Source: Acidobacteriota bacterium
Lineage (GTDB): Bacteria > Acidobacteriota > UBA4820
Direction of reading: 5' to 3'
Length of the DNA stretch: 64,000 nucleotides
NCBI GenBank assembly: GCA_029559035.1
Contig: JAKQCT010000088.1
Span: 1 to 64,000 of the forward strand
Shown: one piece after another, positions 1-64,000 of the stretch
Numbering within the stretch: position 1 is the first letter of the stretch
How the letters are laid out: every line of letters starts with the position of its first letter
The notes under the pieces: model-generated
Seen by the model: the letters and a program-made list of their open reading frames with translations, nothing else
What the model was told of the DNA's origin: nothing
Database searches by the model: none
Program-made: the position numbers and the translations under genes

Positions 1-1247
1 CCGATAAGGAAGGTCCTGGCCGTGTGAGGGATCCTGCTCCAGAGCTGGCCCATCTTCCTGATGTCCTGCTCGCCCGACATCGCGTGGATGACCGAGCCCG
101 AACCCAGGAACAGGAGAGCTTTGAAGAAGGCGTGGGTGTAAAGGTGGAAGACCCCCGCCGCGTAAGCCCCGACGCCGACACCCAGGAACATGTAGCCGAG
201 CTGGGAGACGGTCGAGTAGGCGAGGACCTTCTTGATGTCGTTCTGGACGAGGCCGATCGAGGCCGCGAAGAGCGCCGTGAGGCAGCCGACCCCCGCGACC
301 ACGCCGAGAGCCGTCGGGCTCATCGAATAGAGGCCGTTCGACCTTGCTACGAGATAGACCCCCGATGTGACCATCGTCGCCGCGTGGATCAAGGCCGACA
401 CGGGCGTCGGGCCCGCCATGGCGTCGGGAAGCCACACGTACAAAGGTACCTGCGCGCTCTTGCCGGTCGCCCCGACGAAGAGGAGAAGCGCCGCCGCGGT
501 GATGATAGCCGGGGGAACATTAGACGCTCCGCTCGCGGCGATCTCGTTCACCTTGGCCATGTCAAGCGTGCCGAAGTAATAAAGTATCAGCATCAGGCCG
601 GCCGCGAATCCCATGTCGCCGATCCTGTTCGTGAGGAACGCCTTCTTCCCCGCGTCGGCGCAGAAATCCTTCTTGTAATAGAACCCGATCAAAAGGTACG
701 AGCAGAGGCCGACCCCTTCCCACCCGACGAACATCACGAGGTAGTTGCCGCCGAGGACAAGCGTCAGCATCATCGCCATGAAGAGGTTGAGGTATGAGAA
801 GTACCTCCAGTAGCCCTCGTCGTGAGCCATGTATCCGACCGAATAGACGTGGATCAGGAACCCGATGAAGGCGACGACGAAGAGCATCACAGCCGACAGC
901 GGGTCGAGGACGAACTTCCAAGCAGCGCTGAATTTCGCCGTGGCTTCCGTCCCGGTCGTGAACTCCCCGCCTTCGATCCATTCGCCCAGAGTGTAAGAAA
1001 GCGAATGGTGCTCCGCGTCCACCGTCACCGACGCGGGAAGCTGGGGAGGAGCGTCCCACGGGAAGGTCGAGACGTACCAGATGTTCCAGAGAGCCAGCAG
1101 GAGGGAAAGGGCCGTCGAGGCGAGTGCGATCGCCGTCACCACCTTCCGCTTCTCGTGATGCTCGAACTTCCACCCGATCACCCCGTTCAGAAGGGCGCCC
1201 AGGAGGGGAAGCACAGGTATCAGCCAGATAAGCTCAACGGCGTTCAT
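1..1247 (-). CDS. nuoL: NADH-quinone oxidoreductase subunit L, 3' end cut by the window edge
   Basis: The first 415 codons are present and the gene runs off the left edge, so the C-terminal third is missing. NuoL is a proton-pumping antiporter-like membrane subunit of respiratory complex I. The translation begins [19 protein letters not shown] and shows many hydrophobic helices, the [16 protein letters not shown] segment typical of the family, and the [17 protein letters not shown]...HAATMVTSG block with the conserved channel Lys and His. The ATG at 1247 follows a GGAGAG ribosome binding site. No nuoK lies directly upstream: the next gene on this strand is a porin with its own terminator, so nuoL appears to open a transcription unit. 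A Mrp/MBH-type antiporter subunit is less likely, because the N-terminal part matches NuoL well. Confidence 0.93.
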
Positions 1248-1310
1248 CGGCTCTCCGCGAAACGGATCATTTAAAGATCAATGTTATCCCAAGGGGATTG
1301 AAAAGTCTAG

Positions 1311-1334
1311 AAAAAAGGCGCCCCGGAGGGCGCC
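1311..1334 (-). terminator. Intrinsic terminator of the FadL-family gene
   Basis: Read on the minus strand there is a 7-bp GC stem (GGGCGCC/GGCGCCC) with a 4-base loop, followed by six T. It lies just past the stop codon of the porin gene and before nuoL, which separates the two units. Confidence 0.85.
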
Positions 1335-1362
1335 CTTTGTCAGGTGATTTTGTAGTCCCGGC

Positions 1363-2718
1363 TTACCAGCCGTAGCTGACCTGGATGCCGGCGAGCCAGC
1401 TGTTGCCCTTGTAATGGCCGTCATGGGTCATCGGGTACTCGTAGAGGCCGTTGTGGTTGTAACGGTAGATGTTGTCGTGGTCGATCTCGCCCTTGTCGAA
1501 CTTGATGTACTGGATGTACCAGTCGAGGGTCCACGCGCCGATCTTGTGTCCCGTTCCGAAAGTGAGCATCCACCTGTCGGTGTCGGGAAGGACGGGGCTG
1601 AGCGTCTCCGCCGGGACGGGCGATTCGTCATAGACTATGCCCCACCTGATCTCGGTCATGTCCGAAAACCTGTAATTGAAGCCCAGCCTGTATGCCATGG
1701 TGTCTTCCCAGTCGAAGGGAAGGATCTCGTCCTCGACAACCGGAACGTTGACATAAGCGACCGGCGTTCCGGCCCAGACATAGATCGTTCCGAGGGTGTG
1801 CTTGTCGAAGTGGACCTCCGCCTGGTCGAACTGGCTCCAGTTGGTCCACTGGAGGTCGAACTCGGTCAGCAGCCTTCCCGTGTCGTAGGAAACTCCGGTC
1901 TGGAGAAGGGCCGGTACGGAGCCGAGCTCGAAGCTTGTCTCCTCGCCGGGGAACGCGGCCGCGTTGCCGGGAAGGAGATACCTGGACCTTTCAAAGGAAG
2001 AATGGCCTTCGTAATCGAATTCCGCCTTGCTCTTGTAGGTTATGCCGAACGACCACGGGGCCGACTTGTAGAGATAGCCGATGTCGAAGCCGAAAGCCTG
2101 GTCCCTTACCCTGGTGTCCAGAGTGCCTTCCGAAGGAAGGATCGTGTAGGGTGCGTTGCCCGCGAGGTCCTGGACATAACTGGAGAAGGCGGTAGTGTCC
2201 ACCGCCCTGATGAGGTTTATCTGCGAATCGTAATAGTCGAGCCCGATGCTGAGGGCGTTGCGGTCGTCGAACTTGAAGGCGAAGACCGGGTGGTAGTTGA
2301 TGGTCTGGATCTTCGCGTGGCGGCTGGCGAACCTTCCGGGGAAGTTGTCGTGCCAGTCAGTCGCCAGCGCGTAGGGAGCGCCGACGGAGAATCCGAAGAA
2401 GACCTTCTCGTTCAGGGGCATCGTGAAATAGACGGAAGGGATGAAGAAATTCTTCGCCCTGTTCTCGTGGCTTCCGAGCGTCGGGCTTTCGTACTTGATA
2501 TCGGGCCTCACGTAGGTCATGTTGAATGTAAGGTTGCTGTTCTTTAGGAACGCGATGCCGGCGGGGTTGTAATAAAGTGCCGTCGGGTCGTCGGCGGTCG
2601 CGACGAAGGCGTTGCACATCGCGGCAGCCTTCGATCCCTGTTCCGGGATCGCGATGCCGGACGCGGAAACGATGAACGGGATTGTCATAACGATAAGGAA
2701 TAGAACGATCTTTTTCAT
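1363..2718 (-). CDS. FadL/TodX-family outer-membrane transport protein
   Basis: A 451-aa predicted outer-membrane beta-barrel for uptake of long-chain fatty acids or other hydrophobic compounds. The N-terminus is a signal peptide (MKKIVLFLIVMTIPFIVSAS), cleaved just before SGIAIPEQGSKAAAM. The family hallmark follows: a G..A..A.ADDPTALYYNPAGIA segment at about residues 30-55, the N-terminal hatch of OMPP1/FadL proteins. The rest alternates in beta-strand fashion and ends in an aromatic-rich strand (VSYGW), as outer-membrane barrels do for BAM recognition. The ATG at 2718 has a purine-rich site (GGAGGTGAAGG) just upstream. It is monocistronic, with a terminator behind it and a divergent gene in front. 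The substrate cannot be told from sequence. Confidence 0.9.
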   Translation of the reverse strand: MKKIVLFLIVMTIPFIVSASGIAIPEQGSKAAAMCNAFVATADDPTALYYNPAGIAFLKNSNLTFNMTYVRPDIKYESPTLGSHENRAKNFFIPSVYFTMPLNEKVFFGFSVGAPYALATDWHDNFPGRFASRHAKIQTINYHPVFAFKFDDRNALSIGLDYYDSQINLIRAVDTTAFSSYVQDLAGNAPYTILPSEGTLDTRVRDQAFGFDIGYLYKSAPWSFGITYKSKAEFDYEGHSSFERSRYLLPGNAAAFPGEETSFELGSVPALLQTGVSYDTGRLLTEFDLQWTNWSQFDQAEVHFDKHTLGTIYVWAGTPVAYVNVPVVEDEILPFDWEDTMAYRLGFNYRFSDMTEIRWGIVYDESPVPAETLSPVLPDTDRWMLTFGTGHKIGAWTLDWYIQYIKFDKGEIDHDNIYRYNHNGLYEYPMTHDGHYKGNSWLAGIQVSYGW

Positions 2719-2833
2719 CCTTCACCTCCACTTTCTCTACTTCCAAAGGGTACAATAGACAAGGAAAACAAGTCAAGGACGCGCCGTTCCAGATTCAGAA
2801 TCCCGGTTTGGCTTGCTCGTACCTCGGAGGAAT

Positions 2834-2863
2834 TTGACTTTGAACCCTCCCCGTTAATATTAT
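2834..2863 (+). promoter_or_regulatory. Probable sigma-70-type promoter for the Fe-S oxidoreductase gene
   Basis: TTGACT at 2834-2839 and TATTAT at 2858-2863 are 18 bases apart and lie 43 bases before the ATG at 2906. It sits in the 187-bp gap between the divergent porin and oxidoreductase genes. Confidence 0.5.
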
Positions 2864-2905
2864 ATTTCCTTATTCTTAGCTGTCCGCATATGGAGGGCTT
2901 CAGTC

Positions 2906-4873
2906 ATGGGTTTTGCCGAGCTCGTTGCTTTGTGGGTTGTCTTCATCGCCGCCGTGGCGCTCTTTTCCGGAACGATCGAAAGGAGGCTCGCGGCGCTGGC
3001 CGCAGGGGCGAACGCGGACGTTTTCGACAGGCCGCTGAAAAGGCTCAAGGGGGTCCTGGAGTTCGCATTCCTCCAGAAGAGGATGCTGCGGGACAGCTAC
3101 GCGGGGATATACCACCTGATGATATTCTGGGGATTCGTCTTCCTTATGGCGAGGTCCTGGCAGGTTATATTCGACAGCCTCTTCCCGAAGCTGGGCCTGC
3201 TCGAAAGGTTCGGCGCGGCGGGGTTGTATTACCTTACGGTGAAGGATGTTTTCGAACTCGTGGTCATATTGGGCATCCTTCTCGCGGTGGCGAGAAGGCT
3301 TTTCCGGAAACCTGAAAGGGTCGAGAATTCGGCCGACGCCTGGGCGACGCTTTCGTTCATCGGCCTGCTGATGGTGAGCGACCTGGTCACCGACGGGACG
3401 GCTATCCTTCTGGCTGACCCGGAGTGGGGCGCCTACACGCCCATCTCACAGGCCGCGGGCTCGCTCTTCGCGGGCATGTCCGGGACCCCTCTGTTCCTTC
3501 TCAACAGGGCCGCATTCTGGGCGCACTTCCTCGTGTTCCTCGGGTTCCTCAACTTCCTTCCTTATTCCAAGCACTTCCACATCTTCACCAGCCTTTTCAA
3601 CGTCTATTTCCGCAACCTGGACGAGGAGAGGAACATAAGGAAGGTGGACCTCGAGGCGGAGCATTTCGGCGTTTCGAAGATGAACGACTTCACCTGGAAG
3701 GAGATGCTGGACCTTTACACCTGCACGGAGTGCGGCAGGTGCAAGGAGGGTTGTCCCACCAATCTCACGGGCAAGCCGCTCAAGCCCAAGGAATACTGCA
3801 ATTCGCTGAGGGACCTTCTCTATTCGATGACGCAGGAGGAGATCGAGGGCGGGAAGGAATTGCCCGAAGGAAAGAACATCATCGGAGACACGGTCCCCGA
3901 GGACGCCATCTGGGCTTGCACCACCTGCCGCTACTGCGAATGGGCGTGCCCGCTCTTCATAAGCTACGCGGGGAAGCTGGTCGGGCACAGGGCTTACCTC
4001 ACGCTGGAAGAGAGCAGCTTCCCGAACGAAGCGCAGGCCGCGTTCAAGGGGATGGAGAGACAGGGCAACCCGTGGAACCTTCCGAGGGCCGACAGGGCGA
4101 ACTGGGCCGAAGGTCTGGACGTCAGGCATATAAGCGAAGTGGAGGGGACGAAGTACCTTCTCTGGGTGGGATGCGCCGGAGCCTACGAGGACAGGCAGAA
4201 GAAGGTCACGAGGGCCCTCGTAAAGATCCTCAAGGCGGGAGGCGTCAATTTCGGGATCCTCGGGGAAGAAGAGAGCTGCACGGGCGATTCCGCCAGGAGG
4301 CTCGGCAACGAGTACCTCTTCTCCGCTATGGCCGAAGCCAACATAGAGACTATGAAGGGCTACGGCGTAAAAAAGATCGTCACGGCCTGCCCCCACTGCC
4401 TGCAGACCCTCAAGAACGATTACAAAGATTACGGGGGGGACTTCGAGGTCGTCCACGCCACAACCTTCATCGCGGACCTCGTCTCGAAGGGAAGGATAAA
4501 GTTCGACAAGAAGGTCGACGAGACCATCACCTACCACGACCCCTGCTACATGTCGAGGTACGAGGGCGATGTGGATTCGGCTAGGAAGATCGCCTCTTCC
4601 ATCCCGTCCCTGAAGGTGAATGAAATGGAGTGGAGCGGCGAGAGGTCCGTCTGCTGCGGCGCCGGAGGCGGGAGGTTCTGGCTCGAAGAGAAGCTGGGAG
4701 AGAGGATCAACCACTACAGATTCAAACAGATAGAAGCCACGGGCGTGAAGACCGCCGCCGTCGGATGCCCCTTCTGCCACACGATGCTCGACAACGCGAG
4801 GGGAGAGCTGGGCAGGGAAGAGATCGCCGTGAAGGACATCATAGAGATCGCCGCGGAAGCTCTGGCTGATTGA
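2906..4873 (+). CDS. Membrane-bound HdrD/GlpC-like Fe-S oxidoreductase with cytochrome-b-type anchor
   Basis: A 655-aa fusion protein. The first ~240 residues hold about five to six membrane helices with His-containing segments (YHLMIFWGFVF, FWAHFLVFLGFLNF), like the NarI/HdrE-type heme b anchor. Next comes a ferredoxin-like domain with two [4Fe-4S] motifs: Cys273, 276, 279, 283P and Cys338, 341, 344, 348P. The C-terminal half has two cysteine-rich CCG domains of the heterodisulfide-reductase D type; the second has CCGAGGG at 583-589. Such proteins pass electrons between a soluble donor (often electron-transferring flavoprotein) and the quinone pool. No etfAB is seen here, so the partner is unknown. 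The ATG follows a GGAGG at 2892-2896. It starts a run of plus-strand genes, with 27 bp to the next. Confidence 0.85.
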   Translation: MGFAELVALWVVFIAAVALFSGTIERRLAALAAGANADVFDRPLKRLKGVLEFAFLQKRMLRDSYAGIYHLMIFWGFVFLMARSWQVIFDSLFPKLGLLERFGAAGLYYLTVKDVFELVVILGILLAVARRLFRKPERVENSADAWATLSFIGLLMVSDLVTDGTAILLADPEWGAYTPISQAAGSLFAGMSGTPLFLLNRAAFWAHFLVFLGFLNFLPYSKHFHIFTSLFNVYFRNLDEERNIRKVDLEAEHFGVSKMNDFTWKEMLDLYTCTECGRCKEGCPTNLTGKPLKPKEYCNSLRDLLYSMTQEEIEGGKELPEGKNIIGDTVPEDAIWACTTCRYCEWACPLFISYAGKLVGHRAYLTLEESSFPNEAQAAFKGMERQGNPWNLPRADRANWAEGLDVRHISEVEGTKYLLWVGCAGAYEDRQKKVTRALVKILKAGGVNFGILGEEESCTGDSARRLGNEYLFSAMAEANIETMKGYGVKKIVTACPHCLQTLKNDYKDYGGDFEVVHATTFIADLVSKGRIKFDKKVDETITYHDPCYMSRYEGDVDSARKIASSIPSLKVNEMEWSGERSVCCGAGGGRFWLEEKLGERINHYRFKQIEATGVKTAAVGCPFCHTMLDNARGELGREEIAVKDIIEIAAEALAD

Positions 4874-4900
4874 AACAGACCGACAGGAAAGAGGTCCGGC

Positions 4901-5383
4901 ATGGGTGAATATCACATCAGGCGCAGGGACAGGGAGATAACCGACAGGGAAGTCATGATCGGCATCATGAAGAGCGTCAAGTACCTTGTCGTGGCGATGG
5001 CCGACGGGAACGAGCCTTACCTCGTAACGCTTTCATGCGGTTACAGCGAGGAGGAGAACGCCTTCTATTTCCACTGCGCGAGGGAGGGGAGGAAACTCGA
5101 CGTGATCGCCAAGAACCCCCGCGTTTGCGCAACTGCGATCGAGGACCACGGGTACGTCAGGGGCGACTGTTCGCACAAGTACCGCTCGCTGGTGATCTAC
5201 GGCAGGATGACCCGCGTCGACGATCTTGACGGGATGAAGCACGGGATAAGGGTGATGTTCAACCAGCTCGAGGGCGAGGGAGAAGAAGTCTACTCCGGCT
5301 TCATCAAGAAGGACGCCGATTTCAACAATGTCGCGATACTGAAGCTCCAGGTCGAAAAGCTGGACGCCAAGGGAAACCTGTAG
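4901..5383 (+). CDS. Pyridoxamine 5'-phosphate oxidase-like FMN-binding protein
   Basis: A 160-aa soluble protein of the PNPOx-like split-barrel superfamily, close to the NimA/5-nitroimidazole-reductase-type group. Visible signs are the N-terminal EITDREVMIGIMKSVKYLVVAMADG strand region, the PYLVTLSCGY..EENAFYFHCAREGRKLDVIAKNPRVC block that normally lines the flavin site, and YRSLVIYGRMTRVDD. These proteins usually bind FMN or a deazaflavin as homodimers; the substrate is unknown. A Shine-Dalgarno-like GGAAAGAGG precedes the ATG. Its stop codon directly abuts the ATG of the next gene, so the two are co-transcribed. PdxH itself is unlikely, since the protein is shorter and lacks the PdxH C-terminal segment. 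Confidence 0.8.
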   Translation: MGEYHIRRRDREITDREVMIGIMKSVKYLVVAMADGNEPYLVTLSCGYSEEENAFYFHCAREGRKLDVIAKNPRVCATAIEDHGYVRGDCSHKYRSLVIYGRMTRVDDLDGMKHGIRVMFNQLEGEGEEVYSGFIKKDADFNNVAILKLQVEKLDAKGNL

Positions 5384-6379
5384 ATGCCGGAAAGGGCCGC
5401 AGGAGGCGAAGCCCCGGAGCCGTTCTTCTTTCCGAAACCCGTACTGGTCATGAGCTCGTGCCTCGACCTTCAGCCCGTAAGGTACAACGGCGAGATCATA
5501 AGGGACGATTTCGTCGTGAAGCTGAGGGGATTCGTAAAGGTCGTTCCCGTCTGCCCCGAGATGGCGCTCGGGCTGGGAACGCCCCGCCCGAGGATCCTAG
5601 CGCACGCCGAGAACGGCGCGATGGAGCTTTTCCAGCCCGCGACAGGAAGGGAGCTGACGCATGACATGGCAGCCTTCTCGGAAAGTTTCCTCGAAGGCCT
5701 GAGCGGGATCGACGGTTTCCTTCTGAAGAGCAAGAGCCCTTCTTGCGGAGTTTCGGGAACGAAGGTCTACAGGTACAGGGAAGGCGGCATCGTCCTCAGA
5801 AAAGGCCGCGGCCTTTTCGCCGAAAAGGTCCTCGAAAAATACTATTTTCTTCCGGCGGAGGACGAAGGAAGGCTCCGCAACCGCGAGCTTCGCGATAATT
5901 TCCTGACGAACATATACGCGGCCGCCGACGCTCGCGTTTCGCTGGGAAGGTCCGCCGGAATGAAGGACCTCGTCGCTTTCCAAAGCAGGTACAAGTACTT
6001 CCTCATGGCGTACAACCAGAAGAGGCTGAGGGAGCTCGGTAAACTGACCGCCTCCTACAAGAAGGGGGACGATTTCCGCGCTCTTGTCGATGAATACCGG
6101 CATTGCTTCCTCGAGGCCATCCGCAGGAAACCTTCGAGGAAACAGCTTGTCAACGCGCTGACCCACATATTCGGACATTTCTCCGACAGGCTCGGCGGGG
6201 GAGAGAAGGCCATGTTCCTGAAGCTTCTGGGTTCCTACGAAAAAGGAATATCGGGTATACATCCGCCGCTTTCCATACTGAAAAGCTGGGCGATCAGGTT
6301 CGGGGATAAGTATCTTCTGAGCCAGAGGCTCCTGGATCCATTTCCCGAAGAGCTCTACGAAGAAGGGATCTCTCTTTGA
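5384..6379 (+). CDS. DUF523 (TudS-like) plus DUF1722 (YbgA-like) fusion protein
   Basis: A 331-aa two-domain protein. Residues ~18-160 form a DUF523 domain with three conserved cysteines in typical settings: SSC26LD, VC57PE and SPSC121G. In the family prototype TudS these three Cys hold an Fe-S cluster that removes sulfur from thiouracil. Residues ~195-320 form a DUF1722 domain (FQSRYKYFLMAYNQ...LVDEYR...HIFGHFSDRL), as in E. coli YbgA. A thiouracil or thio-tRNA-base desulfidase role is inferred from the first domain; the second has no firm function. The start ATG touches the upstream stop, and the stop TGA overlaps the TTG start of the photolyase gene. The ybgA-phr pairing is also known in E. 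coli. Confidence 0.85.
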   Translation: MPERAAGGEAPEPFFFPKPVLVMSSCLDLQPVRYNGEIIRDDFVVKLRGFVKVVPVCPEMALGLGTPRPRILAHAENGAMELFQPATGRELTHDMAAFSESFLEGLSGIDGFLLKSKSPSCGVSGTKVYRYREGGIVLRKGRGLFAEKVLEKYYFLPAEDEGRLRNRELRDNFLTNIYAAADARVSLGRSAGMKDLVAFQSRYKYFLMAYNQKRLRELGKLTASYKKGDDFRALVDEYRHCFLEAIRRKPSRKQLVNALTHIFGHFSDRLGGGEKAMFLKLLGSYEKGISGIHPPLSILKSWAIRFGDKYLLSQRLLDPFPEELYEEGISL

Positions 6380-7704
6380 AGGAAAAAACAAGGCCCGTCG
6401 TCTGTTGGTTCAGGAGGGACCTTAGGGCCGACGACAACAGGGCGCTAAGCGCCGCCATCGGAGGCCCGGAGAAAATACTCCCGCTCTTCATATTCGACGA
6501 CGAAATCCTGAAAGATCACGGCGCCTTTGACGGCAGGCTCCGCTTCATAGCGGGCGCCGTCATGAACCTTTCAAAGGAGCTGGAAAAGAAAGGCGCGAGG
6601 CTGGCGTGTTTCCGGGGCAGAACTGACGACATATTCCGGGATATCGCCGAAAGGGTGAACCCTTCCGCGGTTTACTGCGCGAAAAGCCTCACATGGTCGG
6701 GCAAAAGTATTTCGGCTCGGGCGGCCGGAATCTGCCGCGATTGGGGAGTGGAATTCGTTGAGGTCGAGGACAACGTTCTCGCTTCCGTGGAAAAGATCGG
6801 TTACAGGAAGGTCTTCACGCCCTTCTACAAGCAGTGGGTAAGGTCGCTGGACATCAAACCGTGCGGTGAATTAAGTTCGATCAACGCTTTCAGCCACGAT
6901 CTTCCCGGGATCGGAGAGATTATAGGGGGAATTGAACCTTCCGAGAAGCTGCCGTTCGATCCGAGAGGGGCAAGGGCAAGGCTTGAAAGCCTTGACCTCT
7001 CCTCTTACGGCGAATTAAGGGACAGGCCCGACATCGACGCCACGAGCAGGCTGTCCCCGCACATCAGGTTCGGGACGATCTCGGTGAGGGAAATATTCAG
7101 GGAGGCCGCGAAAAAGGGAGGGGAGGACAACCAGTTCGTCAAGGAGCTCGCCTGGAGGGAGTTCTGGTACCACATCAAGCACAACTTTCAGGGGTTCAGG
7201 GAAACCGAGTTCCAGGAAAAAAGAAGGAACATAAGGTGGAGGAACGACGAGAAGCTTTTCAGCGCGTTCCGTGAAGGCCGCACGGGTTACCCGCTAGTGG
7301 ACGCGGGGATAAGGCAGCTGGTTAGCGAGAAATGGGTGCACGGAAGAGTGAGGATGATCCTCGCCTCCTTCCTGACGAAAGACCTCCTGACCGACTGGCG
7401 GTGGGGGGAGAAGTTCTTCAAGGAGCACCTTCTCGATTACGACGAGGTGGTCAACACGGGGAACTGGCAGTGGTGCGCATCCGTCGGGCCCGACCCGAAA
7501 CCTCTCAGGATCTTCAATCCGTGCGTCCAGTCCGCCAAGTTCGACCCCGGGTGCCGCTATATAAAAAAATACCTGCCCGAACTGAAAAAAGTCCCTCCGG
7601 AAAATATTCACGACCCGCTGAACGGCAGGCTCCCCTGGCACCCGCCCGTCATCGATCACGGGGAGGCCGCGAAGAAGGCGAGGGCGGCTTACAAGGGGCT
7701 CTAG
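6376..7704 (+). CDS. phrB: Deoxyribodipyrimidine photolyase (class I CPD photolyase family)
   Basis: A 442-aa flavoprotein of the photolyase/cryptochrome family that uses blue light to split cyclobutane pyrimidine dimers. The N-terminal Rossmann-type antenna domain starts with VVCWFRRDLRADDNRAL. The C-terminal FAD domain shows ELAWREFWYHI, the WVHGRVRMILASFLTKDLL helix, WRWGEKFFKEHLLDYDEVVNTGNWQW and the PLRIFNP...FDP segment, all hallmarks of class I enzymes. The start is a TTG whose last two bases belong to the upstream TGA stop (TTGA), so translation is probably coupled to the DUF523/DUF1722 gene. The assignment to CPD rather than 6-4 photolyase rests on overall resemblance. Confidence 0.93.
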   Translation: MKEKTRPVVCWFRRDLRADDNRALSAAIGGPEKILPLFIFDDEILKDHGAFDGRLRFIAGAVMNLSKELEKKGARLACFRGRTDDIFRDIAERVNPSAVYCAKSLTWSGKSISARAAGICRDWGVEFVEVEDNVLASVEKIGYRKVFTPFYKQWVRSLDIKPCGELSSINAFSHDLPGIGEIIGGIEPSEKLPFDPRGARARLESLDLSSYGELRDRPDIDATSRLSPHIRFGTISVREIFREAAKKGGEDNQFVKELAWREFWYHIKHNFQGFRETEFQEKRRNIRWRNDEKLFSAFREGRTGYPLVDAGIRQLVSEKWVHGRVRMILASFLTKDLLTDWRWGEKFFKEHLLDYDEVVNTGNWQWCASVGPDPKPLRIFNPCVQSAKFDPGCRYIKKYLPELKKVPPENIHDPLNGRLPWHPPVIDHGEAAKKARAAYKGL

Positions 7705-7756
7705 GCGGCGGGAAGCGGGGTCGATTTTCGACGGAGCATGGTAACGCTTTCAATCC

Positions 7757-7785
7757 TTGACAATTATCCTGAATTCTTGTAGCTT
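7757..7785 (+). promoter_or_regulatory. Probable sigma-70-type promoter of gdhA
   Basis: A perfect -35 TTGACA (7757-7762) and a weaker -10 TAGCTT (7780-7785) are spaced by 17 bases. The start codon at 7846 lies about 55 bases beyond the likely start point. Confidence 0.5.
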
Positions 7786-7845
7786 TAATGTCTGTGGGAA
7801 GTTCCGTATCGGCCTCACAGCAAAAACCTTAGGAAAGGGGAACAC

Positions 7846-9198
7846 ATGGCTACCAAAATGAAGAAGCAGTACGCTGATTTTCTCGAGTTCGTGAAGACGA
7901 AGCACGCAGGACAGCCCGAGTTCTACCAGGCGGTCGAGGAAGTTGTCACAACCTTGATCCCTTGCCTGGAAAAGAACCCCATCTATCTCAAGGAGAAGAT
8001 CCTCGAGAGGATCGTTGAGCCCGACAGGGTCTACATCTTCCGCGTTCCCTGGCAGGACGACAAGGGAGAGTACCACGTCCAGAGAGGCTACAGGGTCGAG
8101 TTCAACAACGCCATCGGCCCCTACAAGGGAGGCCTCCGCTTCCATCACACGGTCAACCTCTCCGTGCTGAAGTTCCTCGGATTCGAGCAGATATTCAAGA
8201 ACAGCCTGACCACGCTCCCGATGGGCGGCGGCAAGGGCGGTTCGGATTTCGATCCCCGCGGAAAGTCCGACGCCGAAGTGATGCGCTTCTGCCAGAGCTT
8301 CATGAACGAACTGCACCGCTGGATCGGCGCCGACATCGACGTCCCCGCCGGAGACATCGGCGTGGGCGGCAGGGAGATCGGCTACATGTTCGGCCAGTTC
8401 AAGAAGCTGACCAGGTCATTCGAGGGCGTCCTCACCGGCAAGGGCCTCAACTGGGGCGGCTCGCTGATCAGGCCCGAGGCCACCGGCTACGGAGTCGTCT
8501 ATTTCGCCGAAGAGATGCTCAAGACCAAGGGCACCGACTTCAAGGGCAAGACCGTCGCGGTATCAGGCTTCGGCAATGTCGCGTGGGGAGCGGTAGCGAA
8601 GGTCAACCACCTCGGCGGAAAGGTCGTCACGATCTCCGGCCCCGACGGCTTCATTTACGACAAGGACGGCATCAAGGACAAGAAGTGGGAATACATGCTC
8701 GAGCTCAGGAAGTCCGGCAAGGACATCGTCGAGCCCTACGCCAGGAAGTTCAAGGCCGAGTTCCACAAGGGCAAGAGGCCGTGGTGCGTCAAGGCCGACG
8801 TCTGCCTGCCCTGCGCCACCCAGAACGAGCTGGGCCTCGCCGACGCGAAGGACATCGTTAAGAACAAGGCGATGGTTGTTTGCGAAGGCGCCAACATGCC
8901 CTGCACGCCCGAAGCGATCGAAACGATCATGGCGGGCAAGGTCCTGTACGCTCCCGGCAAGGCTTCCAACGCCGGCGGAGTCGCCTGCTCGGGCCTCGAA
9001 ATGAGCCAGAACAGCATGAGGCTGGGATGGAAGGCGGAAGAAGTCGACACCCGCCTGCACGACATCATGAAGAACATCCACAAGGCCTGCCTCGAAACCG
9101 CGAAGAAGTACGGCGAGCCGGGCAACTACATGATGGGCGCCAACATCGCGGGCTTCGAAAAGGTCGCGAAAGCGATGATCGACCAGGGCCTCGTGTAA
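7846..9198 (+). CDS. gdhA: NADP-type hexameric glutamate dehydrogenase
   Basis: A 450-aa enzyme that interconverts 2-oxoglutarate plus ammonium and glutamate; a key entry point of nitrogen. The length matches the small hexameric class. The catalytic Lys130 lies in the GGGKGGSDFDP block, preceded by GPYKGGLRFH. The nucleotide-binding fold shows GFGNVA at 241-246. NADP use is inferred from overall resemblance to GdhA proteins such as the E. coli enzyme; coenzyme preference is not proven. The ATG follows AGGAAAGGGG. It has its own promoter and a strong terminator, so it is a single-gene unit. Codon use is strongly biased to C-ending codons, which suggests high expression. Confidence 0.95.
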   Translation: MATKMKKQYADFLEFVKTKHAGQPEFYQAVEEVVTTLIPCLEKNPIYLKEKILERIVEPDRVYIFRVPWQDDKGEYHVQRGYRVEFNNAIGPYKGGLRFHHTVNLSVLKFLGFEQIFKNSLTTLPMGGGKGGSDFDPRGKSDAEVMRFCQSFMNELHRWIGADIDVPAGDIGVGGREIGYMFGQFKKLTRSFEGVLTGKGLNWGGSLIRPEATGYGVVYFAEEMLKTKGTDFKGKTVAVSGFGNVAWGAVAKVNHLGGKVVTISGPDGFIYDKDGIKDKKWEYMLELRKSGKDIVEPYARKFKAEFHKGKRPWCVKADVCLPCATQNELGLADAKDIVKNKAMVVCEGANMPCTPEAIETIMAGKVLYAPGKASNAGGVACSGLEMSQNSMRLGWKAEEVDTRLHDIMKNIHKACLETAKKYGEPGNYMMGANIAGFEKVAKAMIDQGLV

Positions 9199-9222
9199 CC
9201 CGTAAGATCAATTGCGACTTTC

Positions 9223-9250
9223 AAGGGGAGGCTTCGGCCTCCCCTTTTTT
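9223..9250 (+). terminator. Intrinsic terminator of gdhA
   Basis: A 10-bp stem (AAGGGGAGGC / GCCTCCCCTT) with a stable TTCG tetraloop, followed by a T run. It begins 24 bases after the gdhA stop codon. Confidence 0.92.
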
Positions 9251-9251
9251 G

Positions 9252-9280
9252 TTGCTTTTTTGCCTTTTGCGGACTATCCT
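9252..9280 (+). promoter_or_regulatory. Candidate promoter of the rRNA/tRNA methyltransferase gene
   Basis: TTGCTT (9252-9257) and TATCCT (9275-9280) are 17 bases apart. The expected transcription start falls at or within a few bases of the ATG at 9287, which has no Shine-Dalgarno site, so a leaderless mRNA is possible. Confidence 0.35.
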
Positions 9281-9286
9281 TTTCAC

Positions 9287-10054
9287 ATGAGAGTGAAGCC
9301 AGTAGAATCGCTTCAGAATCCCACCCTGAAATGGATAAGGAAAGTGTGCGCGGACCCGAGGAAGGAAGGGTTCATCGTCTTCGAAGGGGAGCACACTTTC
9401 GAAGAGGCTCTCAGGTCCGATTTTTATTTCCAGGCCATCCTGATGACAAGGGCGAAAGTCGACAAGTGGATGGAGAGGCTGGGCGATTACGAAGTCATCA
9501 TGGTCGACGACGATATCTTCGGGAGCGTAAGCCTCAACAAGTCTCCCGAGGGCGTCATGGCGGTCGGGAAAATGGAGCGGAGGATACTGAGGGAGCCTTC
9601 CGCGGGTGCCGCCTATCTTTACCTCGACGAGGTCCAGGACCCCGTGAACGTGGGTATCCTGGTACGGTCGGCGCACGCCTTCTCGTACGACGGCGTGTTC
9701 GCGGGCAAGGGGAGCGCGGACCCGTTCAACCCTGCGGCCCTGGCAAGGAGCGCGGGTGCGGCGTTCCACATTCCTGTCTACGAGATGTCCCCCGACAACT
9801 TCCTGCTCTGGGCCAAGGGCAACGGGGTGAGGGTTATCGTGGCAGACGCATCGGGCCGGGACCTTTCGGAAGCGGAAAAACCGGGAGGCCCTTTCGCCGT
9901 CGTAGTGGGGAACGAGGGAAGGGGGGTCAGGCGGGAGATCAGGTTCGCGGCCGACACGACCGTATCCGTGAAGATGAGGGAGGGGTTCGATTCGCTGAAC
10001 GTCTCCTCCGCGGGATCGATCATGATGTACGAGCTGAAAAAAGGGAAAATGTGA
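9287..10054 (+). CDS. TrmH/SpoU-family RNA 2'-O-methyltransferase
   Basis: A 255-aa SAM-dependent RNA ribose methyltransferase with the SPOUT knot. The N-terminal substrate-binding part starts MRVKPVESLQNPTLKWIRKV, as in RlmB/TrmH-like proteins. The three SpoU motifs are visible: DEVQDPVNVGILVRSA (motif 1), VVVGNEGRGV (motif 2) and SLNVSSAGSIMMYEL (motif 3). Target RNA and position are unknown. An in-frame start exists 75 bases further upstream, but it lies before the gdhA terminator, so the ATG at 9287 is chosen. The stop codon overlaps a CRP-like dyad that belongs to the next gene's control region. Confidence 0.88.
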   Translation: MRVKPVESLQNPTLKWIRKVCADPRKEGFIVFEGEHTFEEALRSDFYFQAILMTRAKVDKWMERLGDYEVIMVDDDIFGSVSLNKSPEGVMAVGKMERRILREPSAGAAYLYLDEVQDPVNVGILVRSAHAFSYDGVFAGKGSADPFNPAALARSAGAAFHIPVYEMSPDNFLLWAKGNGVRVIVADASGRDLSEAEKPGGPFAVVVGNEGRGVRREIRFAADTTVSVKMREGFDSLNVSSAGSIMMYELKKGKM

Positions 10055-10065
10055 CTCAAGTCACT
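10050..10065 (+). promoter_or_regulatory. CRP-like operator upstream of giant gene 1
   Basis: TGTGACTCAAGTCACT matches the CRP consensus TGTGA-N6-TCACA at 9 of 10 fixed positions. Its centre is 85.5 bases before the ATG at 10143 and it overlaps the stop codon of the preceding gene. No good -10 follows; the best is TCGAAT at 10092-10097, which would fit an activator-dependent promoter. The binding protein is inferred; no CRP gene lies in the window. Confidence 0.5.
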
Positions 10066-10142
10066 GAAAAAAACGGACTTTAGCCGCAAGATCGAATTGA
10101 TGCGGCGGCAGATCCAAAGTACGCGCCCGCGGGAGGTCTGAG

Positions 10143-13100
10143 ATGAGAGCGAAAATCCTGTTTTTTGCCGGCCTTTTAATGATGCTTCTGTCGCTGAGCT
10201 CACAGGTCTCGGCACAGATACCCGGCGAGGGATGGGTGAGGATCGGTATCTCCTATTCGGGGAACATCACGGCCCTCGCGGTCAGCCCTAACTACGAAGG
10301 CGACAAGACACTATTCATAGGAGTCCAGGGCAACGGGTTGTGGAAATCGTACAACCGCGGCGATACCTGGAGGGCGTGCGCTGCGATCCCATCGACGGAA
10401 ACGGTCACGGGCATCGCTCTCCCGAAAAACTACTATTACGGGATGGGTCTTCCCTGCTTCGTTGTGACGAAGGAAGGACACTTCTACAGCTCCACTGACG
10501 ATTTCGCGACGGTCCAGTATTACTTCGATTTTGCCACCACCAAAGGAAATCCATGCACCTGCATAGTTGTCGGAGGGCAGACGACCTTCGACGGCAAAAT
10601 ATATGTGGGAACCTGGGGCGACGGAGTCCATGCGAACCTGAATTACGGATCCCCCGCCGATTGGGGCAAGATCTCCACGGCACAGGAGGACCTCGCCAAC
10701 TGCAGGTCCCTCTGCATCACGAACCAGGCGACCCAGAGCGTCTGGGCGACGAGCAGTTCCACAGGCAACACGATTTTCAAATACACGGGCTCCGCCTGGG
10801 CGCCGAAGAACCCATCAGCGCTCGTTGGAGCGGATGTCCTGTCGATCCACTCGGCGTGGACCAAGTACCAGGACATGTGGGTCGGAACCGCGGCCCACGG
10901 CATGTGGCGCTCCGGCACTTCAGGCGAGTCGTGGGTCGCCGCCTGCGACGGGACAACGGTCGGCGGCGCGCCGTTCTCCGTGAACACCGTGAGGAACTGT
11001 CCCCTTTACCTGACCGACAATGAAGTGTGGGAGGGCAGGAGCGACGGGATGAGGACCTCCACGGACGGAGGCGCCAGCTGCGCTGACGGCCAGCCTTCTT
11101 CAGACATCAAGGTGATCGATTTCACCCCAGGCTATCACGGAAGCGCGTCGAATTATTGCGAGGCCTTCGTTGGAACATCGTCAGCGCTTTTCAGGCTGAG
11201 CTGCGCCGGCGGCCAGGCGGGAAAGACCCCTCCCGTCATAGACGCCAGGGCGCTGGCGATAGCAAAAGAAGCCAAGGGGCTCTTCGTCGGTTCTGCGGCC
11301 CGGGGACTTTTCAAATCAGTAGACAACGCGACGATGGTCGAATACAACAACTTCCCGAACGGGAAGATCCCCGAGATCGTCGCGGTCTCCCTCCACCCCG
11401 ATTACTACGAAGGAGGGGATTGCGGGGACCAGGGGACGCTTTTCGTGGCGGCCAACTTCACCGGTTCGCCCTCGGACAACGGCGTTTACAGGAGCGAAGA
11501 TTTCGGGAACACCTGGGTGAAGCTGGTTGCGGGAGAGTGGCCCACGACCGATGTCACGATGAGGGACCTGGCGATTTCCCCGGCTTACGCTGACGATTCG
11601 ACCCTGATAGCTGCCACGAGCGCGCATCTCTTCAGGTGGGTCTCGGGGTACGGCTGGGACAGGATCGGAAAAGACACTACCTTCAGCGACTTCACGATGG
11701 TGGCGCTTCCTCCGACCTTCAACAGAAGCTCGGGCGGATGTTCATACGGAGGATACAGCGGCCTGCCCTGTTACACGGTTTTCGTGTCGGCCCAGCAGGC
11801 AGGGATCAGGTCGCTCTGGTGGGCGAATATCAATGAAGATTCGTTCCAGAAGATCGAACCGAGCAACTGTACCCTGGACCCGCAACTTTGTCCCAGGGAC
11901 ATAACGGGGATGGCTTTCCCGAGCAACTGGTGCAGCGGTTCCAGCCCGAGCACAAAGACGAGAGTTTCGTCCTCGACAAGAGGAGTCCTCGGATGCGACA
12001 CGATAAACTGGACAAGCTTCTACGCGCTGAACAGCGGTCTTCCGACCAGTCTTAATGTCGCTGACATAGCGGCGGACCCTGATTGGGTGGACGGTTCCAG
12101 TCCAACGCAGACCAACCTCATGTGCGCCGTGGCGGCCTCCACCCCCGGTTACACCGATTTCGGGTCCTATTTCTCGAGCAGCGCTGGAAACTCGTGGTCC
12201 CTCACTCAGCGGGGAAAGGCTGTCGCCGTCGCCTATGAAACTGCTTCGACCTCTTCCAATCCTTTCGGCATGGCGGGCTTCCAGAGGGACGCGACCTATG
12301 GAGTCTCGCCGCCTTACGGCGCTTTCATATCCGATGACAACGGCCAGAGCCTCAACTGGCTCTCGGGGTACTGGTCGCTTCCGGCCGACGTCTTTTCGTC
12401 CGTCGCGCACGAAAGGGACCCCAACTATGTCTTCGCTTCCTCGCCTTCCATGGGAGTCTTCGTCAGCGCCGACAAAGGCGAATCTTTCCACCCCTACAAC
12501 AAGGGGAAAAAGGGAGTGCTCGGCCCATGCCGCCTCTGGGGAAGCTATGCGATCACGATGCTCAAGGACAGGAGAGGCGGCAACCTCGACATCCTATACG
12601 CGGGAACGACCGACGGAATAAAATCGAGATATATCTACTACAATTCGACAACGGGAATAGACCTGCAGACGGAGGATGGATCGACCGCGAACGGCTGGTA
12701 TCACTCGCTGCTTGCCGACCTTTCGACACCTACGACAGGTTACTGGGAAAGGCTGGAGGTGGTTCCGAACACCGCATCGACATATCCCGTCTGGGCGGCC
12801 AGCCCGCAGAAAGGCTCGGTCCCGGGCCTTGGATTCGCCAACTTGCAGCCGGGAAGCTACAACGGCTGGACCCTTCAGACATCTGGGTTGCCGGCCAGTC
12901 CTAGCGGCAAGGGGGTCAGGATCGGGTATGACGGCTGCAGCACGGCGGTGGAAACCCTTTACGACGGATCCGTCGTTGAGGGGGCTGTCAAGCAGGGATG
13001 CTGGAGATATTACAGGATAGACGTGACCGATCAGGCAAGCACGCTGAGGGTTACGCTCGACGATCCCGACGATTACGGAACGCAGGACGCTGACCTTTAT

Positions 13101-16100
13101 GTCAGGTACAACGCCCTTCCCACGACCAGTATCTATGATTACTGTCCCTTCGCCAACGGGGACGAATCGGTCTGCGTGACGAAGATCCTGGGGGAGGATT
13201 TCAACGGCTCGTGGGGGCCCTGGGGAAACAATCCTCCTTCCGGCTGGACGATCAGCGACTACGGTTCCCAGGACCCTAAAGTGTGGGACACCAATGACTG
13301 GTATCTCCATCCTAATGGAACTTACGGAAATTCGGCCCTTATCATGTTTGAACCAACGGAACAGAGCAACGACTGGCTCGTATCTCCCGTCTTCGAAATT
13401 CCTTCAAGCACGCTTCTCTCATCCGTCACGCTGGAATTCGACCACCAGTTCCGCTACTGGGACAACAACGACGAGTTCGGCTATGTCGCGTTCAAGTCCG
13501 ACCAGCAGGCTACTTGGGTTTCTCTCGCGACCTATTCTACGGACATGGCGTCCATGGGCCATGTTTCGATCGACCTTTCCGCATACAGGGGACACACCAA
13601 CTGCCAGCTCCTTTTCCAGTATTACGCTTACGACGGGTGGTACTGGCTCCTGGACAACGTGGAAGTGGTAGGCAGGAGGTCGGCCGCGCCTTACAAGGAA
13701 AGGCTCAGGGCGGGGACCTGGTACATGGGCGTCAGGGGATACGCGAGCACGAACAACGGCTATACCCTGAGCGTCGACCTGAATGAACCTTGCACTCAGA
13801 GCCTTGTCGAACCGCCGCCGAGGCAGGAATCGATGAGGGAGAGCGTGCCCGACCCGAGAGCGCCTGTTGGTACTGCGACTTGGGGAACAGTCAACGGCAC
13901 CGGAGTAGTCAGGGGGACGGGAACTGCATCCGTGAACTGGGCGGGTACGCCGACACAGCCTGCGAACCCTGAGACCCAAACGATCCTGCAAATGCCGGAT
14001 CTTACTTTGATCGTAGGCTGCGACGCCTCGGCTGCTTCCGACAAGGGGATTTTCTATTCGCCCTCTCCCGACGAAGGGGCGACCACCTGGAACGAGGCGC
14101 ATGCCATAGGGGGAGCTTCAGAAAACTCGAGGAATTACGTGGACCTGCTCCTCGCCTCGAACGGGGACGTACTGATCGCGTGCGACGATTCGGACACGGC
14201 TGACGGAGGTGTCTGGCTTTCGGGAGACAAGGGGAGGAACTGGATGAAGATATCCCAGGGATTCTCAAGCGCCTCGCAGGCGCTCTCGGACCTGGTGGCC
14301 GACAACGGGACGCCCGTTTCATACTACGCATCGACCGCGGGAACGGGAGAAGCGGCTGAAGAATCCCCCACCGGTCTTTACACCAGGACGATAACGGCGA
14401 ATCCCTACCCGACTATATCGGCGATCACTCCCGATAACGGCACCGACCAGGGCGGGACGACAGTGACCATAACGGGAACAGGGTTCGGCAACAGCTGCCC
14501 CACGGGCATATCGTCCGACTGCCCGGACGCGACGCCGAGAGTGATCTTCGGAGACACGGAAGTTGCCGGCGCCTGGGTCAGCGCAACTTCGCTGACCGCG
14601 GTGACGCCCTCGCACTCTTCCGGAGAAGTCGCAGTCTATGTCAGGAATCCCGATACGAGGCAGACCTCCTCGGGAGTTTCCTATATTTTCAATTTCACTT
14701 GTCTGACGCCCTCCGGCATGGCCAACAACACCGCTTCGGATCTTGCCGTCTGTTCCGACACGGGCGTCCAGGTTAGCTGGACCGACCCTTCAGATTGGGG
14801 TGACGGAGGAAGCGGGACGAGGACTTTCGATGTCCTCAGAAACGGAAGCCCCATCCAGACGGGTATTTCTTCCGCCACCCACGCATATACAGACACTACG
14901 GGAATCAACAGGACTTCATACACATACTCGGTCAGGGCGAACAACGGGTGCGGACAGTCTTCATCGACGGCAGGGGCGTCGGCATCCGACGGCGTGGCTC
15001 CGGGGGCACCGGTGATAGGGACGATCACCGATTCCAGCGGATCATGCGCATACGGCATCTCGATACCTTTCACGGGCGGATCTGGGGCTTCAAGCCACAA
15101 TCTTTACGTTGACGGGTCGCTTGCTTTGAGCGGAGTGACGAGCCCCGTGAGCTACACTCCGGCTGACACGAATTCGCGCAGCTATGTGATAAGGGCAATA
15201 AGCGGTTCCTGCTACACGAACTCGTCGGCTTCGAGCTTCGCAGATACCAACAACACTCCAGGCCAGCCTTCGATCGGAACGATCACCGATTCGAGCGGAT
15301 CATGCGCATACGGTATCTCGATACCTTTCACCGCAGGCTCCGGAGCGCTCAGGCACGACCTCTATGTCGACGGTTCGTCATGGCAGACAGGAGTGACCAG
15401 TCCCGCCAGCTGCACTCCGGCAGACAGCAATTCGCACAGCTACATGATAAGGGCTGTCAACGGAACATGCTCCACGAGTTCATCGGCGGTGGTATTCGCC
15501 GACGCGAATTCGACTCCCGCGACCCCTGGCGCTCCGTCCGCCGTGGATGTCGACGGCTGCGCGACATCGGGCATCACCATCACATGGTCTCCGGCGGCGG
15601 GGGCCACGGCGTACGACATGCTGGTGGACGGCGTAGATCCATATACAGGTGTCACGAGCCCCTACCTCTTCACCATCGGCGAGAACGAACCGCACAGCTT
15701 CCAGATCAGGGGCAAGAACGCTTCCTGCACAGGTTCCTGGTCCGGGACGACGGTCGCGAGCGACCTTGACGGATCTCCCGGAAAACCCATTATATCGGGG
15801 ATATACGACCTTGATGTCTGCCTCACTACGGGCATTCAGATCGTTTACTTCGAAGGCGCCGGCGCCGCCAGGCACGACCTCTACATGGACGGGTCGCCGG
15901 TGGTTACCGGTTACGCTTCCGGAGCGGTTTATTCTCCCGGAGACAACAACACCCACAGCTACCTCGTCCGCGCGATAAGCGGTGACTGCCATACTGACTC
16001 CGATGCTGCGAACGGAAAGGACAACAACGGAACGCCCGGTCAACCAGTAATAACTGAAATAACAGATCTCGACGAATGTCTCCAGACAGGCATCTCGGTC

Positions 16101-16625
16101 ATCTTTACGCCGGGCGGAGGAGCGGTCAGCCACAATCTATACAAGGACGGCTCGGTGGCTGTCGCGGGGTATTCTTCGGGAGCGGCATACGATCCGGGAG
16201 ACACGGAAAGTCATTCATACACGGTGAGAGCTATCAACGGGACCTGTTACACCAATTCGGAAGCGCAGGACGCCTCCGACGAGGTATGCTCGGTTCCGCC
16301 GGAGGTCGCCACCGGGGCAGGCTACAATTGGACGGCTTCCCAGACGAGCCAGGTCCAGGCATGGACAGCGGAACCTGCCGCGGACACTTATATCGTTTAC
16401 AGGGGAACGAAAGGAACGCTTCCGGGGCTTCTGGATCTTTCCGAAGACTTCTGTATCAGAAGCGAGGGAGCAAGCACGAGCCTCGATGTCTCATCGGACG
16501 ACCCGGTTCCGGTCGAGGGAAGATGCTTCTATTATCTGATCACAGGAGTCAACGGCGCGGGGGAGGGAACCGCCGGCCTCGCGACAGGAGGGGAGAGGCA
16601 GGTCGATTCGACAGGCGGATGCTAG
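10143..16625 (+). CDS. Giant secreted Asp-box propeller / IPT / Ig-repeat protein, paralog 1
   Basis: A 2160-aa exported protein of unknown function, first of four tandem paralogs. Residues 1-24 are a signal peptide ending VSA. Residues ~25-920 are BNR/Asp-box-like beta-propeller repeats (such as NRGDTW, DKGESF), as in sialidase/sortilin-type propellers. Residues ~924-1016 and ~1187-1216 look like the two halves of a PPC domain, with a jelly-roll 'choice-of-anchor J' type domain (EDFNGSWGPWG...NDWLVSPVF...WYWLLDNVEVVG) between them. Then follow a conserved DPRAPVGTATWG segment (~1236), more Asp-box repeats (GDKGRNW), an IPT/TIG domain (~1421-1516), one FN3-like repeat (~1519-1617), five 86-aa repeats (1620-2048) and the shared C-terminal domain (2049-2160), ending DSTGGC. 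Cys are frequent, which fits an extracytoplasmic site. The ATG has a GGGAGGT site. Confidence 0.85.
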   Translation: MRAKILFFAGLLMMLLSLSSQVSAQIPGEGWVRIGISYSGNITALAVSPNYEGDKTLFIGVQGNGLWKSYNRGDTWRACAAIPSTETVTGIALPKNYYYGMGLPCFVVTKEGHFYSSTDDFATVQYYFDFATTKGNPCTCIVVGGQTTFDGKIYVGTWGDGVHANLNYGSPADWGKISTAQEDLANCRSLCITNQATQSVWATSSSTGNTIFKYTGSAWAPKNPSALVGADVLSIHSAWTKYQDMWVGTAAHGMWRSGTSGESWVAACDGTTVGGAPFSVNTVRNCPLYLTDNEVWEGRSDGMRTSTDGGASCADGQPSSDIKVIDFTPGYHGSASNYCEAFVGTSSALFRLSCAGGQAGKTPPVIDARALAIAKEAKGLFVGSAARGLFKSVDNATMVEYNNFPNGKIPEIVAVSLHPDYYEGGDCGDQGTLFVAANFTGSPSDNGVYRSEDFGNTWVKLVAGEWPTTDVTMRDLAISPAYADDSTLIAATSAHLFRWVSGYGWDRIGKDTTFSDFTMVALPPTFNRSSGGCSYGGYSGLPCYTVFVSAQQAGIRSLWWANINEDSFQKIEPSNCTLDPQLCPRDITGMAFPSNWCSGSSPSTKTRVSSSTRGVLGCDTINWTSFYALNSGLPTSLNVADIAADPDWVDGSSPTQTNLMCAVAASTPGYTDFGSYFSSSAGNSWSLTQRGKAVAVAYETASTSSNPFGMAGFQRDATYGVSPPYGAFISDDNGQSLNWLSGYWSLPADVFSSVAHERDPNYVFASSPSMGVFVSADKGESFHPYNKGKKGVLGPCRLWGSYAITMLKDRRGGNLDILYAGTTDGIKSRYIYYNSTTGIDLQTEDGSTANGWYHSLLADLSTPTTGYWERLEVVPNTASTYPVWAASPQKGSVPGLGFANLQPGSYNGWTLQTSGLPASPSGKGVRIGYDGCSTAVETLYDGSVVEGAVKQGCWRYYRIDVTDQASTLRVTLDDPDDYGTQDADLYVRYNALPTTSIYDYCPFANGDESVCVTKILGEDFNGSWGPWGNNPPSGWTISDYGSQDPKVWDTNDWYLHPNGTYGNSALIMFEPTEQSNDWLVSPVFEIPSSTLLSSVTLEFDHQFRYWDNNDEFGYVAFKSDQQATWVSLATYSTDMASMGHVSIDLSAYRGHTNCQLLFQYYAYDGWYWLLDNVEVVGRRSAAPYKERLRAGTWYMGVRGYASTNNGYTLSVDLNEPCTQSLVEPPPRQESMRESVPDPRAPVGTATWGTVNGTGVVRGTGTASVNWAGTPTQPANPETQTILQMPDLTLIVGCDASAASDKGIFYSPSPDEGATTWNEAHAIGGASENSRNYVDLLLASNGDVLIACDDSDTADGGVWLSGDKGRNWMKISQGFSSASQALSDLVADNGTPVSYYASTAGTGEAAEESPTGLYTRTITANPYPTISAITPDNGTDQGGTTVTITGTGFGNSCPTGISSDCPDATPRVIFGDTEVAGAWVSATSLTAVTPSHSSGEVAVYVRNPDTRQTSSGVSYIFNFTCLTPSGMANNTASDLAVCSDTGVQVSWTDPSDWGDGGSGTRTFDVLRNGSPIQTGISSATHAYTDTTGINRTSYTYSVRANNGCGQSSSTAGASASDGVAPGAPVIGTITDSSGSCAYGISIPFTGGSGASSHNLYVDGSLALSGVTSPVSYTPADTNSRSYVIRAISGSCYTNSSASSFADTNNTPGQPSIGTITDSSGSCAYGISIPFTAGSGALRHDLYVDGSSWQTGVTSPASCTPADSNSHSYMIRAVNGTCSTSSSAVVFADANSTPATPGAPSAVDVDGCATSGITITWSPAAGATAYDMLVDGVDPYTGVTSPYLFTIGENEPHSFQIRGKNASCTGSWSGTTVASDLDGSPGKPIISGIYDLDVCLTTGIQIVYFEGAGAARHDLYMDGSPVVTGYASGAVYSPGDNNTHSYLVRAISGDCHTDSDAANGKDNNGTPGQPVITEITDLDECLQTGISVIFTPGGGAVSHNLYKDGSVAVAGYSSGAAYDPGDTESHSYTVRAINGTCYTNSEAQDASDEVCSVPPEVATGAGYNWTASQTSQVQAWTAEPAADTYIVYRGTKGTLPGLLDLSEDFCIRSEGASTSLDVSSDDPVPVEGRCFYYLITGVNGAGEGTAGLATGGERQVDSTGGC
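15000..16286 (+). repeat. Five tandem ~86-residue Ig-like repeats in giant protein 1
   Basis: The stretch is 1287 bases, 429 codons, close to five units of 86. Each unit starts near PG(A/Q/K)P, has a D..C...GI segment, then SH(N/D)LY.DG, then a P(A/G)D....HSY.(I/V)RA..G.C block. Units 1 and 2 share runs of DNA sequence (around GATCACCGATTC), so at least that duplication is recent. Confidence 0.85.
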
Positions 16626-16659
16626 ATGACCGCTGTTTCGATGATATCAGAGTTTCCTG

Positions 16660-16686
16660 AGAGCGGGCCCCGGGGCCCGCTCTTTA
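16660..16686 (+). terminator. Intrinsic terminator after giant gene 1
   Basis: An 11-bp stem (AGAGCGGGCCC / GGGCCCGCTCT) with a two-base centre (effectively a 4-base loop), followed by a T-rich stretch, 35 bases after the stop. It indicates that each giant gene is its own transcription unit. Confidence 0.88.
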
Positions 16687-16714
16687 TTTAAAAAGTCGAC
16701 AGCTTCATTATGAC

Positions 16715-16742
16715 TTGCGGAAAAACTTGAAAGTATTATACT
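16715..16742 (+). promoter_or_regulatory. Promoter of giant gene 2
   Basis: TTGCGG (16715-16720) and TATACT (16737-16742) are 16 bases apart. The whole block from ACTTGCGGAAAAAC to TATTATACTTG recurs almost unchanged upstream of giant gene 3, which supports a real promoter. No CRP-like dyad is seen upstream of this copy. Confidence 0.65.
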
Positions 16743-16780
16743 TGGGTCATAGAAAAGTTGTTTTCTCAGGGAGGTGCGCT

Positions 16781-19700
16781 ATGAAGGCGAAAACCTTTTT
16801 CCTAGTGCTCGTTGTTTCGGCTGTTCTCTTCTCCGTTTTTCCCCTGTACGGACAAACTCCTGAAGAAGGATGGACGAGGATAGGCGTCGCGTCCTTTTCG
16901 GGAGGGGTCCTGGCGATCGCCGTAAGCCCTTCGTACGAGACGGACCAGACCATCTATATCGGATCGAGGGGAGGAGGGTTGTGGCGCTCCTCGGACAGGG
17001 GCGGCAGTTGGTGCCAATGCTCCGCGGTTCCATTCGACGCGACGGTGACCGGTATCGCCCTGCCGAGGAATTACCAGTTCGGGCAATCCATCGTCGCTTT
17101 CGCAGTAACCGACGAAGGGTATTTCTACTGCTCGAACAACGACTTTCAGAGCGTTCTCCTGTCCCATCAATTCTCCGCAGGCCCCTTTGAGGCTATTTAT
17201 CCCTGTTCCTCCATCGTGATAGGAGGAAACTCAACCTTCGACGGAAAGGTCTTCGTCGGAACCCGGGGGGGCGGGGTATGGAAGAACGAGTACGGAGGCG
17301 ACCCGGGCTTCTGGGAAAGGATCAACGACGACCCGATCAACCCGGTTACACAGCTGGATGATTGCAACTCCCTGACGATCACCAGCGAGACTCCCCAGAA
17401 ATTATGGGCATCATCCACTATGTCTCCGGAAAAGCTCGCGCTGGAAGCCTCCAGGGGTGCTGGTACTTCCGTATGGCGTTACGAGGGAGGCGATTCGTGG
17501 AGCGACCACGCGCCCGATCTCGATTATCAGCAGGTCTATTGCATTCACGCCTCCTGGCACGATCCTTCGAACATGTGGTTGGGCTCTGGAAGAAAAGGAA
17601 TGTGGTATTCGAACAATTACGGAGGCTCATGGCAGCCGGCGTGCGACGGTTATCCGGAAGGGGGGCTTCCATTCGAGGTGAAAGCGATCGCTGATAATTC
17701 GAACAGCACTCTCCTCTGGGAGGGAAGGAGCGACGGCCTGCTCACATCCGCGGACCTCGGCGCGAATTGCTCCCTCGGCTCGATACATACGCAGGTGAAC
17801 GCGATAGCTTTCGCTCCCGCGTACGGGGCCAGCGGGAATTACCGCGAAGCATTCGTCGGGACCGAGATAGCCCTTTACAAGTTCGCCGGCGGTTCCCAGC
17901 CGTATGTCAGGTCTCCCGTCCTAGTTGACGGCAACGCGGTGGCGGTTGCGGAAAATGGGCACGGCTTTTTCATGGGTTCGCTTTCGAGGGGCCTTTTCAA
18001 GAGCGTCGACAACTCCAAAATGGTCGAATACAACGGCTTCACGGATTCCTCCGGGTCGTTTCTGAAAGCGCAGATCGAAGCCGTCCGCATGGACCCCCTG
18101 TACGACGAAAGCGTCGAATCCTGCGGGGACTACAACACTATTTTCGCCGCCGTCAACTTCCCGGATGACTCTTACAGCAACGGCATTTACCAAAGCACGG
18201 ACGCCGGCGCCAGCTGGATAAAGCTTGCGGGCGGCGACTGGCCCAACGAATCAAGCATGGAAGTCAAAGACCTGGCCATATCCCCGCAGTACAGGAACGC
18301 GGGCCCCGATTCGACGCTTTTCGCGGCCGCCGAAGGGGGCATATACAGGTGGGACCATGAAAGCGGAGACCATTTCTGGACAAAAGTAGCGGAATGCCAG
18401 GCTGAATTCGTCGCTCTTCCCCCGACTTACAATAGGACCTCATCCTGCGAATATGGCACTCCGCCCGACACTACAGCCGGCCTTCCCTGCAACACGGTGT
18501 TCGCTGGATGGAATGAAAGCGGAAGAGTCCGTCTTTTCGTTTCGTTCGACAACGGAGGCGTGTTTTACCCGATATACCCGGATCCAGAATGCCCGGGAGA
18601 CGCGGTCAATTGCCCCATAGATATTACAGGGATGGCTTTCCCGACCAATTTCTTTTCGGGGAGCCCTCCAAGCGAAAAGATAGTGGTTTCTTCTTCCACC
18701 AAGGGCGTCCTGGCCTCGGGCGATTACAACCTTTTCGCTCCCTCTCTCTGGGTAAGCTGGACTGCCTACAACACGGGCCTTCCATACAACTCGCTCGACC
18801 AGTACAACGTGAACGACATCGCGGCCGACCCCGACTGGATAGACAATCCGACAGGGGGATCGACCGATCCGACTTTTATCTGCGCGGTCCCCGTGGGGTC
18901 GTCTTCCGACTCCACTTACATGGGAGCGTTCACGACCTACGACGGAGGATCTAACTGGAGCCTCGAACAGGGAGGCTGCGCGGTCTCCGTCGCTTTCGCG
19001 AAGACCGCTTCGCCGACTCCCTCCATCGCGGTGGCGGGATTCCGCAGGGATCCCGCCTATTCCTCCGATTCGCCTTGCGGAGCATACCTTTCGACCGATA
19101 ACGGAGATTCATACGCCAGGCTGACAGGTTACTACTCTCTCCCCGACGACATTTTCTCTTCCGTCGTGCACGAGAGAGACGCAGATTATGTCTTCTCCGC
19201 CTCCCCGTCAATGGGGGTTTTCGTCAGCTCCGACAAGGGCGAGTCATTCCACCCTTTCAACGGGGGAATGGGAGGGACTGCGGGCCCGTGCAGGCTGACG
19301 AACGGCTACGGGATCACCATGCTCGCCAATAGGAGGGGATGGTCCAACGACGTTATCTACGTGGGCACGGAAGACGGGATAAAGTCGAGGTATGTTTATT
19401 ACGATTACTGGATGCCGAACCACATAAGGCTCGACGTGGAGGATCAGCAGTACAACCCGAGCGCGTGGCGCCATTCATCGCTCTACGGTGGGGGGGCGAC
19501 GACCGGTTATTGGGAGAGGCTCGAGGTGGTTCCGGGGTCATCGCAGAACTATCCTGTCTGGGCGGTGAGCCCGCAAAAGGGCGCTGTCAGCGGCCAGGGC
19601 TTCGCTTCGCTTCCGCCGGGAGCTTACGAGGGATGGGTCTTCCAGAATTCGGGACTTCCTTCGTCTCCTAACGCCAAGGGAGTGAAGATCGGTTATTCGG

Positions 19701-22141
19701 GCGGCGCGGGCGGAGTCCAGCCCCTCATCAGCGATTCTCCGATAATGGGGACCGTCGGGCAGGGAGAATGGGACTTTTACAGCATCGAGGTCCTTCAAGC
19801 CACGGAAGACCTTTTCGTCTATCTCGACGACCTGGACGATACGGGAGCCGACGATCCCGACCTTTACCTGAGGTACGGCTCCGTTCCCGACCTTGTCAAT
19901 TACGACTATAGGCCATACCTCAACAACGACGAAGAGGTGTGCGTGAAGTCGTTCCTCTTCGAGGATTTTGATGACGGGATACCACTCACCTGGACCATCG
20001 TCGACGGCGGGTCGGGAGGTGGTTCCGCTTCGACCTGGACCGAGCTCAACCCCGGGGGAAGAGTCGCCCCGGCGCCGATAACCGCCCCGTTCGCGATCGT
20101 CGACAGCGACAACGCGGGAAGTTCGGCGAGCCAGGACGAAGAACTCATCTCGCCCGTGATCGACCTTTCCTCCGCGACATCGGCGCTTCTGGAGTTCGAC
20201 CATTATTTCCAGTGGTTCTCGGGAAGCCTCGACGAAATAGGAGACGTCGATGTAAGGTCCACTCTCACTGGAGGTTCTTGGGTCAATATCTCAAGGAACC
20301 AGGGAGCCAGTTCCCTGTATCCCGCCCACGGGCAGATCGACATCACCGCTCAAGCCGCAGGGGCTTCAGATGTCCAGGTGAGGTTCCATTACTACCAGGG
20401 TCAGAACGAGTGGTACTGGATGGTGGACAACATAAGGGTCAGCGGGACTGCTCCCCAGAGGCTCAGGCCCGGAACATGGTACATCGGTGTCAGGGGTTAT
20501 TCGTCGGGAGACAACGGGTATGAACTGACAGCCTCACGGGATTACGGATGCACCTCGTATAAATCCACATTTAAAGAAGGAAGCGGGAAAGACCTCTTAA
20601 ATGAAAAATTCATTCCTCCCGACCCGAGGGCTCCTGTAGGCACGGCAACATGGGGAACGGTGAACGGTTCGGGGGTTTACAAGGGGACGGGGAGCATCTC
20701 TCTGACCGAATCGGGTCACGAGCCTTCCGCCATAACCTGGCTCCTGAGGAACGGAACGACATATCCCCTTGCCAATGTCAACGCTAACACTATAATCCAG
20801 CTTGAAGACCTGACGCTTATAGTAGGCTGCGACGCGTCGGGTTCATCCGACAAGGGGATCTTTTATTCTCCTTCTCCCGACGAAGGGGCGACGACATGGA
20901 CGGAGGCTTCGGCAGTTGCGGGGGAAGGGTCTAAGAACTATGTCGATCTTCTCTCGGCGTCCAACGGAGACGTACTGATCGCCGGCGACGATTCGGGCAC
21001 GGCCGACGGAGGCGTATGGCTTTCGGGCGACAAGGGGAAGAACTGGATGAGGATATCCCAGGGATTCGACAGCTCGTCGCAGGCGCTTTCCGACCTCGTG
21101 GCCGACAACGGGGATCCCGTTTCTTACTACGCTTCGACGGCCGGGACGAGCGACGCGGGCACTGAGTCCCCGACGGGGCTCTGGACCAGGACCATAACTG
21201 CGAGCGCATATCCGACGATAACATCGATCGTTCCGGACAACGGGGGCGCTTCGGGCGGGACCGCGGTCACGATAACCGGGACGGGTTTCAGCGGCCTCTG
21301 CCCGACGGGCAATGATCCGGACTGTCCGGACGCATCGCCGGTGGTTATTTTCGGGGGCACTGAGGTAGCGGCGACATTCGTCAGCTCAACTTCCCTCACT
21401 GCCGTTTCGCCCGCGCACTCTGCGGGGAGCGTTACAGTAAAAGTGAGGAACCGCGACACGAGGGAGAGTGAGGCCGGTGTTCTTTTCACTTTCGGCACTG
21501 CCTGCCAGCCCCCTTCCGGTCTTCCAAACAATACAGCGGTAGACGCCGATCCCTGTGCCGATACAGGCGTTCTGGTTTCATGGTCGGACCCCGCCGATTG
21601 GGGCGACGGAGGCAGCGGGACCAGGACCTTCGATGTGCTGAGGGACGGGAGCGCCATCCAGGCGGGCCTTTCTTCCTCCACGCACGAACACACCGACACG
21701 ACGGGAACGAACGGAGTGACCTATGCCTATTCGGTGAGAGCGAACAACGGCTGCGGGATGTCGGCCTCGACATCAGGCGCTTCGGCGGCGGACATTTTCT
21801 GCGTTCCTCCCGAAGTGGCTGGCGGGATCTATCCCGACATACAGTCCTGGGAGGGAGAGACTCAGATCTGGCCCGCGGCCGAGAGAGCGGAGGGTTATTA
21901 TCTCTACAGGGTTCTCAGGTCCGAACTCCCCAACCTTGACGGTGGAAGCGCTTTGTCCCTCTGCAAGAGGGCTCTCGCGGGGGGGACAAACACCAGTTAT
22001 GATTGCGGCGGAGACGACGCAAGCTCCGTGGAGCCGAGGGTCTATTACTACCTAGTGACAGGTTATAACGAGACGGGAGAAGGCGGCGGCGGAAGCGGAA
22101 CGGGATTTACCAGAACTTTAAGCGCGGGAGTATGCCCGTAG
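16781..22141 (+). CDS. Giant secreted Asp-box propeller / IPT / FN3 protein, paralog 2
   Basis: A 1786-aa exported protein, paralog of its neighbours. The signal peptide is MKAKTFFLVLVVSAVLFSVF...YG. The ATG at 16781 has a GGGAGGT site; an upstream in-frame TTG lies inside the promoter -35 box and is rejected. Layout: Asp-box propeller (~20-940, e.g. SDRGGSW, DKGESFHP), PPC-like half (~967-1057), jelly-roll J-type domain (~1057-1220), second PPC half LRPGTWYIGVRGY (~1227-1257), DPRAPVGTATWG (~1280), further Asp-box (GDKGKNW), IPT/TIG (~1477-1574), a single FN3-like repeat (~1575-1674) and the C-terminal domain from CVPPEV to the end, closing GVCP. It has none of the 86-aa repeats of paralogs 1 and 4. 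The function is unknown; adhesion, glycan binding or matrix formation are guesses. Confidence 0.85.
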   Translation: MKAKTFFLVLVVSAVLFSVFPLYGQTPEEGWTRIGVASFSGGVLAIAVSPSYETDQTIYIGSRGGGLWRSSDRGGSWCQCSAVPFDATVTGIALPRNYQFGQSIVAFAVTDEGYFYCSNNDFQSVLLSHQFSAGPFEAIYPCSSIVIGGNSTFDGKVFVGTRGGGVWKNEYGGDPGFWERINDDPINPVTQLDDCNSLTITSETPQKLWASSTMSPEKLALEASRGAGTSVWRYEGGDSWSDHAPDLDYQQVYCIHASWHDPSNMWLGSGRKGMWYSNNYGGSWQPACDGYPEGGLPFEVKAIADNSNSTLLWEGRSDGLLTSADLGANCSLGSIHTQVNAIAFAPAYGASGNYREAFVGTEIALYKFAGGSQPYVRSPVLVDGNAVAVAENGHGFFMGSLSRGLFKSVDNSKMVEYNGFTDSSGSFLKAQIEAVRMDPLYDESVESCGDYNTIFAAVNFPDDSYSNGIYQSTDAGASWIKLAGGDWPNESSMEVKDLAISPQYRNAGPDSTLFAAAEGGIYRWDHESGDHFWTKVAECQAEFVALPPTYNRTSSCEYGTPPDTTAGLPCNTVFAGWNESGRVRLFVSFDNGGVFYPIYPDPECPGDAVNCPIDITGMAFPTNFFSGSPPSEKIVVSSSTKGVLASGDYNLFAPSLWVSWTAYNTGLPYNSLDQYNVNDIAADPDWIDNPTGGSTDPTFICAVPVGSSSDSTYMGAFTTYDGGSNWSLEQGGCAVSVAFAKTASPTPSIAVAGFRRDPAYSSDSPCGAYLSTDNGDSYARLTGYYSLPDDIFSSVVHERDADYVFSASPSMGVFVSSDKGESFHPFNGGMGGTAGPCRLTNGYGITMLANRRGWSNDVIYVGTEDGIKSRYVYYDYWMPNHIRLDVEDQQYNPSAWRHSSLYGGGATTGYWERLEVVPGSSQNYPVWAVSPQKGAVSGQGFASLPPGAYEGWVFQNSGLPSSPNAKGVKIGYSGGAGGVQPLISDSPIMGTVGQGEWDFYSIEVLQATEDLFVYLDDLDDTGADDPDLYLRYGSVPDLVNYDYRPYLNNDEEVCVKSFLFEDFDDGIPLTWTIVDGGSGGGSASTWTELNPGGRVAPAPITAPFAIVDSDNAGSSASQDEELISPVIDLSSATSALLEFDHYFQWFSGSLDEIGDVDVRSTLTGGSWVNISRNQGASSLYPAHGQIDITAQAAGASDVQVRFHYYQGQNEWYWMVDNIRVSGTAPQRLRPGTWYIGVRGYSSGDNGYELTASRDYGCTSYKSTFKEGSGKDLLNEKFIPPDPRAPVGTATWGTVNGSGVYKGTGSISLTESGHEPSAITWLLRNGTTYPLANVNANTIIQLEDLTLIVGCDASGSSDKGIFYSPSPDEGATTWTEASAVAGEGSKNYVDLLSASNGDVLIAGDDSGTADGGVWLSGDKGKNWMRISQGFDSSSQALSDLVADNGDPVSYYASTAGTSDAGTESPTGLWTRTITASAYPTITSIVPDNGGASGGTAVTITGTGFSGLCPTGNDPDCPDASPVVIFGGTEVAATFVSSTSLTAVSPAHSAGSVTVKVRNRDTRESEAGVLFTFGTACQPPSGLPNNTAVDADPCADTGVLVSWSDPADWGDGGSGTRTFDVLRDGSAIQAGLSSSTHEHTDTTGTNGVTYAYSVRANNGCGMSASTSGASAADIFCVPPEVAGGIYPDIQSWEGETQIWPAAERAEGYYLYRVLRSELPNLDGGSALSLCKRALAGGTNTSYDCGGDDASSVEPRVYYYLVTGYNETGEGGGGSGTGFTRTLSAGVCP
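20608..21800 (+). repeat. 3' module shared with giant gene 3 (copy in gene 2)
   Basis: An exact 84-base match runs from 20608 to 20691 against 26080-26163. High DNA similarity continues through the Asp-box, IPT and FN3 regions, with another long near-exact run around 21030-21130 versus 26498-26598. Upstream of 20608 similarity drops at once. The pattern fits recent duplication or gene conversion of the C-terminal half. Confidence 0.8.
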
Positions 22142-22170
22142 GAGCATTGAGGGAAGAAGACAAAGCGTTA

Positions 22171-22197
22171 AAAGGCGGGCTGAGGCCCGCCTTTTTT
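22171..22197 (+). terminator. Intrinsic terminator after giant gene 2
   Basis: A stem AAAGGCGGGC / GCCCGCCTTT with a 4-base loop and six T, 29 bases past the stop. Confidence 0.92.
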
Positions 22198-22221
22198 CAT
22201 GCGGTACCGAAAAACTCTTTT

Positions 22222-22237
22222 TGTGACGGGAATCACT
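22222..22237 (+). promoter_or_regulatory. CRP-like operator upstream of giant gene 3
   Basis: TGTGACGGGAATCACT matches TGTGA-N6-TCACA at 9 of 10 fixed positions. The dyad centre is 35.5 bases before the -10 hexamer TATACT, exactly the same distance as in the promoter of giant gene 4. Confidence 0.55.
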
Positions 22238-22242
22238 GTAAC

Positions 22243-22270
22243 TTGCGGAAAAACATGGAAGTATTATACT
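22243..22270 (+). promoter_or_regulatory. Promoter of giant gene 3
   Basis: TTGCGG (22243-22248), 16 bases, TATACT (22265-22270). It is nearly identical to the promoter of giant gene 2 over about 34 bases. The CRP-like site sits five bases upstream of the -35 box. Confidence 0.65.
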
Positions 22271-22309
22271 TGCAGTAGATAAAAAAAGATGCCCCGAAGG
22301 AGGCGAGCG

Positions 22310-25300
22310 ATGAGTGGAAAGAAAAATATCAAAATCATGGTTTATCTCGTTCTGGTTTTTGCCGCCTTGCCTTTTTTCGCCCAGACGCCCGAGGAATCGT
22401 GGACAAGATTGGCTGTGTCATATTCAGGAAACATCACAGCTCTCGCCGTGAGCCCTTCTTACGAGACCGACCAGACACTTTACATCGGCGTAAAGGATTC
22501 CGGACTCTGGAAATCCACAGACAGGGGCGTAACATGGACACAGTGCCCTGCGGTCCCCTGCGAATACACGGTCAGCGGGATCGGCCTCGGGAAGGATTAC
22601 TGCTACGGGAGCGGGGATCCTTGCTTTGTCGTGACGGAAGACACCTATTACTTCCGTTCGGACGACGATTTTCAGACATATTCCTATGCATACCAGTTCA
22701 TGATAGGAAGCATGATGGTGTACCCCGCCATATTGACCGGCGTTGTCGTCGGCGGCGTGACCGGCTTCGACAACGCGGTCTATGTCGGAACCTTTGGTGG
22801 GGGAGTATATGCCCATTATTCCGGAGGCAATAGCGATATAGGCTGGACCTCCCTCGGGCCTTACGGGTTCAAGTGCCGGTCGCTTACGCTGACCAGCAAC
22901 TCCACCCAGGTTCTATGGCTTGCCGGATCTTCGTCGGCGGGAGTGGGAGGCGTCCACCGCTATGTCGGGGGAGGCGTGGGCTGGGTGTCACATGAGGCTG
23001 ATGTCGGAAGCCTGGAAATGCTATCCATAAGGGCTTCCTGGACCAACGCCGCCCGCCTTTGGGCAGGCGGAGCCAGCACGGGGATCTGGTACAGTTTCGA
23101 TAGCGGCGATAACTGGAGCGCAGGGTGCGAAGCAGGCTCGGCGCCCTACCAGGTGAGATCCATCAGGGAATGCCCGGTATCTACGCACGGCTCCGAGTTG
23201 TGGGAAGGGACGAGCAAGGGGATGAGGTTTTCCACAAACTCGGGAACATCCCTCTGCTCGGATATTTTTCCCGGATCGGGGATCAACTGCGTCGAGTTCG
23301 CTCCCGCCTTTCACGGAACCGGCGATTACTGCGAAATGTTCGTAGGCACCGAGTCCGCGCTCTACCGAATCCCCTGCGAGGGAACTGCAAAGGTGAGATC
23401 CCCGATCGTCGTCGACGGCCACTCGGTGGCATTGGCAAAGGACGGACTCGGAGTTTTCATGGGATCCATGTCGCAGGGCCTATTCAAGAGCCTTGACACG
23501 ACTTCGACGGGCGGGAAGATGGTAAGGTACAACAGCTTTCCCAACGGCGAGACACCCGAGATCGCCGCCGTCTGTCCCCATCCCCACTACGCGGATGACG
23601 ACGGAGGGTGCGGCACAGAGGAAACGCTTTTCGCCGCGGCCAATTTCCCGGTCAATTCCGGCGACAACGGAGTTTACAAGAGCGTGGACGCCGGCAACAG
23701 CTGGGTCAAGGTGAACAACGCTTCCACATGGCCGACCTCCACGATCAATCTGAACGATCTCGAGATATCCCCCAATTACGGTTCCGCCGCTTCTCCCGCG
23801 ACCGCCGGCAACGACGGCACTCTCTTTGCCGCGACAAGCCTCGGGGTGTTTAGGTGGTCTTACGACGTCAAGGACGGGAGATACGAGTGGGCCAACGTAT
23901 CCTCGAGCTATTTCTCGCAGGCGGCGTGGGTGAAGGTTACTCCCACGTTCGATTCGACCTCGTCCTGTTCCTTCGTATGCAACGGCACCTCCTACAGCGG
24001 GTTTCCATGCAAGACCGTATGGTCGTACGGGTACGATTTCAACAATACCAGGTATTGCCTATTCTATTCCAGGAATTTGGGAGATACATGGACGCCTGTA
24101 TATCCGACGGCGTCTCCCGCGCTGTGCCCCACGGGAACGACCTGCCCCACGGACATAACGGGGATAACTTTTCCCAGCAATTACATGACGGGGGCAACGC
24201 CCAGCACGAAGCTGTATGTTTCTTCGTCGTCAAAAGGCGTCCTCGCGGGTCAGCTTACATCGACCGACTGCCTTTATACCGCCGCTGCGAACTGGGCGAC
24301 GAAGAACGGCTGGCTGCCTATGACGAAGACCGTAGTGGATATAGCCTCCGACCCTGACTGGGTCGATCCGACCGAGGACGCCGACGACGTCCTCATATGC
24401 GCCCTTTCGAACTCGGGCGTCTGGAGGACGAGCAACGCCAGCAACACTACCCCAACATGGAGCAGGATCATCCAGGGCCATGCCCTTTCAGTCGGATTCG
24501 AGTCGCGGAAATGGGGCGCGTCTCATCAGATGGCAATGGCAGGTTTCGCCAAAGATGAAGACATGATGACGAATCCGCCATACGGGGCTTACTATACGGC
24601 GAATATCGCGGACCTTACCACATATCCTTTCCATCAACTCACCGGCTACTATTCCCTTCCGGACGATGTTTTCTCTTCGGTAGTTCACGAGAGGGATCCC
24701 GACTATGTTTTCGCTTCCTCTCCATCGATGGGCGTGTTCGTGAGCACTGACAAGGGCGAGAACTTCAACCCCTACAATCTCGGAGCTGGAGGCTCATTGG
24801 GGCCTTGCCGCCTTGACAACGGCTACGGCATAACCATGCTCGCCGACCGCGCGGGCTCGGGCAGCGGGATAGACGTTCTCTACGTGGGGACGGATAACGG
24901 TATCAAAGCGAGGCACATCTATTATGACGGAAGCTCGATCCACCTCGACTGGGCTGACGGCGCGGGAGGCCCGAGCAGTTGGCTGGACACTTCATGGTAC
25001 GGCGGGGGAGATACGACCGGGTACTGGGAAAGGCTCGAAGTGGCCCCCGAAACGGCAGATACGATGCCCGTATGGGCAGTCAGCCCCGACAAAGGGGCGT
25101 TGACCGGCCAGGGATTCGCCAGTCTGCCCTCGGGGCAGACGGACGGCTGGATCCTGCAGACAGGCGGACTTGGTTCCACGAACGCGAAGGGGGTCAGGAC
25201 GGGGCAGGACGGCGGGAGCACCACAGCCTATCAGCTTCAAAGCGGGCAGACGGTCACGGGGTCTGTCAGGCCCGGGATCTGGAACTATTATCACGTTGAC

Positions 25301-27619
25301 ATGACGATCGCCAACCAGGACCTCCAAGTATTACTCTCGGATCCCGACGGAACTCAGAGCGGAGGACAGAACTGCGGCCTTTATCTCAGGTACAACAACC
25401 TGCCGACCGCGTCAACCTATGATTACCGTATCACATCCGACGGCGACAAGACGGTCTGCGTGACGGAGATCGTTCTGGAAAACTTCAGCAGCTCCTGGGG
25501 GCCTTACGGCGACAGCCCGCCTGCGGGATGGACCATCGAGACAAACGAGACTGCGCCGGTGTACTGGGATGACAACAACTGGTACAATTACAGTTCGAGC
25601 CCGAGAGTCTACAGCACCTTCGGACGATTGAACGAGGACGAGAAGATCATCTCTCCATTGTTCGACATCCCGTCTACGTTCACCAGCGCCAATGTGTCAT
25701 TCAGGCACAGGTTCTACATGACTTCGTCGGGGGCGAACATTTACGTAAGATTCAGGTCCTCGGAGAACCCATCGTGGATAACTTTGTACTCGCGAAATTA
25801 CGAAGTGTCCGAGACCAGGACGCTGGATCTCTCTTCTTACATCGGCAATACGGACTGCCAGTTGATGTTCGAGTACAGCGATCCGAGCATGGCGACTGGG
25901 ACCAGGTACTGGAGTTTTGACGATGTCCAGGTTTACGGGGCTTCGCCCCCAAGCCTGCGCCCCGGAGAATGGAACATCGGGATCTTGGGGATCGGATCCG
26001 GCGACAACGGATACCTGCTGACTCCATTAAAGGATTCAGGCTGTACGCAGTCCTTCGGGAACAAGGCCGAAAGAACCACATTCATTCCTCCCGACCCGAG
26101 GGCTCCTGTAGGCACGGCAACATGGGGAACGGTGAACGGTTCGGGGGTTTACAAGGGGACGGGAACCATCTCTCTGACCGAATCGGGGCACGAACCGTCC
26201 GCCATTACCTGGCTCCTGAGGAACGGAACGACGTATCCCCTTGCAAATGTCAATGCGAACACGATAATCCAGCTTCCTGACCTGACGCTGATCGTTGGCT
26301 GCGACGCGTCGGGTTCATCCGACAAGGGGATCTTTTATTCGCCGTCTCCCGACGAAGGTGCGACGACCTGGACCGAGTCGTCTGCCGTGGCGGGGGAAGG
26401 ATCGAAGAACTATATCGATCTTTTAGCGGCTTCGAACGGAGACGTTCTGATCGCGGGAGACGATTCTGGATCGGCCGACGGAGGCGTTTGGCTGACGGGC
26501 GACAAGGGGAAGAACTGGATGAGGATATCCCAGGGATTCGACAGCTCGTCGCAGGCGCTTTCTGACCTCGTGGCCGACAACGGGGACCCCGTTTCTTACT
26601 ACGCCTCGACGGCGGGGACGGGCGACGCGGGCACTGAGTCCCCGACGGGGCTCTGGACCAGGACCATTACTGCGAGCCAGTATCCGACGATAACATCGAT
26701 AGTTCCCGACAACGGGGGCGCTTCGGGCGGTACCGCGGTGACGATAACGGGGACGGGCTTCAGCGACCTCTGTCCCACCGGCCACGACGACGACTGTCCC
26801 GACGCTTCTCCTGTCGTCATTTTCGGGGACACGGAGGTCGCTGCGACATATATCAGTTCAACGACACTCACGGCTGTGACGCCTCCGCACGACGCCGAGC
26901 ACGTTCTTGTAAAGATCAGGAACAGGGATACGAGGCAAAGCATGGCCGGTGTCATTTATACTTTCGTCACGACCTGCCAGCCTCCTTCCGGCCTTCCGAA
27001 CAATACGGCGGTCGATGCCGATCCCTGCGCCGACACGGGCGTTCTGGTTTCATGGTCGGACCCCGCAGACTGGGGTGATGGCGGAAGCGGAGCGAGAAGC
27101 TTCGATGTCCTGAGGGACGGGAGCGCCATCCAGGCGGGCCTTTCCTCCTCCACGCACGAATATACAGACACGACGGGTACGAACGGAGTGACATACGCCT
27201 ACTCGGCGAGGGCGAACAACGGCTGCGGGATGTCGGCCGTAACCCCGGGAGCTTCGGCCGCGGATATCCTCTGCGTTCCTCCCGAGGTAGGCCCGGGCGA
27301 CAGCGAGTCAAACGCGCAGGACTGGACAGAAGACAAAGCCACGCAGACATGGCCGGCGGCCGAAAGAGCTACCGGATATCACCTTTATAAGTTCGCGTTG
27401 GCTGATCTTCCCTATCTCCAGAACACTTCCGATGAAGGCTGCAAGTGGAGCGTCGGGAATGTCACCAGCCACGATTGCAGCGGAGACGATCCGAGCGTGG
27501 AAACGGGAAGAGTATATTTTTATCTTGTGACGGGGGTTAACGAAACGGGAGAAGGAACGGGAGGGGACGGCACAGGTTTTACAAGGGCTCTGTCCACATC
27601 GATAACCTGTTCTCCCTGA
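22310..27619 (+). CDS. Giant secreted Asp-box propeller / IPT / FN3 protein, paralog 3
   Basis: A 1769-aa exported protein. The ATG at 22310 is preceded by AAGGAGG; an in-frame ATG seven codons earlier lies before that site and is rejected. A short positively charged start and hydrophobic core (IMVYLVLVFAALPFFA) form the signal peptide. Layout: Asp-box propeller (~20-940; STDRGVTW, STDKGENF), PPC-like half (~964-1054), jelly-roll J-type domain (~1054-1211), second PPC half (~1216-1246), DPRAPVGTATWG (~1262), GDKGKNW Asp-box, IPT/TIG (~1461-1556), one FN3-like repeat (~1556-1654) and the C-terminal domain ending ITCSP. From 26080 onward its DNA is almost the same as in paralog 2, while the N-terminal part is much more diverged. 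Function unknown. Confidence 0.85.
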   Translation: MSGKKNIKIMVYLVLVFAALPFFAQTPEESWTRLAVSYSGNITALAVSPSYETDQTLYIGVKDSGLWKSTDRGVTWTQCPAVPCEYTVSGIGLGKDYCYGSGDPCFVVTEDTYYFRSDDDFQTYSYAYQFMIGSMMVYPAILTGVVVGGVTGFDNAVYVGTFGGGVYAHYSGGNSDIGWTSLGPYGFKCRSLTLTSNSTQVLWLAGSSSAGVGGVHRYVGGGVGWVSHEADVGSLEMLSIRASWTNAARLWAGGASTGIWYSFDSGDNWSAGCEAGSAPYQVRSIRECPVSTHGSELWEGTSKGMRFSTNSGTSLCSDIFPGSGINCVEFAPAFHGTGDYCEMFVGTESALYRIPCEGTAKVRSPIVVDGHSVALAKDGLGVFMGSMSQGLFKSLDTTSTGGKMVRYNSFPNGETPEIAAVCPHPHYADDDGGCGTEETLFAAANFPVNSGDNGVYKSVDAGNSWVKVNNASTWPTSTINLNDLEISPNYGSAASPATAGNDGTLFAATSLGVFRWSYDVKDGRYEWANVSSSYFSQAAWVKVTPTFDSTSSCSFVCNGTSYSGFPCKTVWSYGYDFNNTRYCLFYSRNLGDTWTPVYPTASPALCPTGTTCPTDITGITFPSNYMTGATPSTKLYVSSSSKGVLAGQLTSTDCLYTAAANWATKNGWLPMTKTVVDIASDPDWVDPTEDADDVLICALSNSGVWRTSNASNTTPTWSRIIQGHALSVGFESRKWGASHQMAMAGFAKDEDMMTNPPYGAYYTANIADLTTYPFHQLTGYYSLPDDVFSSVVHERDPDYVFASSPSMGVFVSTDKGENFNPYNLGAGGSLGPCRLDNGYGITMLADRAGSGSGIDVLYVGTDNGIKARHIYYDGSSIHLDWADGAGGPSSWLDTSWYGGGDTTGYWERLEVAPETADTMPVWAVSPDKGALTGQGFASLPSGQTDGWILQTGGLGSTNAKGVRTGQDGGSTTAYQLQSGQTVTGSVRPGIWNYYHVDMTIANQDLQVLLSDPDGTQSGGQNCGLYLRYNNLPTASTYDYRITSDGDKTVCVTEIVLENFSSSWGPYGDSPPAGWTIETNETAPVYWDDNNWYNYSSSPRVYSTFGRLNEDEKIISPLFDIPSTFTSANVSFRHRFYMTSSGANIYVRFRSSENPSWITLYSRNYEVSETRTLDLSSYIGNTDCQLMFEYSDPSMATGTRYWSFDDVQVYGASPPSLRPGEWNIGILGIGSGDNGYLLTPLKDSGCTQSFGNKAERTTFIPPDPRAPVGTATWGTVNGSGVYKGTGTISLTESGHEPSAITWLLRNGTTYPLANVNANTIIQLPDLTLIVGCDASGSSDKGIFYSPSPDEGATTWTESSAVAGEGSKNYIDLLAASNGDVLIAGDDSGSADGGVWLTGDKGKNWMRISQGFDSSSQALSDLVADNGDPVSYYASTAGTGDAGTESPTGLWTRTITASQYPTITSIVPDNGGASGGTAVTITGTGFSDLCPTGHDDDCPDASPVVIFGDTEVAATYISSTTLTAVTPPHDAEHVLVKIRNRDTRQSMAGVIYTFVTTCQPPSGLPNNTAVDADPCADTGVLVSWSDPADWGDGGSGARSFDVLRDGSAIQAGLSSSTHEYTDTTGTNGVTYAYSARANNGCGMSAVTPGASAADILCVPPEVGPGDSESNAQDWTEDKATQTWPAAERATGYHLYKFALADLPYLQNTSDEGCKWSVGNVTSHDCSGDDPSVETGRVYFYLVTGVNETGEGTGGDGTGFTRALSTSITCSP
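26080..27270 (+). repeat. 3' module shared with giant gene 2 (copy in gene 3)
   Basis: Partner of the module at 20608-21800. The sharp left border at 26080 falls just before the codons for the conserved DPRAPVG segment, so the shared block covers the IPT and FN3 parts but not the propeller. Confidence 0.8.
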
Positions 27620-27649
27620 TAAGACAAGCAAGATGGTCTTTATCGTCTC

Positions 27650-27680
27650 AAGGCGGGCTTCGGCCCGCCTTTCCCTTTTC
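27650..27680 (+). terminator. Intrinsic terminator after giant gene 3
   Basis: A stem AAGGCGGGC / GCCCGCCTT closed by a TTCG tetraloop, followed by T-rich sequence, 30 bases past the stop. Confidence 0.9.
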
Positions 27681-27715
27681 GATACGGTCCGTCAGTGCGG
27701 TCATTGAAAGCCGAA

Positions 27716-27731
27716 TGTGACCTAAGTCACA
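27716..27731 (+). promoter_or_regulatory. Perfect CRP-consensus operator upstream of giant gene 4
   Basis: TGTGACCTAAGTCACA matches TGTGA-N6-TCACA at all ten fixed positions. Its centre is 35.5 bases before the TATAAT at 27759. The spacing equals that at giant gene 3. Binding by a CRP-family regulator is inferred. Confidence 0.65.
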
Positions 27732-27758
27732 GATATTTCTATAAAAATGGTTCATTGT

Positions 27759-27764
27759 TATAAT
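27759..27764 (+). promoter_or_regulatory. -10 element of giant gene 4
   Basis: A perfect TATAAT, 44 bases before the ATG at 27809. The region 16-18 bases upstream has no good -35 match (TTTCTA), as expected for a promoter that needs an activator. Confidence 0.6.
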
Positions 27765-27808
27765 GGTATGCGGCCGTTCCCAAGGCTGAGTGTAATAAGG
27801 AGAGCGAG

Positions 27809-30800
27809 ATGAGGAAAAAGACCTTATTGGGTGTTTTGGCTGTTGTGGTGCTTTTCGCCTGTTGCGCGAGCCTTTACGCGCAGACGGGGACCGAAGCCTG
27901 GACCAGGATAGGCAGGGGCATATCGAGTTCTCACGACGGATACATAACCGCTCTCGCCGTAAGCCCGAGCTATGAACAGGACAAGACTCTTTACATAGGG
28001 ATCAAGAATGCGGGACTTTGGAGGTCCTCGGACAGGGGAGAGAACTGGAGCCAGTGCGCGGCCGTGCCGTGTGACTCGACGGTCGCCGGTATCGCGCTTC
28101 CGAGGGATTACAACTACAACCTGACGGGAAAGCCCGCGTTCGCGGTGACAGAGGAGGGCTTTTTCTATCGGACGACGGACGATTTCGTCAACTCCACAGA
28201 CACGCGTGATTTCGACTCGCCGTGCAGCGCGGTGATCGCGGGCGGCCTGACAGTCTTCGATTCGATGGTCTATGTCGGGACGAAGGGCGGAGGGGTGTGG
28301 AGGAACACTTACGGAGGAGCCGGAACGAACTGGGATTTCATCGGCATAGACGGAGCCGGAGAAATTTGTCTTTCCCTCACGATCACAAGCGCGGCGACGC
28401 AGGTCCTCTGGGGGGTTTTCTGGGACCCGGCGTTCGGCGGCAGGATATACAGCTACAGCGGCTCGGGGCAGTCGTGGACCAACCGTACACCAACAGATCT
28501 CGTGAGCCAGGTGGTCTTCCACATAAGAGCTTCCTGGGTAAACTCGTCCTACATGTGGGCAGGGACGGCGGACCGCGGCATGTGGCGGTCTGTAGACGGA
28601 GGGATCAACTGGACGGCAGCGTGCGACGGGAGTTCCACCGGGGGAGTGACTTACGCGGTGCGCGCGGTGACGGAGAGTCCCGCCGCCGCCACGACCAATG
28701 AAATATGGGAGGGAACCGATTCGGGACTCAGGTCATCGACGAATTACGGTGCATCGTGTGCGGACAGCGTCCCGAAGTCGGGAGTGACCTGCATAGACTT
28801 CGCGCCAGGTTTCGACACCGGCGGTAACTATTGCGAGGCTTTTGTCGGGACATCTTCCGGGCTCTACAGGATACAGTGCGCGGGAACGGCGATACCCGAG
28901 AACAAGAGCCCGGTCGTGGTTGACGGCAGCTGCGTCGCGATGGCTCACGACGGCAAGGGATATTTCATGGGTTCTCTCTCCGGAGGACTCTTCAAGGCCG
29001 TGCCGGGAAGGACCAACATGGTCCAGTACAACAATTTCCCCAACGGCCTGACGCCCTCGATCGTCGGGATCTGCCTGCATCCCGATTACAACGAGGAGGA
29101 GACGGAGTGCGGAGATCCCAACACTCTCTTCGTCGCGGCGAACTTCCCCGACAGCCCGCTTGACAACGGGGTTTACAAGAGCACTGACGCGGGCAACAGC
29201 TGGACGAAGATGATCGGCGAACAGTGGCCGTCAACAGAGATATACCTCAGGGACCTTGCCATCTCTCCAGGTTATGACGACAACGCTCTTCCGGACGGCA
29301 TGCTTTTCGCCGCGACGAGCGACTACCTTTACAGGTGGAGCCCTTCTTCGGGTTGGACCAGGTGCGGCTATGACCAGGGACTGACCGACATATATTTCGT
29401 CGAAGTCGCGCCGACCTTCAACGGCAACGCCGACGCGACATGCCCGGAATACAGCGGATACAGCGGCTATCCGTGCAAGACGGTTTGGGTGGGCGCGAAA
29501 GACGGGTACGCCGAGACCCGTCTCTGGTACTCGTTCAACAGGGGCGGGACTTTCACGATGGCCATGCCCACGAACTGCGGCACCGTTCCCGCCTCCTGCC
29601 CCCTGGATGTCACGGGGATAACTTTCCCGAGCGACTTCGGCGTCCAGGACAGCAGTCTCAACCACGCCGTATTTGCCTCGTCTTCCACAAGGGGCGTCCT
29701 GAGGTCGCTCACTTTCCTGTGGGCAGGGACTTCGTGGTCGCCCTGGGCGACGGGACTTCCAACTCCGCTGAACGCCCTGGACATAACTTCCGACCCCGAC
29801 TGGGTCCGCGAAGCCGGCGGGACGAGCAACGCCGTTCTGCTCTGCGCCGTCCCTTCCGCGACCAATCCCGGAGAGGCGGGAGTTTACGAATGCACGACAG
29901 GGAACGGCACTTCATCGTGGAACAGGATCATCGACGGCCACGCCCTGTCGGTTGACTACGAGACGAGATCGCCCGGGTACCCGTCTTTGAAAGCGATGGC
30001 CGGGTTCAGGAGAGATCCGCTCATAGGCCCTGATTCGAACTATGGCGCCTACTACCTGGACAACCTGGCGCCCTCCGCGACGCCCAATACATATAATTTT
30101 ACCGGCTACTACTCACTTCCCGACGACGTTTTCTCCACGGTCGTCCACGAAAGAGACACAGATTATGTATTTTCCTCCTCGCCGTCGATGGGCGTCTTCG
30201 TCAGCTCCGACAGGGGCGAAAGCTTCAGGCCCTGGAACGCCGGAGCCGGAGGCACGGCGGGGCCGTGCAGGCTGACGAACGGCTACGGGATAACCATGCT
30301 TGCAGGCAGGAGAGGCACGAACCTCGACGCTTTCTGGGTGGGAACGAGGGACGGGATAAAGGCGAGGTACACATACACGGATACATCGGGAATTGTCCAC
30401 CTCGATCACGAATCAGATTCAACGACCCCTCCGCCGAGCCTCTGGAAACATTCATACCTGACGGGCTTATCCACGCCGACGAGCGGTTATTGGGAAAGAC
30501 TGGAAGTGGTTCCCGGCAGCGGGACGACATTACCTGTCTGGGCCGTGAGCCCCTACAGGTACGGCTATTCAGGGGACGAGCAGGGCTTCGCCAACCTCCA
30601 GGCGGGAACTTACGACGGCTGGACGATTCAGACCTCGGGACTCGTGTCGACCAACTCCAAGGGCGTCAGGACCGGCTACGACGGCGCAGGCGCGTTAAAA
30701 ACCATCACAAGCGGACAGATCATCAACGGGAGCATCAAGCAGGGGGCCTGGGACTACTACAGGATAAATGTCACGAGCAGCCCCAACGACCTGCAGGTCC

Positions 30801-33800
30801 TGATGGACGACCTTGACGACGGAGGCAGCCAGAACCCCGACCTCTATGTCAGGTTCGCCGCCTCCCCCTCGGAGACCCTTTACGACTACCGTCCCTATGT
30901 GAACGGGGACGAATCCGTCTGCGTCACCCGGTTCTACGACTTTATTTTTGAAAAAACCTGGGGTCCCTACGGGAACAACCCGCCTGCCGGATGGACCATA
31001 ACCAAGCCCGCGAGCGATACGACATGGGACACCAACAACTGGCACGCGGTTTCCGGAACTTTCCAGGCGAAGGTCATCGGCGACCCGTCAAAGGCGATGA
31101 ACGAGTGGCTGATCACTCCTTCCTTCAATATCCCGGCCAGCAGCGAGAACGGCATCGAGGTAAGGATAAACCACTTCTTCAACAAACCATCAGGGACTGT
31201 AACTCACGGTTATACCTGCATCTGGTCCGACCAGTATCCGGAGTGGATCGTGCTGGACGACCACACGGACGACATGTTCGCGGATCGTTCCAAGAGCATT
31301 CCCATCCCGAGCAGTTACAAGGGGAACACAAATGTTAAGATCGCCTTTCAGTATGTGGATTCAACCCCCACCGCCCTCAGATTCTGGGCGATCAACTCGG
31401 TCGAGGTCGGCGGGCTGCTGACCGGCTATTGGTATATCGGGATCAGGGGCAACTCGACGACTGCCGGCGAATATTCTCTCACCGCCAGGATAAATTCGGG
31501 CTGCACACAGTCCTTCGCGAACTTTGGTGAACCGAACAAGGACCCGGACACGGGCGTAAGATTCTCGGCACCTGATCCGAGGGCGCCGGTAGGCACGGCT
31601 ACCTGGGGAACAGTAAACGGAACCGGCGTTTACCGGGGGACGGGAACGGCGACCGTCAACTGGACGCCCTCCGGATCTCAGCCGACGAATGCCAGCGCGC
31701 AAACAATCCTGCAAATGTCCGATCTGACTCTTGTTGTCGGCTGCGACGCTTCCGGGTCTTCTGACAGAGGCATTTTCTATTCTCCAGCGCCGGACGAAGG
31801 GGAGACCGCCTGGTACGAAGCGCACGCGGTAGCGGGAGGGGATGCCAGCTCCAAGAACTACGTGGACCTTCTGGAAGCCTCCAACGGCGACATCCTGATA
31901 GCCTGCGACGATTCCGATACCGAAGTCGGAGGCGTCTGGCTTTCAGGCGACAAGGGGAAGAATTGGATGAACATCTCCAGCGGCTTCGACAGCTCCTCGC
32001 AGGCACTTTCCGACATTGTCGCCGACAACGGCAGCCCGGTTGCCTATTACGCTTCCACGGCGGGAACCGGCGACGAGAGCTCAGAAGATGCTACCGGGCT
32101 TTATACAAGGACCGTTACAGCGAGCCCGTATCCGGATGTGACGGGAATTAACCCCACTACAGGCCCCGACTCGGGCGGCACATCGGTGACCATCACCGGG
32201 ACAGGCTTCAGCAACAGCTGTCCAACCGGCTACAGCGCCAACTGCCCGCACGCTTCTCCGGTGGTCATTTTCGGGAGCAACGACGGAACAACGGCCTACG
32301 AAGTGGCTGGCACCTGGGTGAGCGCGAGCTCCATAACCTGCGTTTCACCCGCTCACGAGGCGGGACTTGTCTCCGTCAAGGTCAGGAATCCCGACACGAG
32401 GCAGAGCGCGGCGGGGATGGGGTTTACTTACAACTTCACCTGCCAGGCTCCGTCGGGCATGGCGAATAACACGGCGATCGACGATGACGCGTGCGGAGAT
32501 ACGGGAGTCGTTATCAACTGGAGCTCTCCTTCCGACTGGGGAGACGGAGGGTCGGGGACGAGGACCTACGATGTCCTGAGGGACGAGGTCGTCATATCAT
32601 CCGGTTTATCGGAGGGTACGCTTTCTCACGACGACGCGACGGGGGTCAACGGTACCTCATACACTTACAAGGTGAGGGCCAACAACGGATGCGGCCAGTC
32701 ATACACCACCGCGGGAGCATCTACGGCAGACGCCGTTCCTTCAGCACCCTCATGGACTTTCAACAACACCGCTTCCGACCTCAGCGGCTGTTCCGACACT
32801 GGAGTCAGGGTCCAGTGGAACGGGCCGTCAGATTGGGGGGACGGCGGCTCGGGGACGAGGACCTATGATGTCCTCAGGGACGGAGCCGCCATCGCGAGCG
32901 GGCTCTCTTCTTCCACCAGCAGTTACACCGACACGACGGGCATCAACGGGACAACCTATACTTACAAGGTTCGGGCGAATAACGGCTGTTCGCTGAGTAC
33001 AGAAACCACGGGCGCGACGGGAGCCGACAATGTGGGGTCCGCTCCTTCGGGCATGGCGAACAACACCGCCGCCGATGTGGACGCCTGCGCTGACAGCGGT
33101 GTTAAGATCGATTGGAACGATCCAGCAGAATGGGGCGACAACGGAGTCGGGACCAGGAGCTTCGTGATCTACAGGGGAGCATCCTCGATCCAGACGCTGA
33201 GCGCTTCGGTCCACACCTACACGGACACGACGGGGATCGACGGCACCTCATACCTTTACAGGGTCCGCGCGGTTAACGGTTGCTCTCTCGGAACGCTGAC
33301 AACGGGGGTGAACGCCTCCGACACGGTCGGAGCCTCTCCCTCGGGCTTTTCGAACAATACTGCCGCCGACATCGACGCCTGCGCCGACTCGGGGGTGAAG
33401 ATAGACTGGACGGCTCCGTCCGACTGGGGCGACAACGGCAGCGGAACAAGGTCGTTCGAGGTGCTGAGGAACGGGACGACGATCGTGTCAGGGCTCTCCG
33501 CCGCCACGCTGACATACACGGATAACACGGGAACGAACGGGACATCCTATCCGTACACGGTGAAGGCCATCAACGGATGTTCGCTCAATTCCGTCACGAC
33601 GGGAGCTTCCGCATCGGATGAGGTGCCGCCCGGAGAACCGTCCATAACCAACATCACTGATGACGACGCCTGCGCCCAGAGCGGTATCAAGGTGACATTC
33701 ACGGCCGGCTCCGGAGCGACGAGCCACGACCTTTACAGGGATGGGACAAGCGTCGTTACGGGCTATACATCGGGAGCGACATACAACCCGGGGGACACTT

Positions 33801-35521
33801 CATCGCATAGCTACGTGGTCCGAGCGATAAAGGGCGGCTGCTACGCGAACTCTTCCGCCTCCGCTTTCATAGACGCGAACGATACTCCGGGCGCGCCCTC
33901 CATCACGGGGATAACCGACGATGACCCGTGCGCCCAGAGCGGGATAACGATAAGCTATACGCCAGGCAGCGGAGCGACGAGGCATGACCTCCTCGACGAT
34001 GGAGTGGTGGTCGTCTCTGGATTCGTGTCGGGTTCAACCTACAATCCGGGCGACAAGGCTGAGCACACATACCGCGTAAGGGCCGTTAAAGGGATTTGTA
34101 ATACGGATTCATCTTCGCAGGACGCCACGGACCTGGACGGGTCGCCGGGACAGGCGGTCATAACGGAAGTTTCGGATGTGGATCAATGCTACCAGAACGG
34201 GGTCGCGGTGATATACCAGCCGGGAAGCGGAGCGTCGAGCCACGATCTTTACAGGGACGGGAACCTGGTCGTCGCCGGATATGTCTCGGGCGTCACATAC
34301 GACCCTCAGGACACTGCAAGCCACAATTACCGGATCCGTGCGATCTCAGGTTCATGTTACTCGGTTTCGGCCCTCATGGCGGGAACGGACCTGAACAACG
34401 GGCCTGAAAAGGCTTCCATAACACTCATTTCGGACATCGACAACTGTTCCCAGAGCGGGATCGCGGTTAGCTATACGCCGGCAGGCGGCGCAATCAGCCA
34501 CGACCTTTACAGGGACGGCGCTCTTGTGGTCGAAGGGTACGCGTCCGGCGCGACCTACGATCCGCAGGATGCCTCGAGCCACAATTACAGGATCAGGGCT
34601 TTCGACGGGTCATGTTATTCGGTATCCGATGCCGTGGCGGGAACGGATAACGATAACGGCGTTGCCATTCCCGGTGCGCCTGTGGTCGCGGACATCCACG
34701 CCTGCGCGACGGACGGTGTGACTGTGACATGGGACGCCGTGGCGGGCGCGACAGGTTATGACCTGCGCGTTGACGGAGCGGTCACCTACTCGGACGTTTC
34801 CAGCCCCTACACGCACACGCCGGGAGACAACTCTTCGCACAATTACAAGGTGATGGCGAAGAACGCAGTCTGCACGAGCGACTGGTCCGCGGTGACCGCA
34901 GGAACCGATCTTAACGATTCGCCATCGGCGCCGTCGATAATCTCCGTTGCCGACAACAACCCCGGGATCCTTGACGGGGTAGTCATCACATTTAATCCGG
35001 GGACGCCCGCGACAGCTCATTACCTTTATGTGGACCTTTCGCTCGTTAGCACGAACTTCGTTTCGGGTAGCATCTATGAGCCGGGGAACAGCGAGGTCCA
35101 CAGCTACATGATAAAGACGGTCAACGGAGACTGCAGCGAGGACTCGGCGCCCGTCAACGGACAGGACCTTGCGATCGCGCTTCCTCCCGAGATAGCGCCG
35201 GGAGACACCTTCGAGACCGCCCAGGTCTGGAGCGCGGATAAAAACACCCAGAGCTGGCCTGCAGCGGCTGAAGCGGATGGCTATTATCTCTACCGCATCA
35301 GGAAATCTGATCTCGGCAACCTGCAGGATTCGACGGACGAAGGATGCATCAGGGACCTCGGGGCCGCTTACAGCTACGACTGTTCGTCAGATGATCCGAG
35401 CGGGCTCCCGAACAGGATCTATTACTACCTTGTGACGGGATACAACGCGGCAGGGGAAGGTCCGGCCGGCGAGGGGACAGGGTTCACGAGGGACCTGTCA
35501 AGCACCAACCCGTGCAATTAG
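27809..35521 (+). CDS. Giant secreted Asp-box propeller / IPT / multi-repeat protein, paralog 4
   Basis: The largest paralog, 2570 aa. The signal peptide is MRKKTLLGVLAVVVLFACCA...YA; the ATG has a GGAG site. Layout: Asp-box propeller (~25-940; SDRGENW, TDAGNSW, SDRGESF), PPC-like half (~953-1043), jelly-roll J-type domain (~1043-1201), second PPC half GYWYIGIRG (~1203-1232), DPRAPVGTATWG (~1256), GDKGKNW Asp-box, IPT/TIG (~1442-1544), four FN3-like repeats of ~99 aa (1545-1941), six ~86-aa repeats (1942-2457) and the shared C-terminal domain (2458-2570), ending NPCN. It differs from the other paralogs mainly in repeat number. The stop codon overlaps the stop of the convergent cyclase gene. 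Function unknown; a long stalk presenting a propeller away from the cell is a reasonable inference. Confidence 0.85.
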   Translation: MRKKTLLGVLAVVVLFACCASLYAQTGTEAWTRIGRGISSSHDGYITALAVSPSYEQDKTLYIGIKNAGLWRSSDRGENWSQCAAVPCDSTVAGIALPRDYNYNLTGKPAFAVTEEGFFYRTTDDFVNSTDTRDFDSPCSAVIAGGLTVFDSMVYVGTKGGGVWRNTYGGAGTNWDFIGIDGAGEICLSLTITSAATQVLWGVFWDPAFGGRIYSYSGSGQSWTNRTPTDLVSQVVFHIRASWVNSSYMWAGTADRGMWRSVDGGINWTAACDGSSTGGVTYAVRAVTESPAAATTNEIWEGTDSGLRSSTNYGASCADSVPKSGVTCIDFAPGFDTGGNYCEAFVGTSSGLYRIQCAGTAIPENKSPVVVDGSCVAMAHDGKGYFMGSLSGGLFKAVPGRTNMVQYNNFPNGLTPSIVGICLHPDYNEEETECGDPNTLFVAANFPDSPLDNGVYKSTDAGNSWTKMIGEQWPSTEIYLRDLAISPGYDDNALPDGMLFAATSDYLYRWSPSSGWTRCGYDQGLTDIYFVEVAPTFNGNADATCPEYSGYSGYPCKTVWVGAKDGYAETRLWYSFNRGGTFTMAMPTNCGTVPASCPLDVTGITFPSDFGVQDSSLNHAVFASSSTRGVLRSLTFLWAGTSWSPWATGLPTPLNALDITSDPDWVREAGGTSNAVLLCAVPSATNPGEAGVYECTTGNGTSSWNRIIDGHALSVDYETRSPGYPSLKAMAGFRRDPLIGPDSNYGAYYLDNLAPSATPNTYNFTGYYSLPDDVFSTVVHERDTDYVFSSSPSMGVFVSSDRGESFRPWNAGAGGTAGPCRLTNGYGITMLAGRRGTNLDAFWVGTRDGIKARYTYTDTSGIVHLDHESDSTTPPPSLWKHSYLTGLSTPTSGYWERLEVVPGSGTTLPVWAVSPYRYGYSGDEQGFANLQAGTYDGWTIQTSGLVSTNSKGVRTGYDGAGALKTITSGQIINGSIKQGAWDYYRINVTSSPNDLQVLMDDLDDGGSQNPDLYVRFAASPSETLYDYRPYVNGDESVCVTRFYDFIFEKTWGPYGNNPPAGWTITKPASDTTWDTNNWHAVSGTFQAKVIGDPSKAMNEWLITPSFNIPASSENGIEVRINHFFNKPSGTVTHGYTCIWSDQYPEWIVLDDHTDDMFADRSKSIPIPSSYKGNTNVKIAFQYVDSTPTALRFWAINSVEVGGLLTGYWYIGIRGNSTTAGEYSLTARINSGCTQSFANFGEPNKDPDTGVRFSAPDPRAPVGTATWGTVNGTGVYRGTGTATVNWTPSGSQPTNASAQTILQMSDLTLVVGCDASGSSDRGIFYSPAPDEGETAWYEAHAVAGGDASSKNYVDLLEASNGDILIACDDSDTEVGGVWLSGDKGKNWMNISSGFDSSSQALSDIVADNGSPVAYYASTAGTGDESSEDATGLYTRTVTASPYPDVTGINPTTGPDSGGTSVTITGTGFSNSCPTGYSANCPHASPVVIFGSNDGTTAYEVAGTWVSASSITCVSPAHEAGLVSVKVRNPDTRQSAAGMGFTYNFTCQAPSGMANNTAIDDDACGDTGVVINWSSPSDWGDGGSGTRTYDVLRDEVVISSGLSEGTLSHDDATGVNGTSYTYKVRANNGCGQSYTTAGASTADAVPSAPSWTFNNTASDLSGCSDTGVRVQWNGPSDWGDGGSGTRTYDVLRDGAAIASGLSSSTSSYTDTTGINGTTYTYKVRANNGCSLSTETTGATGADNVGSAPSGMANNTAADVDACADSGVKIDWNDPAEWGDNGVGTRSFVIYRGASSIQTLSASVHTYTDTTGIDGTSYLYRVRAVNGCSLGTLTTGVNASDTVGASPSGFSNNTAADIDACADSGVKIDWTAPSDWGDNGSGTRSFEVLRNGTTIVSGLSAATLTYTDNTGTNGTSYPYTVKAINGCSLNSVTTGASASDEVPPGEPSITNITDDDACAQSGIKVTFTAGSGATSHDLYRDGTSVVTGYTSGATYNPGDTSSHSYVVRAIKGGCYANSSASAFIDANDTPGAPSITGITDDDPCAQSGITISYTPGSGATRHDLLDDGVVVVSGFVSGSTYNPGDKAEHTYRVRAVKGICNTDSSSQDATDLDGSPGQAVITEVSDVDQCYQNGVAVIYQPGSGASSHDLYRDGNLVVAGYVSGVTYDPQDTASHNYRIRAISGSCYSVSALMAGTDLNNGPEKASITLISDIDNCSQSGIAVSYTPAGGAISHDLYRDGALVVEGYASGATYDPQDASSHNYRIRAFDGSCYSVSDAVAGTDNDNGVAIPGAPVVADIHACATDGVTVTWDAVAGATGYDLRVDGAVTYSDVSSPYTHTPGDNSSHNYKVMAKNAVCTSDWSAVTAGTDLNDSPSAPSIISVADNNPGILDGVVITFNPGTPATAHYLYVDLSLVSTNFVSGSIYEPGNSEVHSYMIKTVNGDCSEDSAPVNGQDLAIALPPEIAPGDTFETAQVWSADKNTQSWPAAAEADGYYLYRIRKSDLGNLQDSTDEGCIRDLGAAYSYDCSSDDPSGLPNRIYYYLVTGYNAAGEGPAGEGTGFTRDLSSTNPCN
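32441..33631 (+). repeat. Four tandem ~99-residue FN3-like repeats in giant protein 4
   Basis: The stretch is 1191 bases, 397 codons, about four units of 99. Each unit has (S/A)PSG..NNTA.D...C.D(T/S)GV...W, then (D/E)WGD.G.GTR(T/S), and ends with a T.G.NGT.Y.Y.V(R/K)A.NGC block. Paralogs 1, 2 and 3 have only one such unit. Confidence 0.88.
33632..35179 (+). repeat. Six tandem 86-residue Ig-like repeats in giant protein 4
   Basis: The stretch is 1548 bases, 516 codons, exactly six times 86. The units carry the same SHDLYRDG and (P.D)..SH.Y.(I/V)RA signature as the five repeats in paralog 1. The fifth unit (VVADIHACATDGVTVTWD) corresponds to the odd third unit of paralog 1. Confidence 0.88.
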
Positions 35522-38500
35522 CGTTTTTTAAAGGGTTTTTTTTCAAGGCGGGTTTTGAGCCCGCCTTTTTGAGGAATCGGGTTCGCGGGTATCGTTCCTC
35601 TGATCGCGGCGGCTATGTCACCGTCTTTGATGACGCATTCCCATATCCTATCGTCCGAATGTATTCTGGCGAAGTAGAGCCTGTCCAGAAGCAGTTTTCT
35701 TATCTTTTGCGCTTTGCGCGTCTTACCTGCCTTGAAGTTTTGCCTCCAGAGGATGGCGAGGATCCGAAGGCCGAATATCCCTCCGGGCGACTTTGACAAC
35801 AATCTCATGGGATTATAAGGCGGTTCGAGATCCTTGGAGAGATAAGCCCAGGTCCATTTGATTTGGAGATCATAGCGAAGTTCGGAATGATTGAATTTCA
35901 GAAATTCATATAAGACTTCGAGGGTCCGATGGTCCATATTTTCAAGCCAAAGAATAAATGAGCCGTCAAGATCTTGTTTTTTATCGACTACGCTTGGATC
36001 AAGGACGGATATCAAAGCCTTTGGTAAGCCCAAAGAACAGGCGGTTCTGAATAAAATGTCTTTACCTCCCCATTTATGCTGAAAGACGTTGAATCTTTCT
36101 TCGGCCCTTAAGAATTTCAACAGGCGCAAATACTCAAGTTTTGATGAAAAAGATTCATAGTGACAGCCGATCATTTCAAGATGAGAAACTGACTCAGATA
36201 TGTTCTTAAGGGATTCTGCGAACATGAGTTCTTCAAATTCTGATACTCCGAGAATCACTTGGGACATTCCTTCAAAATATGGCTTTTGGTAAATCGTGGA
36301 AATATGGAAGGCTTTTTTTGACAACCGAATAGCTTCTGATGTTTTGCCTTTTGCCCATAAAGAAAGTGAATAAGGTTCCAAAATATCCAAGATTAAATCT
36401 CTTTGGGACAACGCTTCAGAGATCATCATTGCTTTTCTGGCGTTCATAATGGATTTGCTGAAACAGCCCATCTCGTAAAGGGTTGTGATCATATTACAGT
36501 AGACAGCGGTTTTTCTTGAAAAAAGCTTCCATTTTGTTATGCTTCTTAGTGCCTTGCTGTAATACAGAAGAGCTTTATCACGATCATTATTGAATCTTGA
36601 AATCAGTCCCAGGTTCATTAGAGCGACAACCTTGAATACTGAAATATCTTTATATTTCGGAAGCGCCAGCAATATTTCAAGTGACTTTTTGCCTTCTTCA
36701 TGTCTTCCTGTCGGTCCGTAGACCCTGCCTACGAGATTCAACAAAGCCCTTGCCATTCCCAAATGATCGTTGTTTTCTGTCGCAATTTTCAACGATTGAA
36801 TTAAATTATCTTCAGCTTTTTGAACATCTCTTTCTCTGATGTTCTTTTCCGATTCGAGATTGTAAAGGCTGGACAGTGACCGGGGATCCATGTTTTCTTT
36901 CAGGGGCCAGAGTTTTTCCAGAAGGGCGGTCATCTCGTTGAATTTTCCTATGCCTAGATAGATATCCATCAGAGAAAAGGTGTCCTTGAAGTAATCCGCG
37001 GATATCGCGTCATTCTGAAAAATAAAATCAAAATGTTTCATCGCACTGATATTGTCATATTTCTCGAGGTAATACCTTCCCGCCAGCCTGTGAAACTTTA
37101 CTGCGTTGTCGCGGTCGCCTGCTTTTTCCGAGTGGTGGGCGAGGTAGGGGAGCAGTGACGGCTTTCCATCGCCCTCGATCTCGAGAAGCTTGTTGAAAAT
37201 GTTCTTGTGGAGGTCTCTCTTCAACGAGAATGGTGCAAGGTTGTAGATCGCTTCGTAGAGCAAGGTGTCGGAAAAGACCAGATAAGGCCTTTTGCCCGAT
37301 TCGTCGATCCTTATAAAACCTTTCCCGGAAAGCTCTCCGGACATTTCCCTTATCTCTTTTTCCCGGAACGAGCCCAGCTTATCCACAAGGTTGACCGACA
37401 CGTTCGTCCCGAAAACGGAGGCCTCGAAGAGCATCTGCTTCTGCCTGACCTCGAGCCTGTCGAATTCCTTGAGGTAGATCGCTTCTAGGCTGTCGGGGAA
37501 CTGAGTCCTGAAAAGCCTGTCCTCGTCGACATAGGATACGCCGTCTTTCTCCGAGATCAGCCCCTCTCCATTCATCGACGCGACCAGGGCCGTTATCAGT
37601 CTCGGGTTCCCCTTGGATTTTTCTTCCAGGAACTTGAGGACGGGATCGCTGGCGGATCTGATCCTGAACTCTTCCGAGATGAATTCCCGAAGGTGTTCCC
37701 TCTCCAGGGGCGGAAGTTCGACGACCCTCCTGAAGATCTCGAAGGTTGCCGAACCGGTTATCTCCATTCTCGAGAACGCCGCCACGTCGAGAAGCTTCTT
37801 TTCGCTGTTGCTTACGGCGTAGGATAAAAAGTCGAGGGACGCCTGGTCGGCGAAAGAGAGGTTGTCGATGATGAAGACCGTGTCCTCGATGTTAGCGAAG
37901 AGGGCGAGCAGCATCGAGTAGGCGATGTCCCTCCTGTCCTTCGGCCCCAGTTTCTCGAGCGACTTGTCCGCCGTCTCTTCATAGCCGAAGTAAGGCAGAA
38001 GAAGAGGGGCGAACTCCCTCGAAACCGAGGGGATCAACGGCAGGAGTTTTGGAAGGTCGCCGGCAGATTTGATCTCGAATACTTTTTTCAAAAGCCGAGA
38101 AAAGAGGGAAAAGAACATGTCTCTGGAAAAGGGTTGCAGCTCTATCCTTTGGACGCCGTATTCTCGCGCTCTCGCTTCTCTGAACAGCCAGTCAGCCATC
38201 GCGCTTTTTCCGCTGCCGATCTCTCCAAGCACGGCAAGGGGGACGCGGTCTTCCGAAAGGAGCCACTCCTTGATCTCCTGCTGGAGGGCCTCCCTTCCGT
38301 ACAGCTTCCTGCCTCCCGTCTCCCTTGTTTCTTCCCTGACCGACGCAGGTTCGAATATCCTTATGAGCCCCGACTTCCCTTTGACGGAGATCTCGCCCCT
38401 ATCCCTGAAAACCACGGCTCCCGATGCTTTCTCATGGGTCGGCTGATCGGCGATGACCTCGCCGGGCTTCGCGTAGCCCATCAGCCTCGCCGAAAGGTTT

Positions 38501-39585
38501 ATCCCGTCGCCCATCACCGTGAACTCCCTCCTGGAAGGGGAGCCGAGCGGCCCGGAGAAAAGGTGCGAGGAAGTGAGCCCCATCCGCAGGGAGCCGCGGT
38601 TGCCTTCCAGCGCCATTATTTCAAGCGCCGCCCTGACGGCCATTTCTTCCCTGTTCTCGCACGCGACCGGCGCCCCGAAAAGGATCACCGCCTTCGCGCC
38701 CTTGTCTCCGAAGTCCAGCTTGTTCAGAATGCCGCCGTATTTCTTCACTATGGAAAGCGTCTCTTCGTAACGGTGAGACAAGCTTGAATGTATCTCATCC
38801 GCGCTGCCCGACGGTGTCGGGAACGAGAGGAATATGACGGTCGTTCCTCTGTGTTCTCCCATGACGCCAGGCTGGGCCTGGTCGATCATGTAAGGAGGCA
38901 GGAACTCAGCGGGGTCGAAATCCTTGGCTTTCGAGGCGGAAGGCTTGCGGGAAGGGGGGGGCAGGGGGATTCCCGCTACGAGAGAAAATCCTTCTCCTCT
39001 TGAGCTTGTTTCGAAAGCTCCCGGAACCTTGACTGAAGGCGAAACGACGAGGTCCCCCCGTTGCGCGTGATGTTCGGCGTCGGCGGAAGCGTCGAGCGGC
39101 TCCCCCAGGGCGTAGTAATCGGCTCCGCCCGGCGGTCCGACCACGCCTATCTGGACCGGGCCGGCCGCGCATCCGATCTTCATCGCAAGTTCGAAATCTC
39201 CCGCCCTGCTTTCCACCTTCGAATATTCTTTCATTTTTTCGAGCATGGCGATGCCGCAGGAGACCGCTGACGGTCCTTCCTCGTCCGGGAAGAATACAGT
39301 CATGGCGTCGCCGGCGAACCTGAGAACGTCGCCGCCGTATCTGTCGGTAATTTCTATCATGGATGTGAAATGGCGGTTCAGGATCCTCGTCAGCTCCTCG
39401 CTGCCCTCCCTTCCGAGGACCAGGAGGGCTTCGGTCAGCGGCGTGAACCCCGCGACGTCGGCGAAAAGGACCGAACCATTCCGGACGTCGTATTTCCTCG
39501 TGCCCTCCGCGAGAAGGGCGATGATCGACGCAGGTACGAAAGAAAGGGAGCGCTGGTTTCTTCCCATGAGGAACAAGTTTATCAC
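35518..39585 (-). CDS. Tandem class III nucleotidyl cyclase with NTPase and TPR regions (soluble-adenylyl-cyclase-like)
   Basis: A 1355-aa cytoplasmic protein. Cyclase domain C1 (~30-190) keeps both metal-binding Asp (FAD43VAGFT and FAGD93A) but has lost the second half of a catalytic site. Domain C2 (~235-415) has LNKLDFGDKGA and, around residues 355-370, VMGDGINLSAR with the Asn and Arg that stabilise the transition state, so one composite active site is expected, as in mammalian soluble adenylyl cyclase. The Lys that selects ATP in that enzyme is Arg89 here (VLRFAGD). Next come an AAA/STAND-type NTPase with Walker A GEIGSGKSA (~453) and a TPR-like helical region (~860-1250). It is probably a sensor that makes cAMP. 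The GTG at 39585 and an ATG six codons later are both possible starts; neither has a clear ribosome binding site. The TPR part is richer in AT than the rest. Confidence 0.85.
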   Translation of the reverse strand: MINLFLMGRNQRSLSFVPASIIALLAEGTRKYDVRNGSVLFADVAGFTPLTEALLVLGREGSEELTRILNRHFTSMIEITDRYGGDVLRFAGDAMTVFFPDEEGPSAVSCGIAMLEKMKEYSKVESRAGDFELAMKIGCAAGPVQIGVVGPPGGADYYALGEPLDASADAEHHAQRGDLVVSPSVKVPGAFETSSRGEGFSLVAGIPLPPPSRKPSASKAKDFDPAEFLPPYMIDQAQPGVMGEHRGTTVIFLSFPTPSGSADEIHSSLSHRYEETLSIVKKYGGILNKLDFGDKGAKAVILFGAPVACENREEMAVRAALEIMALEGNRGSLRMGLTSSHLFSGPLGSPSRREFTVMGDGINLSARLMGYAKPGEVIADQPTHEKASGAVVFRDRGEISVKGKSGLIRIFEPASVREETRETGGRKLYGREALQQEIKEWLLSEDRVPLAVLGEIGSGKSAMADWLFREARAREYGVQRIELQPFSRDMFFSLFSRLLKKVFEIKSAGDLPKLLPLIPSVSREFAPLLLPYFGYEETADKSLEKLGPKDRRDIAYSMLLALFANIEDTVFIIDNLSFADQASLDFLSYAVSNSEKKLLDVAAFSRMEITGSATFEIFRRVVELPPLEREHLREFISEEFRIRSASDPVLKFLEEKSKGNPRLITALVASMNGEGLISEKDGVSYVDEDRLFRTQFPDSLEAIYLKEFDRLEVRQKQMLFEASVFGTNVSVNLVDKLGSFREKEIREMSGELSGKGFIRIDESGKRPYLVFSDTLLYEAIYNLAPFSLKRDLHKNIFNKLLEIEGDGKPSLLPYLAHHSEKAGDRDNAVKFHRLAGRYYLEKYDNISAMKHFDFIFQNDAISADYFKDTFSLMDIYLGIGKFNEMTALLEKLWPLKENMDPRSLSSLYNLESEKNIRERDVQKAEDNLIQSLKIATENNDHLGMARALLNLVGRVYGPTGRHEEGKKSLEILLALPKYKDISVFKVVALMNLGLISRFNNDRDKALLYYSKALRSITKWKLFSRKTAVYCNMITTLYEMGCFSKSIMNARKAMMISEALSQRDLILDILEPYSLSLWAKGKTSEAIRLSKKAFHISTIYQKPYFEGMSQVILGVSEFEELMFAESLKNISESVSHLEMIGCHYESFSSKLEYLRLLKFLRAEERFNVFQHKWGGKDILFRTACSLGLPKALISVLDPSVVDKKQDLDGSFILWLENMDHRTLEVLYEFLKFNHSELRYDLQIKWTWAYLSKDLEPPYNPMRLLSKSPGGIFGLRILAILWRQNFKAGKTRKAQKIRKLLLDRLYFARIHSDDRIWECVIKDGDIAAAIRGTIPANPIPQKGGLKTRLEKKPFKKR
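35545..35570 (+). terminator. Intrinsic terminator of giant gene 4, inside the cyclase coding region
   Basis: A stem AAGGCGGG / CCCGCCTT with a 7-base loop and five T. It uses the same core as the terminators at 22171 and 27650, but lies within the last codons of the convergent cyclase gene. Confidence 0.8.
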
Positions 39586-39670
39586 GAAAAGTCACGGGCT
39601 GGGGACAGCGGGAAGGGCAGGGCGTTGACCGCCTTGATTTGGGTGTCTTTGTCTGATAACATCTGACGCG

Positions 39671-40189
39671 ATGGGTCTTTATTCCGGAAATGACGGCAGG
39701 TTCGGAACGCTTCCTCCGGTATTCCGGGAGGTTCAGAACCTAAGGAGCGTCCCGATAGCGATACCCGCTCTTCTCGCACTGGCCGTGGTTTTCGCGGCCG
39801 CGGCATCCGAGGGGTACAGGGCCTTCACGACGGGCAAGTCTTTTACACCTGCAGCGGTCCTCCTGGCGGCACTCGGGATTCTTTTCTCGCTTCTTTTTTA
39901 CGCCAGGCTCGAGATAGAGGTCAACCAGGTCTGCCTGCGCTACAGGTTCTTCCCTTTCCTTCCTTTCTGGAGGGAGTTCCAGCTTTCTTCAATTGAATCG
40001 GCCGAGGCCGTCAGGTACAGGCCTATTCTCGAGTTCGGAGGCTGGGGGATAAGGTACGGAAAAGGCATGTGGGCTTATACGATGTCGGGAAAGGACGGCG
40101 TGGTGGTCCGTCTCCGCGGGGGTAAAACTTTCATGCTCGGGACGAGACATCCGGACAAGCTGGAAAAGTTCATAAGGACGCCGTCATGA
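39671..40189 (+). CDS. Two-helix membrane protein with PH-like C-terminal part, unknown function
   Basis: A 172-aa protein I do not recognise by name. Two hydrophobic helices span about residues 35-55 and 62-80, joined by a short polar loop. The following ~90 residues are rich in beta-strand and carry SSIESAEAVRYRPI, GGWGIRYGKGMWAYTMSG and GVVVRLRGGKTFMLGTRHPDKL, a pattern seen in small bacterial PH-like membrane proteins. No catalytic motif is visible. The ATG lacks a clear ribosome binding site. The stop overlaps the next start by four bases (ATGA), so it is coupled to the Smr gene. Confidence 0.65.
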   Translation: MGLYSGNDGRFGTLPPVFREVQNLRSVPIAIPALLALAVVFAAAASEGYRAFTTGKSFTPAAVLLAALGILFSLLFYARLEIEVNQVCLRYRFFPFLPFWREFQLSSIESAEAVRYRPILEFGGWGIRYGKGMWAYTMSGKDGVVVRLRGGKTFMLGTRHPDKLEKFIRTPS

Positions 40190-40473
40190 CGGAAACACCC
40201 GTCACGATCCCGATCGAGGGCGTCCTGGACCTTCACACATTCGATCCCAAGGAAGTCAAGGACCTGATACCCGAATACCTGCGGTTGTGCAGAGAGAAGG
40301 GTATGACAGAGGTGAGGATAATACACGGGAAGGGCTCGGGATCGCTCAAAGCCACAGTGCTCGCACTGGTTGCCCGGATCCCTTTCGTGGCGGAGACCAG
40401 GGACGCAGGCCCCGCCGAAGGAGGATGGGGGGCTACAATCGTTTGCCTGCGACAGAGATGCGGAAATCCTTGA
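40186..40473 (+). CDS. Small Smr-domain protein
   Basis: A 95-aa stand-alone Smr domain (the C-terminal domain of MutS2). The motifs are LDLHTFDPKEVKD near the start (the family LDLHG variant), then VRIIHGKGSGSLKATV (the HGxGxGxL motif) and a C-terminal WGATIVCL strand. Smr domains bind DNA or RNA branch or cleavage sites, and some are endonucleases. Here HTF replaces the usual HG after the LDL, so nuclease activity is uncertain. It overlaps the upstream gene by ATGA. Confidence 0.85.
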   Translation: MTETPVTIPIEGVLDLHTFDPKEVKDLIPEYLRLCREKGMTEVRIIHGKGSGSLKATVLALVARIPFVAETRDAGPAEGGWGATIVCLRQRCGNP

Positions 40474-40497
40474 TTCTTTCAATTAAAATGGTAGAAT
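40470..40497 (+). promoter_or_regulatory. Probable promoter of the RRM protein gene
   Basis: TTGATT (40470-40475), 16 bases, TAGAAT (40492-40497), about 30 bases before the GTG start. The -35 box overlaps the stop codon of the Smr gene. Confidence 0.5.
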
Positions 40498-40526
40498 CAT
40501 ATCTTTTATGGAGGTGAAAAAGAACC

Positions 40527-41084
40527 GTGTCCAACCGAATCTTTGTTGGTAACATTCCTTACGACGCGACGGAACAGGAGCTCAAGGAGTTCTTCCAGAA
40601 GGCGGGAAACATAACACAGGTGGTTATTCCCAAAGACAGGGAAACAGGGAAGCCGAGGGGGTTCGCCTTCGTCGAGTTCGAAACCGCTGCGCAGATGCAG
40701 GAATCCGTGTTCAAGCTCAACAACGCGCTTCTAAGGGACCGGAAGATCATCGTCAGCGAAGCCAAGAAGAAAGAACCCGGCTCCGCGCCGCCCCGCTCTT
40801 CGAGGCCTTACTCGCCGGCACCCCAGACGGCCGCCGTCGCGTGGGAGGTCGAGGAATCAGGCTCCCCCAGGGAGAACAAGTTCAAGAGGGGCGCCGACTT
40901 CGAGGAGTCGTCAAAGGCGAAGAAGAGGATGATGGCCGAGATCTCGGAGAAGAAATCGAGGGACGTTTCCAAGGACAAGAACGGAAGGCTGTATAACTAC
41001 GAGGACGACGAGGACGGCCGGGGGGACGAGGATTTCATCCCCGTCTATATGAGGGACCCGGAAACCGAAGACAAGGACAATTGA
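40527..41084 (+). CDS. RRM-type RNA-binding protein with charged tail
   Basis: A 185-aa protein with one RNA recognition motif at residues ~4-82. RNP2 is IFVGNI (5-10) and RNP1 is RGFAFVEF (44-51), both with the aromatic residues that stack on RNA. Bacterial RRM proteins of this kind occur in cyanobacteria and many proteobacteria and are often cold- or stress-related. The remaining ~100 residues are a low-complexity charged tail (Pro/Ser-rich, then EDDEDGRGDED) that is probably disordered. The start is a GTG ten bases after GGAGGTG. It has its own promoter. Confidence 0.9.
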   Translation: MSNRIFVGNIPYDATEQELKEFFQKAGNITQVVIPKDRETGKPRGFAFVEFETAAQMQESVFKLNNALLRDRKIIVSEAKKKEPGSAPPRSSRPYSPAPQTAAVAWEVEESGSPRENKFKRGADFEESSKAKKRMMAEISEKKSRDVSKDKNGRLYNYEDDEDGRGDEDFIPVYMRDPETEDKDN

Positions 41085-41199
41085 GCAACACCCGTCCGCG
41101 GGAGTCAAGGGCGGGAATGAGCGACGCGGCCTGCCCGCGGCCGGTTTCCTCTCACGGAAGCCGGAGACGGTGCCGGCTGCCGAGCTTTCCCGGAGAAAA

Positions 41200-42141
41200 A
41201 TGAAAACAGCAAAAAGCGTCGTCGAACTGATCGGGGAAACTCCGATCGTTCGCCTCGGAGGGATCAGGGAGAAAGGCGAAGCCGAGATATGGGCCAAGCT
41301 CGAGTACCTCAATCCGGGGATGAGCGTGAAGGACAGGATCGCCCTGGGGATAATAAGGCAGGCGGAAAAGGAAGGAAGGCTTCGAAAAGGCGGAACCATA
41401 ATCGAAGCGACCGCAGGCAACACGGGCGTGGCGCTCGCGCTGGTGGGGGTATCCCTCGGCTACAGGGTTGTGATCGTGATGGTCGAGGGGTACGCGAGAG
41501 AGAAAATGATACTCGTCCGAGGCCTTGGCGGAGAAATCCTCACGGTTCCGCGGGATAAGGGCATGGCGGGAGCGGTCGAAAAAGCGGAAGAACTGGAAGC
41601 GTCGATCCCTGGAGCTTTCAGGGCGAACCAGTTCGAAAACGGGTCCAACCCGGAAATCCACTACAGGACCACCGGACCTGAGATCTGGGAGCAGCTTCTG
41701 GGAAAAGTTGACGGCCTTGCGCTGGGAGCGGGCACCGGCGGCAGCTTCACCGGGATCGCGAGATTCCTCAAGGAGAAGAACCCTTCGCTCAAGGCCTACC
41801 TGGTCGATCCGCCCGGCTCCGTGCTTTCAGGTGAGAGCTGCGTCGGTGAAAAAATGGTGGAGGGGATAGGCGGTAGATGGTGGCCCCGGAATCTCGACAG
41901 GCGGCTTGTCGACGGCTTTTTACCGCTGAGCAACAGGGAGATTTTCCACATGGTGGACCGCCTGGGTAAGCTCGGGTTCCCCGTCGGAGCATCCTCCGGG
42001 GCGAACGCGGCGGGTGCGAAAAGGCTCGCGGGTCTGCTCGGAGAAGGCAGGACCGTCGTAACGCTCCTTACGGACCCGTCGGAAAGGTATTTCAGCAAGT
42101 ACATTTACGACGGAAAGTTCGAAGGAAGGGAGATTGGATGA
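41200..42141 (+). CDS. cysK: PLP-dependent cysteine synthase family protein
   Basis: A 313-aa enzyme of the cysteine synthase / cystathionine beta-synthase family that makes cysteine from O-acetylserine (or a related acceptor) and sulfide. Lys44 in NPGMSVKDR is the PLP Schiff-base residue. The substrate loop EATAGNTGVALA and the phosphate-binding GAGTGGSFTGIA are present. It keeps the PVGASSGANAAGA block near the C-terminus. The ATG at 41200 with GGAG just before it is preferred; a GTG at 41170 would add ten residues. CysM or O-phosphoserine-type activity cannot be excluded from sequence alone. Confidence 0.87.
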   Translation: MKTAKSVVELIGETPIVRLGGIREKGEAEIWAKLEYLNPGMSVKDRIALGIIRQAEKEGRLRKGGTIIEATAGNTGVALALVGVSLGYRVVIVMVEGYAREKMILVRGLGGEILTVPRDKGMAGAVEKAEELEASIPGAFRANQFENGSNPEIHYRTTGPEIWEQLLGKVDGLALGAGTGGSFTGIARFLKEKNPSLKAYLVDPPGSVLSGESCVGEKMVEGIGGRWWPRNLDRRLVDGFLPLSNREIFHMVDRLGKLGFPVGASSGANAAGAKRLAGLLGEGRTVVTLLTDPSERYFSKYIYDGKFEGREIG

Positions 42142-42195
42142 CCGCTGCAGATGCTTGCTCGTGGAGGCGACGGCACCGCGGGGGACAGGCGGTTG

Positions 42196-42224
42196 TTGAC
42201 TTAATCCGGGGCTTTAACTAAAAT
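42196..42224 (+). promoter_or_regulatory. Sigma-70-type promoter of the pal operon
   Basis: TTGACT (42196-42201), 17 bases, TAAAAT (42219-42224). It lies 23 bases before the ATG at 42248. Confidence 0.7.
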
Positions 42225-42247
42225 GAGGTTCTTAAAGGCGGAGGTGG

Positions 42248-42796
42248 ATGATGTATAACAAACGAGTTCTTTTTCTTTTGATCCTGGCCCTTTCCCTGCT
42301 GTTGATGATGTCCGGCTGCAAAAAGAAGTCAACCGGCCCCGGGACGCCGCCTCCGGCTCCTGCCACGCCGCAATCCCCGTCCGCGGATTGGACTCCGGAG
42401 AAGAGGGACGAAAGCCTCAAGGTAGAAACCACGGCCGATTACTTCAACAAACAGGGAGTCCTGAAGAGGATCCACTTCGAGGTCAACAAGTGGGAGATAA
42501 TCCCGGAATCACGGGAGATATTGAGGAAAAACGCTGAATGGGTCCTGAAGCATCCGGAGTTCAACCTGATCGTGGAAGGCCACTGCGACGAAAGGAACAC
42601 TGAAGCTTTCAACCTGGCTCTCGGCGAGAGAAGAGCGAACGCCGCGAAAGAGTATCTGATAGGCCTCGGAATGCCGGCCGCCAGGATACAGACGGTCTCG
42701 TACGGCGAGAACAAGCCGATATGCGGAGACCACAGCGAGGAGTGCTGGCAGAAGAACCGCAGGGCGGAATTCCTTCTGTCCGAACCGCAAAAATAG
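42248..42796 (+). CDS. pal: Peptidoglycan-associated lipoprotein (OmpA-like domain)
   Basis: A 182-aa lipoprotein that links the outer membrane to peptidoglycan. The signal peptide ends in a lipobox MSG|C24, followed by Lys-rich residues. After a Pro-rich linker comes an OmpA domain with FEVNKWEIIPESREIL, IVEGHCDERNTEAFNLALGERRANA and a C-terminal NRRAEFLL; the Asp and Arg that grip diaminopimelate are kept. GGAGG lies at 42239-42243; two adjacent ATG codons (42248, 42251) could serve. It is followed three bases later by cpoB. The Tol proteins usually encoded next to pal are not in the window. Confidence 0.93.
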   Translation: MMYNKRVLFLLILALSLLLMMSGCKKKSTGPGTPPPAPATPQSPSADWTPEKRDESLKVETTADYFNKQGVLKRIHFEVNKWEIIPESREILRKNAEWVLKHPEFNLIVEGHCDERNTEAFNLALGERRANAAKEYLIGLGMPAARIQTVSYGENKPICGDHSEECWQKNRRAEFLLSEPQK

Positions 42797-42799
42797 TCG

Positions 42800-43540
42800 A
42801 TGAAAAGGGCCTCTGCCGCCGTTATCCTTCTGCTTTTCTTTGTCCTGCCTGCCTTTGGCGGAACAAAAGAGGACATGGAGAGGATGCAGTCGGAAATTCG
42901 CGCGCTCGAAAGCAAGCTCACGGGATTTGCGTTCGAACTTGAGGAAATGAGGAAAAGGCTTGAGTTCCTTGATGCAAGGCTGGAAGCAGTTTCCCGTTCT
43001 TCGCAGACGGCCGATATCCGCGCGGACCTCGACCAGCTGAAAAGCAAGCTCGAAGCGATCGAAAGCATGGTTGCCGACAGGGGGCACGCCCGCCCTCTTC
43101 AGCCTGCTCCGCCGGAAATTGCACCCGGATCACAGAAGGGTACGGACGCGGCACCCGGGGAGACTCCTCAGCAGATATACCAGGGCGCCCACTCGGAATA
43201 CATTCAGGGACGGTACCGCAACGCCGTGGAGGAGTTCCAGAGGTTCATCGCCCTCTTTCCCGCGGACCCGCTGGTCGAGAACTGCATGTACTGGACGGGT
43301 GAATCCTATTACGGCATGAAGGATTACGGGGAAGCCAAAAAGGCCCTCTCTCTGACGATGGAAAAATACCCGAAAGGCGCAAAGTTCATGTCGGCTAAAC
43401 TCAAGCTTGCACTGACGAACTTTCACCTCGGAGAAAAAGCAGAAAGCAGGCGGCTTCTCCAGGAGATAGTGTCCGCGGCGCCGATCTCTCCCGAGGCGGA
43501 CATCGCGAAAGAGAAGCTCAGCACCCTCTTTCCTGACTGA
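42800..43540 (+). CDS. cpoB: Tol-Pal system coiled-coil/TPR protein CpoB (YbgF)
   Basis: A 246-aa periplasmic protein. The signal peptide is MKRASAAVILLLFFVLPAFGG. Residues ~22-75 form a coiled coil (trimerisation region of YbgF), followed by a Pro-rich linker and, from ~110, tetratricopeptide repeats starting PQQIYQGAHSEYIQGRYRNAVEEFQ and including MYWTGESYYGMKDYGEAKKAL. CpoB coordinates outer-membrane constriction with peptidoglycan synthesis. The position right after pal supports the call. Confidence 0.9.
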   Translation: MKRASAAVILLLFFVLPAFGGTKEDMERMQSEIRALESKLTGFAFELEEMRKRLEFLDARLEAVSRSSQTADIRADLDQLKSKLEAIESMVADRGHARPLQPAPPEIAPGSQKGTDAAPGETPQQIYQGAHSEYIQGRYRNAVEEFQRFIALFPADPLVENCMYWTGESYYGMKDYGEAKKALSLTMEKYPKGAKFMSAKLKLALTNFHLGEKAESRRLLQEIVSAAPISPEADIAKEKLSTLFPD

Positions 43541-43543
43541 CAG

Positions 43544-45226
43544 GTGCTGCCTTACGCAAAAGCCAACCTGAGAAGCTTCAGGAACCGGGCCATGCCTATG
43601 GATCGGGCGAGGTTTTTGTTCTTCTCGGCGTTCGTCCTGTTCGGAACCCTCTTCCTGTTCGCCGATTTCCTGTTTTTCCAAAGGATCTTCTGGAATCTTT
43701 ATTCGCTGAAGAACGTTCCCGCGAACATGATGATTGCCATGTCCGCAAAGCTAATGGGGCTGGTATTCCTCACGACCTTCACGATGCTGGTCTTCTCGTC
43801 CGCCGTAACGTCGCTCAGCTATCTTTACCTCGACGAAGACCTCGAACTGCTGTTCGCTCTGCCCCTCCAGAGGGACGGGATAAGGGCTTTGAAGCTCTTG
43901 CAGGCATTTTTCAACGCGTCGGCGATGGTCGTCCTGCTGATCGTCCCGGTGATCATGAGCTACCAGAACGTGAGAGGCGGAGGGGGGCTGGCCGGATCAT
44001 TGTTTTCGTTAGCCTGCCTTGTCCTTTTCGTCGCTTCTCCATCCGCGTTGGGAGCATCCCTGACGATCATCCTCGCGAGGTGTTTCCCTGCAAGGAGGCT
44101 GCATCAGTTCTTGACCGTTCTGGGGCTTGCGCTCCTGACATCGCTTATACTGCTCTTCAGGCTCTCGAAACCGGAGGTCCTCATCAATCCGAAGAGCTCC
44201 GCCGCGATCGATGACCTGATTTCCTCCATAGCCCTCCCCGCGGAGGGTTCGCTTCCCTCCTCATGGTTCGCGAGGGCCATCGTGAGTTCGGGAGAAGGCG
44301 ACACGGTCCGCTGCCTCGTCTATGCAGGCAAATTGTCGCTCCTCGCCGCGGGGAGCCTTGTCCTCCTCGCGCTTCTTGTCAGACTGTTTCATTCAAGCGG
44401 GTTCGCCAGAAGCGCGGTGGCCGGGCCGGCGAAGGTCAGATCAGCGCGCGGGGAGGGGTCTTTCCTGATGGCGGCCCTCCGGAAGCTCCCTCTCGGAAAA
44501 GAAGCAAGGGCGGTTCTTTTCAGGGACGCGAAGGCTTTCTTCAGGAGCCCCGCCGAATGGGGCCAGCTTTTCATCCTCGGGGCCCTCGTCATCATCTACC
44601 TTTTCAACGTGAGGTATGTTCCGCTCGAGGCGGCGCCCTTCCGGGTGGCGGTGACTCTTCTCAATTTCGTCACCCTGCTTTTCGTGGTGTCGTCGGTCGC
44701 CGCCAGGTTCGCGTTCACTTCGTTGGGGTGGGAGGGAAGGGCCTTTTTTACAACCAGGGCCCTGCCGGTCCCGCCGGAGAAGATCGTTCTGGCGAAGTTC
44801 CTTTTCACCGCCGTCCCACTCTCGCTGTTCTCGCTCGCGACGTTCTATTCGGCAGGGCGGCTGATCGATCTCGGGGGATGGCCTTTCGCATATTTTCTCG
44901 TCTGCACTCTCGTTTCCTCGGTATTCCTGACGGCCATGGCCCTTTACATGGGGTGCAGGGCGCCGATGTTCGACGAGAAGAACCCGGCGAGGATGCTTGT
45001 TACCCCGGGCGGCTTCATGTACATGTTCTTCTCGATGATATATGTCGCCGCGCTGACGGTCATAAGCGCGAGGCCTGTCTACCGCCATTACCTGGGTATC
45101 CTGGGGGGAGAGGCCGGAACCGCCCACTGGTTCCGGGCGATGGCTGAGGCGGCGCTCGTTTCCCTCCCCGCGGTGATCTTCTACAGGCTATCGATAAGGA
45201 AGATCGCCTCGCTCCAGCAGAAATAA
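43544..45226 (+). CDS. ABC-2-like polytopic membrane protein (ABC exporter permease type)
   Basis: A 560-aa integral membrane protein with about twelve helices. The segment SLSYLYLDEDLELLFALPLQRDGI resembles putative ABC exporter permeases (ABC_tran_2 / ABC-2 type), in which a cytoplasmic LELL..LP loop is typical. A central Gly/Ala-rich helix block and a large middle loop (about 280-330) separate two half-like parts. No ATP-binding partner is encoded beside it, so its transporter role is inferred. The start is a GTG four bases after the cpoB stop, with a weak ribosome binding site; an ATG 16 codons later is an alternative. A convergent terminator follows. Confidence 0.7.
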   Translation: MLPYAKANLRSFRNRAMPMDRARFLFFSAFVLFGTLFLFADFLFFQRIFWNLYSLKNVPANMMIAMSAKLMGLVFLTTFTMLVFSSAVTSLSYLYLDEDLELLFALPLQRDGIRALKLLQAFFNASAMVVLLIVPVIMSYQNVRGGGGLAGSLFSLACLVLFVASPSALGASLTIILARCFPARRLHQFLTVLGLALLTSLILLFRLSKPEVLINPKSSAAIDDLISSIALPAEGSLPSSWFARAIVSSGEGDTVRCLVYAGKLSLLAAGSLVLLALLVRLFHSSGFARSAVAGPAKVRSARGEGSFLMAALRKLPLGKEARAVLFRDAKAFFRSPAEWGQLFILGALVIIYLFNVRYVPLEAAPFRVAVTLLNFVTLLFVVSSVAARFAFTSLGWEGRAFFTTRALPVPPEKIVLAKFLFTAVPLSLFSLATFYSAGRLIDLGGWPFAYFLVCTLVSSVFLTAMALYMGCRAPMFDEKNPARMLVTPGGFMYMFFSMIYVAALTVISARPVYRHYLGILGGEAGTAHWFRAMAEAALVSLPAVIFYRLSIRKIASLQQK

Positions 45227-45251
45227 AAAAGGCGGGGAAGCCCCCGCCTTT
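45227..45251. terminator. Bidirectional terminator between convergent genes
   Basis: A stem GGCGGGG / CCCCGCC flanked by A and T runs on both sides, between the membrane protein gene and the convergent TPR gene. It can serve both strands. Confidence 0.85.
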
Positions 45252-45271
45252 CGGAGTTGTTTAAGGGAAAA

Positions 45272-46354
45272 CTATTTTTTCCCGCCCTTCATCTGCTTCA
45301 GGTATCCCTGAACCTCGGCCTTGCGTTCCGAGTCCTTGGTCGAGGAGGCGATCTTTTCCAGGAGGGGCTTTGCCTTGTCGTTGCTCTTCTGCTCGAGGTA
45401 GATGACCGCCCTTCTGTACATGGCGTTCTCGTGGTTGGGGTTGAGGGCGAGAAGCTGGTCCGCGGCGGCCGCCGCGTTCTTGAGGTCTTTCATCTGGTAG
45501 TAAGCCTCGGACTTGAAGTGGAGGGCGGCCTCGTCGTTGGGCCTGAGCGCGATTATCTTGTCCGCGGTCTGGATGCAATCCGCAGGCTTGTTCGTCTGGA
45601 GCTGGCAGAACGCGAGCCTCTGGAGAAGGGCCGGTTTCAGCATTTCTTTCGTGGTGATCGTGGACACCTTCTCGAGCACCGGAACCGCCGATTCGTAGCT
45701 CTTCTTCTTCAGAAGGACCTGGCTGAGGGCGAGAAGAGTGTCCTCGTTCTCGGGGGCGGTGTTCCTCGCTTTGGTGAGGTAGGACTCTGCCCTGTCGAGG
45801 TCCCCGTTCTGGAGAGCGAAAACGCCGGCGTCGTATCCGACGTTCTTGTAAAGCGGGTCGAGCGGGACGAGCTTGTCATAAAGCTCGAAAGCCTTTGCCT
45901 TGTCCTTCGCCTCCACGATGTGGGCGTAGCTGTAAAGGACCTCCTTGTCCTCGGGGGCTATCGCGAGGGCCTTGCCGTAAGCTTCGGCGACCTTTTCCTC
46001 CTGAGCCATCTCGTGGAAGATCGTCGCTTCGAACATCAGGGCCTGCAGCTGCAGCTGGGTCTCGGGGGCGAGCGGATCGCTCGCCTTGGCGTAGGCTTTT
46101 TCAAGGAATGCGAGGGCGTTGGCGTTGTCCTTCAGCTTGTAGTATGCCACTCCGATATTCGCCAGCAGCCCCGCGGTCTCCTGGCCCGAGGCGATCGTCT
46201 TGTTGCCGAGGTCGATCGCTTTCTGGTATTCGCCGCTTTCAATGAGCTGTTCTACCGTGGCCACCGGTTTCGTCTCCGCCTTCTTCTTCTCCGCGAAAGC
46301 CGGCAGCGCGAAGACGAAGCTCAGGACAAGTAAAACGGTCAGTGCTTTTTTCAT
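45272..46354 (-). CDS. Exported tetratricopeptide repeat protein
   Basis: A 360-aa protein with signal peptide MKKALTVLLVLSFVFALPAFA and at least eight TPR units (for example GEYQKAIDLGNKTIA, DNANALAFLEKAYAKA, GDLDRAESYLTKARN, KSYESAVPVLEKV). TPR proteins are scaffolds for protein contacts; no catalytic domain is seen. The ATG at 46354 is preceded by GGGAGGA and gives a clean signal peptide. An in-frame ATG at 46417 overlaps the alaS stop (ATGA) but would put 21 residues before the signal peptide, so it is less likely. A perfect inverted repeat lies just before the ribosome binding site. Confidence 0.82.
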   Translation of the reverse strand: MKKALTVLLVLSFVFALPAFAEKKKAETKPVATVEQLIESGEYQKAIDLGNKTIASGQETAGLLANIGVAYYKLKDNANALAFLEKAYAKASDPLAPETQLQLQALMFEATIFHEMAQEEKVAEAYGKALAIAPEDKEVLYSYAHIVEAKDKAKAFELYDKLVPLDPLYKNVGYDAGVFALQNGDLDRAESYLTKARNTAPENEDTLLALSQVLLKKKSYESAVPVLEKVSTITTKEMLKPALLQRLAFCQLQTNKPADCIQTADKIIALRPNDEAALHFKSEAYYQMKDLKNAAAAADQLLALNPNHENAMYRRAVIYLEQKSNDKAKPLLEKIASSTKDSERKAEVQGYLKQMKGGKK

Positions 46355-46366
46355 CTTGATCCTCCC

Positions 46367-46383
46367 ACCGTGTATGACACGGT
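46367..46383 (-). promoter_or_regulatory. Perfect inverted repeat just upstream of the TPR gene
   Basis: ACCGTGT-3-ACACGGT, seven bases in each arm. It ends one base before the GGGAGG site of the TPR gene. It could be an operator or a small mRNA hairpin next to the ribosome binding site. Confidence 0.45.
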
Positions 46384-46413
46384 CAACATTGATATGGTTT
46401 AAAGAAATATCTT

Positions 46414-49077
46414 TCATGTTTGCGTGGCCAGCCCCGCAATTATCGCGGGAGCCTTTTCGAGGGCGCCCCTCAGGGCGGCGACATCCTTTCCTCCGGCCTC
46501 CGCGATGTCGGGCTTTCCGCCTCCGCCTCCGCCGATGAGCTTCCCGAGCTCTTTCACTATCTTCGGGGCGTTGAATTTTCCCGTTAGGTCCTTTGTCACC
46601 GCCACTAGTATCGACGCTTTTTCTTCCGTTCTGTTGCCTATCACCACTATCCCCGAACCCAGCTTTTCCCTCAGCGAGTCCGCGAGGTTCTTGACCAGGG
46701 AAGGGGAGAGACCTTCGACGGATTTGATGATGAACCTTATGCCGCCTTCTTCCCTTATCTCGTCGCCGGCCGCACCTGAAGAGGCGAGCTTGAGCTTCAG
46801 GGATTCGAGCTCCTTTTCGAGGGCTTTGTTCGTATCGACCAGCGACCTCAGTGATTCGAGAAATTTTTCCCTGGGCATTTTAAGTATCTGTTCCGCCGCG
46901 AGGATCTCCCGGTAGTTGCCCGCCAAGAGGCTGTATGCGGAATTCTCGCAGACGGCCTCGATCCTTCTGGTTCCCGAGGCGACCGACTTTTCGTCGAGGA
47001 TCTTGAAAACGCCTATCCTGCCCGTCCTCTCGACATGGCATCCTCCGCAGAGCTCCCTTGACACGCCTTCCACCGATACCACTCTAACCGTATCGCCGTA
47101 CTTCTCGTCGAAAAGGGCCATCGCTCCCGAATCGAGGGCCTCCTGGAGAGGCATGAAAGTCTTCGAGACGGGGATATCCTGCCAGACCGACTCGTTGACT
47201 TTTTCCTCGACCGCCGATATCAGCTCGTCGTCGAGCCCGTGGAAGTGCTGGAAATCGAAACGGAGGCGGTCCGGGCTCACGAGGGAGCCCGCCTGCTTCA
47301 CGTGGTCCCCGAGGACCTCCCTGAGCGCCGAGTGAAGGAGGTGCGTCGCAGTGTGGTGCGCTTCCGTGTTGCGCCGCCTCCTTTCGTCGACTGTAAGGGT
47401 GACCGGATCGCCGGCCTTGAGCTCTCCCTCGACAACTTCGACTTCGCTGACGGAGATCTTTCTGAGCGCCTTCACCGTCCCGCGGACGACGAACGAGCAG
47501 TTCTCGTTCTCCCCGCGGCCAGTGTCGCCAACCTGTCCGCCCGATTCCGGGTAGAAAGGCGTCGAGGCGAAGACGGCGAACCCCTTTTCCCCTTCGCGCA
47601 GGATGCCGGTCCTCTCGTTGTTCGCGGCAAGGGCAAGGACTTCGGTCCTCGAGACCAGGGCGTCGTAACCGATGAACGACGAGGCGTTCTCCAGCCCCTG
47701 AAAAGCCGAGAAATCCTTTCCCTCCCCGTCGCCCTTCCATGAGGCTTTGGCCAGTTCGCGCTGTCTCTTCATCGCCTCGTCGAACCCGGCCATGTCGAGG
47801 CCGAGCTTTTTTTCCTTGGCGATGTCCGCGGCGAGGTCCAGGGGAAGTCCGTATGTATCGTACAGTTTGAAGAGCAGGTCGCCTGGAACGATGCCGTTCT
47901 TGAATTCGGGGAGGGCTTCCTCCAGCTTTGACAGACCCAGGGACAGGGTGGAGGCGAAAACCTCCTCCTCGCGGAGAAGGACCCTGCGGACCCGTTCCCC
48001 GTTCCCGATGATCTCCGGGTAGGCTTCGCCCATCAGCTCCGCCACCTTGGGAACCAGAAGGGGAAGGGCGGGGGAGGTTATCCCCAGTTTCTTTTCATAC
48101 CGGATCGCGCGCCTTATTATCTTCCTCAGCACGTAACCGCGCCCCTCGTTCGAGGGTAGTACGCCGTCCGCGATGAGGAACGCCGAGGATCGTATGTGGT
48201 CGGCGATGACCCTCATCGCTACGCCAGTTTCGCCGTCCGCTTCGTATTTGCCGCCGCTGATCCTCTCGACCTCCGAAATGATGGGGCGTATGAGGTCGGT
48301 GTCGTAGTTGGTATGGACTCCCTGAATTACGGCGCAGAGCCTTTCAAGCCCCATGCCTGTATCGACGCAGGGCGCCGGGAGGGGGGAAAGCCGCCCCGCT
48401 GCGTCCCTGTCGTACTGCATGAAGACCAGGTTCCAGAGCTCGAGCCACCTGTCGCATTCGCACGCTACGCCCTTGCACTTCCTGCCTTCGGCTTCCTCCG
48501 GGCATGGGAGGTCATCGCTGAGGTGATAATGCACTTCGCTGCACGGGCCGCAGGGGCCGACGTCGCCCATGGCCCAGAAATTGTCCTTTTTCCCGAATTC
48601 GTGGATCCTTTCCTTCGGAAGGATGCCGAGCCAGATTTCGAGCGCCTCCTCGTCGCGAGGCACTTCGTCGTCGCCGGCGAAGATCGTCGCGACCATCCTC
48701 GCAGGGTCAATGCCCGCGACCCCGGTCAGGAATTCCCAGGCGAAGCGGATGGCGTCATTCTTGAAATAATCCCCGAAGGAGAAATTGCCGAGCATTTCGA
48801 AGAACGTGTGATGCCTTGCGGTGAAACCGACGTTTTCCAGGTCGTTGTGCTTTCCGCCCGCCCTCACGCACTTCTGGCTCGACGCCGCCCGCCTGAAGGG
48901 CTTTTTCTCGTTGCCGAGGAAAACGTCCTTGAACTGATTCATGCCCGCGTTGGTGAAAAGGAGCGTCCTGTCGCCCGCGGGTACCAGGGACGAGGAGCGG
49001 ACGACGGCGTGGCCGTTATCTTCGAAATACCTGAGGAATTTCTTTCTGATCTCGGAACTGCGCATGGGGAGCGTCAA
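46414..49077 (-). CDS. alaS: Alanyl-tRNA synthetase
   Basis: An 887-aa enzyme that charges tRNA-Ala, with full-length architecture. The class II catalytic core begins MRSSEIRKKFLRYFEDNGH and includes LLFTNAGMNQFKD and GDVGPCGPCSEVHY. The editing domain has HTATHLLHSAL plus the distal C.GCH motif (ELCGGCHVERTG) that binds zinc. The C-terminal C-Ala domain ends with KPDIAEAGGKD. The start overlaps the recX stop by four bases (ATGA), so recX-alaS are coupled, as in many bacteria where recX sits between recA and alaS; here pilT replaces recA upstream. Confidence 0.97.
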   Translation of the reverse strand: MTLPMRSSEIRKKFLRYFEDNGHAVVRSSSLVPAGDRTLLFTNAGMNQFKDVFLGNEKKPFRRAASSQKCVRAGGKHNDLENVGFTARHHTFFEMLGNFSFGDYFKNDAIRFAWEFLTGVAGIDPARMVATIFAGDDEVPRDEEALEIWLGILPKERIHEFGKKDNFWAMGDVGPCGPCSEVHYHLSDDLPCPEEAEGRKCKGVACECDRWLELWNLVFMQYDRDAAGRLSPLPAPCVDTGMGLERLCAVIQGVHTNYDTDLIRPIISEVERISGGKYEADGETGVAMRVIADHIRSSAFLIADGVLPSNEGRGYVLRKIIRRAIRYEKKLGITSPALPLLVPKVAELMGEAYPEIIGNGERVRRVLLREEEVFASTLSLGLSKLEEALPEFKNGIVPGDLLFKLYDTYGLPLDLAADIAKEKKLGLDMAGFDEAMKRQRELAKASWKGDGEGKDFSAFQGLENASSFIGYDALVSRTEVLALAANNERTGILREGEKGFAVFASTPFYPESGGQVGDTGRGENENCSFVVRGTVKALRKISVSEVEVVEGELKAGDPVTLTVDERRRRNTEAHHTATHLLHSALREVLGDHVKQAGSLVSPDRLRFDFQHFHGLDDELISAVEEKVNESVWQDIPVSKTFMPLQEALDSGAMALFDEKYGDTVRVVSVEGVSRELCGGCHVERTGRIGVFKILDEKSVASGTRRIEAVCENSAYSLLAGNYREILAAEQILKMPREKFLESLRSLVDTNKALEKELESLKLKLASSGAAGDEIREEGGIRFIIKSVEGLSPSLVKNLADSLREKLGSGIVVIGNRTEEKASILVAVTKDLTGKFNAPKIVKELGKLIGGGGGGKPDIAEAGGKDVAALRGALEKAPAIIAGLATQT

Positions 49078-49535
49078 CCTTCCGTTTCTTCGAAATGTCT
49101 TAAAGCTTTCTGGATCGTCTCCTGCCGGAACCCCCTGCGGCTGAGGAAGACCATCATCTTCACCCTGGTCTTGGCATTTCGGAGCTTCGCGGGGGTCTGT
49201 CCCTTCTTTTCCAGGATCTCCAGGATGGAATCTATCTCACCTTCTGCGGGGATCTCCGGCATCTCCGTAAAACCGAGGTTCCGAAGGTGGTGCTTGATGT
49301 AGAAGAACCCCTTGCCCTTCTCCAGGTATAACATGGCCTGGCGCGAGGCAAGCTTTCCGTCGTCCAGGTATTTCTTGCTCCGCAGGAGGGACAGCGTCTC
49401 ATCGACCTCTTTTGCGGCGAAACCTTTCGACAGGAGCTTCTCTGCCAGGGCGTTGGAGCTCATGTCCCTCCCGGCGAGCAGCTTGAGAGCTTCGTTGAAA
49501 GCTTGTCTGGCAGGTTTGTCTTCTTTGCGGGCCAA
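49074..49535 (-). CDS. recX: Regulatory protein RecX
   Basis: A 153-aa helical protein that modulates RecA filaments. It shows the three-helix repeats of RecX: ALKLLAGRDMSSNALAEKLLSKGF, VDETLSLLRSKKYLDDGKLASR and the final FLSRRGFRQETIQKALRHF. The middle repeat is a little longer than usual. It starts one base after the pilT stop and its stop overlaps the alaS start. No recA is in the window. Confidence 0.88.
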   Translation of the reverse strand: MARKEDKPARQAFNEALKLLAGRDMSSNALAEKLLSKGFAAKEVDETLSLLRSKKYLDDGKLASRQAMLYLEKGKGFFYIKHHLRNLGFTEMPEIPAEGEIDSILEILEKKGQTPAKLRNAKTRVKMMVFLSRRGFRQETIQKALRHFEETEG

Positions 49536-49536
49536 T

Positions 49537-50703
49537 TTAGTATTTCACGAAAGGAGAAGAATCTCCCTCCTTCGCGCCTGTCTGTGATGTCGAGATGGTG
49601 CTGTCCATCTGTTCCTGGGCCGCGTCGGAGGTGGAATGAATGCCCGCGATCTTGAGCTTGAAGTCATCCGGATTAGTGGCCCTGCGGAGAGCCTCCTCCA
49701 GAGTTATCAGGCCCTGCTTGTAGAGGAAGAACAGCGACTGGTCGAAAGTCTGCATCCCGTACTGCGACGTTCCCTGCTCTATGAACTCCTTTATCATCTT
49801 TGTCTTTTCCTTGTTCTCGATGCAGTCCTGGATCGTGGCGGTGTTGATCATCACCTCGACAGCGGGGACTCGCCCCTTCCCGTCGGCCTTCGGGACCAGC
49901 CTAAGGGATATGACGGCCTTGAGCACGCTCGCCAGCTGCAATCTGATCTGTTTCTGCTGGTGGGGAGGGAAGACGGATATCACTCGGGTTATCGTTTCCG
50001 TGGCGTCAAGCGTGTGGAGGGTGGAAAGAACGAGGTGGCCGGTTTCCGCTGCGAGAAGAGCCGTCTCGATGGTTTCATAGTCTCGCATTTCGCCGACAAG
50101 GACGACGTCGGGGTCTTCACGGAGGGCCGAGCGGAGCGCGGCGGCGAAAGACCTCGTGTCCAGGCCGACCTCCCTCTGGTTTACGATCGATTTCTTGTCC
50201 CTGTGAAGGAACTCGATCGGATCCTCGATGGTTATGATGTGCTCGGTCCTGTTGGCGTTTATGTAATCGATCATTGCGGCCAGGGATGTGGATTTTCCCG
50301 AGCCGGTCGTGCCGGTGCAGAGGATCATGCCCCTCTGCTCGTTGGATATCTTCTCGATGACCTGTGGAAGGAGAAGGTCCTTGATCGTCTTGATGCCGAT
50401 GGGGATGACCCTGGCGACTATGCCGACGGTGCCCCTTTGCTGGAAGATGTTGACGCGGAACCGGCCAAGGCCGGAGACCGAGTAGGCGATGTCTATGTCG
50501 AGGTTGGTCTTGAACTTCTCCTTCTGCTTGGCGTCCATTATCGAAAAGGCCATCGCGATGGTGTCTTCCTGGAGGAGCCTCCTCGATTCGGTCAGGGGCT
50601 GCAGAATACCGTTGATCCTTACGACCGGATGGGAGCCGACCTTGAGGTGAAGGTCGCTGGCCCCTCTGTCGCTTGCCATCTTCAGCAGGTCATTGACATG
50701 CAT
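49537..50703 (-). CDS. pilT: Type IV pilus retraction ATPase PilT
   Basis: A 388-aa hexameric ATPase that depolymerises type IV pili and drives twitching. The N-terminal PAS-like part has SDLHLKVG. The Walker A is GTTGSGKSTSLAAMID, followed by the Asp box HIITIEDPIEFLH, the Walker B DVVLVGEMRD (GEMRD is typical of PilT) and the His box ETGHLVLSTLHT. The last ~25 residues are Ser/Thr-rich and extend beyond the family core. The ATG follows AAGGAGCGG. It begins the pilT-recX-alaS-TPR unit. Confidence 0.95.
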   Translation of the reverse strand: MHVNDLLKMASDRGASDLHLKVGSHPVVRINGILQPLTESRRLLQEDTIAMAFSIMDAKQKEKFKTNLDIDIAYSVSGLGRFRVNIFQQRGTVGIVARVIPIGIKTIKDLLLPQVIEKISNEQRGMILCTGTTGSGKSTSLAAMIDYINANRTEHIITIEDPIEFLHRDKKSIVNQREVGLDTRSFAAALRSALREDPDVVLVGEMRDYETIETALLAAETGHLVLSTLHTLDATETITRVISVFPPHQQKQIRLQLASVLKAVISLRLVPKADGKGRVPAVEVMINTATIQDCIENKEKTKMIKEFIEQGTSQYGMQTFDQSLFFLYKQGLITLEEALRRATNPDDFKLKIAGIHSTSDAAQEQMDSTISTSQTGAKEGDSSPFVKY

Positions 50704-50762
50704 CTTCCGCTCCTTAAATTGGCCTGATACGCCTTACATCATTCTATAACAACAAGGGAGCG

Positions 50763-50799
50763 AATAAAAGCGGGGGGACGGGAAAACCCGTCCCCCCGC
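50763..50799 (-). terminator. Strong intrinsic terminator of the guaB-ilvE operon
   Basis: A perfect 13-bp stem (GCGGGGGGACGGG / complement) with a 4-base loop and a T-rich tail on the minus strand, just past the ilvE stop at 50805. Confidence 0.93.
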
Positions 50800-50804
50800 G
50801 GTCA

Positions 50805-51731
50805 TCACTTGTTGACAGGTGTAAGCCAGCCGTACTTGTCCGGCGACCTGCCCTGGAGGATCGAGAGAAGCAGGGTCTGGACCTTTTCGGTGATGGGCCC
50901 CCTGCCGCCCTTCCCGACGTCGATCTTGTCCACCGACGCCACGGGAGTAACTTCGGCCGCCGTTCCCGTGAAAAATATCTCGTCGGCGATATAAAGCACC
51001 TCGCGGTTTATGTTGCATTCCGTCACCGGGACCTTCAGGTCCTCCCTGAGGAGCTGTATGACGCTCGCTCGAGTTATGCCCGGAAGGACAGAGCAGGACA
51101 GCGGCGGCGTCATGACTTCGCCGTTCCTTATGACGAAAATGTTCTCGCCGCTTCCCTCCGATACGTATCCGTTGTAATCGAGCGCGATGCCTTCGTCGAA
51201 CCCGAGGGAGAGGGCTTCCATCTTGATGAGGGCGCCGGACATGTAGTTGCTGGCGGCTTTCGCGGTGGTCGGCATCGTGTCGGGGGCGAGCCTCCTCCAC
51301 GATGAAACGCAGACCGGGATCCCCTTGGCGAGCGCCTCTTCGCCCAGGTAGGCTCCCCATTCCCACACCATGACCGCCATGTCTACCGGGTTCTTGAGAG
51401 GATTGACGCCTATTTCGCCGTACCCGCGGTAGATTATCGGCCTGATGTAGCATTGTTTCATTTTGTTCATTCGGATCGTCTCCAGGCACACCTCGACGAA
51501 CTCGTCGACGGACATCTTAGGTATCATCCTGTAGATCTTCGCCGAATCGTAGAGCCTTTGGATATGTTCCCTGAGCCTCATGACGGCGGGGCCTTTGGGT
51601 GTCGAGTAGCACCTGATCCCCTCGAAAACGCAGGAGGCGTAGTGAATCACGTGGGACATGATGTGGATGTTCGCGTCGTCCCACTTTACGAATTTCCCGT
51701 TCATCCAGATCCATTCGGTCTTATTTACCAT
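50805..51731 (-). CDS. ilvE: Branched-chain amino acid aminotransferase
   Basis: A 308-aa class IV PLP enzyme for the last step of Leu, Ile and Val synthesis. It has WMNGKFVKWDDANIHIMSHVIHYASCVFEGIR at the start, YIRPIIYRGYGEIGVNP, the Lys-bearing KAASNYMSGALIKMEA, EGSGENIFVIRNGEV and VLPGITRASVI. The ATG at 51731 with a GGGGG site is preferred over one seven codons upstream, which would precede the start point of the internal promoter. It follows hemG by 36 bases. Confidence 0.93.
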   Translation of the reverse strand: MVNKTEWIWMNGKFVKWDDANIHIMSHVIHYASCVFEGIRCYSTPKGPAVMRLREHIQRLYDSAKIYRMIPKMSVDEFVEVCLETIRMNKMKQCYIRPIIYRGYGEIGVNPLKNPVDMAVMVWEWGAYLGEEALAKGIPVCVSSWRRLAPDTMPTTAKAASNYMSGALIKMEALSLGFDEGIALDYNGYVSEGSGENIFVIRNGEVMTPPLSCSVLPGITRASVIQLLREDLKVPVTECNINREVLYIADEIFFTGTAAEVTPVASVDKIDVGKGGRGPITEKVQTLLLSILQGRSPDKYGWLTPVNK

Positions 51732-51753
51732 CGTAACCCCCTTCAAAAGCATG

Positions 51754-51782
51754 ATTATACCCGAATTCTATCTTTTAAGAAA
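51754..51782 (-). promoter_or_regulatory. Internal promoter in front of ilvE
   Basis: On the minus strand a perfect TATAAT (51759-51754) lies 17 bases after TTTCTT (51782-51777), overlapping the end of hemG. The predicted start point is about 15 bases before the ATG at 51731. It would let ilvE be made apart from the heme genes. Confidence 0.5.
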
Positions 51783-53135
51783 GTTCATCACCCTTCCCGC
51801 AAGCGCCGTCGCGTTCTGGATGCAGTTGCCGACCGAGACCCCGTAAAGCAGGTTCCCCGAGATGAAGATGCCGTGGTTCTCCTCCTCAAACCTCTTGGCG
51901 GAGAGCTTGTAAGAGTTATGCCCCAGCATGTACTGCGGAATCGCCTTCTCCCAGGTCGTGACCCTGGAGATCACGGGAGCGCCTTCGACGCCCAGCAGGG
52001 TCGAGATGTCCGTGAGGGTTTCGTCGAGGATCTTCTCCTCCGGCATGAGCGCCCTTTCCGGGTGAACGGCTCCACCCGCGAAGGCGGTCAGAGCGACATG
52101 CCCGGCCGGAGCCCGCGACGGAAAAAGAGAAGAACTGAAGAGGCATCCGAGCACGAAGCGGTTCTCGACCTCCGGGGCGAGGAATCCGAAACCCTTGAGC
52201 GGGTTCCTGACATCCTGCTTCCTGAATCCGAGCGAGATCACCGCTACCGGCGCGTAAGGCAGGGAGGAAATGCCGTCGGGGAAATTGCCGGGAAGCTCCG
52301 AAAGGATAGCGGATGCCTCCTCGGCTGGAATGGCCATGACCGCGGAGCGTGTCCTGAGAAAAGCGTCGCAACCGTCCCTGAGTCGGACGCGGATGCTGTA
52401 ATGTTCGGCATCCGCCGATATTCCCGTCACGCGTGAGGACGGAAGGAAAGAATCGCCAAGGAGGGAGCCCAGAGTCTCGGGAAGGACTTCAAATCCCTTG
52501 CTGAAGGAGATGATCGAACCCTGCGGAGCCCCTCCTCTTCTTTTCGCCGCCGCGCCCTTCACCAGGCTGCCGTAGCGTTTCTCCAGTGCGGCGATCTTCG
52601 GGACCGCGTGGGGAAGGGAAAGCTTGTAGGGATCCCCCGCGTAAACCCCGGAAACGAAAGGGGCCACCGCGTAATCCAGGAATTCTTTTCCCAGACGCCT
52701 TATGGTGAAGGCTGCGACGGTCTCTTCGGCTTCCGCGGGGCAGGGCGGAATGAAAGGCTCCCTGAGGAGCCTCAACTTCGAACCCATCGAAAAAGTCCCG
52801 CCGAACAGGAACGAGAGCGGACCGCGGGGAAGAGCGGCCAGTTTTCCTTTTTTCACAATGTAGCGGTTTCCCGAACACGGCATGGCGTTTATCTTTTTAT
52901 CAAGGAGGCCCGCGGCCGAGAGCAGCCCGTCGATCTCCGGACAGTTGTCCAGCACGGTGTTGGGGCCCAGCTCGAAGAGGAAGTTGTCCTTCTTCCAGGT
53001 TACGATCGATCCGCCGGGGGATGGGTTCGCCTCGATGCAGATCACGTTCACTCCGTTCCTGCCCAGCAGAGTGGCCGCTGTCAGGCCGCTGATACCTCCG
53101 CCGACGACCACGCAATCGAGCGTTTCAGCCGTCAA
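51768..53135 (-). CDS. hemG: Protoporphyrinogen/coproporphyrinogen oxidase (HemY/HemG flavoprotein type)
   Basis: A 455-aa FAD enzyme that oxidises protoporphyrinogen IX (or coproporphyrinogen III) late in heme synthesis. The N-terminal dinucleotide-binding motif is VVVGGGISGLTAATLLGRNGVNVICIEA, followed by GGSIVTWKKDNFLFELGPNTV. The C-terminus shows GNLLYGVSVGNCIQNA, the second FAD contact. The likely start is a TTG at 53135, four bases after AGGAGG, which overlaps the end of hemH by 11 bases; an ATG ten codons upstream is an alternative. With the hemE-hemN-hemH neighbours the classic protoporphyrin route is indicated. Confidence 0.88.
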   Translation of the reverse strand: MTAETLDCVVVGGGISGLTAATLLGRNGVNVICIEANPSPGGSIVTWKKDNFLFELGPNTVLDNCPEIDGLLSAAGLLDKKINAMPCSGNRYIVKKGKLAALPRGPLSFLFGGTFSMGSKLRLLREPFIPPCPAEAEETVAAFTIRRLGKEFLDYAVAPFVSGVYAGDPYKLSLPHAVPKIAALEKRYGSLVKGAAAKRRGGAPQGSIISFSKGFEVLPETLGSLLGDSFLPSSRVTGISADAEHYSIRVRLRDGCDAFLRTRSAVMAIPAEEASAILSELPGNFPDGISSLPYAPVAVISLGFRKQDVRNPLKGFGFLAPEVENRFVLGCLFSSSLFPSRAPAGHVALTAFAGGAVHPERALMPEEKILDETLTDISTLLGVEGAPVISRVTTWEKAIPQYMLGHNSYKLSAKRFEEENHGIFISGNLLYGVSVGNCIQNATALAGRVMNFLKR

Positions 53136-54141
53136 GTTTCCTCCTGCATATTTCCGCAAGGGCATCGATGAAAAGGGGATGGCACCTCACGGTCTGAACT
53201 CTCGAGAACTTGATGCCTGAGGATTCGGCAAGCTCCCTGTAGAGGATGTCCATCTCGTATAGGGTCTCGCTGTGCTCCGACACGAAGGATATCGGGACGA
53301 GAAGGACCGAGCGGCAGTCCGACTTGCTCCATTCCTCGATCGTTTCCTCGACGGAGGGCTTGAGCCATCTCATGGGGCCGACCTTGCCGTGGAAGGCAAG
53401 TATCGCCTCCTGCCATCCGTTCACGCTGGGGCTGGTAAGACTCAGGATAATGGAGAGCTTGTTGCTCACGAGCTTTGCGGTTTCCCTTACCTGGTCCTGG
53501 TAATTGTCTCTCAGAGCGAGTTTCAGGGGAAGGCCGTGGGCGCAGAAGATGACTCTCGGCTTTTCTTCCGCCTCCGATAGTTTTTCCCCGAGCAGCGAAC
53601 AGACGGCCTGAAGGAAACCGGGTTCCCTGAAGAAATGTCTCGATTCGAGAATGCTGCCGTTGAACCCCGCCTCCTTCAGGGAAGCGTGGGCCGCTCTCAA
53701 GGCGGAACCAGTCGTTGTTTCGGATTCCTGCGGGAAGAGGGGAAGAAGCAGGAGTTCTCCTATCCCTGAATCGAGGATATTCCGCGCGGCATTTCGCATG
53801 TCGTCCGGGAAATACCTCATTCCGGTAAAGACCCTGTATCCGTCGCCCAGCGCCGACTGAAGGGCGCGGGCCTGGTTCCCGGTCTCTTCCCAGATGGGGC
53901 TGTAACGACCCATTTCGCCGTATATAGATGCCGTAACGGGCGTCCTGCGAGCCGCTAGGTGCCGTGCCAGCCTTTTTCTTATCCAGGCGGGATACCTGAA
54001 GATAGCCGGGTCGCCGAATATCTCCTGAAGAAACGGAAAGATCTCGGCTTCGTTCCTCGGGCCGCCGTAATTGAGAAGAAGCACGCCTTTTCGAACACCG
54101 CCCCGGGTCCCGTCATCATTATGTCCGTTTCCGTGGTTCAT
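53125..54141 (-). CDS. hemH: Ferrochelatase
   Basis: A 338-aa enzyme that inserts ferrous iron into protoporphyrin IX. Conserved blocks are VLLLNYGGPRNEAEI near residue 20, FTGMRYFPDD, LLLPLFPQ, the catalytic His in VIFCAHGLPLK, and the acidic SFVSEHSETLYEMD segment near the C-terminus. The first ~17 residues (MNHGNGHNDDGTRGGVR) are Gly/His-rich and not part of the family core. It follows the hemN stop by 16 bases and overlaps hemG. Confidence 0.95.
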   Translation of the reverse strand: MNHGNGHNDDGTRGGVRKGVLLLNYGGPRNEAEIFPFLQEIFGDPAIFRYPAWIRKRLARHLAARRTPVTASIYGEMGRYSPIWEETGNQARALQSALGDGYRVFTGMRYFPDDMRNAARNILDSGIGELLLLPLFPQESETTTGSALRAAHASLKEAGFNGSILESRHFFREPGFLQAVCSLLGEKLSEAEEKPRVIFCAHGLPLKLALRDNYQDQVRETAKLVSNKLSIILSLTSPSVNGWQEAILAFHGKVGPMRWLKPSVEETIEEWSKSDCRSVLLVPISFVSEHSETLYEMDILYRELAESSGIKFSRVQTVRCHPLFIDALAEICRRKLDG

Positions 54142-54157
54142 TCTTGCCCCCCCGCCT

Positions 54158-55558
54158 TCATACGGTCCTCGAAAAAGAAGCCTTGCAACCGGCTCTGTTC
54201 AGATAAGCGTCGAAAACCATCGCTATGTTCCGGACGAGCAGCCGGCCGAGAGGCTTGACCTCCAGCTTGTACCGCGAAAGGGACACGAGCCCGTCCTTTT
54301 CCATCGGAGCCAGGTTCTCCAGCTCATTCTTGAAGAACATGTCGAACTCTATCCCGTGCTTTTCTTCGATCTCGTTTTTCCGGACCTCCGATCGGCACAT
54401 CAGCCCGTTTATGACGTCCCTTCTCAGAAGGTCCTCACCCGTAAGCTCGATGCCTCTCATGACAGTTGATCTTCCCGAGACTGCGGCTTCTATGTATCGG
54501 GGGGCGTCCTTGATGTTCTGCGAGTACACGTTCGAGAACTGGCTTATGGATGTCGCCCCTACGCCGAAAAGATCGCATCCCCCCTTGGTCGTGTATCCCT
54601 GGAAGTTCCTGTGGAGCGTCCCTTCTTTCAGAGCGGCGGCGAGTTCGTCTCCGGGCCTTGCGAAATGGTCCATGCCGATGCAGACATATCCCGCGGAGGT
54701 CAGTTCCCCGATCACCATCCCGAGGATCTCCAGTTTTTCCGCAGGGGAGGGGAGAAGGCCGGCGTCGATCGTTCTCTGGTGGGGAAGCTGTTCGGGGATG
54801 TAGGCGAAATTGAAGACCGCCACGCGGTCCGGCGCCATGCCTATCACTTTGCCGATGGTGGAAGAAAAGCTCCGCGCCGTCTGAAGGGGCAGGCCGTACA
54901 TGAGATCGACGCTAAGGGAGGCGCGATCCAGCTTTCTAAGTCTTTCGAAAACCGACACGGTAGCTTTTTCGTCCTGGGCCCTGTGCACTGCTTCCTGGAC
55001 GCGCGGGTCGAAATCCTGTATCCCGATCGAGAACCTGTTGAACCGGCTCCGTTCAAGGAATTCGAAGTGGCTCTCGCCCAGTTCCCTCGGGTCTAGCTCG
55101 ATCCCGATCTCCGGGGAGGCTCCTGTTTCGAAAGAGTCGAACACCGCGTCGTGCAGCTTTCCGAGAAGGCCCGCCGGGATGAAGGTGGGCGTGCCGCCTC
55201 CCCAGTGCAGCTGTTCGAGCTTCCTTCCCTTTCCGAGTAAGTTCCCAAGGGAGGAGAGTTCCGCGAGAAGGGCGTCAACGTAACTCTCCGATATTCCCCT
55301 GTCCTTCGTCCTGTGGACGCTGCAGCCGCAGAACCTGCAGAGGGAAGAGCAGAACGGGATGTGGAAATAGAGAGAGAGGGGCGCGGGAGGGGCGATTTCG
55401 TTGCTCCTCCGTATCGCCCTGATGCGGTCCTCGCAGGTGAAACGCTCGTGGAAATGGGGAGCAGTGGGGTAGGATGTGTACCTGGGGCCGGGCCTGTCGT
55501 ATTTCAGAACGATCTCGGGGTCGATCTTCGGAGGATCCCAGGTTTCAGGGGCTTTCAC
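54158..55558 (-). CDS. hemN: Oxygen-independent coproporphyrinogen III oxidase (radical SAM)
   Basis: A 466-aa radical SAM enzyme that converts coproporphyrinogen III to protoporphyrinogen IX without oxygen. The cluster motif is Cys70-X3-Cys74-X2-Cys77, followed by the extra Cys79 (FCGC) typical of true HemN rather than HemW. It also has YTSYPTAPHF at ~27-36, HWGGGTPTFI and GVGATSISQF. The length matches HemN. The GTG at 55558 overlaps the hemE stop (GTGA) and has a CGGAG site; the reading frame stays open far upstream inside hemE, but that part is not HemN sequence. It implies heme synthesis under low oxygen. Confidence 0.94.
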   Translation of the reverse strand: MKAPETWDPPKIDPEIVLKYDRPGPRYTSYPTAPHFHERFTCEDRIRAIRRSNEIAPPAPLSLYFHIPFCSSLCRFCGCSVHRTKDRGISESYVDALLAELSSLGNLLGKGRKLEQLHWGGGTPTFIPAGLLGKLHDAVFDSFETGASPEIGIELDPRELGESHFEFLERSRFNRFSIGIQDFDPRVQEAVHRAQDEKATVSVFERLRKLDRASLSVDLMYGLPLQTARSFSSTIGKVIGMAPDRVAVFNFAYIPEQLPHQRTIDAGLLPSPAEKLEILGMVIGELTSAGYVCIGMDHFARPGDELAAALKEGTLHRNFQGYTTKGGCDLFGVGATSISQFSNVYSQNIKDAPRYIEAAVSGRSTVMRGIELTGEDLLRRDVINGLMCRSEVRKNEIEEKHGIEFDMFFKNELENLAPMEKDGLVSLSRYKLEVKPLGRLLVRNIAMVFDAYLNRAGCKASFSRTV

Positions 55559-56601
55559 GTTTCGCTCCGGGAGAATTCCCTGACCGAATCGACAAGCAGC
55601 TTCACGCTGTCGACCGGAGTTCCCGGGAGCACGCCGTGGCCCAGGTTGAAGACGTGGCCGCGCCTGGGAGCCCCCGAGACGATACTGGCGGCCTCTTTTC
55701 TGAGGAAGTCTGCGGGCGCGAAAAGAGCCGAAGGCTCGAGGTTCCCCTGCAGCGCGAACTCGCCGGAGGTCCTCTGGAAAGCTTCTCCGAGCGGGAGCCT
55801 GCCGTCGATCGAAAGGACGTCGGCGCCCGAGGCGGCCATTTCGCGGAGAAGGTGCGAAGAACCGTTGAGGTAGAAGATCATCGGCACGCCCTCGTCCTTC
55901 AGGGAGGAAAAGATCCTCCGGACGCACGGAAGTGCGAATTGCCTGTAGGTCCTTGAATTGAGGATCCCTCCCCAGGATTCGAAAAGCTGGATGGCGTCCG
56001 CCCCCGCCCGGACCTGCGCCCTGAGGTAGGGGATAGTCGCCGCAGTTATCTTGTCCAGGAGGGAATCGAAAAGCCCGGGCTCCGAGTAGAGGAGCCTGAG
56101 GGTTTTCCTGTGGTCTTTCGATGATCCACCCTCAATCGCGTAGCAAGCCAGCGTGAAAGGCGCTCCCGCGAAGCCGATCAGCGGCACCGAACCGTTCAGT
56201 TCCGATCGGACCAGCGAGATAGACTTCATCAGGAAGGGGAGAGCCTCCTCCGGGTCCGGGATCGACAGCCTTTCAATGTCTTTCTCTTCCCTTACCGGCT
56301 CGAGCCTCGGACCTTCGCCCTCCTCGAAGGAGAGGGGAATGCCCATGGCCTCGAGAGGCAGGAGGATGTCCGAGAAGATTATCGCGGCGTCGAAGCCTAT
56401 CTCCCTGACCGGCTGAAGCGTCGCTTCCGCTGACAGTTCCGGCGTCTTGCATAGCTTGAGGAAGCTTCCCGCCTTTTCCCGGAGGATACGGTAGGAGGGG
56501 AGGTATCTTCCCGCCTGCCTCATCAGCCAGACGGGAGTCCTCTCCGTCCGCTCCTTCCTGCACGCTTTCAGAAAGAGGTCGTTCGGGATCATTCGGGTCA
56601 T
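55555..56601 (-). CDS. hemE: Uroporphyrinogen decarboxylase
   Basis: A 348-aa enzyme that removes four carboxyl groups from uroporphyrinogen III. The signature [16 protein letters not shown] lies at about residues 23-38, followed by [34 protein letters not shown] and [17 protein letters not shown]. It overlaps the prfB stop by ATGA and the hemN start by GTGA, so the heme genes are translationally coupled. Confidence 0.96.
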
Positions 56602-57696
56602 CCGAGAGCTTTTGCCTGGAGGGCGGCCTTTATGAAGGGTTCGATGTTGCCGTCGAGGACGGAATCTGCGTTGCCCACTTCCACGTTCGTCCTGTGGTCT
56701 TTGACGAGCCTGTAAGGATGGAGCACGTAGGACCTTATCTGGCTTCCCCAGGCTATATCCTTCTTGGAATCCTCGATGGCCTGCCGCTCCTGGGCGCGTT
56801 TTTCAAGTTCGAGCTGGTAGATCCTGGAACGCAGGATCTTCCACGCCTGCTCGCGGTTCTGCAGTTGGCTCCTCTCGTTCTGGCAGGTCACGACGATCCC
56901 TGTGGGGAAGTGGGTTATCCTCACGGCGGTCTCGACCTTGTTGACGTTCTGGCCGCCCTTTCCGCCCGCCCGGTAGATGTCGATCCTCACATCCTTGTCT
57001 TCGATCATGATGTCTATGTCGTCGGTGATCTCCGGAGAGACGTAGACCGAAGCGAACGAGGTGTGCCTCCTGGCGTTGGAGTCAAAAGGCGAGATCCTGA
57101 CGAGCCGGTGCACGCCGCTCTCCGTCTTCAGGTGTCCGTAGGCGTATTCACCCTTGATCAGCAGCGTCGCGGATTTGAGGCCTGCCGTGTCTCCGTCCTG
57201 ATAGTCGAAGATCTGGACGCTGAAACCGTTCCTCTCGGCGTACCTGACATACATCCTGTAAAGCATGGATGCCCAGTCCTGGCTCTCCGTGCCTCCCGCC
57301 CCGGGGTGTATCGTCAGTATTGCATTGTTGGGGTCGTCCCTCCCGGAAAGGAGGAGTTCTATCTCCAGCTTCTCCGCGAGAGCGCTCAGCTCCGCCAGCG
57401 ACTTTCCGAACTCGTCGCCCACGTCATCGCCGGCGGAATCGAACTCGAGAAGCGTGTCCAGGTCGCCTTCGAGCCTCTGGACGAGGTCTATCTCCGCGAT
57501 CTTGTTCTTCAGGATATGCTGCTGTTTTGAGGCTTCGCCGGCTTTTTGCGTGTCGTTCCAGAAACCCGGCGCCTGCGATGCGGTTTCCAGCTCCGAGAGG
57601 GTCTTTACCAGTGATCCGCGGTCAAAGACACCCCCTGAAATCGTCTATCTTCTTCCGGAGGTCCCTGTAGGCCTCCCTAAGTTCGTCGCCAAGCAC
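56598..57696 (-). CDS. prfB: Peptide chain release factor 2, with programmed +1 frameshift
   Basis: RF2 ends translation at UGA and UAA. The reading frame is split: a GTG start at 57696 with AAGGAGG seven bases before it gives 24 codons (ending FRGCL) and then an in-frame TGA at 57624-57622. A +1 shift there continues in the next frame to 56598 and yields 365 aa, the same length as E. coli RF2. The main part has the SPF codon-recognition tripeptide ([13 protein letters not shown]) and the catalytic GGQ ([11 protein letters not shown]). This is regulation, not a pseudogene: low RF2 stalls at the UGA and permits the shift. The GTG shares one base with the guaB stop. Confidence 0.95.
57621..57636 (-). 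promoter_or_regulatory. RF2 programmed frameshift site
   Basis: AGGGGG TGT CTTTGAC on the minus strand. This is the known RF2 recoding element (internal Shine-Dalgarno, slippery CTT, UGA stop, C) with TGT in place of the E. coli TAT codon. Confidence 0.95.
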
Positions 57697-59168
57697 TAGT
57701 CGTCCTCCTTCATGTAGTTGGGAGCTTCCTTGGTGATCGTGACGTCGTGGGGATGGCTTTCCTTCAGGCCCGCGACCGTGACCCTGACGAAGCTCGCGTT
57801 TTCCCTGAGGTCCTTGAGGTTCTTCGCGCCCACCAGGCCCATTCCGGACCTGACGCCGCCGACAAGCTGGAATACCATGTTCTCGAGGCTGCCCTTGAAA
57901 GGCACCATTCCTTCGATGCCCTCGGGGACCAGCTTGGACAGGGGCAGCGCGCCTTCCTGGAAATACCTGTCGGCCGAACCTGCTTTCATGGCGCCCAGCG
58001 AACCCATTCCCCTGTAAACCTTGAATGTCCTTCCCTGGTAGAGGATCGTTTCTCCGGGAGCTTCCTCCGTTCCCGCGAAGAGGCTTCCGATCATGACGGA
58101 ATTGGCGCCGGCGGCGAGTGCCTTCACTATCTCTCCTGAGTATCTTATGCCGCCGTCCGCGATTATCGGCACTTTGCCGGCCTTCGCGGCCCTTGCCGTT
58201 TCCATTATCGCGGTAAGCTGGGGCACCCCGGCGCCCGTTATCACTCTCGTCGTGCAGATCGAACCCGGGCCTATTCCGACCTTCACTGCGTCGCATCCGG
58301 CGCCTATAAGCGCTTTAGCCCCTTCTTCGGTCGCCACGTTGCCGACGACGAGGTCGACTTCCGGGAATTTTTCCTTGAGGAGCCGCGCGGCTTCGAGGAC
58401 GCCCTTCGAGTGCCCGTGGGAAGAGTCAAGCACCATCGCGTCCACGTGGACGCCGACGAGGGCCCTGGCCCTTTCCAGAAGGTCTCCGCTCACGCCCACG
58501 GCCGCCGCGACCCTGAGCCTTCCCATGTCGTCCTTGCAGGCATTGGGGTACTTGATCTTCTTCTGGATGTCCTTGACGGTGATGAGTCCCTTGAGGTGGA
58601 AGGTCCTGTCCACGACCAGCAGCTTCTCGATCTTGTATTTCTGCAAAAGCTTTTTCGCTTCTTCCAGAGTCGTTCCGACCGGGACGGTCTTCAGGTTCTC
58701 TTTCGTCATCAGTTCCGATACGAGCAGGTCGGTGCGGTCTTCGAACCTGAGGTCCCTGTTGGTCAGTATCCCCAGCAGTTTTCCTTTGGGGTCAACCACC
58801 GGGACGCCCGAGATCCGGAACTTTTTCATCATGTCGAGCGCCTCGCCGACCTTCCTGTCGGGTGCGATCGTTATTGGATTGGTTATCATCCCGGCCTCGG
58901 ACCTTTTCACCATGTCCACTTCCTCGGCCTGCGAGTCTATCGACAGGTTCTTGTGTATGACCCCGATGCCGCCCTGCCTGGCTATCGCTATCGCCATGGT
59001 CGATTCGGTAACGGTGTCCATCGCCGCGGAAACGAGGGGTATGTTGAGCTTGATGTTCCTCGTGAAGATCGTGTCCACGGCGGTTTCCTGCGGATGGATC
59101 TCCGAAAAGGCGGGTACCAGGGATACGTCGTCGAAAGTAAGAGCCAGCGGGGGTATTTCTTTGGCCAT
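57696..59168 (-). CDS. guaB: Inosine-5'-monophosphate dehydrogenase
   Basis: A 490-aa enzyme that oxidises IMP to XMP, the committed step to GMP. The barrel starts [17 protein letters not shown]. Two CBS domains interrupt it at about residues 95-205. The catalytic Cys lies in [15 protein letters not shown], followed by the [25 protein letters not shown] phosphate site and the [10 protein letters not shown] flap. The ATG follows AGGAGG. It is the first gene of a seven-gene operon, and its stop overlaps the prfB start. Confidence 0.97.
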
Positions 59169-59322
59169 GGAAATAATTCCTCCTATTGTCCGGTTGCCGG
59201 TGCGGGTTCCCGCACTTGCGGGGCCGATCAGCCGCTAAAAATCATTTTCCCATATTTGACGGAAAAATCAAAGGGAACAACGACTGACGGGGCGGCTGCT
59301 TCGCGGGGCTGGAAACAGGTTA
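59169..59322 (-). other. Leader and promoter region of the guaB operon
   Basis: A 154-base gap upstream of guaB. It contains a small hairpin (GTGCGG / CCGCAC, 59200-59215) in the presumed 5' leader and AT-rich sequence near 59240-59275, where a promoter is likely; no convincing -35/-10 pair can be named. I see no known riboswitch. Confidence 0.4.
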
Positions 59323-60912
59323 TTACTTGCCGCCGCTGAGCGGTATGTCCAGGGTGAACCTGGCCCCTCCGCCTTCGATGTTGGAGACGGCGAAGTCCCA
59401 GTCGAGGCACTCGGAAAGATACCTGCACAGAGAGAGCCGGAGCGCTTCTCCGCCCTTCCTGTATGCCCGCGTCCCGAGGGAGTCGAGGTCCAGCTTCGCC
59501 AGTTCTTCGGCGTCGAGGTTCCTTCCGCTGTCCTCGATTCGGAATGACAGCGTGTCCGTCTGCGCCCGGGTAAGGGCAGTGTCGATCACAATCCCTCCGC
59601 CTTCCTTCATTCTCGATCGGCAGTTCTCCAGGATGTTCTTGATAAGCTCACCGAAGAAGACCCTGTCCCCCTGGATCAGCGCCGATTCCCCGGCCGAGCG
59701 GTCCTCGATCGTTATGCCGCATGCTGCGAGGGCTTTCTTCCAGACTTCCAGGATAGATTCCAGCTCGGACCCGAGTGCGAACTTCTTCGGGTTCGGGTGG
59801 CAGAGCCTCGACTGTATGGCGGTCAGCCTCGCCATGTTCGAAAGGGAGACCATGTGTGAAAGGAGCTTTGCGTCGACCGGGCCTTTATCGCCTGCCTGGG
59901 AAGCCCCGCGCGCCATCTGAAGAAGCATTTCCTCCAGGCTGTTTTGAATGCGGGTCGCTTCGCTCCTGATGAACTCCTGGTTGAAATCGGAGAGCTCCTT
60001 GTGCCTGATGTAGGCTTCTTCCAGCCGCCTGTTCTGGGTTTCCATGGTGTTCAGCCTCTCGATCAACTCGATGGAAATCTCCTTGAGCCTTTCGACGAGC
60101 CGCTCGTTGCTTTTCTTGAGAGCGTATTTCTCGATGAGGTGCGACACCCTCTTCGTGGCGTTCTGGGTATCGAAGGGCTTTATGAAATAATCGTCCGCGC
60201 CTCTCTTGAACGCGTCGACGGCTATCGATTCGCTCCCGTACGCGGTCATCACGATTATCGGGATGTCGATCTCCTTTTCGCGGATCTCCTTTACCAGGTC
60301 AAGGCCGCTCATCCCGGGCATCTTCACGTCGCAGACTATCAGTTCGGGCACCTGCTCGTCGATGGCCTTGAGCCCTTCAAGTCCGTCGGCGGCCTCCTTT
60401 ACTATGTAATCCTCGCTCTGCAGCCGCATCTTGAGGAGCTTCCGGTTCTTCTCGTCGTCGTCGATCACGAGTATGGTGTCCCTCAGTTTCTGACCCTGCT
60501 CCTTGGGTTCCTTGACCTCCTTGCACATGAACACGACGGCGTCCCTGAGTTCCTTTATATGGACGGGTTTCGTCAGGATGAGGTCGGGCTTGAAGTAGTA
60601 TCCGTTGGCGCCCTGCTTTATGCCCCTTCTTATGTCCTCCTCGTCCATGTAAACCGCGGTGACCATCAGGATGTGAACCGATTCGAAGCCGGGAGTCTCC
60701 CTGATCCTCCTTCCGACTTCGAACCCGTCTATCTTGGGAAGGAGCAGATCGAGTATGACGATGTGGGGGCGGAAACTTTCCAGGGCTTCAAGGGCTTTTT
60801 CTCCGTCCTCCGCGAGGTGGATCGTGAAGCCGAGCGGCTTGAACTCCTTCTCCACCAGCTTCCTGAAACTGAGGTCGTCATCCACTACCAGAATGCGGCA
60901 TTCCTGCTTCAT
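59323..60912 (-). CDS. Double receiver-domain protein with degenerate histidine-kinase ATPase domain
   Basis: A 529-aa cytoplasmic signalling protein. REC1 (~5-125) keeps the acidic pocket DDD and the phosphate-accepting Asp55 in VILDLLLPK, with a Lys in LTKPVH. REC2 (~145-260) has DDDEKN, CDVKMPGMSG and the FIKPFD Lys. A coiled coil (~265-325) follows. The last ~200 residues resemble the kinase dimerisation and ATPase modules: an N-box-like ELIKNILENC, FRIEDSGRN and GEALRLSLCRYL. No phospho-accepting His is evident, and the G-boxes are weak (EDSGRN in place of D.G.G), so catalytic activity is doubtful. It probably acts with the adjacent kinase. Confidence 0.8.
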   Translation of the reverse strand: MKQECRILVVDDDLSFRKLVEKEFKPLGFTIHLAEDGEKALEALESFRPHIVILDLLLPKIDGFEVGRRIRETPGFESVHILMVTAVYMDEEDIRRGIKQGANGYYFKPDLILTKPVHIKELRDAVVFMCKEVKEPKEQGQKLRDTILVIDDDEKNRKLLKMRLQSEDYIVKEAADGLEGLKAIDEQVPELIVCDVKMPGMSGLDLVKEIREKEIDIPIIVMTAYGSESIAVDAFKRGADDYFIKPFDTQNATKRVSHLIEKYALKKSNERLVERLKEISIELIERLNTMETQNRRLEEAYIRHKELSDFNQEFIRSEATRIQNSLEEMLLQMARGASQAGDKGPVDAKLLSHMVSLSNMARLTAIQSRLCHPNPKKFALGSELESILEVWKKALAACGITIEDRSAGESALIQGDRVFFGELIKNILENCRSRMKEGGGIVIDTALTRAQTDTLSFRIEDSGRNLDAEELAKLDLDSLGTRAYRKGGEALRLSLCRYLSECLDWDFAVSNIEGGGARFTLDIPLSGGK

Positions 60913-60921
60913 CGGAACCTC

Positions 60922-61284
60922 CTAATCCTTCAAGTTCCTGGCAAGGAACTCCCTGAATTCGTTAAGGAAGATCGGCTTCGAGATGTAGTCGTCGCAGCCG
61001 GCCTCGATTATCTTCTCGCGGTCCCCGGCCATCGCCATGGCTGTAACCGCGACTATCTTCGCCGTCAGGCCCGGGAGCCCCCGTATCTTCCTGGCGAGCT
61101 CGAACCCGTCCATCTGGGGAAGGTGCATGTCGAGGAATATCATGTCGAACGCTTCAGCGGAGACTATCGCCCATCCGTCCTCTCCGGTCTCGGCGCAGGA
61201 GACGCTGTGGCCGAGTGATTCGAGTATCTTCCTCATCAGTTTGAGGTTGACAGGGTTGTCTTCAACCACAAGCACTTTCGCCAT
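60922..61284 (-). CDS. Single-domain response regulator
   Basis: A 120-aa stand-alone receiver of the CheY type, without an output domain. The acidic pocket is E8 D9, the phosphorylation site Asp52 (FLDMHLP), with the Thr in VAVTAMAM and the Lys in YISKPI. The ATG at 61284 with AGGAAAGAG upstream is preferred; it lies inside the 3' end of the kinase gene (23-base overlap). It likely relays phosphate from the kinase to a partner. Confidence 0.9.
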
Positions 61285-62932
61285 TTTCTCTTTCCTGGTC
61301 GTCAAGTCGGACCGGATTCGTCGGGTCCAGCGGCAGCAGGACCGTGAAAACCGACCCCTTGCCCGGTTCGCTTTCCACGAGTATCTTTCCCCCTATGAGC
61401 TCGGTGAACCTCTTGCACAGGGTAAGGCCGAGACCCGTTCCCTCGTGGGTCCTTGTGGAACTGCCGTCCAGCTGCCTGAACGCTTCGAAAATGTGCCGGA
61501 GGTTCTCCTTCGCTATGCCCATCCCCTCGTCGCGGACGGAGATGCTGTGCATGCGGTCGTCCGATCTGATCTCGAAATGGATCTTCTTGTAATTCTCGGA
61601 GAACTTGTTGGCGTTCGAAAGGAGGTTGATGACGATCTGCTTGAGCTTTCCCTGATCGGTATAGAGAGACTGGCTGGCTTCTCCGCGGGTCACGATCAGC
61701 TCCTGGAATTTCCTGTCAAGGAGAGGCTTCATGAGGCTCTGGATCTCCTGAACGAAGATCTCGGTCTTGGTCGTGGTGAAGGAGATCGGCATTTTTCCCG
61801 CCTCCACTTTCGAGAGGTCCAGGATCTCGTTGATGAGCTTGAGGAGATGCCTCCCGGCGGCCAGTATGTCGGTTATGCATTCCCGCTGGTCGGGGGAAAG
61901 CGGGCCCGGGATCTCCTCTAGAAGCAGTTCCGAAAACCCGATGACGGCGTTCAGGGGAGTCCTCAGTTCGTGGCTCATGTTGGCAAGGAACTCGGACTTG
62001 AGACGGTTGGCTTCCATGGCCTCTGTTGACGATATCTCGAGCATGTCCTTGGCATTCTGCAGTTCGCGCGTCCTCTCGCGTATCTTGTCTTCCAAAGTGG
62101 TGTTGAGTTCCTCGAGTTCCTGAGCTGTCGCCAGAAGCTGGTCGGCCGTGGCGTCCTTTTCCTTCAGGAGGTTCGCGAACCTCGTGGTGGTGGTCCTGAA
62201 CTGGTCGACCAGTTCGAAAAGCTCCCTTTCCCTCGGGTTGGGCAGCGGAGGGTTGTAATCGCCCTGTTCGAAAGCCTTGAAAGCCCCGATCAGGTCGAAT
62301 ACCGGCTTTGTCACCTTCAGCGCTATGCCTCTGGCGACGATCATGGAAATGAAGAGGAAGGGGACGATGACCAGAACGCTGAGAAGGAATGTCTGGACGA
62401 TCCTCTGCCTCAGGATCTGGGGGGTCGTCAACAGGGTGATCGTCCCCACGTTGGCAAGCTGTCTTTTTCCGCTGTAGCCGAAGATCTCCTCGGCGCTTAC
62501 CATCTTCCAGCTCTGGACTTCCTTCCTGAAATAGAGCAGTTTTCCCGAGGGGGCTTTTATGACGCCGTTCCCTTCGACAGGCATCTTGGAAAGGCTGGAA
62601 AGGATGAATATTTCGTCCTGGGGAAGCCTCATCTTGCTGAAAACGACCTTTCCCGAGCTGTCCTCGAAGATGACCCCCGAGGTCTCCTTCTGGAACATGG
62701 CCCACTCGGCCAGCGGCTTGAGGTAGGTCTCGGACTGTCCTGTCAGCAGGCCTTCCTTGCTGCCCGCGGACAGGGCCTCCAAAGTCTGGACGGACCTTGT
62801 CTCGAGGGAGACCCTCCCGTTGCGGTAGTCTGTGGCGATGGCGAAGAAAAGAAGTACGAAAAAAGGGACGGAAACGAGAAGGGCGATCCTGTAATAGACC
62901 CCGCGCAGGTAAGAAGGGGCCGAGGCCATCAC
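61262..62932 (-). CDS. Membrane sensor histidine kinase with HAMP domain
   Basis: A 556-aa kinase. Two membrane helices (about 12-31 and 185-207) flank a ~150-residue periplasmic domain. A HAMP domain, a coiled coil (~265-310) and the HisKA domain with the phospho-accepting His in [16 protein letters not shown] (about residue 320) follow. The ATPase domain is complete: N box [15 protein letters not shown]1 [10 protein letters not shown] box [10 protein letters not shown]2 [10 protein letters not shown]. The first codon may be the GTG at 62932 (overlapping the upstream stop as GTGA) or the ATG three bases on. It is coupled to the periplasmic binding protein gene, which may supply its signal. 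Confidence 0.92.
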
Positions 62933-63852
62933 GGCCCCTCTTTGTATGCGCAGCCGAGCTCCGAAAAACGGGAACTGTCGAGCTTGATACTGAACCTTTC
63001 AAGAGCCGACTTGGCGACCCTCATTTCGCACAGCCTCGAATAGCAGAGGCCGTCGGCTCGGTCCCACTGTCCCTGCTCGCCCGCAACCATCTTGGCTACC
63101 ACCTTCGCCGTGAGCGGCTCCGAAACGGAGATGGAAAGCGCGGCCCCCAGCTCGATGTACATTGGAGCGAAACCGATTATCGGTACTTTTTCCTCGTAGC
63201 TCCTCCGGACAAGCTTTTTCAATCCCTGCTCCGTGAGGACCGTGGGTTCGGGAATGAGAAGAATCGCTTCGGTCTTCGGAAAGCCGTCGTCGAGGGTGTT
63301 CAGGAACTCTTTTTCCGATGAGACGTTCCTGAGCGAGAACTCCATGTTCTTGGGAGCCATTTTCTCCAGGTCGGATACGAACTGGGAGTTTATCCTGGGA
63401 TTCACGAATATCGTAAGGGACTTCAGGCCTACGCAGTTCCTCAGGATCTCGAACTGCTGGGGAGGGGAGGGGATCATCGCGACTCCCATGACATCAGGCG
63501 GGTGACCGCTTTCCTCCTGGGAGGGAAAAAGCACCATGGTGTAGATGAGAGGATTGGCTCCCTTCAGGGGAAGGAGTTTCCCGTAAGCTTCTTTGCCGAT
63601 GGTTATGACCGTTTCGCCGGCCTTCGGCGCCGGGACTGAGGACAGTCCCTCGAGCGATATGACCCTGCATTCGTAACCCTTGAGCTCTTTCCTGATTTCC
63701 CTCGCCATGTTCTCGTACGGAGGGATGTTCTGGCTCATGTAAACGGCAACGGATTTCACGCTCTGCGTCTTTACCGGGCCGGACAGGAATGCCGCAATGA
63801 TCAGCGGCAGGAGGCACTTCGTAAAGACGGATATGGATGAGGTTCTCTTCAT
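62929..63852 (-). CDS. ABC_sub_bind-type periplasmic binding protein
   Basis: A 307-aa exported protein. The signal peptide is [25 protein letters not shown]. The remainder resembles the two-lobed 'ABC transporter substrate-binding protein' family (PF04392 type): [74 protein letters not shown] and [20 protein letters not shown]. No ABC permease or ATPase gene follows; instead a sensor kinase does. It begins two bases after the TonB receptor stop. A signal-sensing role is inferred from the context. Confidence 0.85.
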
Positions 63853-63854
63853 GT

Positions 63855-64000
63855 TCAGAACCTGTATCCTATCCTGACGAGGAATGTCCTGTTCTGGGCT
63901 TTTAGGTCGTTGTACTTTGTAGGTTCGTAGGTCGGGAAGTAGTAATCCCTGTCGAGCACATTATAGATCGAGGCCGACAGCTCGAGATGTTTCAGGACGG
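63855..64000 (-). CDS. TonB-dependent receptor, C-terminal end only
   Basis: The last 47 codons of a gene that continues past the right edge. The translation holds LELSASIYNVLDRDYYFPTY and ends NRTFLVRIGYRF, the typical last two strands and terminal Phe of TonB-dependent outer-membrane barrels. The stop lies two bases before the next ATG, so it is in one operon with the binding protein and the two-component genes. Confidence 0.85.
   Translation of the reverse strand, partial: VLKHLELSASIYNVLDRDYYFPTYEPTKYNDLKAQNRTFLVRIGYRF

Follow-up and report, generated by a model that had tools for sequence, protein, structure and literature searches.

Giant exported proteins paired with convergent sAC-type adenylyl cyclases: a putative cAMP-CRP regulon in an order of Acidobacteriota

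Four consecutive genes for giant exported proteins and a convergent gene for an adenylyl cyclase of the soluble (sAC) type lie in the 64,000-nucleotide window, the whole stretch of DNA analysed here (Table 1). A preliminary description of the sequence had proposed a tandem array of four exported paralogs, and both points are borne out. The open reading frames are present as described, and pairwise identity is about 50% over 1680-2133 aligned residues, nearly the whole length, so the four giants are true paralogs. Signal peptides are predicted at the N-termini of all four translations. ATG 16781 and ATG 22310 are the likely starts of genes 2 and 3 because the signal peptides then align; with these starts, the predicted cleavage region is aligned across all four giants and their relatives. 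Additional FN3-like repeats are found in giants 1 and 4. Between giants 2 and 3, identity rises from about 55% overall to about 95% in a tract of about 200 columns that covers the DPRAPVGTATWG/Asp-box segment, and this tract looks like the product of recent gene conversion or recombination. Each gene had also been credited with its own terminator. Hairpins follow genes 1-3, whereas none follows gene 4, whose stop codon overlaps that of the convergent gene by 4 nt.

Table 1. Features of the locus, with window coordinates
Feature	Position	Strand	Remarks
GDH	7846-9198		domain search
SpoU	9212-10054		domain search
CRP-type palindrome TGTGACTCAAGTCACT	10050-10065	+	93 bp before giant 1
Giant exported protein 1	10143-16625	+	2160 aa
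GC-rich terminator hairpin	16661-16682	+	3' of giant 1
Promoter-like block TTGCGG...TATTATAC	16713-16744	+	common to giants 2 and 3; here without CRP palindrome
Giant exported protein 2	16781-22141	+	1786 aa from ATG 16781; ORF opens at 16715
High-identity DPRAP/Asp-box tract of giants 2 and 3	20600-21300 and 26100-26800
Terminator hairpin	22173-22192	+	3' of giant 2
CRP-type palindrome TGTGACGGGAATCACT	22222-22237	+	88 bp before giant 3
Giant exported protein 3	22310-27619	+	1769 aa from ATG 22310; ORF opens at 22289
Terminator hairpin	27650-27671	+	3' of giant 3
Perfect CRP palindrome TGTGACCTAAGTCACA	27716-27731	+	93 bp before giant 4; TATAAT after 27 nt
Giant exported protein 4	27809-35521	+	2570 aa; stop overlaps cyclase stop by 4 nt
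sAC-type class III adenylyl cyclase (P0005)	35518-39585	-	1355 aa: C1, C2, AAA_16, TPR

The giants have a common domain order: a probable GH74-like Asp-box double propeller is followed by a PPC domain that a choice-of-anchor J domain interrupts, then by a DPRAPVGTATWG/Asp-box segment, TIG, FN3-type repeats and a C-terminal module. Pfam and NCBIfam searches, in which some matches fell under the curated cut-offs, and an alignment of the four proteins agree with the order first read from the sequence, and the shared C-terminal domain of that reading is an FN3-like terminal module in all four. The propeller matches profiles of the Asp-box, Sortilin-Vps10 and F510_1955 type, and Asp-box (S/T-x-D-x-G-x-x-W) repeats are present within it. 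The PPC profile is matched in its first part only (positions 2-54 of 70). Choice-of-anchor J follows directly (P0001 1017-1175, P0002 1081-1242), with matches to NF038128 of more than 30 bits, above the cut-off, in giants 1 and 2; this profile gave no match in giants 3 and 4, though the region aligns with giants 1 and 2. A second PPC half (LRxGTWYIGVRGY...) is seen after the J domain in the alignment of the four giants, and the J domain is therefore inserted into the PPC domain. DPRAPVGTATWG is invariant across the four window giants, and the downstream part consists of TIG and then FN3/RGI-lyase-type beta-sheet repeats.

Structure models of the giants are moderate overall (pLDDT 70-74). The AlphaFold model of the propeller, for which 12 sequences from the order were supplied, is confident over most of residues 10-720. 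Its top fold matches are GH74 xyloglucanases (E 6e-19), with a global TM of about 0.3 and uncertain domain packing, and a profile sequence search also reaches GH74 (4e-11). These matches cover the repeat in stretches of 30-230 residues, not the full length, and the match to NCBIfam F510_1955 'glycosylhydrolase' is below its cut-off. Because the global TM is low, the region is described as a probable GH74-like Asp-box double propeller and not as a member of GH74. The GH74 catalytic-Asp motif, ARTDIGGAYRW in 1sqj, reads AATSAGLYRW in the giants, with Ser for Asp, in a weak alignment; no counterpart of the second catalytic Asp was located. The preliminary description saw no enzyme active site; the Ser is consistent with this, while a GH74-like propeller could be catalytic. 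Asp-box repeats are common to the giants, GH74 xyloglucanases and other Asp-box propellers (Vps10, Ycf48), and the giants probably also have a double-propeller fold. Unlike those proteins, the giants add long PPC, J, TIG and FN3 parts, the catalytic Asp motif is not seen, and overall similarity is low.

The model of the PPC-J-DPRAP-TIG part is also moderate. Its TIG part matches the TIG domain of EBF1 (TMt 0.84), and the model matches the Kgp K1 cleaved-adhesin domain (TMt 0.61), a match that probably belongs to the J domain; the fold search otherwise returned mostly non-specific beta-sandwich matches, and only TIG and Kgp K1 were usable. The giants resemble choice-of-anchor J/cleaved-adhesin proteins in the J match, which exceeds the NCBIfam threshold for giants 1 and 2, and in the fold match to gingipain Kgp K1, and differ from the gingipain in that their J domain sits inside the PPC domain of a propeller protein and no protease domain was seen. 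A PDB sequence search with one giant as single query found no relative, and the literature searched gave no description of the giant domain order or of a cyclase-giant system, which upholds the earlier view that the order is undescribed. To our knowledge, the components are each of a known kind, and their conserved combination is undescribed in the literature searched.

A further TIG-like domain of about 80-110 aa was noticed at the C-termini of other proteins of the order (L049:10355-14290, residues ~1225-1311, and L192-L205). It has the pattern PFR..V.G.NLQ.G..V.ING..W....WK....IV.KGG..LK..VPK....F.F.NPDGG....W.W, sits at the very C-terminus or close to it, in many cases with Trp as the last residue, in at least 12 otherwise different proteins of seven genomes, and recurs dozens of times. 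It is a candidate sorting or anchoring domain. In the 2290-aa type 4 giant (L050:2130-9002; see below for types), the middle part looks peptidase C25-like by eye, a likeness that Pfam did not report.

The gene tail-to-tail with giant 4 encodes a cyclase that, over its first 462 residues, matches human soluble adenylyl cyclase across C1 and C2 (E=9e-31, PDB search). Residues D43, D93, K289, T356, N363 and R367 are invariant in eight homologues and align with sAC D47, D99, K334, T405, N412 and R416, which we take to be the metal Asp pair (D47, D99), the adenine-binding residues (K334, T405) and the transition-state residues (N412, R416). All six catalytic residues are kept in the window cyclase, which would make cAMP; the type 4 cyclase of the same genome (see below for types) has Arg at the catalytic Lys position. 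The likeness to mammalian sAC (ADCY10, PDB 4CLF/4OYA) takes in the tandem C1-C2 arrangement, the metal Asp pair in C1, the K/T/N/R set in C2 and a long ATPase/TPR C-terminal part. On the other hand, the bicarbonate-site K95 and R176 of mammalian sAC are Arg and Ala at the aligned positions, and the window cyclase is bacterial and genomically tied to giant exported proteins. By its sequence, it is sAC-like in architecture and active site and is no bicarbonate-regulated sAC.

The source genome has four sAC-like cyclases and two distant ones, and all four of the former stand tail-to-tail with giant exported proteins. Four types of pair are distinguished. Type 1 is the window locus, with four giants and one cyclase. 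In type 2 (C19), the giant is a protein of 1306 aa with Asp-box, a DPRAP-like segment and TIG. Type 3 (C51) has a tandem pair of giants, 1311 and 1607 aa long, with He_PIG and Big_7; one of them has an alpha/beta-hydrolase-like stretch. The giant of type 4 (C54), 2290 aa long with TSP3 and TIG, overlaps its cyclase by 16 nt at the 3' end. Across the order, every sAC-like cyclase with an assembled downstream flank is convergent with a giant exported ORF (18/18); these pairs are orthologous loci of four types across genomes and thus not independent cases, and two of them rest on truncated genes (the G012:C23 cyclase and the G003:C383 giant). Type 1 pairs occur in six genomes, type 2 in four, type 3 in five and type 4 in three. 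As a control, 208 genes from 400 kb of the same genome were examined, and one of them is convergent with an exported ORF of 1000 aa or more. Where a partner seems to be missing, in G002, G003 and G007, the contig ends; in G003 and G007, the type 3 giant without a cyclase and the type 3 cyclase without a giant both run to no more than a few hundred bases from the end of a contig. The 3' ends of cyclase and giant overlap or are mostly less than 150 nt apart; in G006 and G004, 1-1.5 kb lie between them. In the cyclase tree, types 3 and 4 are recovered as clades, and types 1 and 2 form clades within family f1 and are not separated in family f2.

Two broader forms of the association were rejected. 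Such cyclases are not paired in general across the phylum, as a giant partner is absent at all seven weaker homologues found outside the order. Nor does every giant require a cyclase neighbour, since the giants at G008:C128 and G006:C165 lack one.

Type 1 giants, whole or partial, are present in eight genomes of the order. In the relative G001, a GDH-sized and then a SpoU-sized gene are followed by a single giant and the cyclase. Because the orthologous loci in relatives are single-copy, the four-gene array seems to have arisen by tandem expansion of an old locus.

Upstream of window giants 1, 3 and 4 stands a CRP-type palindrome, TGTGA-N6-TCACA, that matches the half-sites at 9-10 of 10 positions; in relatives, the same holds for most giants of types 1, 2 and 4. 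Giant 2 has no palindrome, yet it keeps the core promoter block of giant 3. With three copies bearing the site and one lacking it, the giants are probably largely co-regulated. The array had been presented as copies of unknown function that can be expressed independently; the palindromes at genes 1, 3 and 4 and the conserved cyclase-giant locus to which the cluster belongs had been missed. No clear palindrome was found upstream of type 3 giants, by which the idea of a CRP site before every paired giant was rejected. Before the cyclases, a palindrome was present in none of the 12 upstream regions tested, the best scoring 7 of 10.

The strict palindrome occurs at about 14 places in the source genome versus one for a reversed control, and nine of the roughly 14 lie upstream of exported proteins of 790 aa or more, five of them giants. 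The other palindrome-bearing exported proteins have Kelch/P-domain, FG-GAP and Ig-like parts. For the giants, the highest-scoring -10 hexamer begins 21-22 nt 3' of the palindrome (as good in 0/500 shuffles), a spacing equal to that of class II CRP promoters, with the site centred near -41.5. A second -10-like hexamer lies at 26-27 nt; if this one were used, the site would no longer be in class II phase. In other regulon members, a TTGACA-like -35 follows the palindrome after 15-17 nt and a -10 after 39-40 nt, which is nearly the class I spacing. Large exported proteins with the palindrome and class I-like spacing were also noted at L133, L135, L137 and L139 (Kelch/P-domain, He_PIG, 13x FG-GAP).

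One close CRP ortholog (222 aa, C50) is encoded in the genome and matches E. coli CRP with E ~1e-33. It keeps the cAMP contacts (GE..RS, TS) and the SRETVxR recognition helix of E. coli CRP. The ortholog is found once each in 12 of 13 genomes, the exception being a genome that is 64% complete. In G005, G009 and G012 (L157, L159, L161), a TGTGAC-N4-GTCAC palindrome lies just beyond the end of the CRP ortholog gene. The similarity to the cAMP-CRP regulons of E. coli (CRP) and Pseudomonas aeruginosa (Vfr) extends to the cAMP-contact and SRETVxR residues, the TGTGA-N6-TCACA sites and the class I/II-like spacing. Unlike in those regulons, the sites here show a preference for large exported proteins, and the cyclase genes are linked to genes of the target set.

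These features are best accommodated, with somewhat more than even confidence, by a regulon in which cAMP-CRP controls giant exported proteins of probable binding or adhesive function and each such locus has a cyclase. The locus would have two parts, one or more giant exported beta-proteins and a convergent sAC-type adenylyl cyclase, and the window cluster would be an amplified effector side. The cytoplasmic cyclase, with two cyclase domains, an AAA/STAND-like ATPase and a TPR sensor region, would make cAMP on some cue and load the single CRP ortholog. Bound to TGTGA-N6-TCACA about 41.5 bp before the transcription start, CRP may then activate the giants in class II fashion, and the same CRP would act upstream of other large exported proteins, at sites whose spacing is class I-like. 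Exported through Sec, the giants would function outside the cell, most likely binding ligands or carbohydrates without catalysis, in the manner of adhesins; the GH74-like double propellers would be the binding head and TIG/FN3 the stalk. CRP binding, activation as the sign of regulation and the neighbouring cyclase as the relevant cAMP source are inferred parts of this scheme. cAMP diffuses, and a neighbouring cyclase need not be dedicated.

Alternatively, the giants may be secreted GH74-like glycoside hydrolases, CRP-controlled catabolic enzymes for plant or microbial polysaccharide, with the cyclase serving ordinary catabolite control. CRP control is typical for catabolic genes, and the fold and profile matches to GH74 xyloglucanases, together with the F510_1955 match below cut-off, point in this direction. 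However, those matches are to the repeat, short and of low TM, the weakly aligned catalytic-Asp motif has Ser, and no transporter or CAZyme cluster was found among the scanned neighbour genes, which makes a hydrolase role unlikely. Antisense control of cyclase and giant transcripts through overlapping 3' ends would make the tail-to-tail arrangement itself the functional element and leave cAMP without a role in the giants. The overlaps of 4 nt in the window and 16 nt at C54 and the mostly short distances elsewhere fit such a mechanism, but the wider spacing in G006 and G004 (1-1.5 kb) does not, and palindromes with fixed promoter spacing would be left unexplained; it is very improbable.

Since type 3 pairing is as strict without a clear palindrome, the adjacency of cyclase and giant does not reduce to CRP control and, by this comparison of sequences, has a further cause. 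A cyclase that senses the giant or is regulated by it, for instance through its synthesis or export, would be a dedicated signalling partner, with CRP control secondary. Strict pairing over four locus types, including type 3 giants that lack CRP sites, and AAA/TPR regions, typical sensor modules, argue for such a partner, but no transmembrane or extracellular link was seen between the cytoplasmic cyclase and the exported giant, and the proposal is quite doubtful. Just as speculative is a cognate signalling pair in which the giant, as it is produced or displayed, would feed back on the AAA/TPR cyclase that belongs to it, and several parallel pairs would couple the cell surface to one cAMP-CRP pool.

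A cAMP-CRP regulon with linked cyclases would turn an isolated description of giant proteins into a testable regulatory system, for which many orthologous cyclase-giant loci are available for comparison. It raises the questions of which signal is read by sAC-type cyclases in an uncultured order and why each adjoins a giant exported protein. For bacterial relatives of sAC, it also suggests what they are likely to act on: exported proteins under CRP control.
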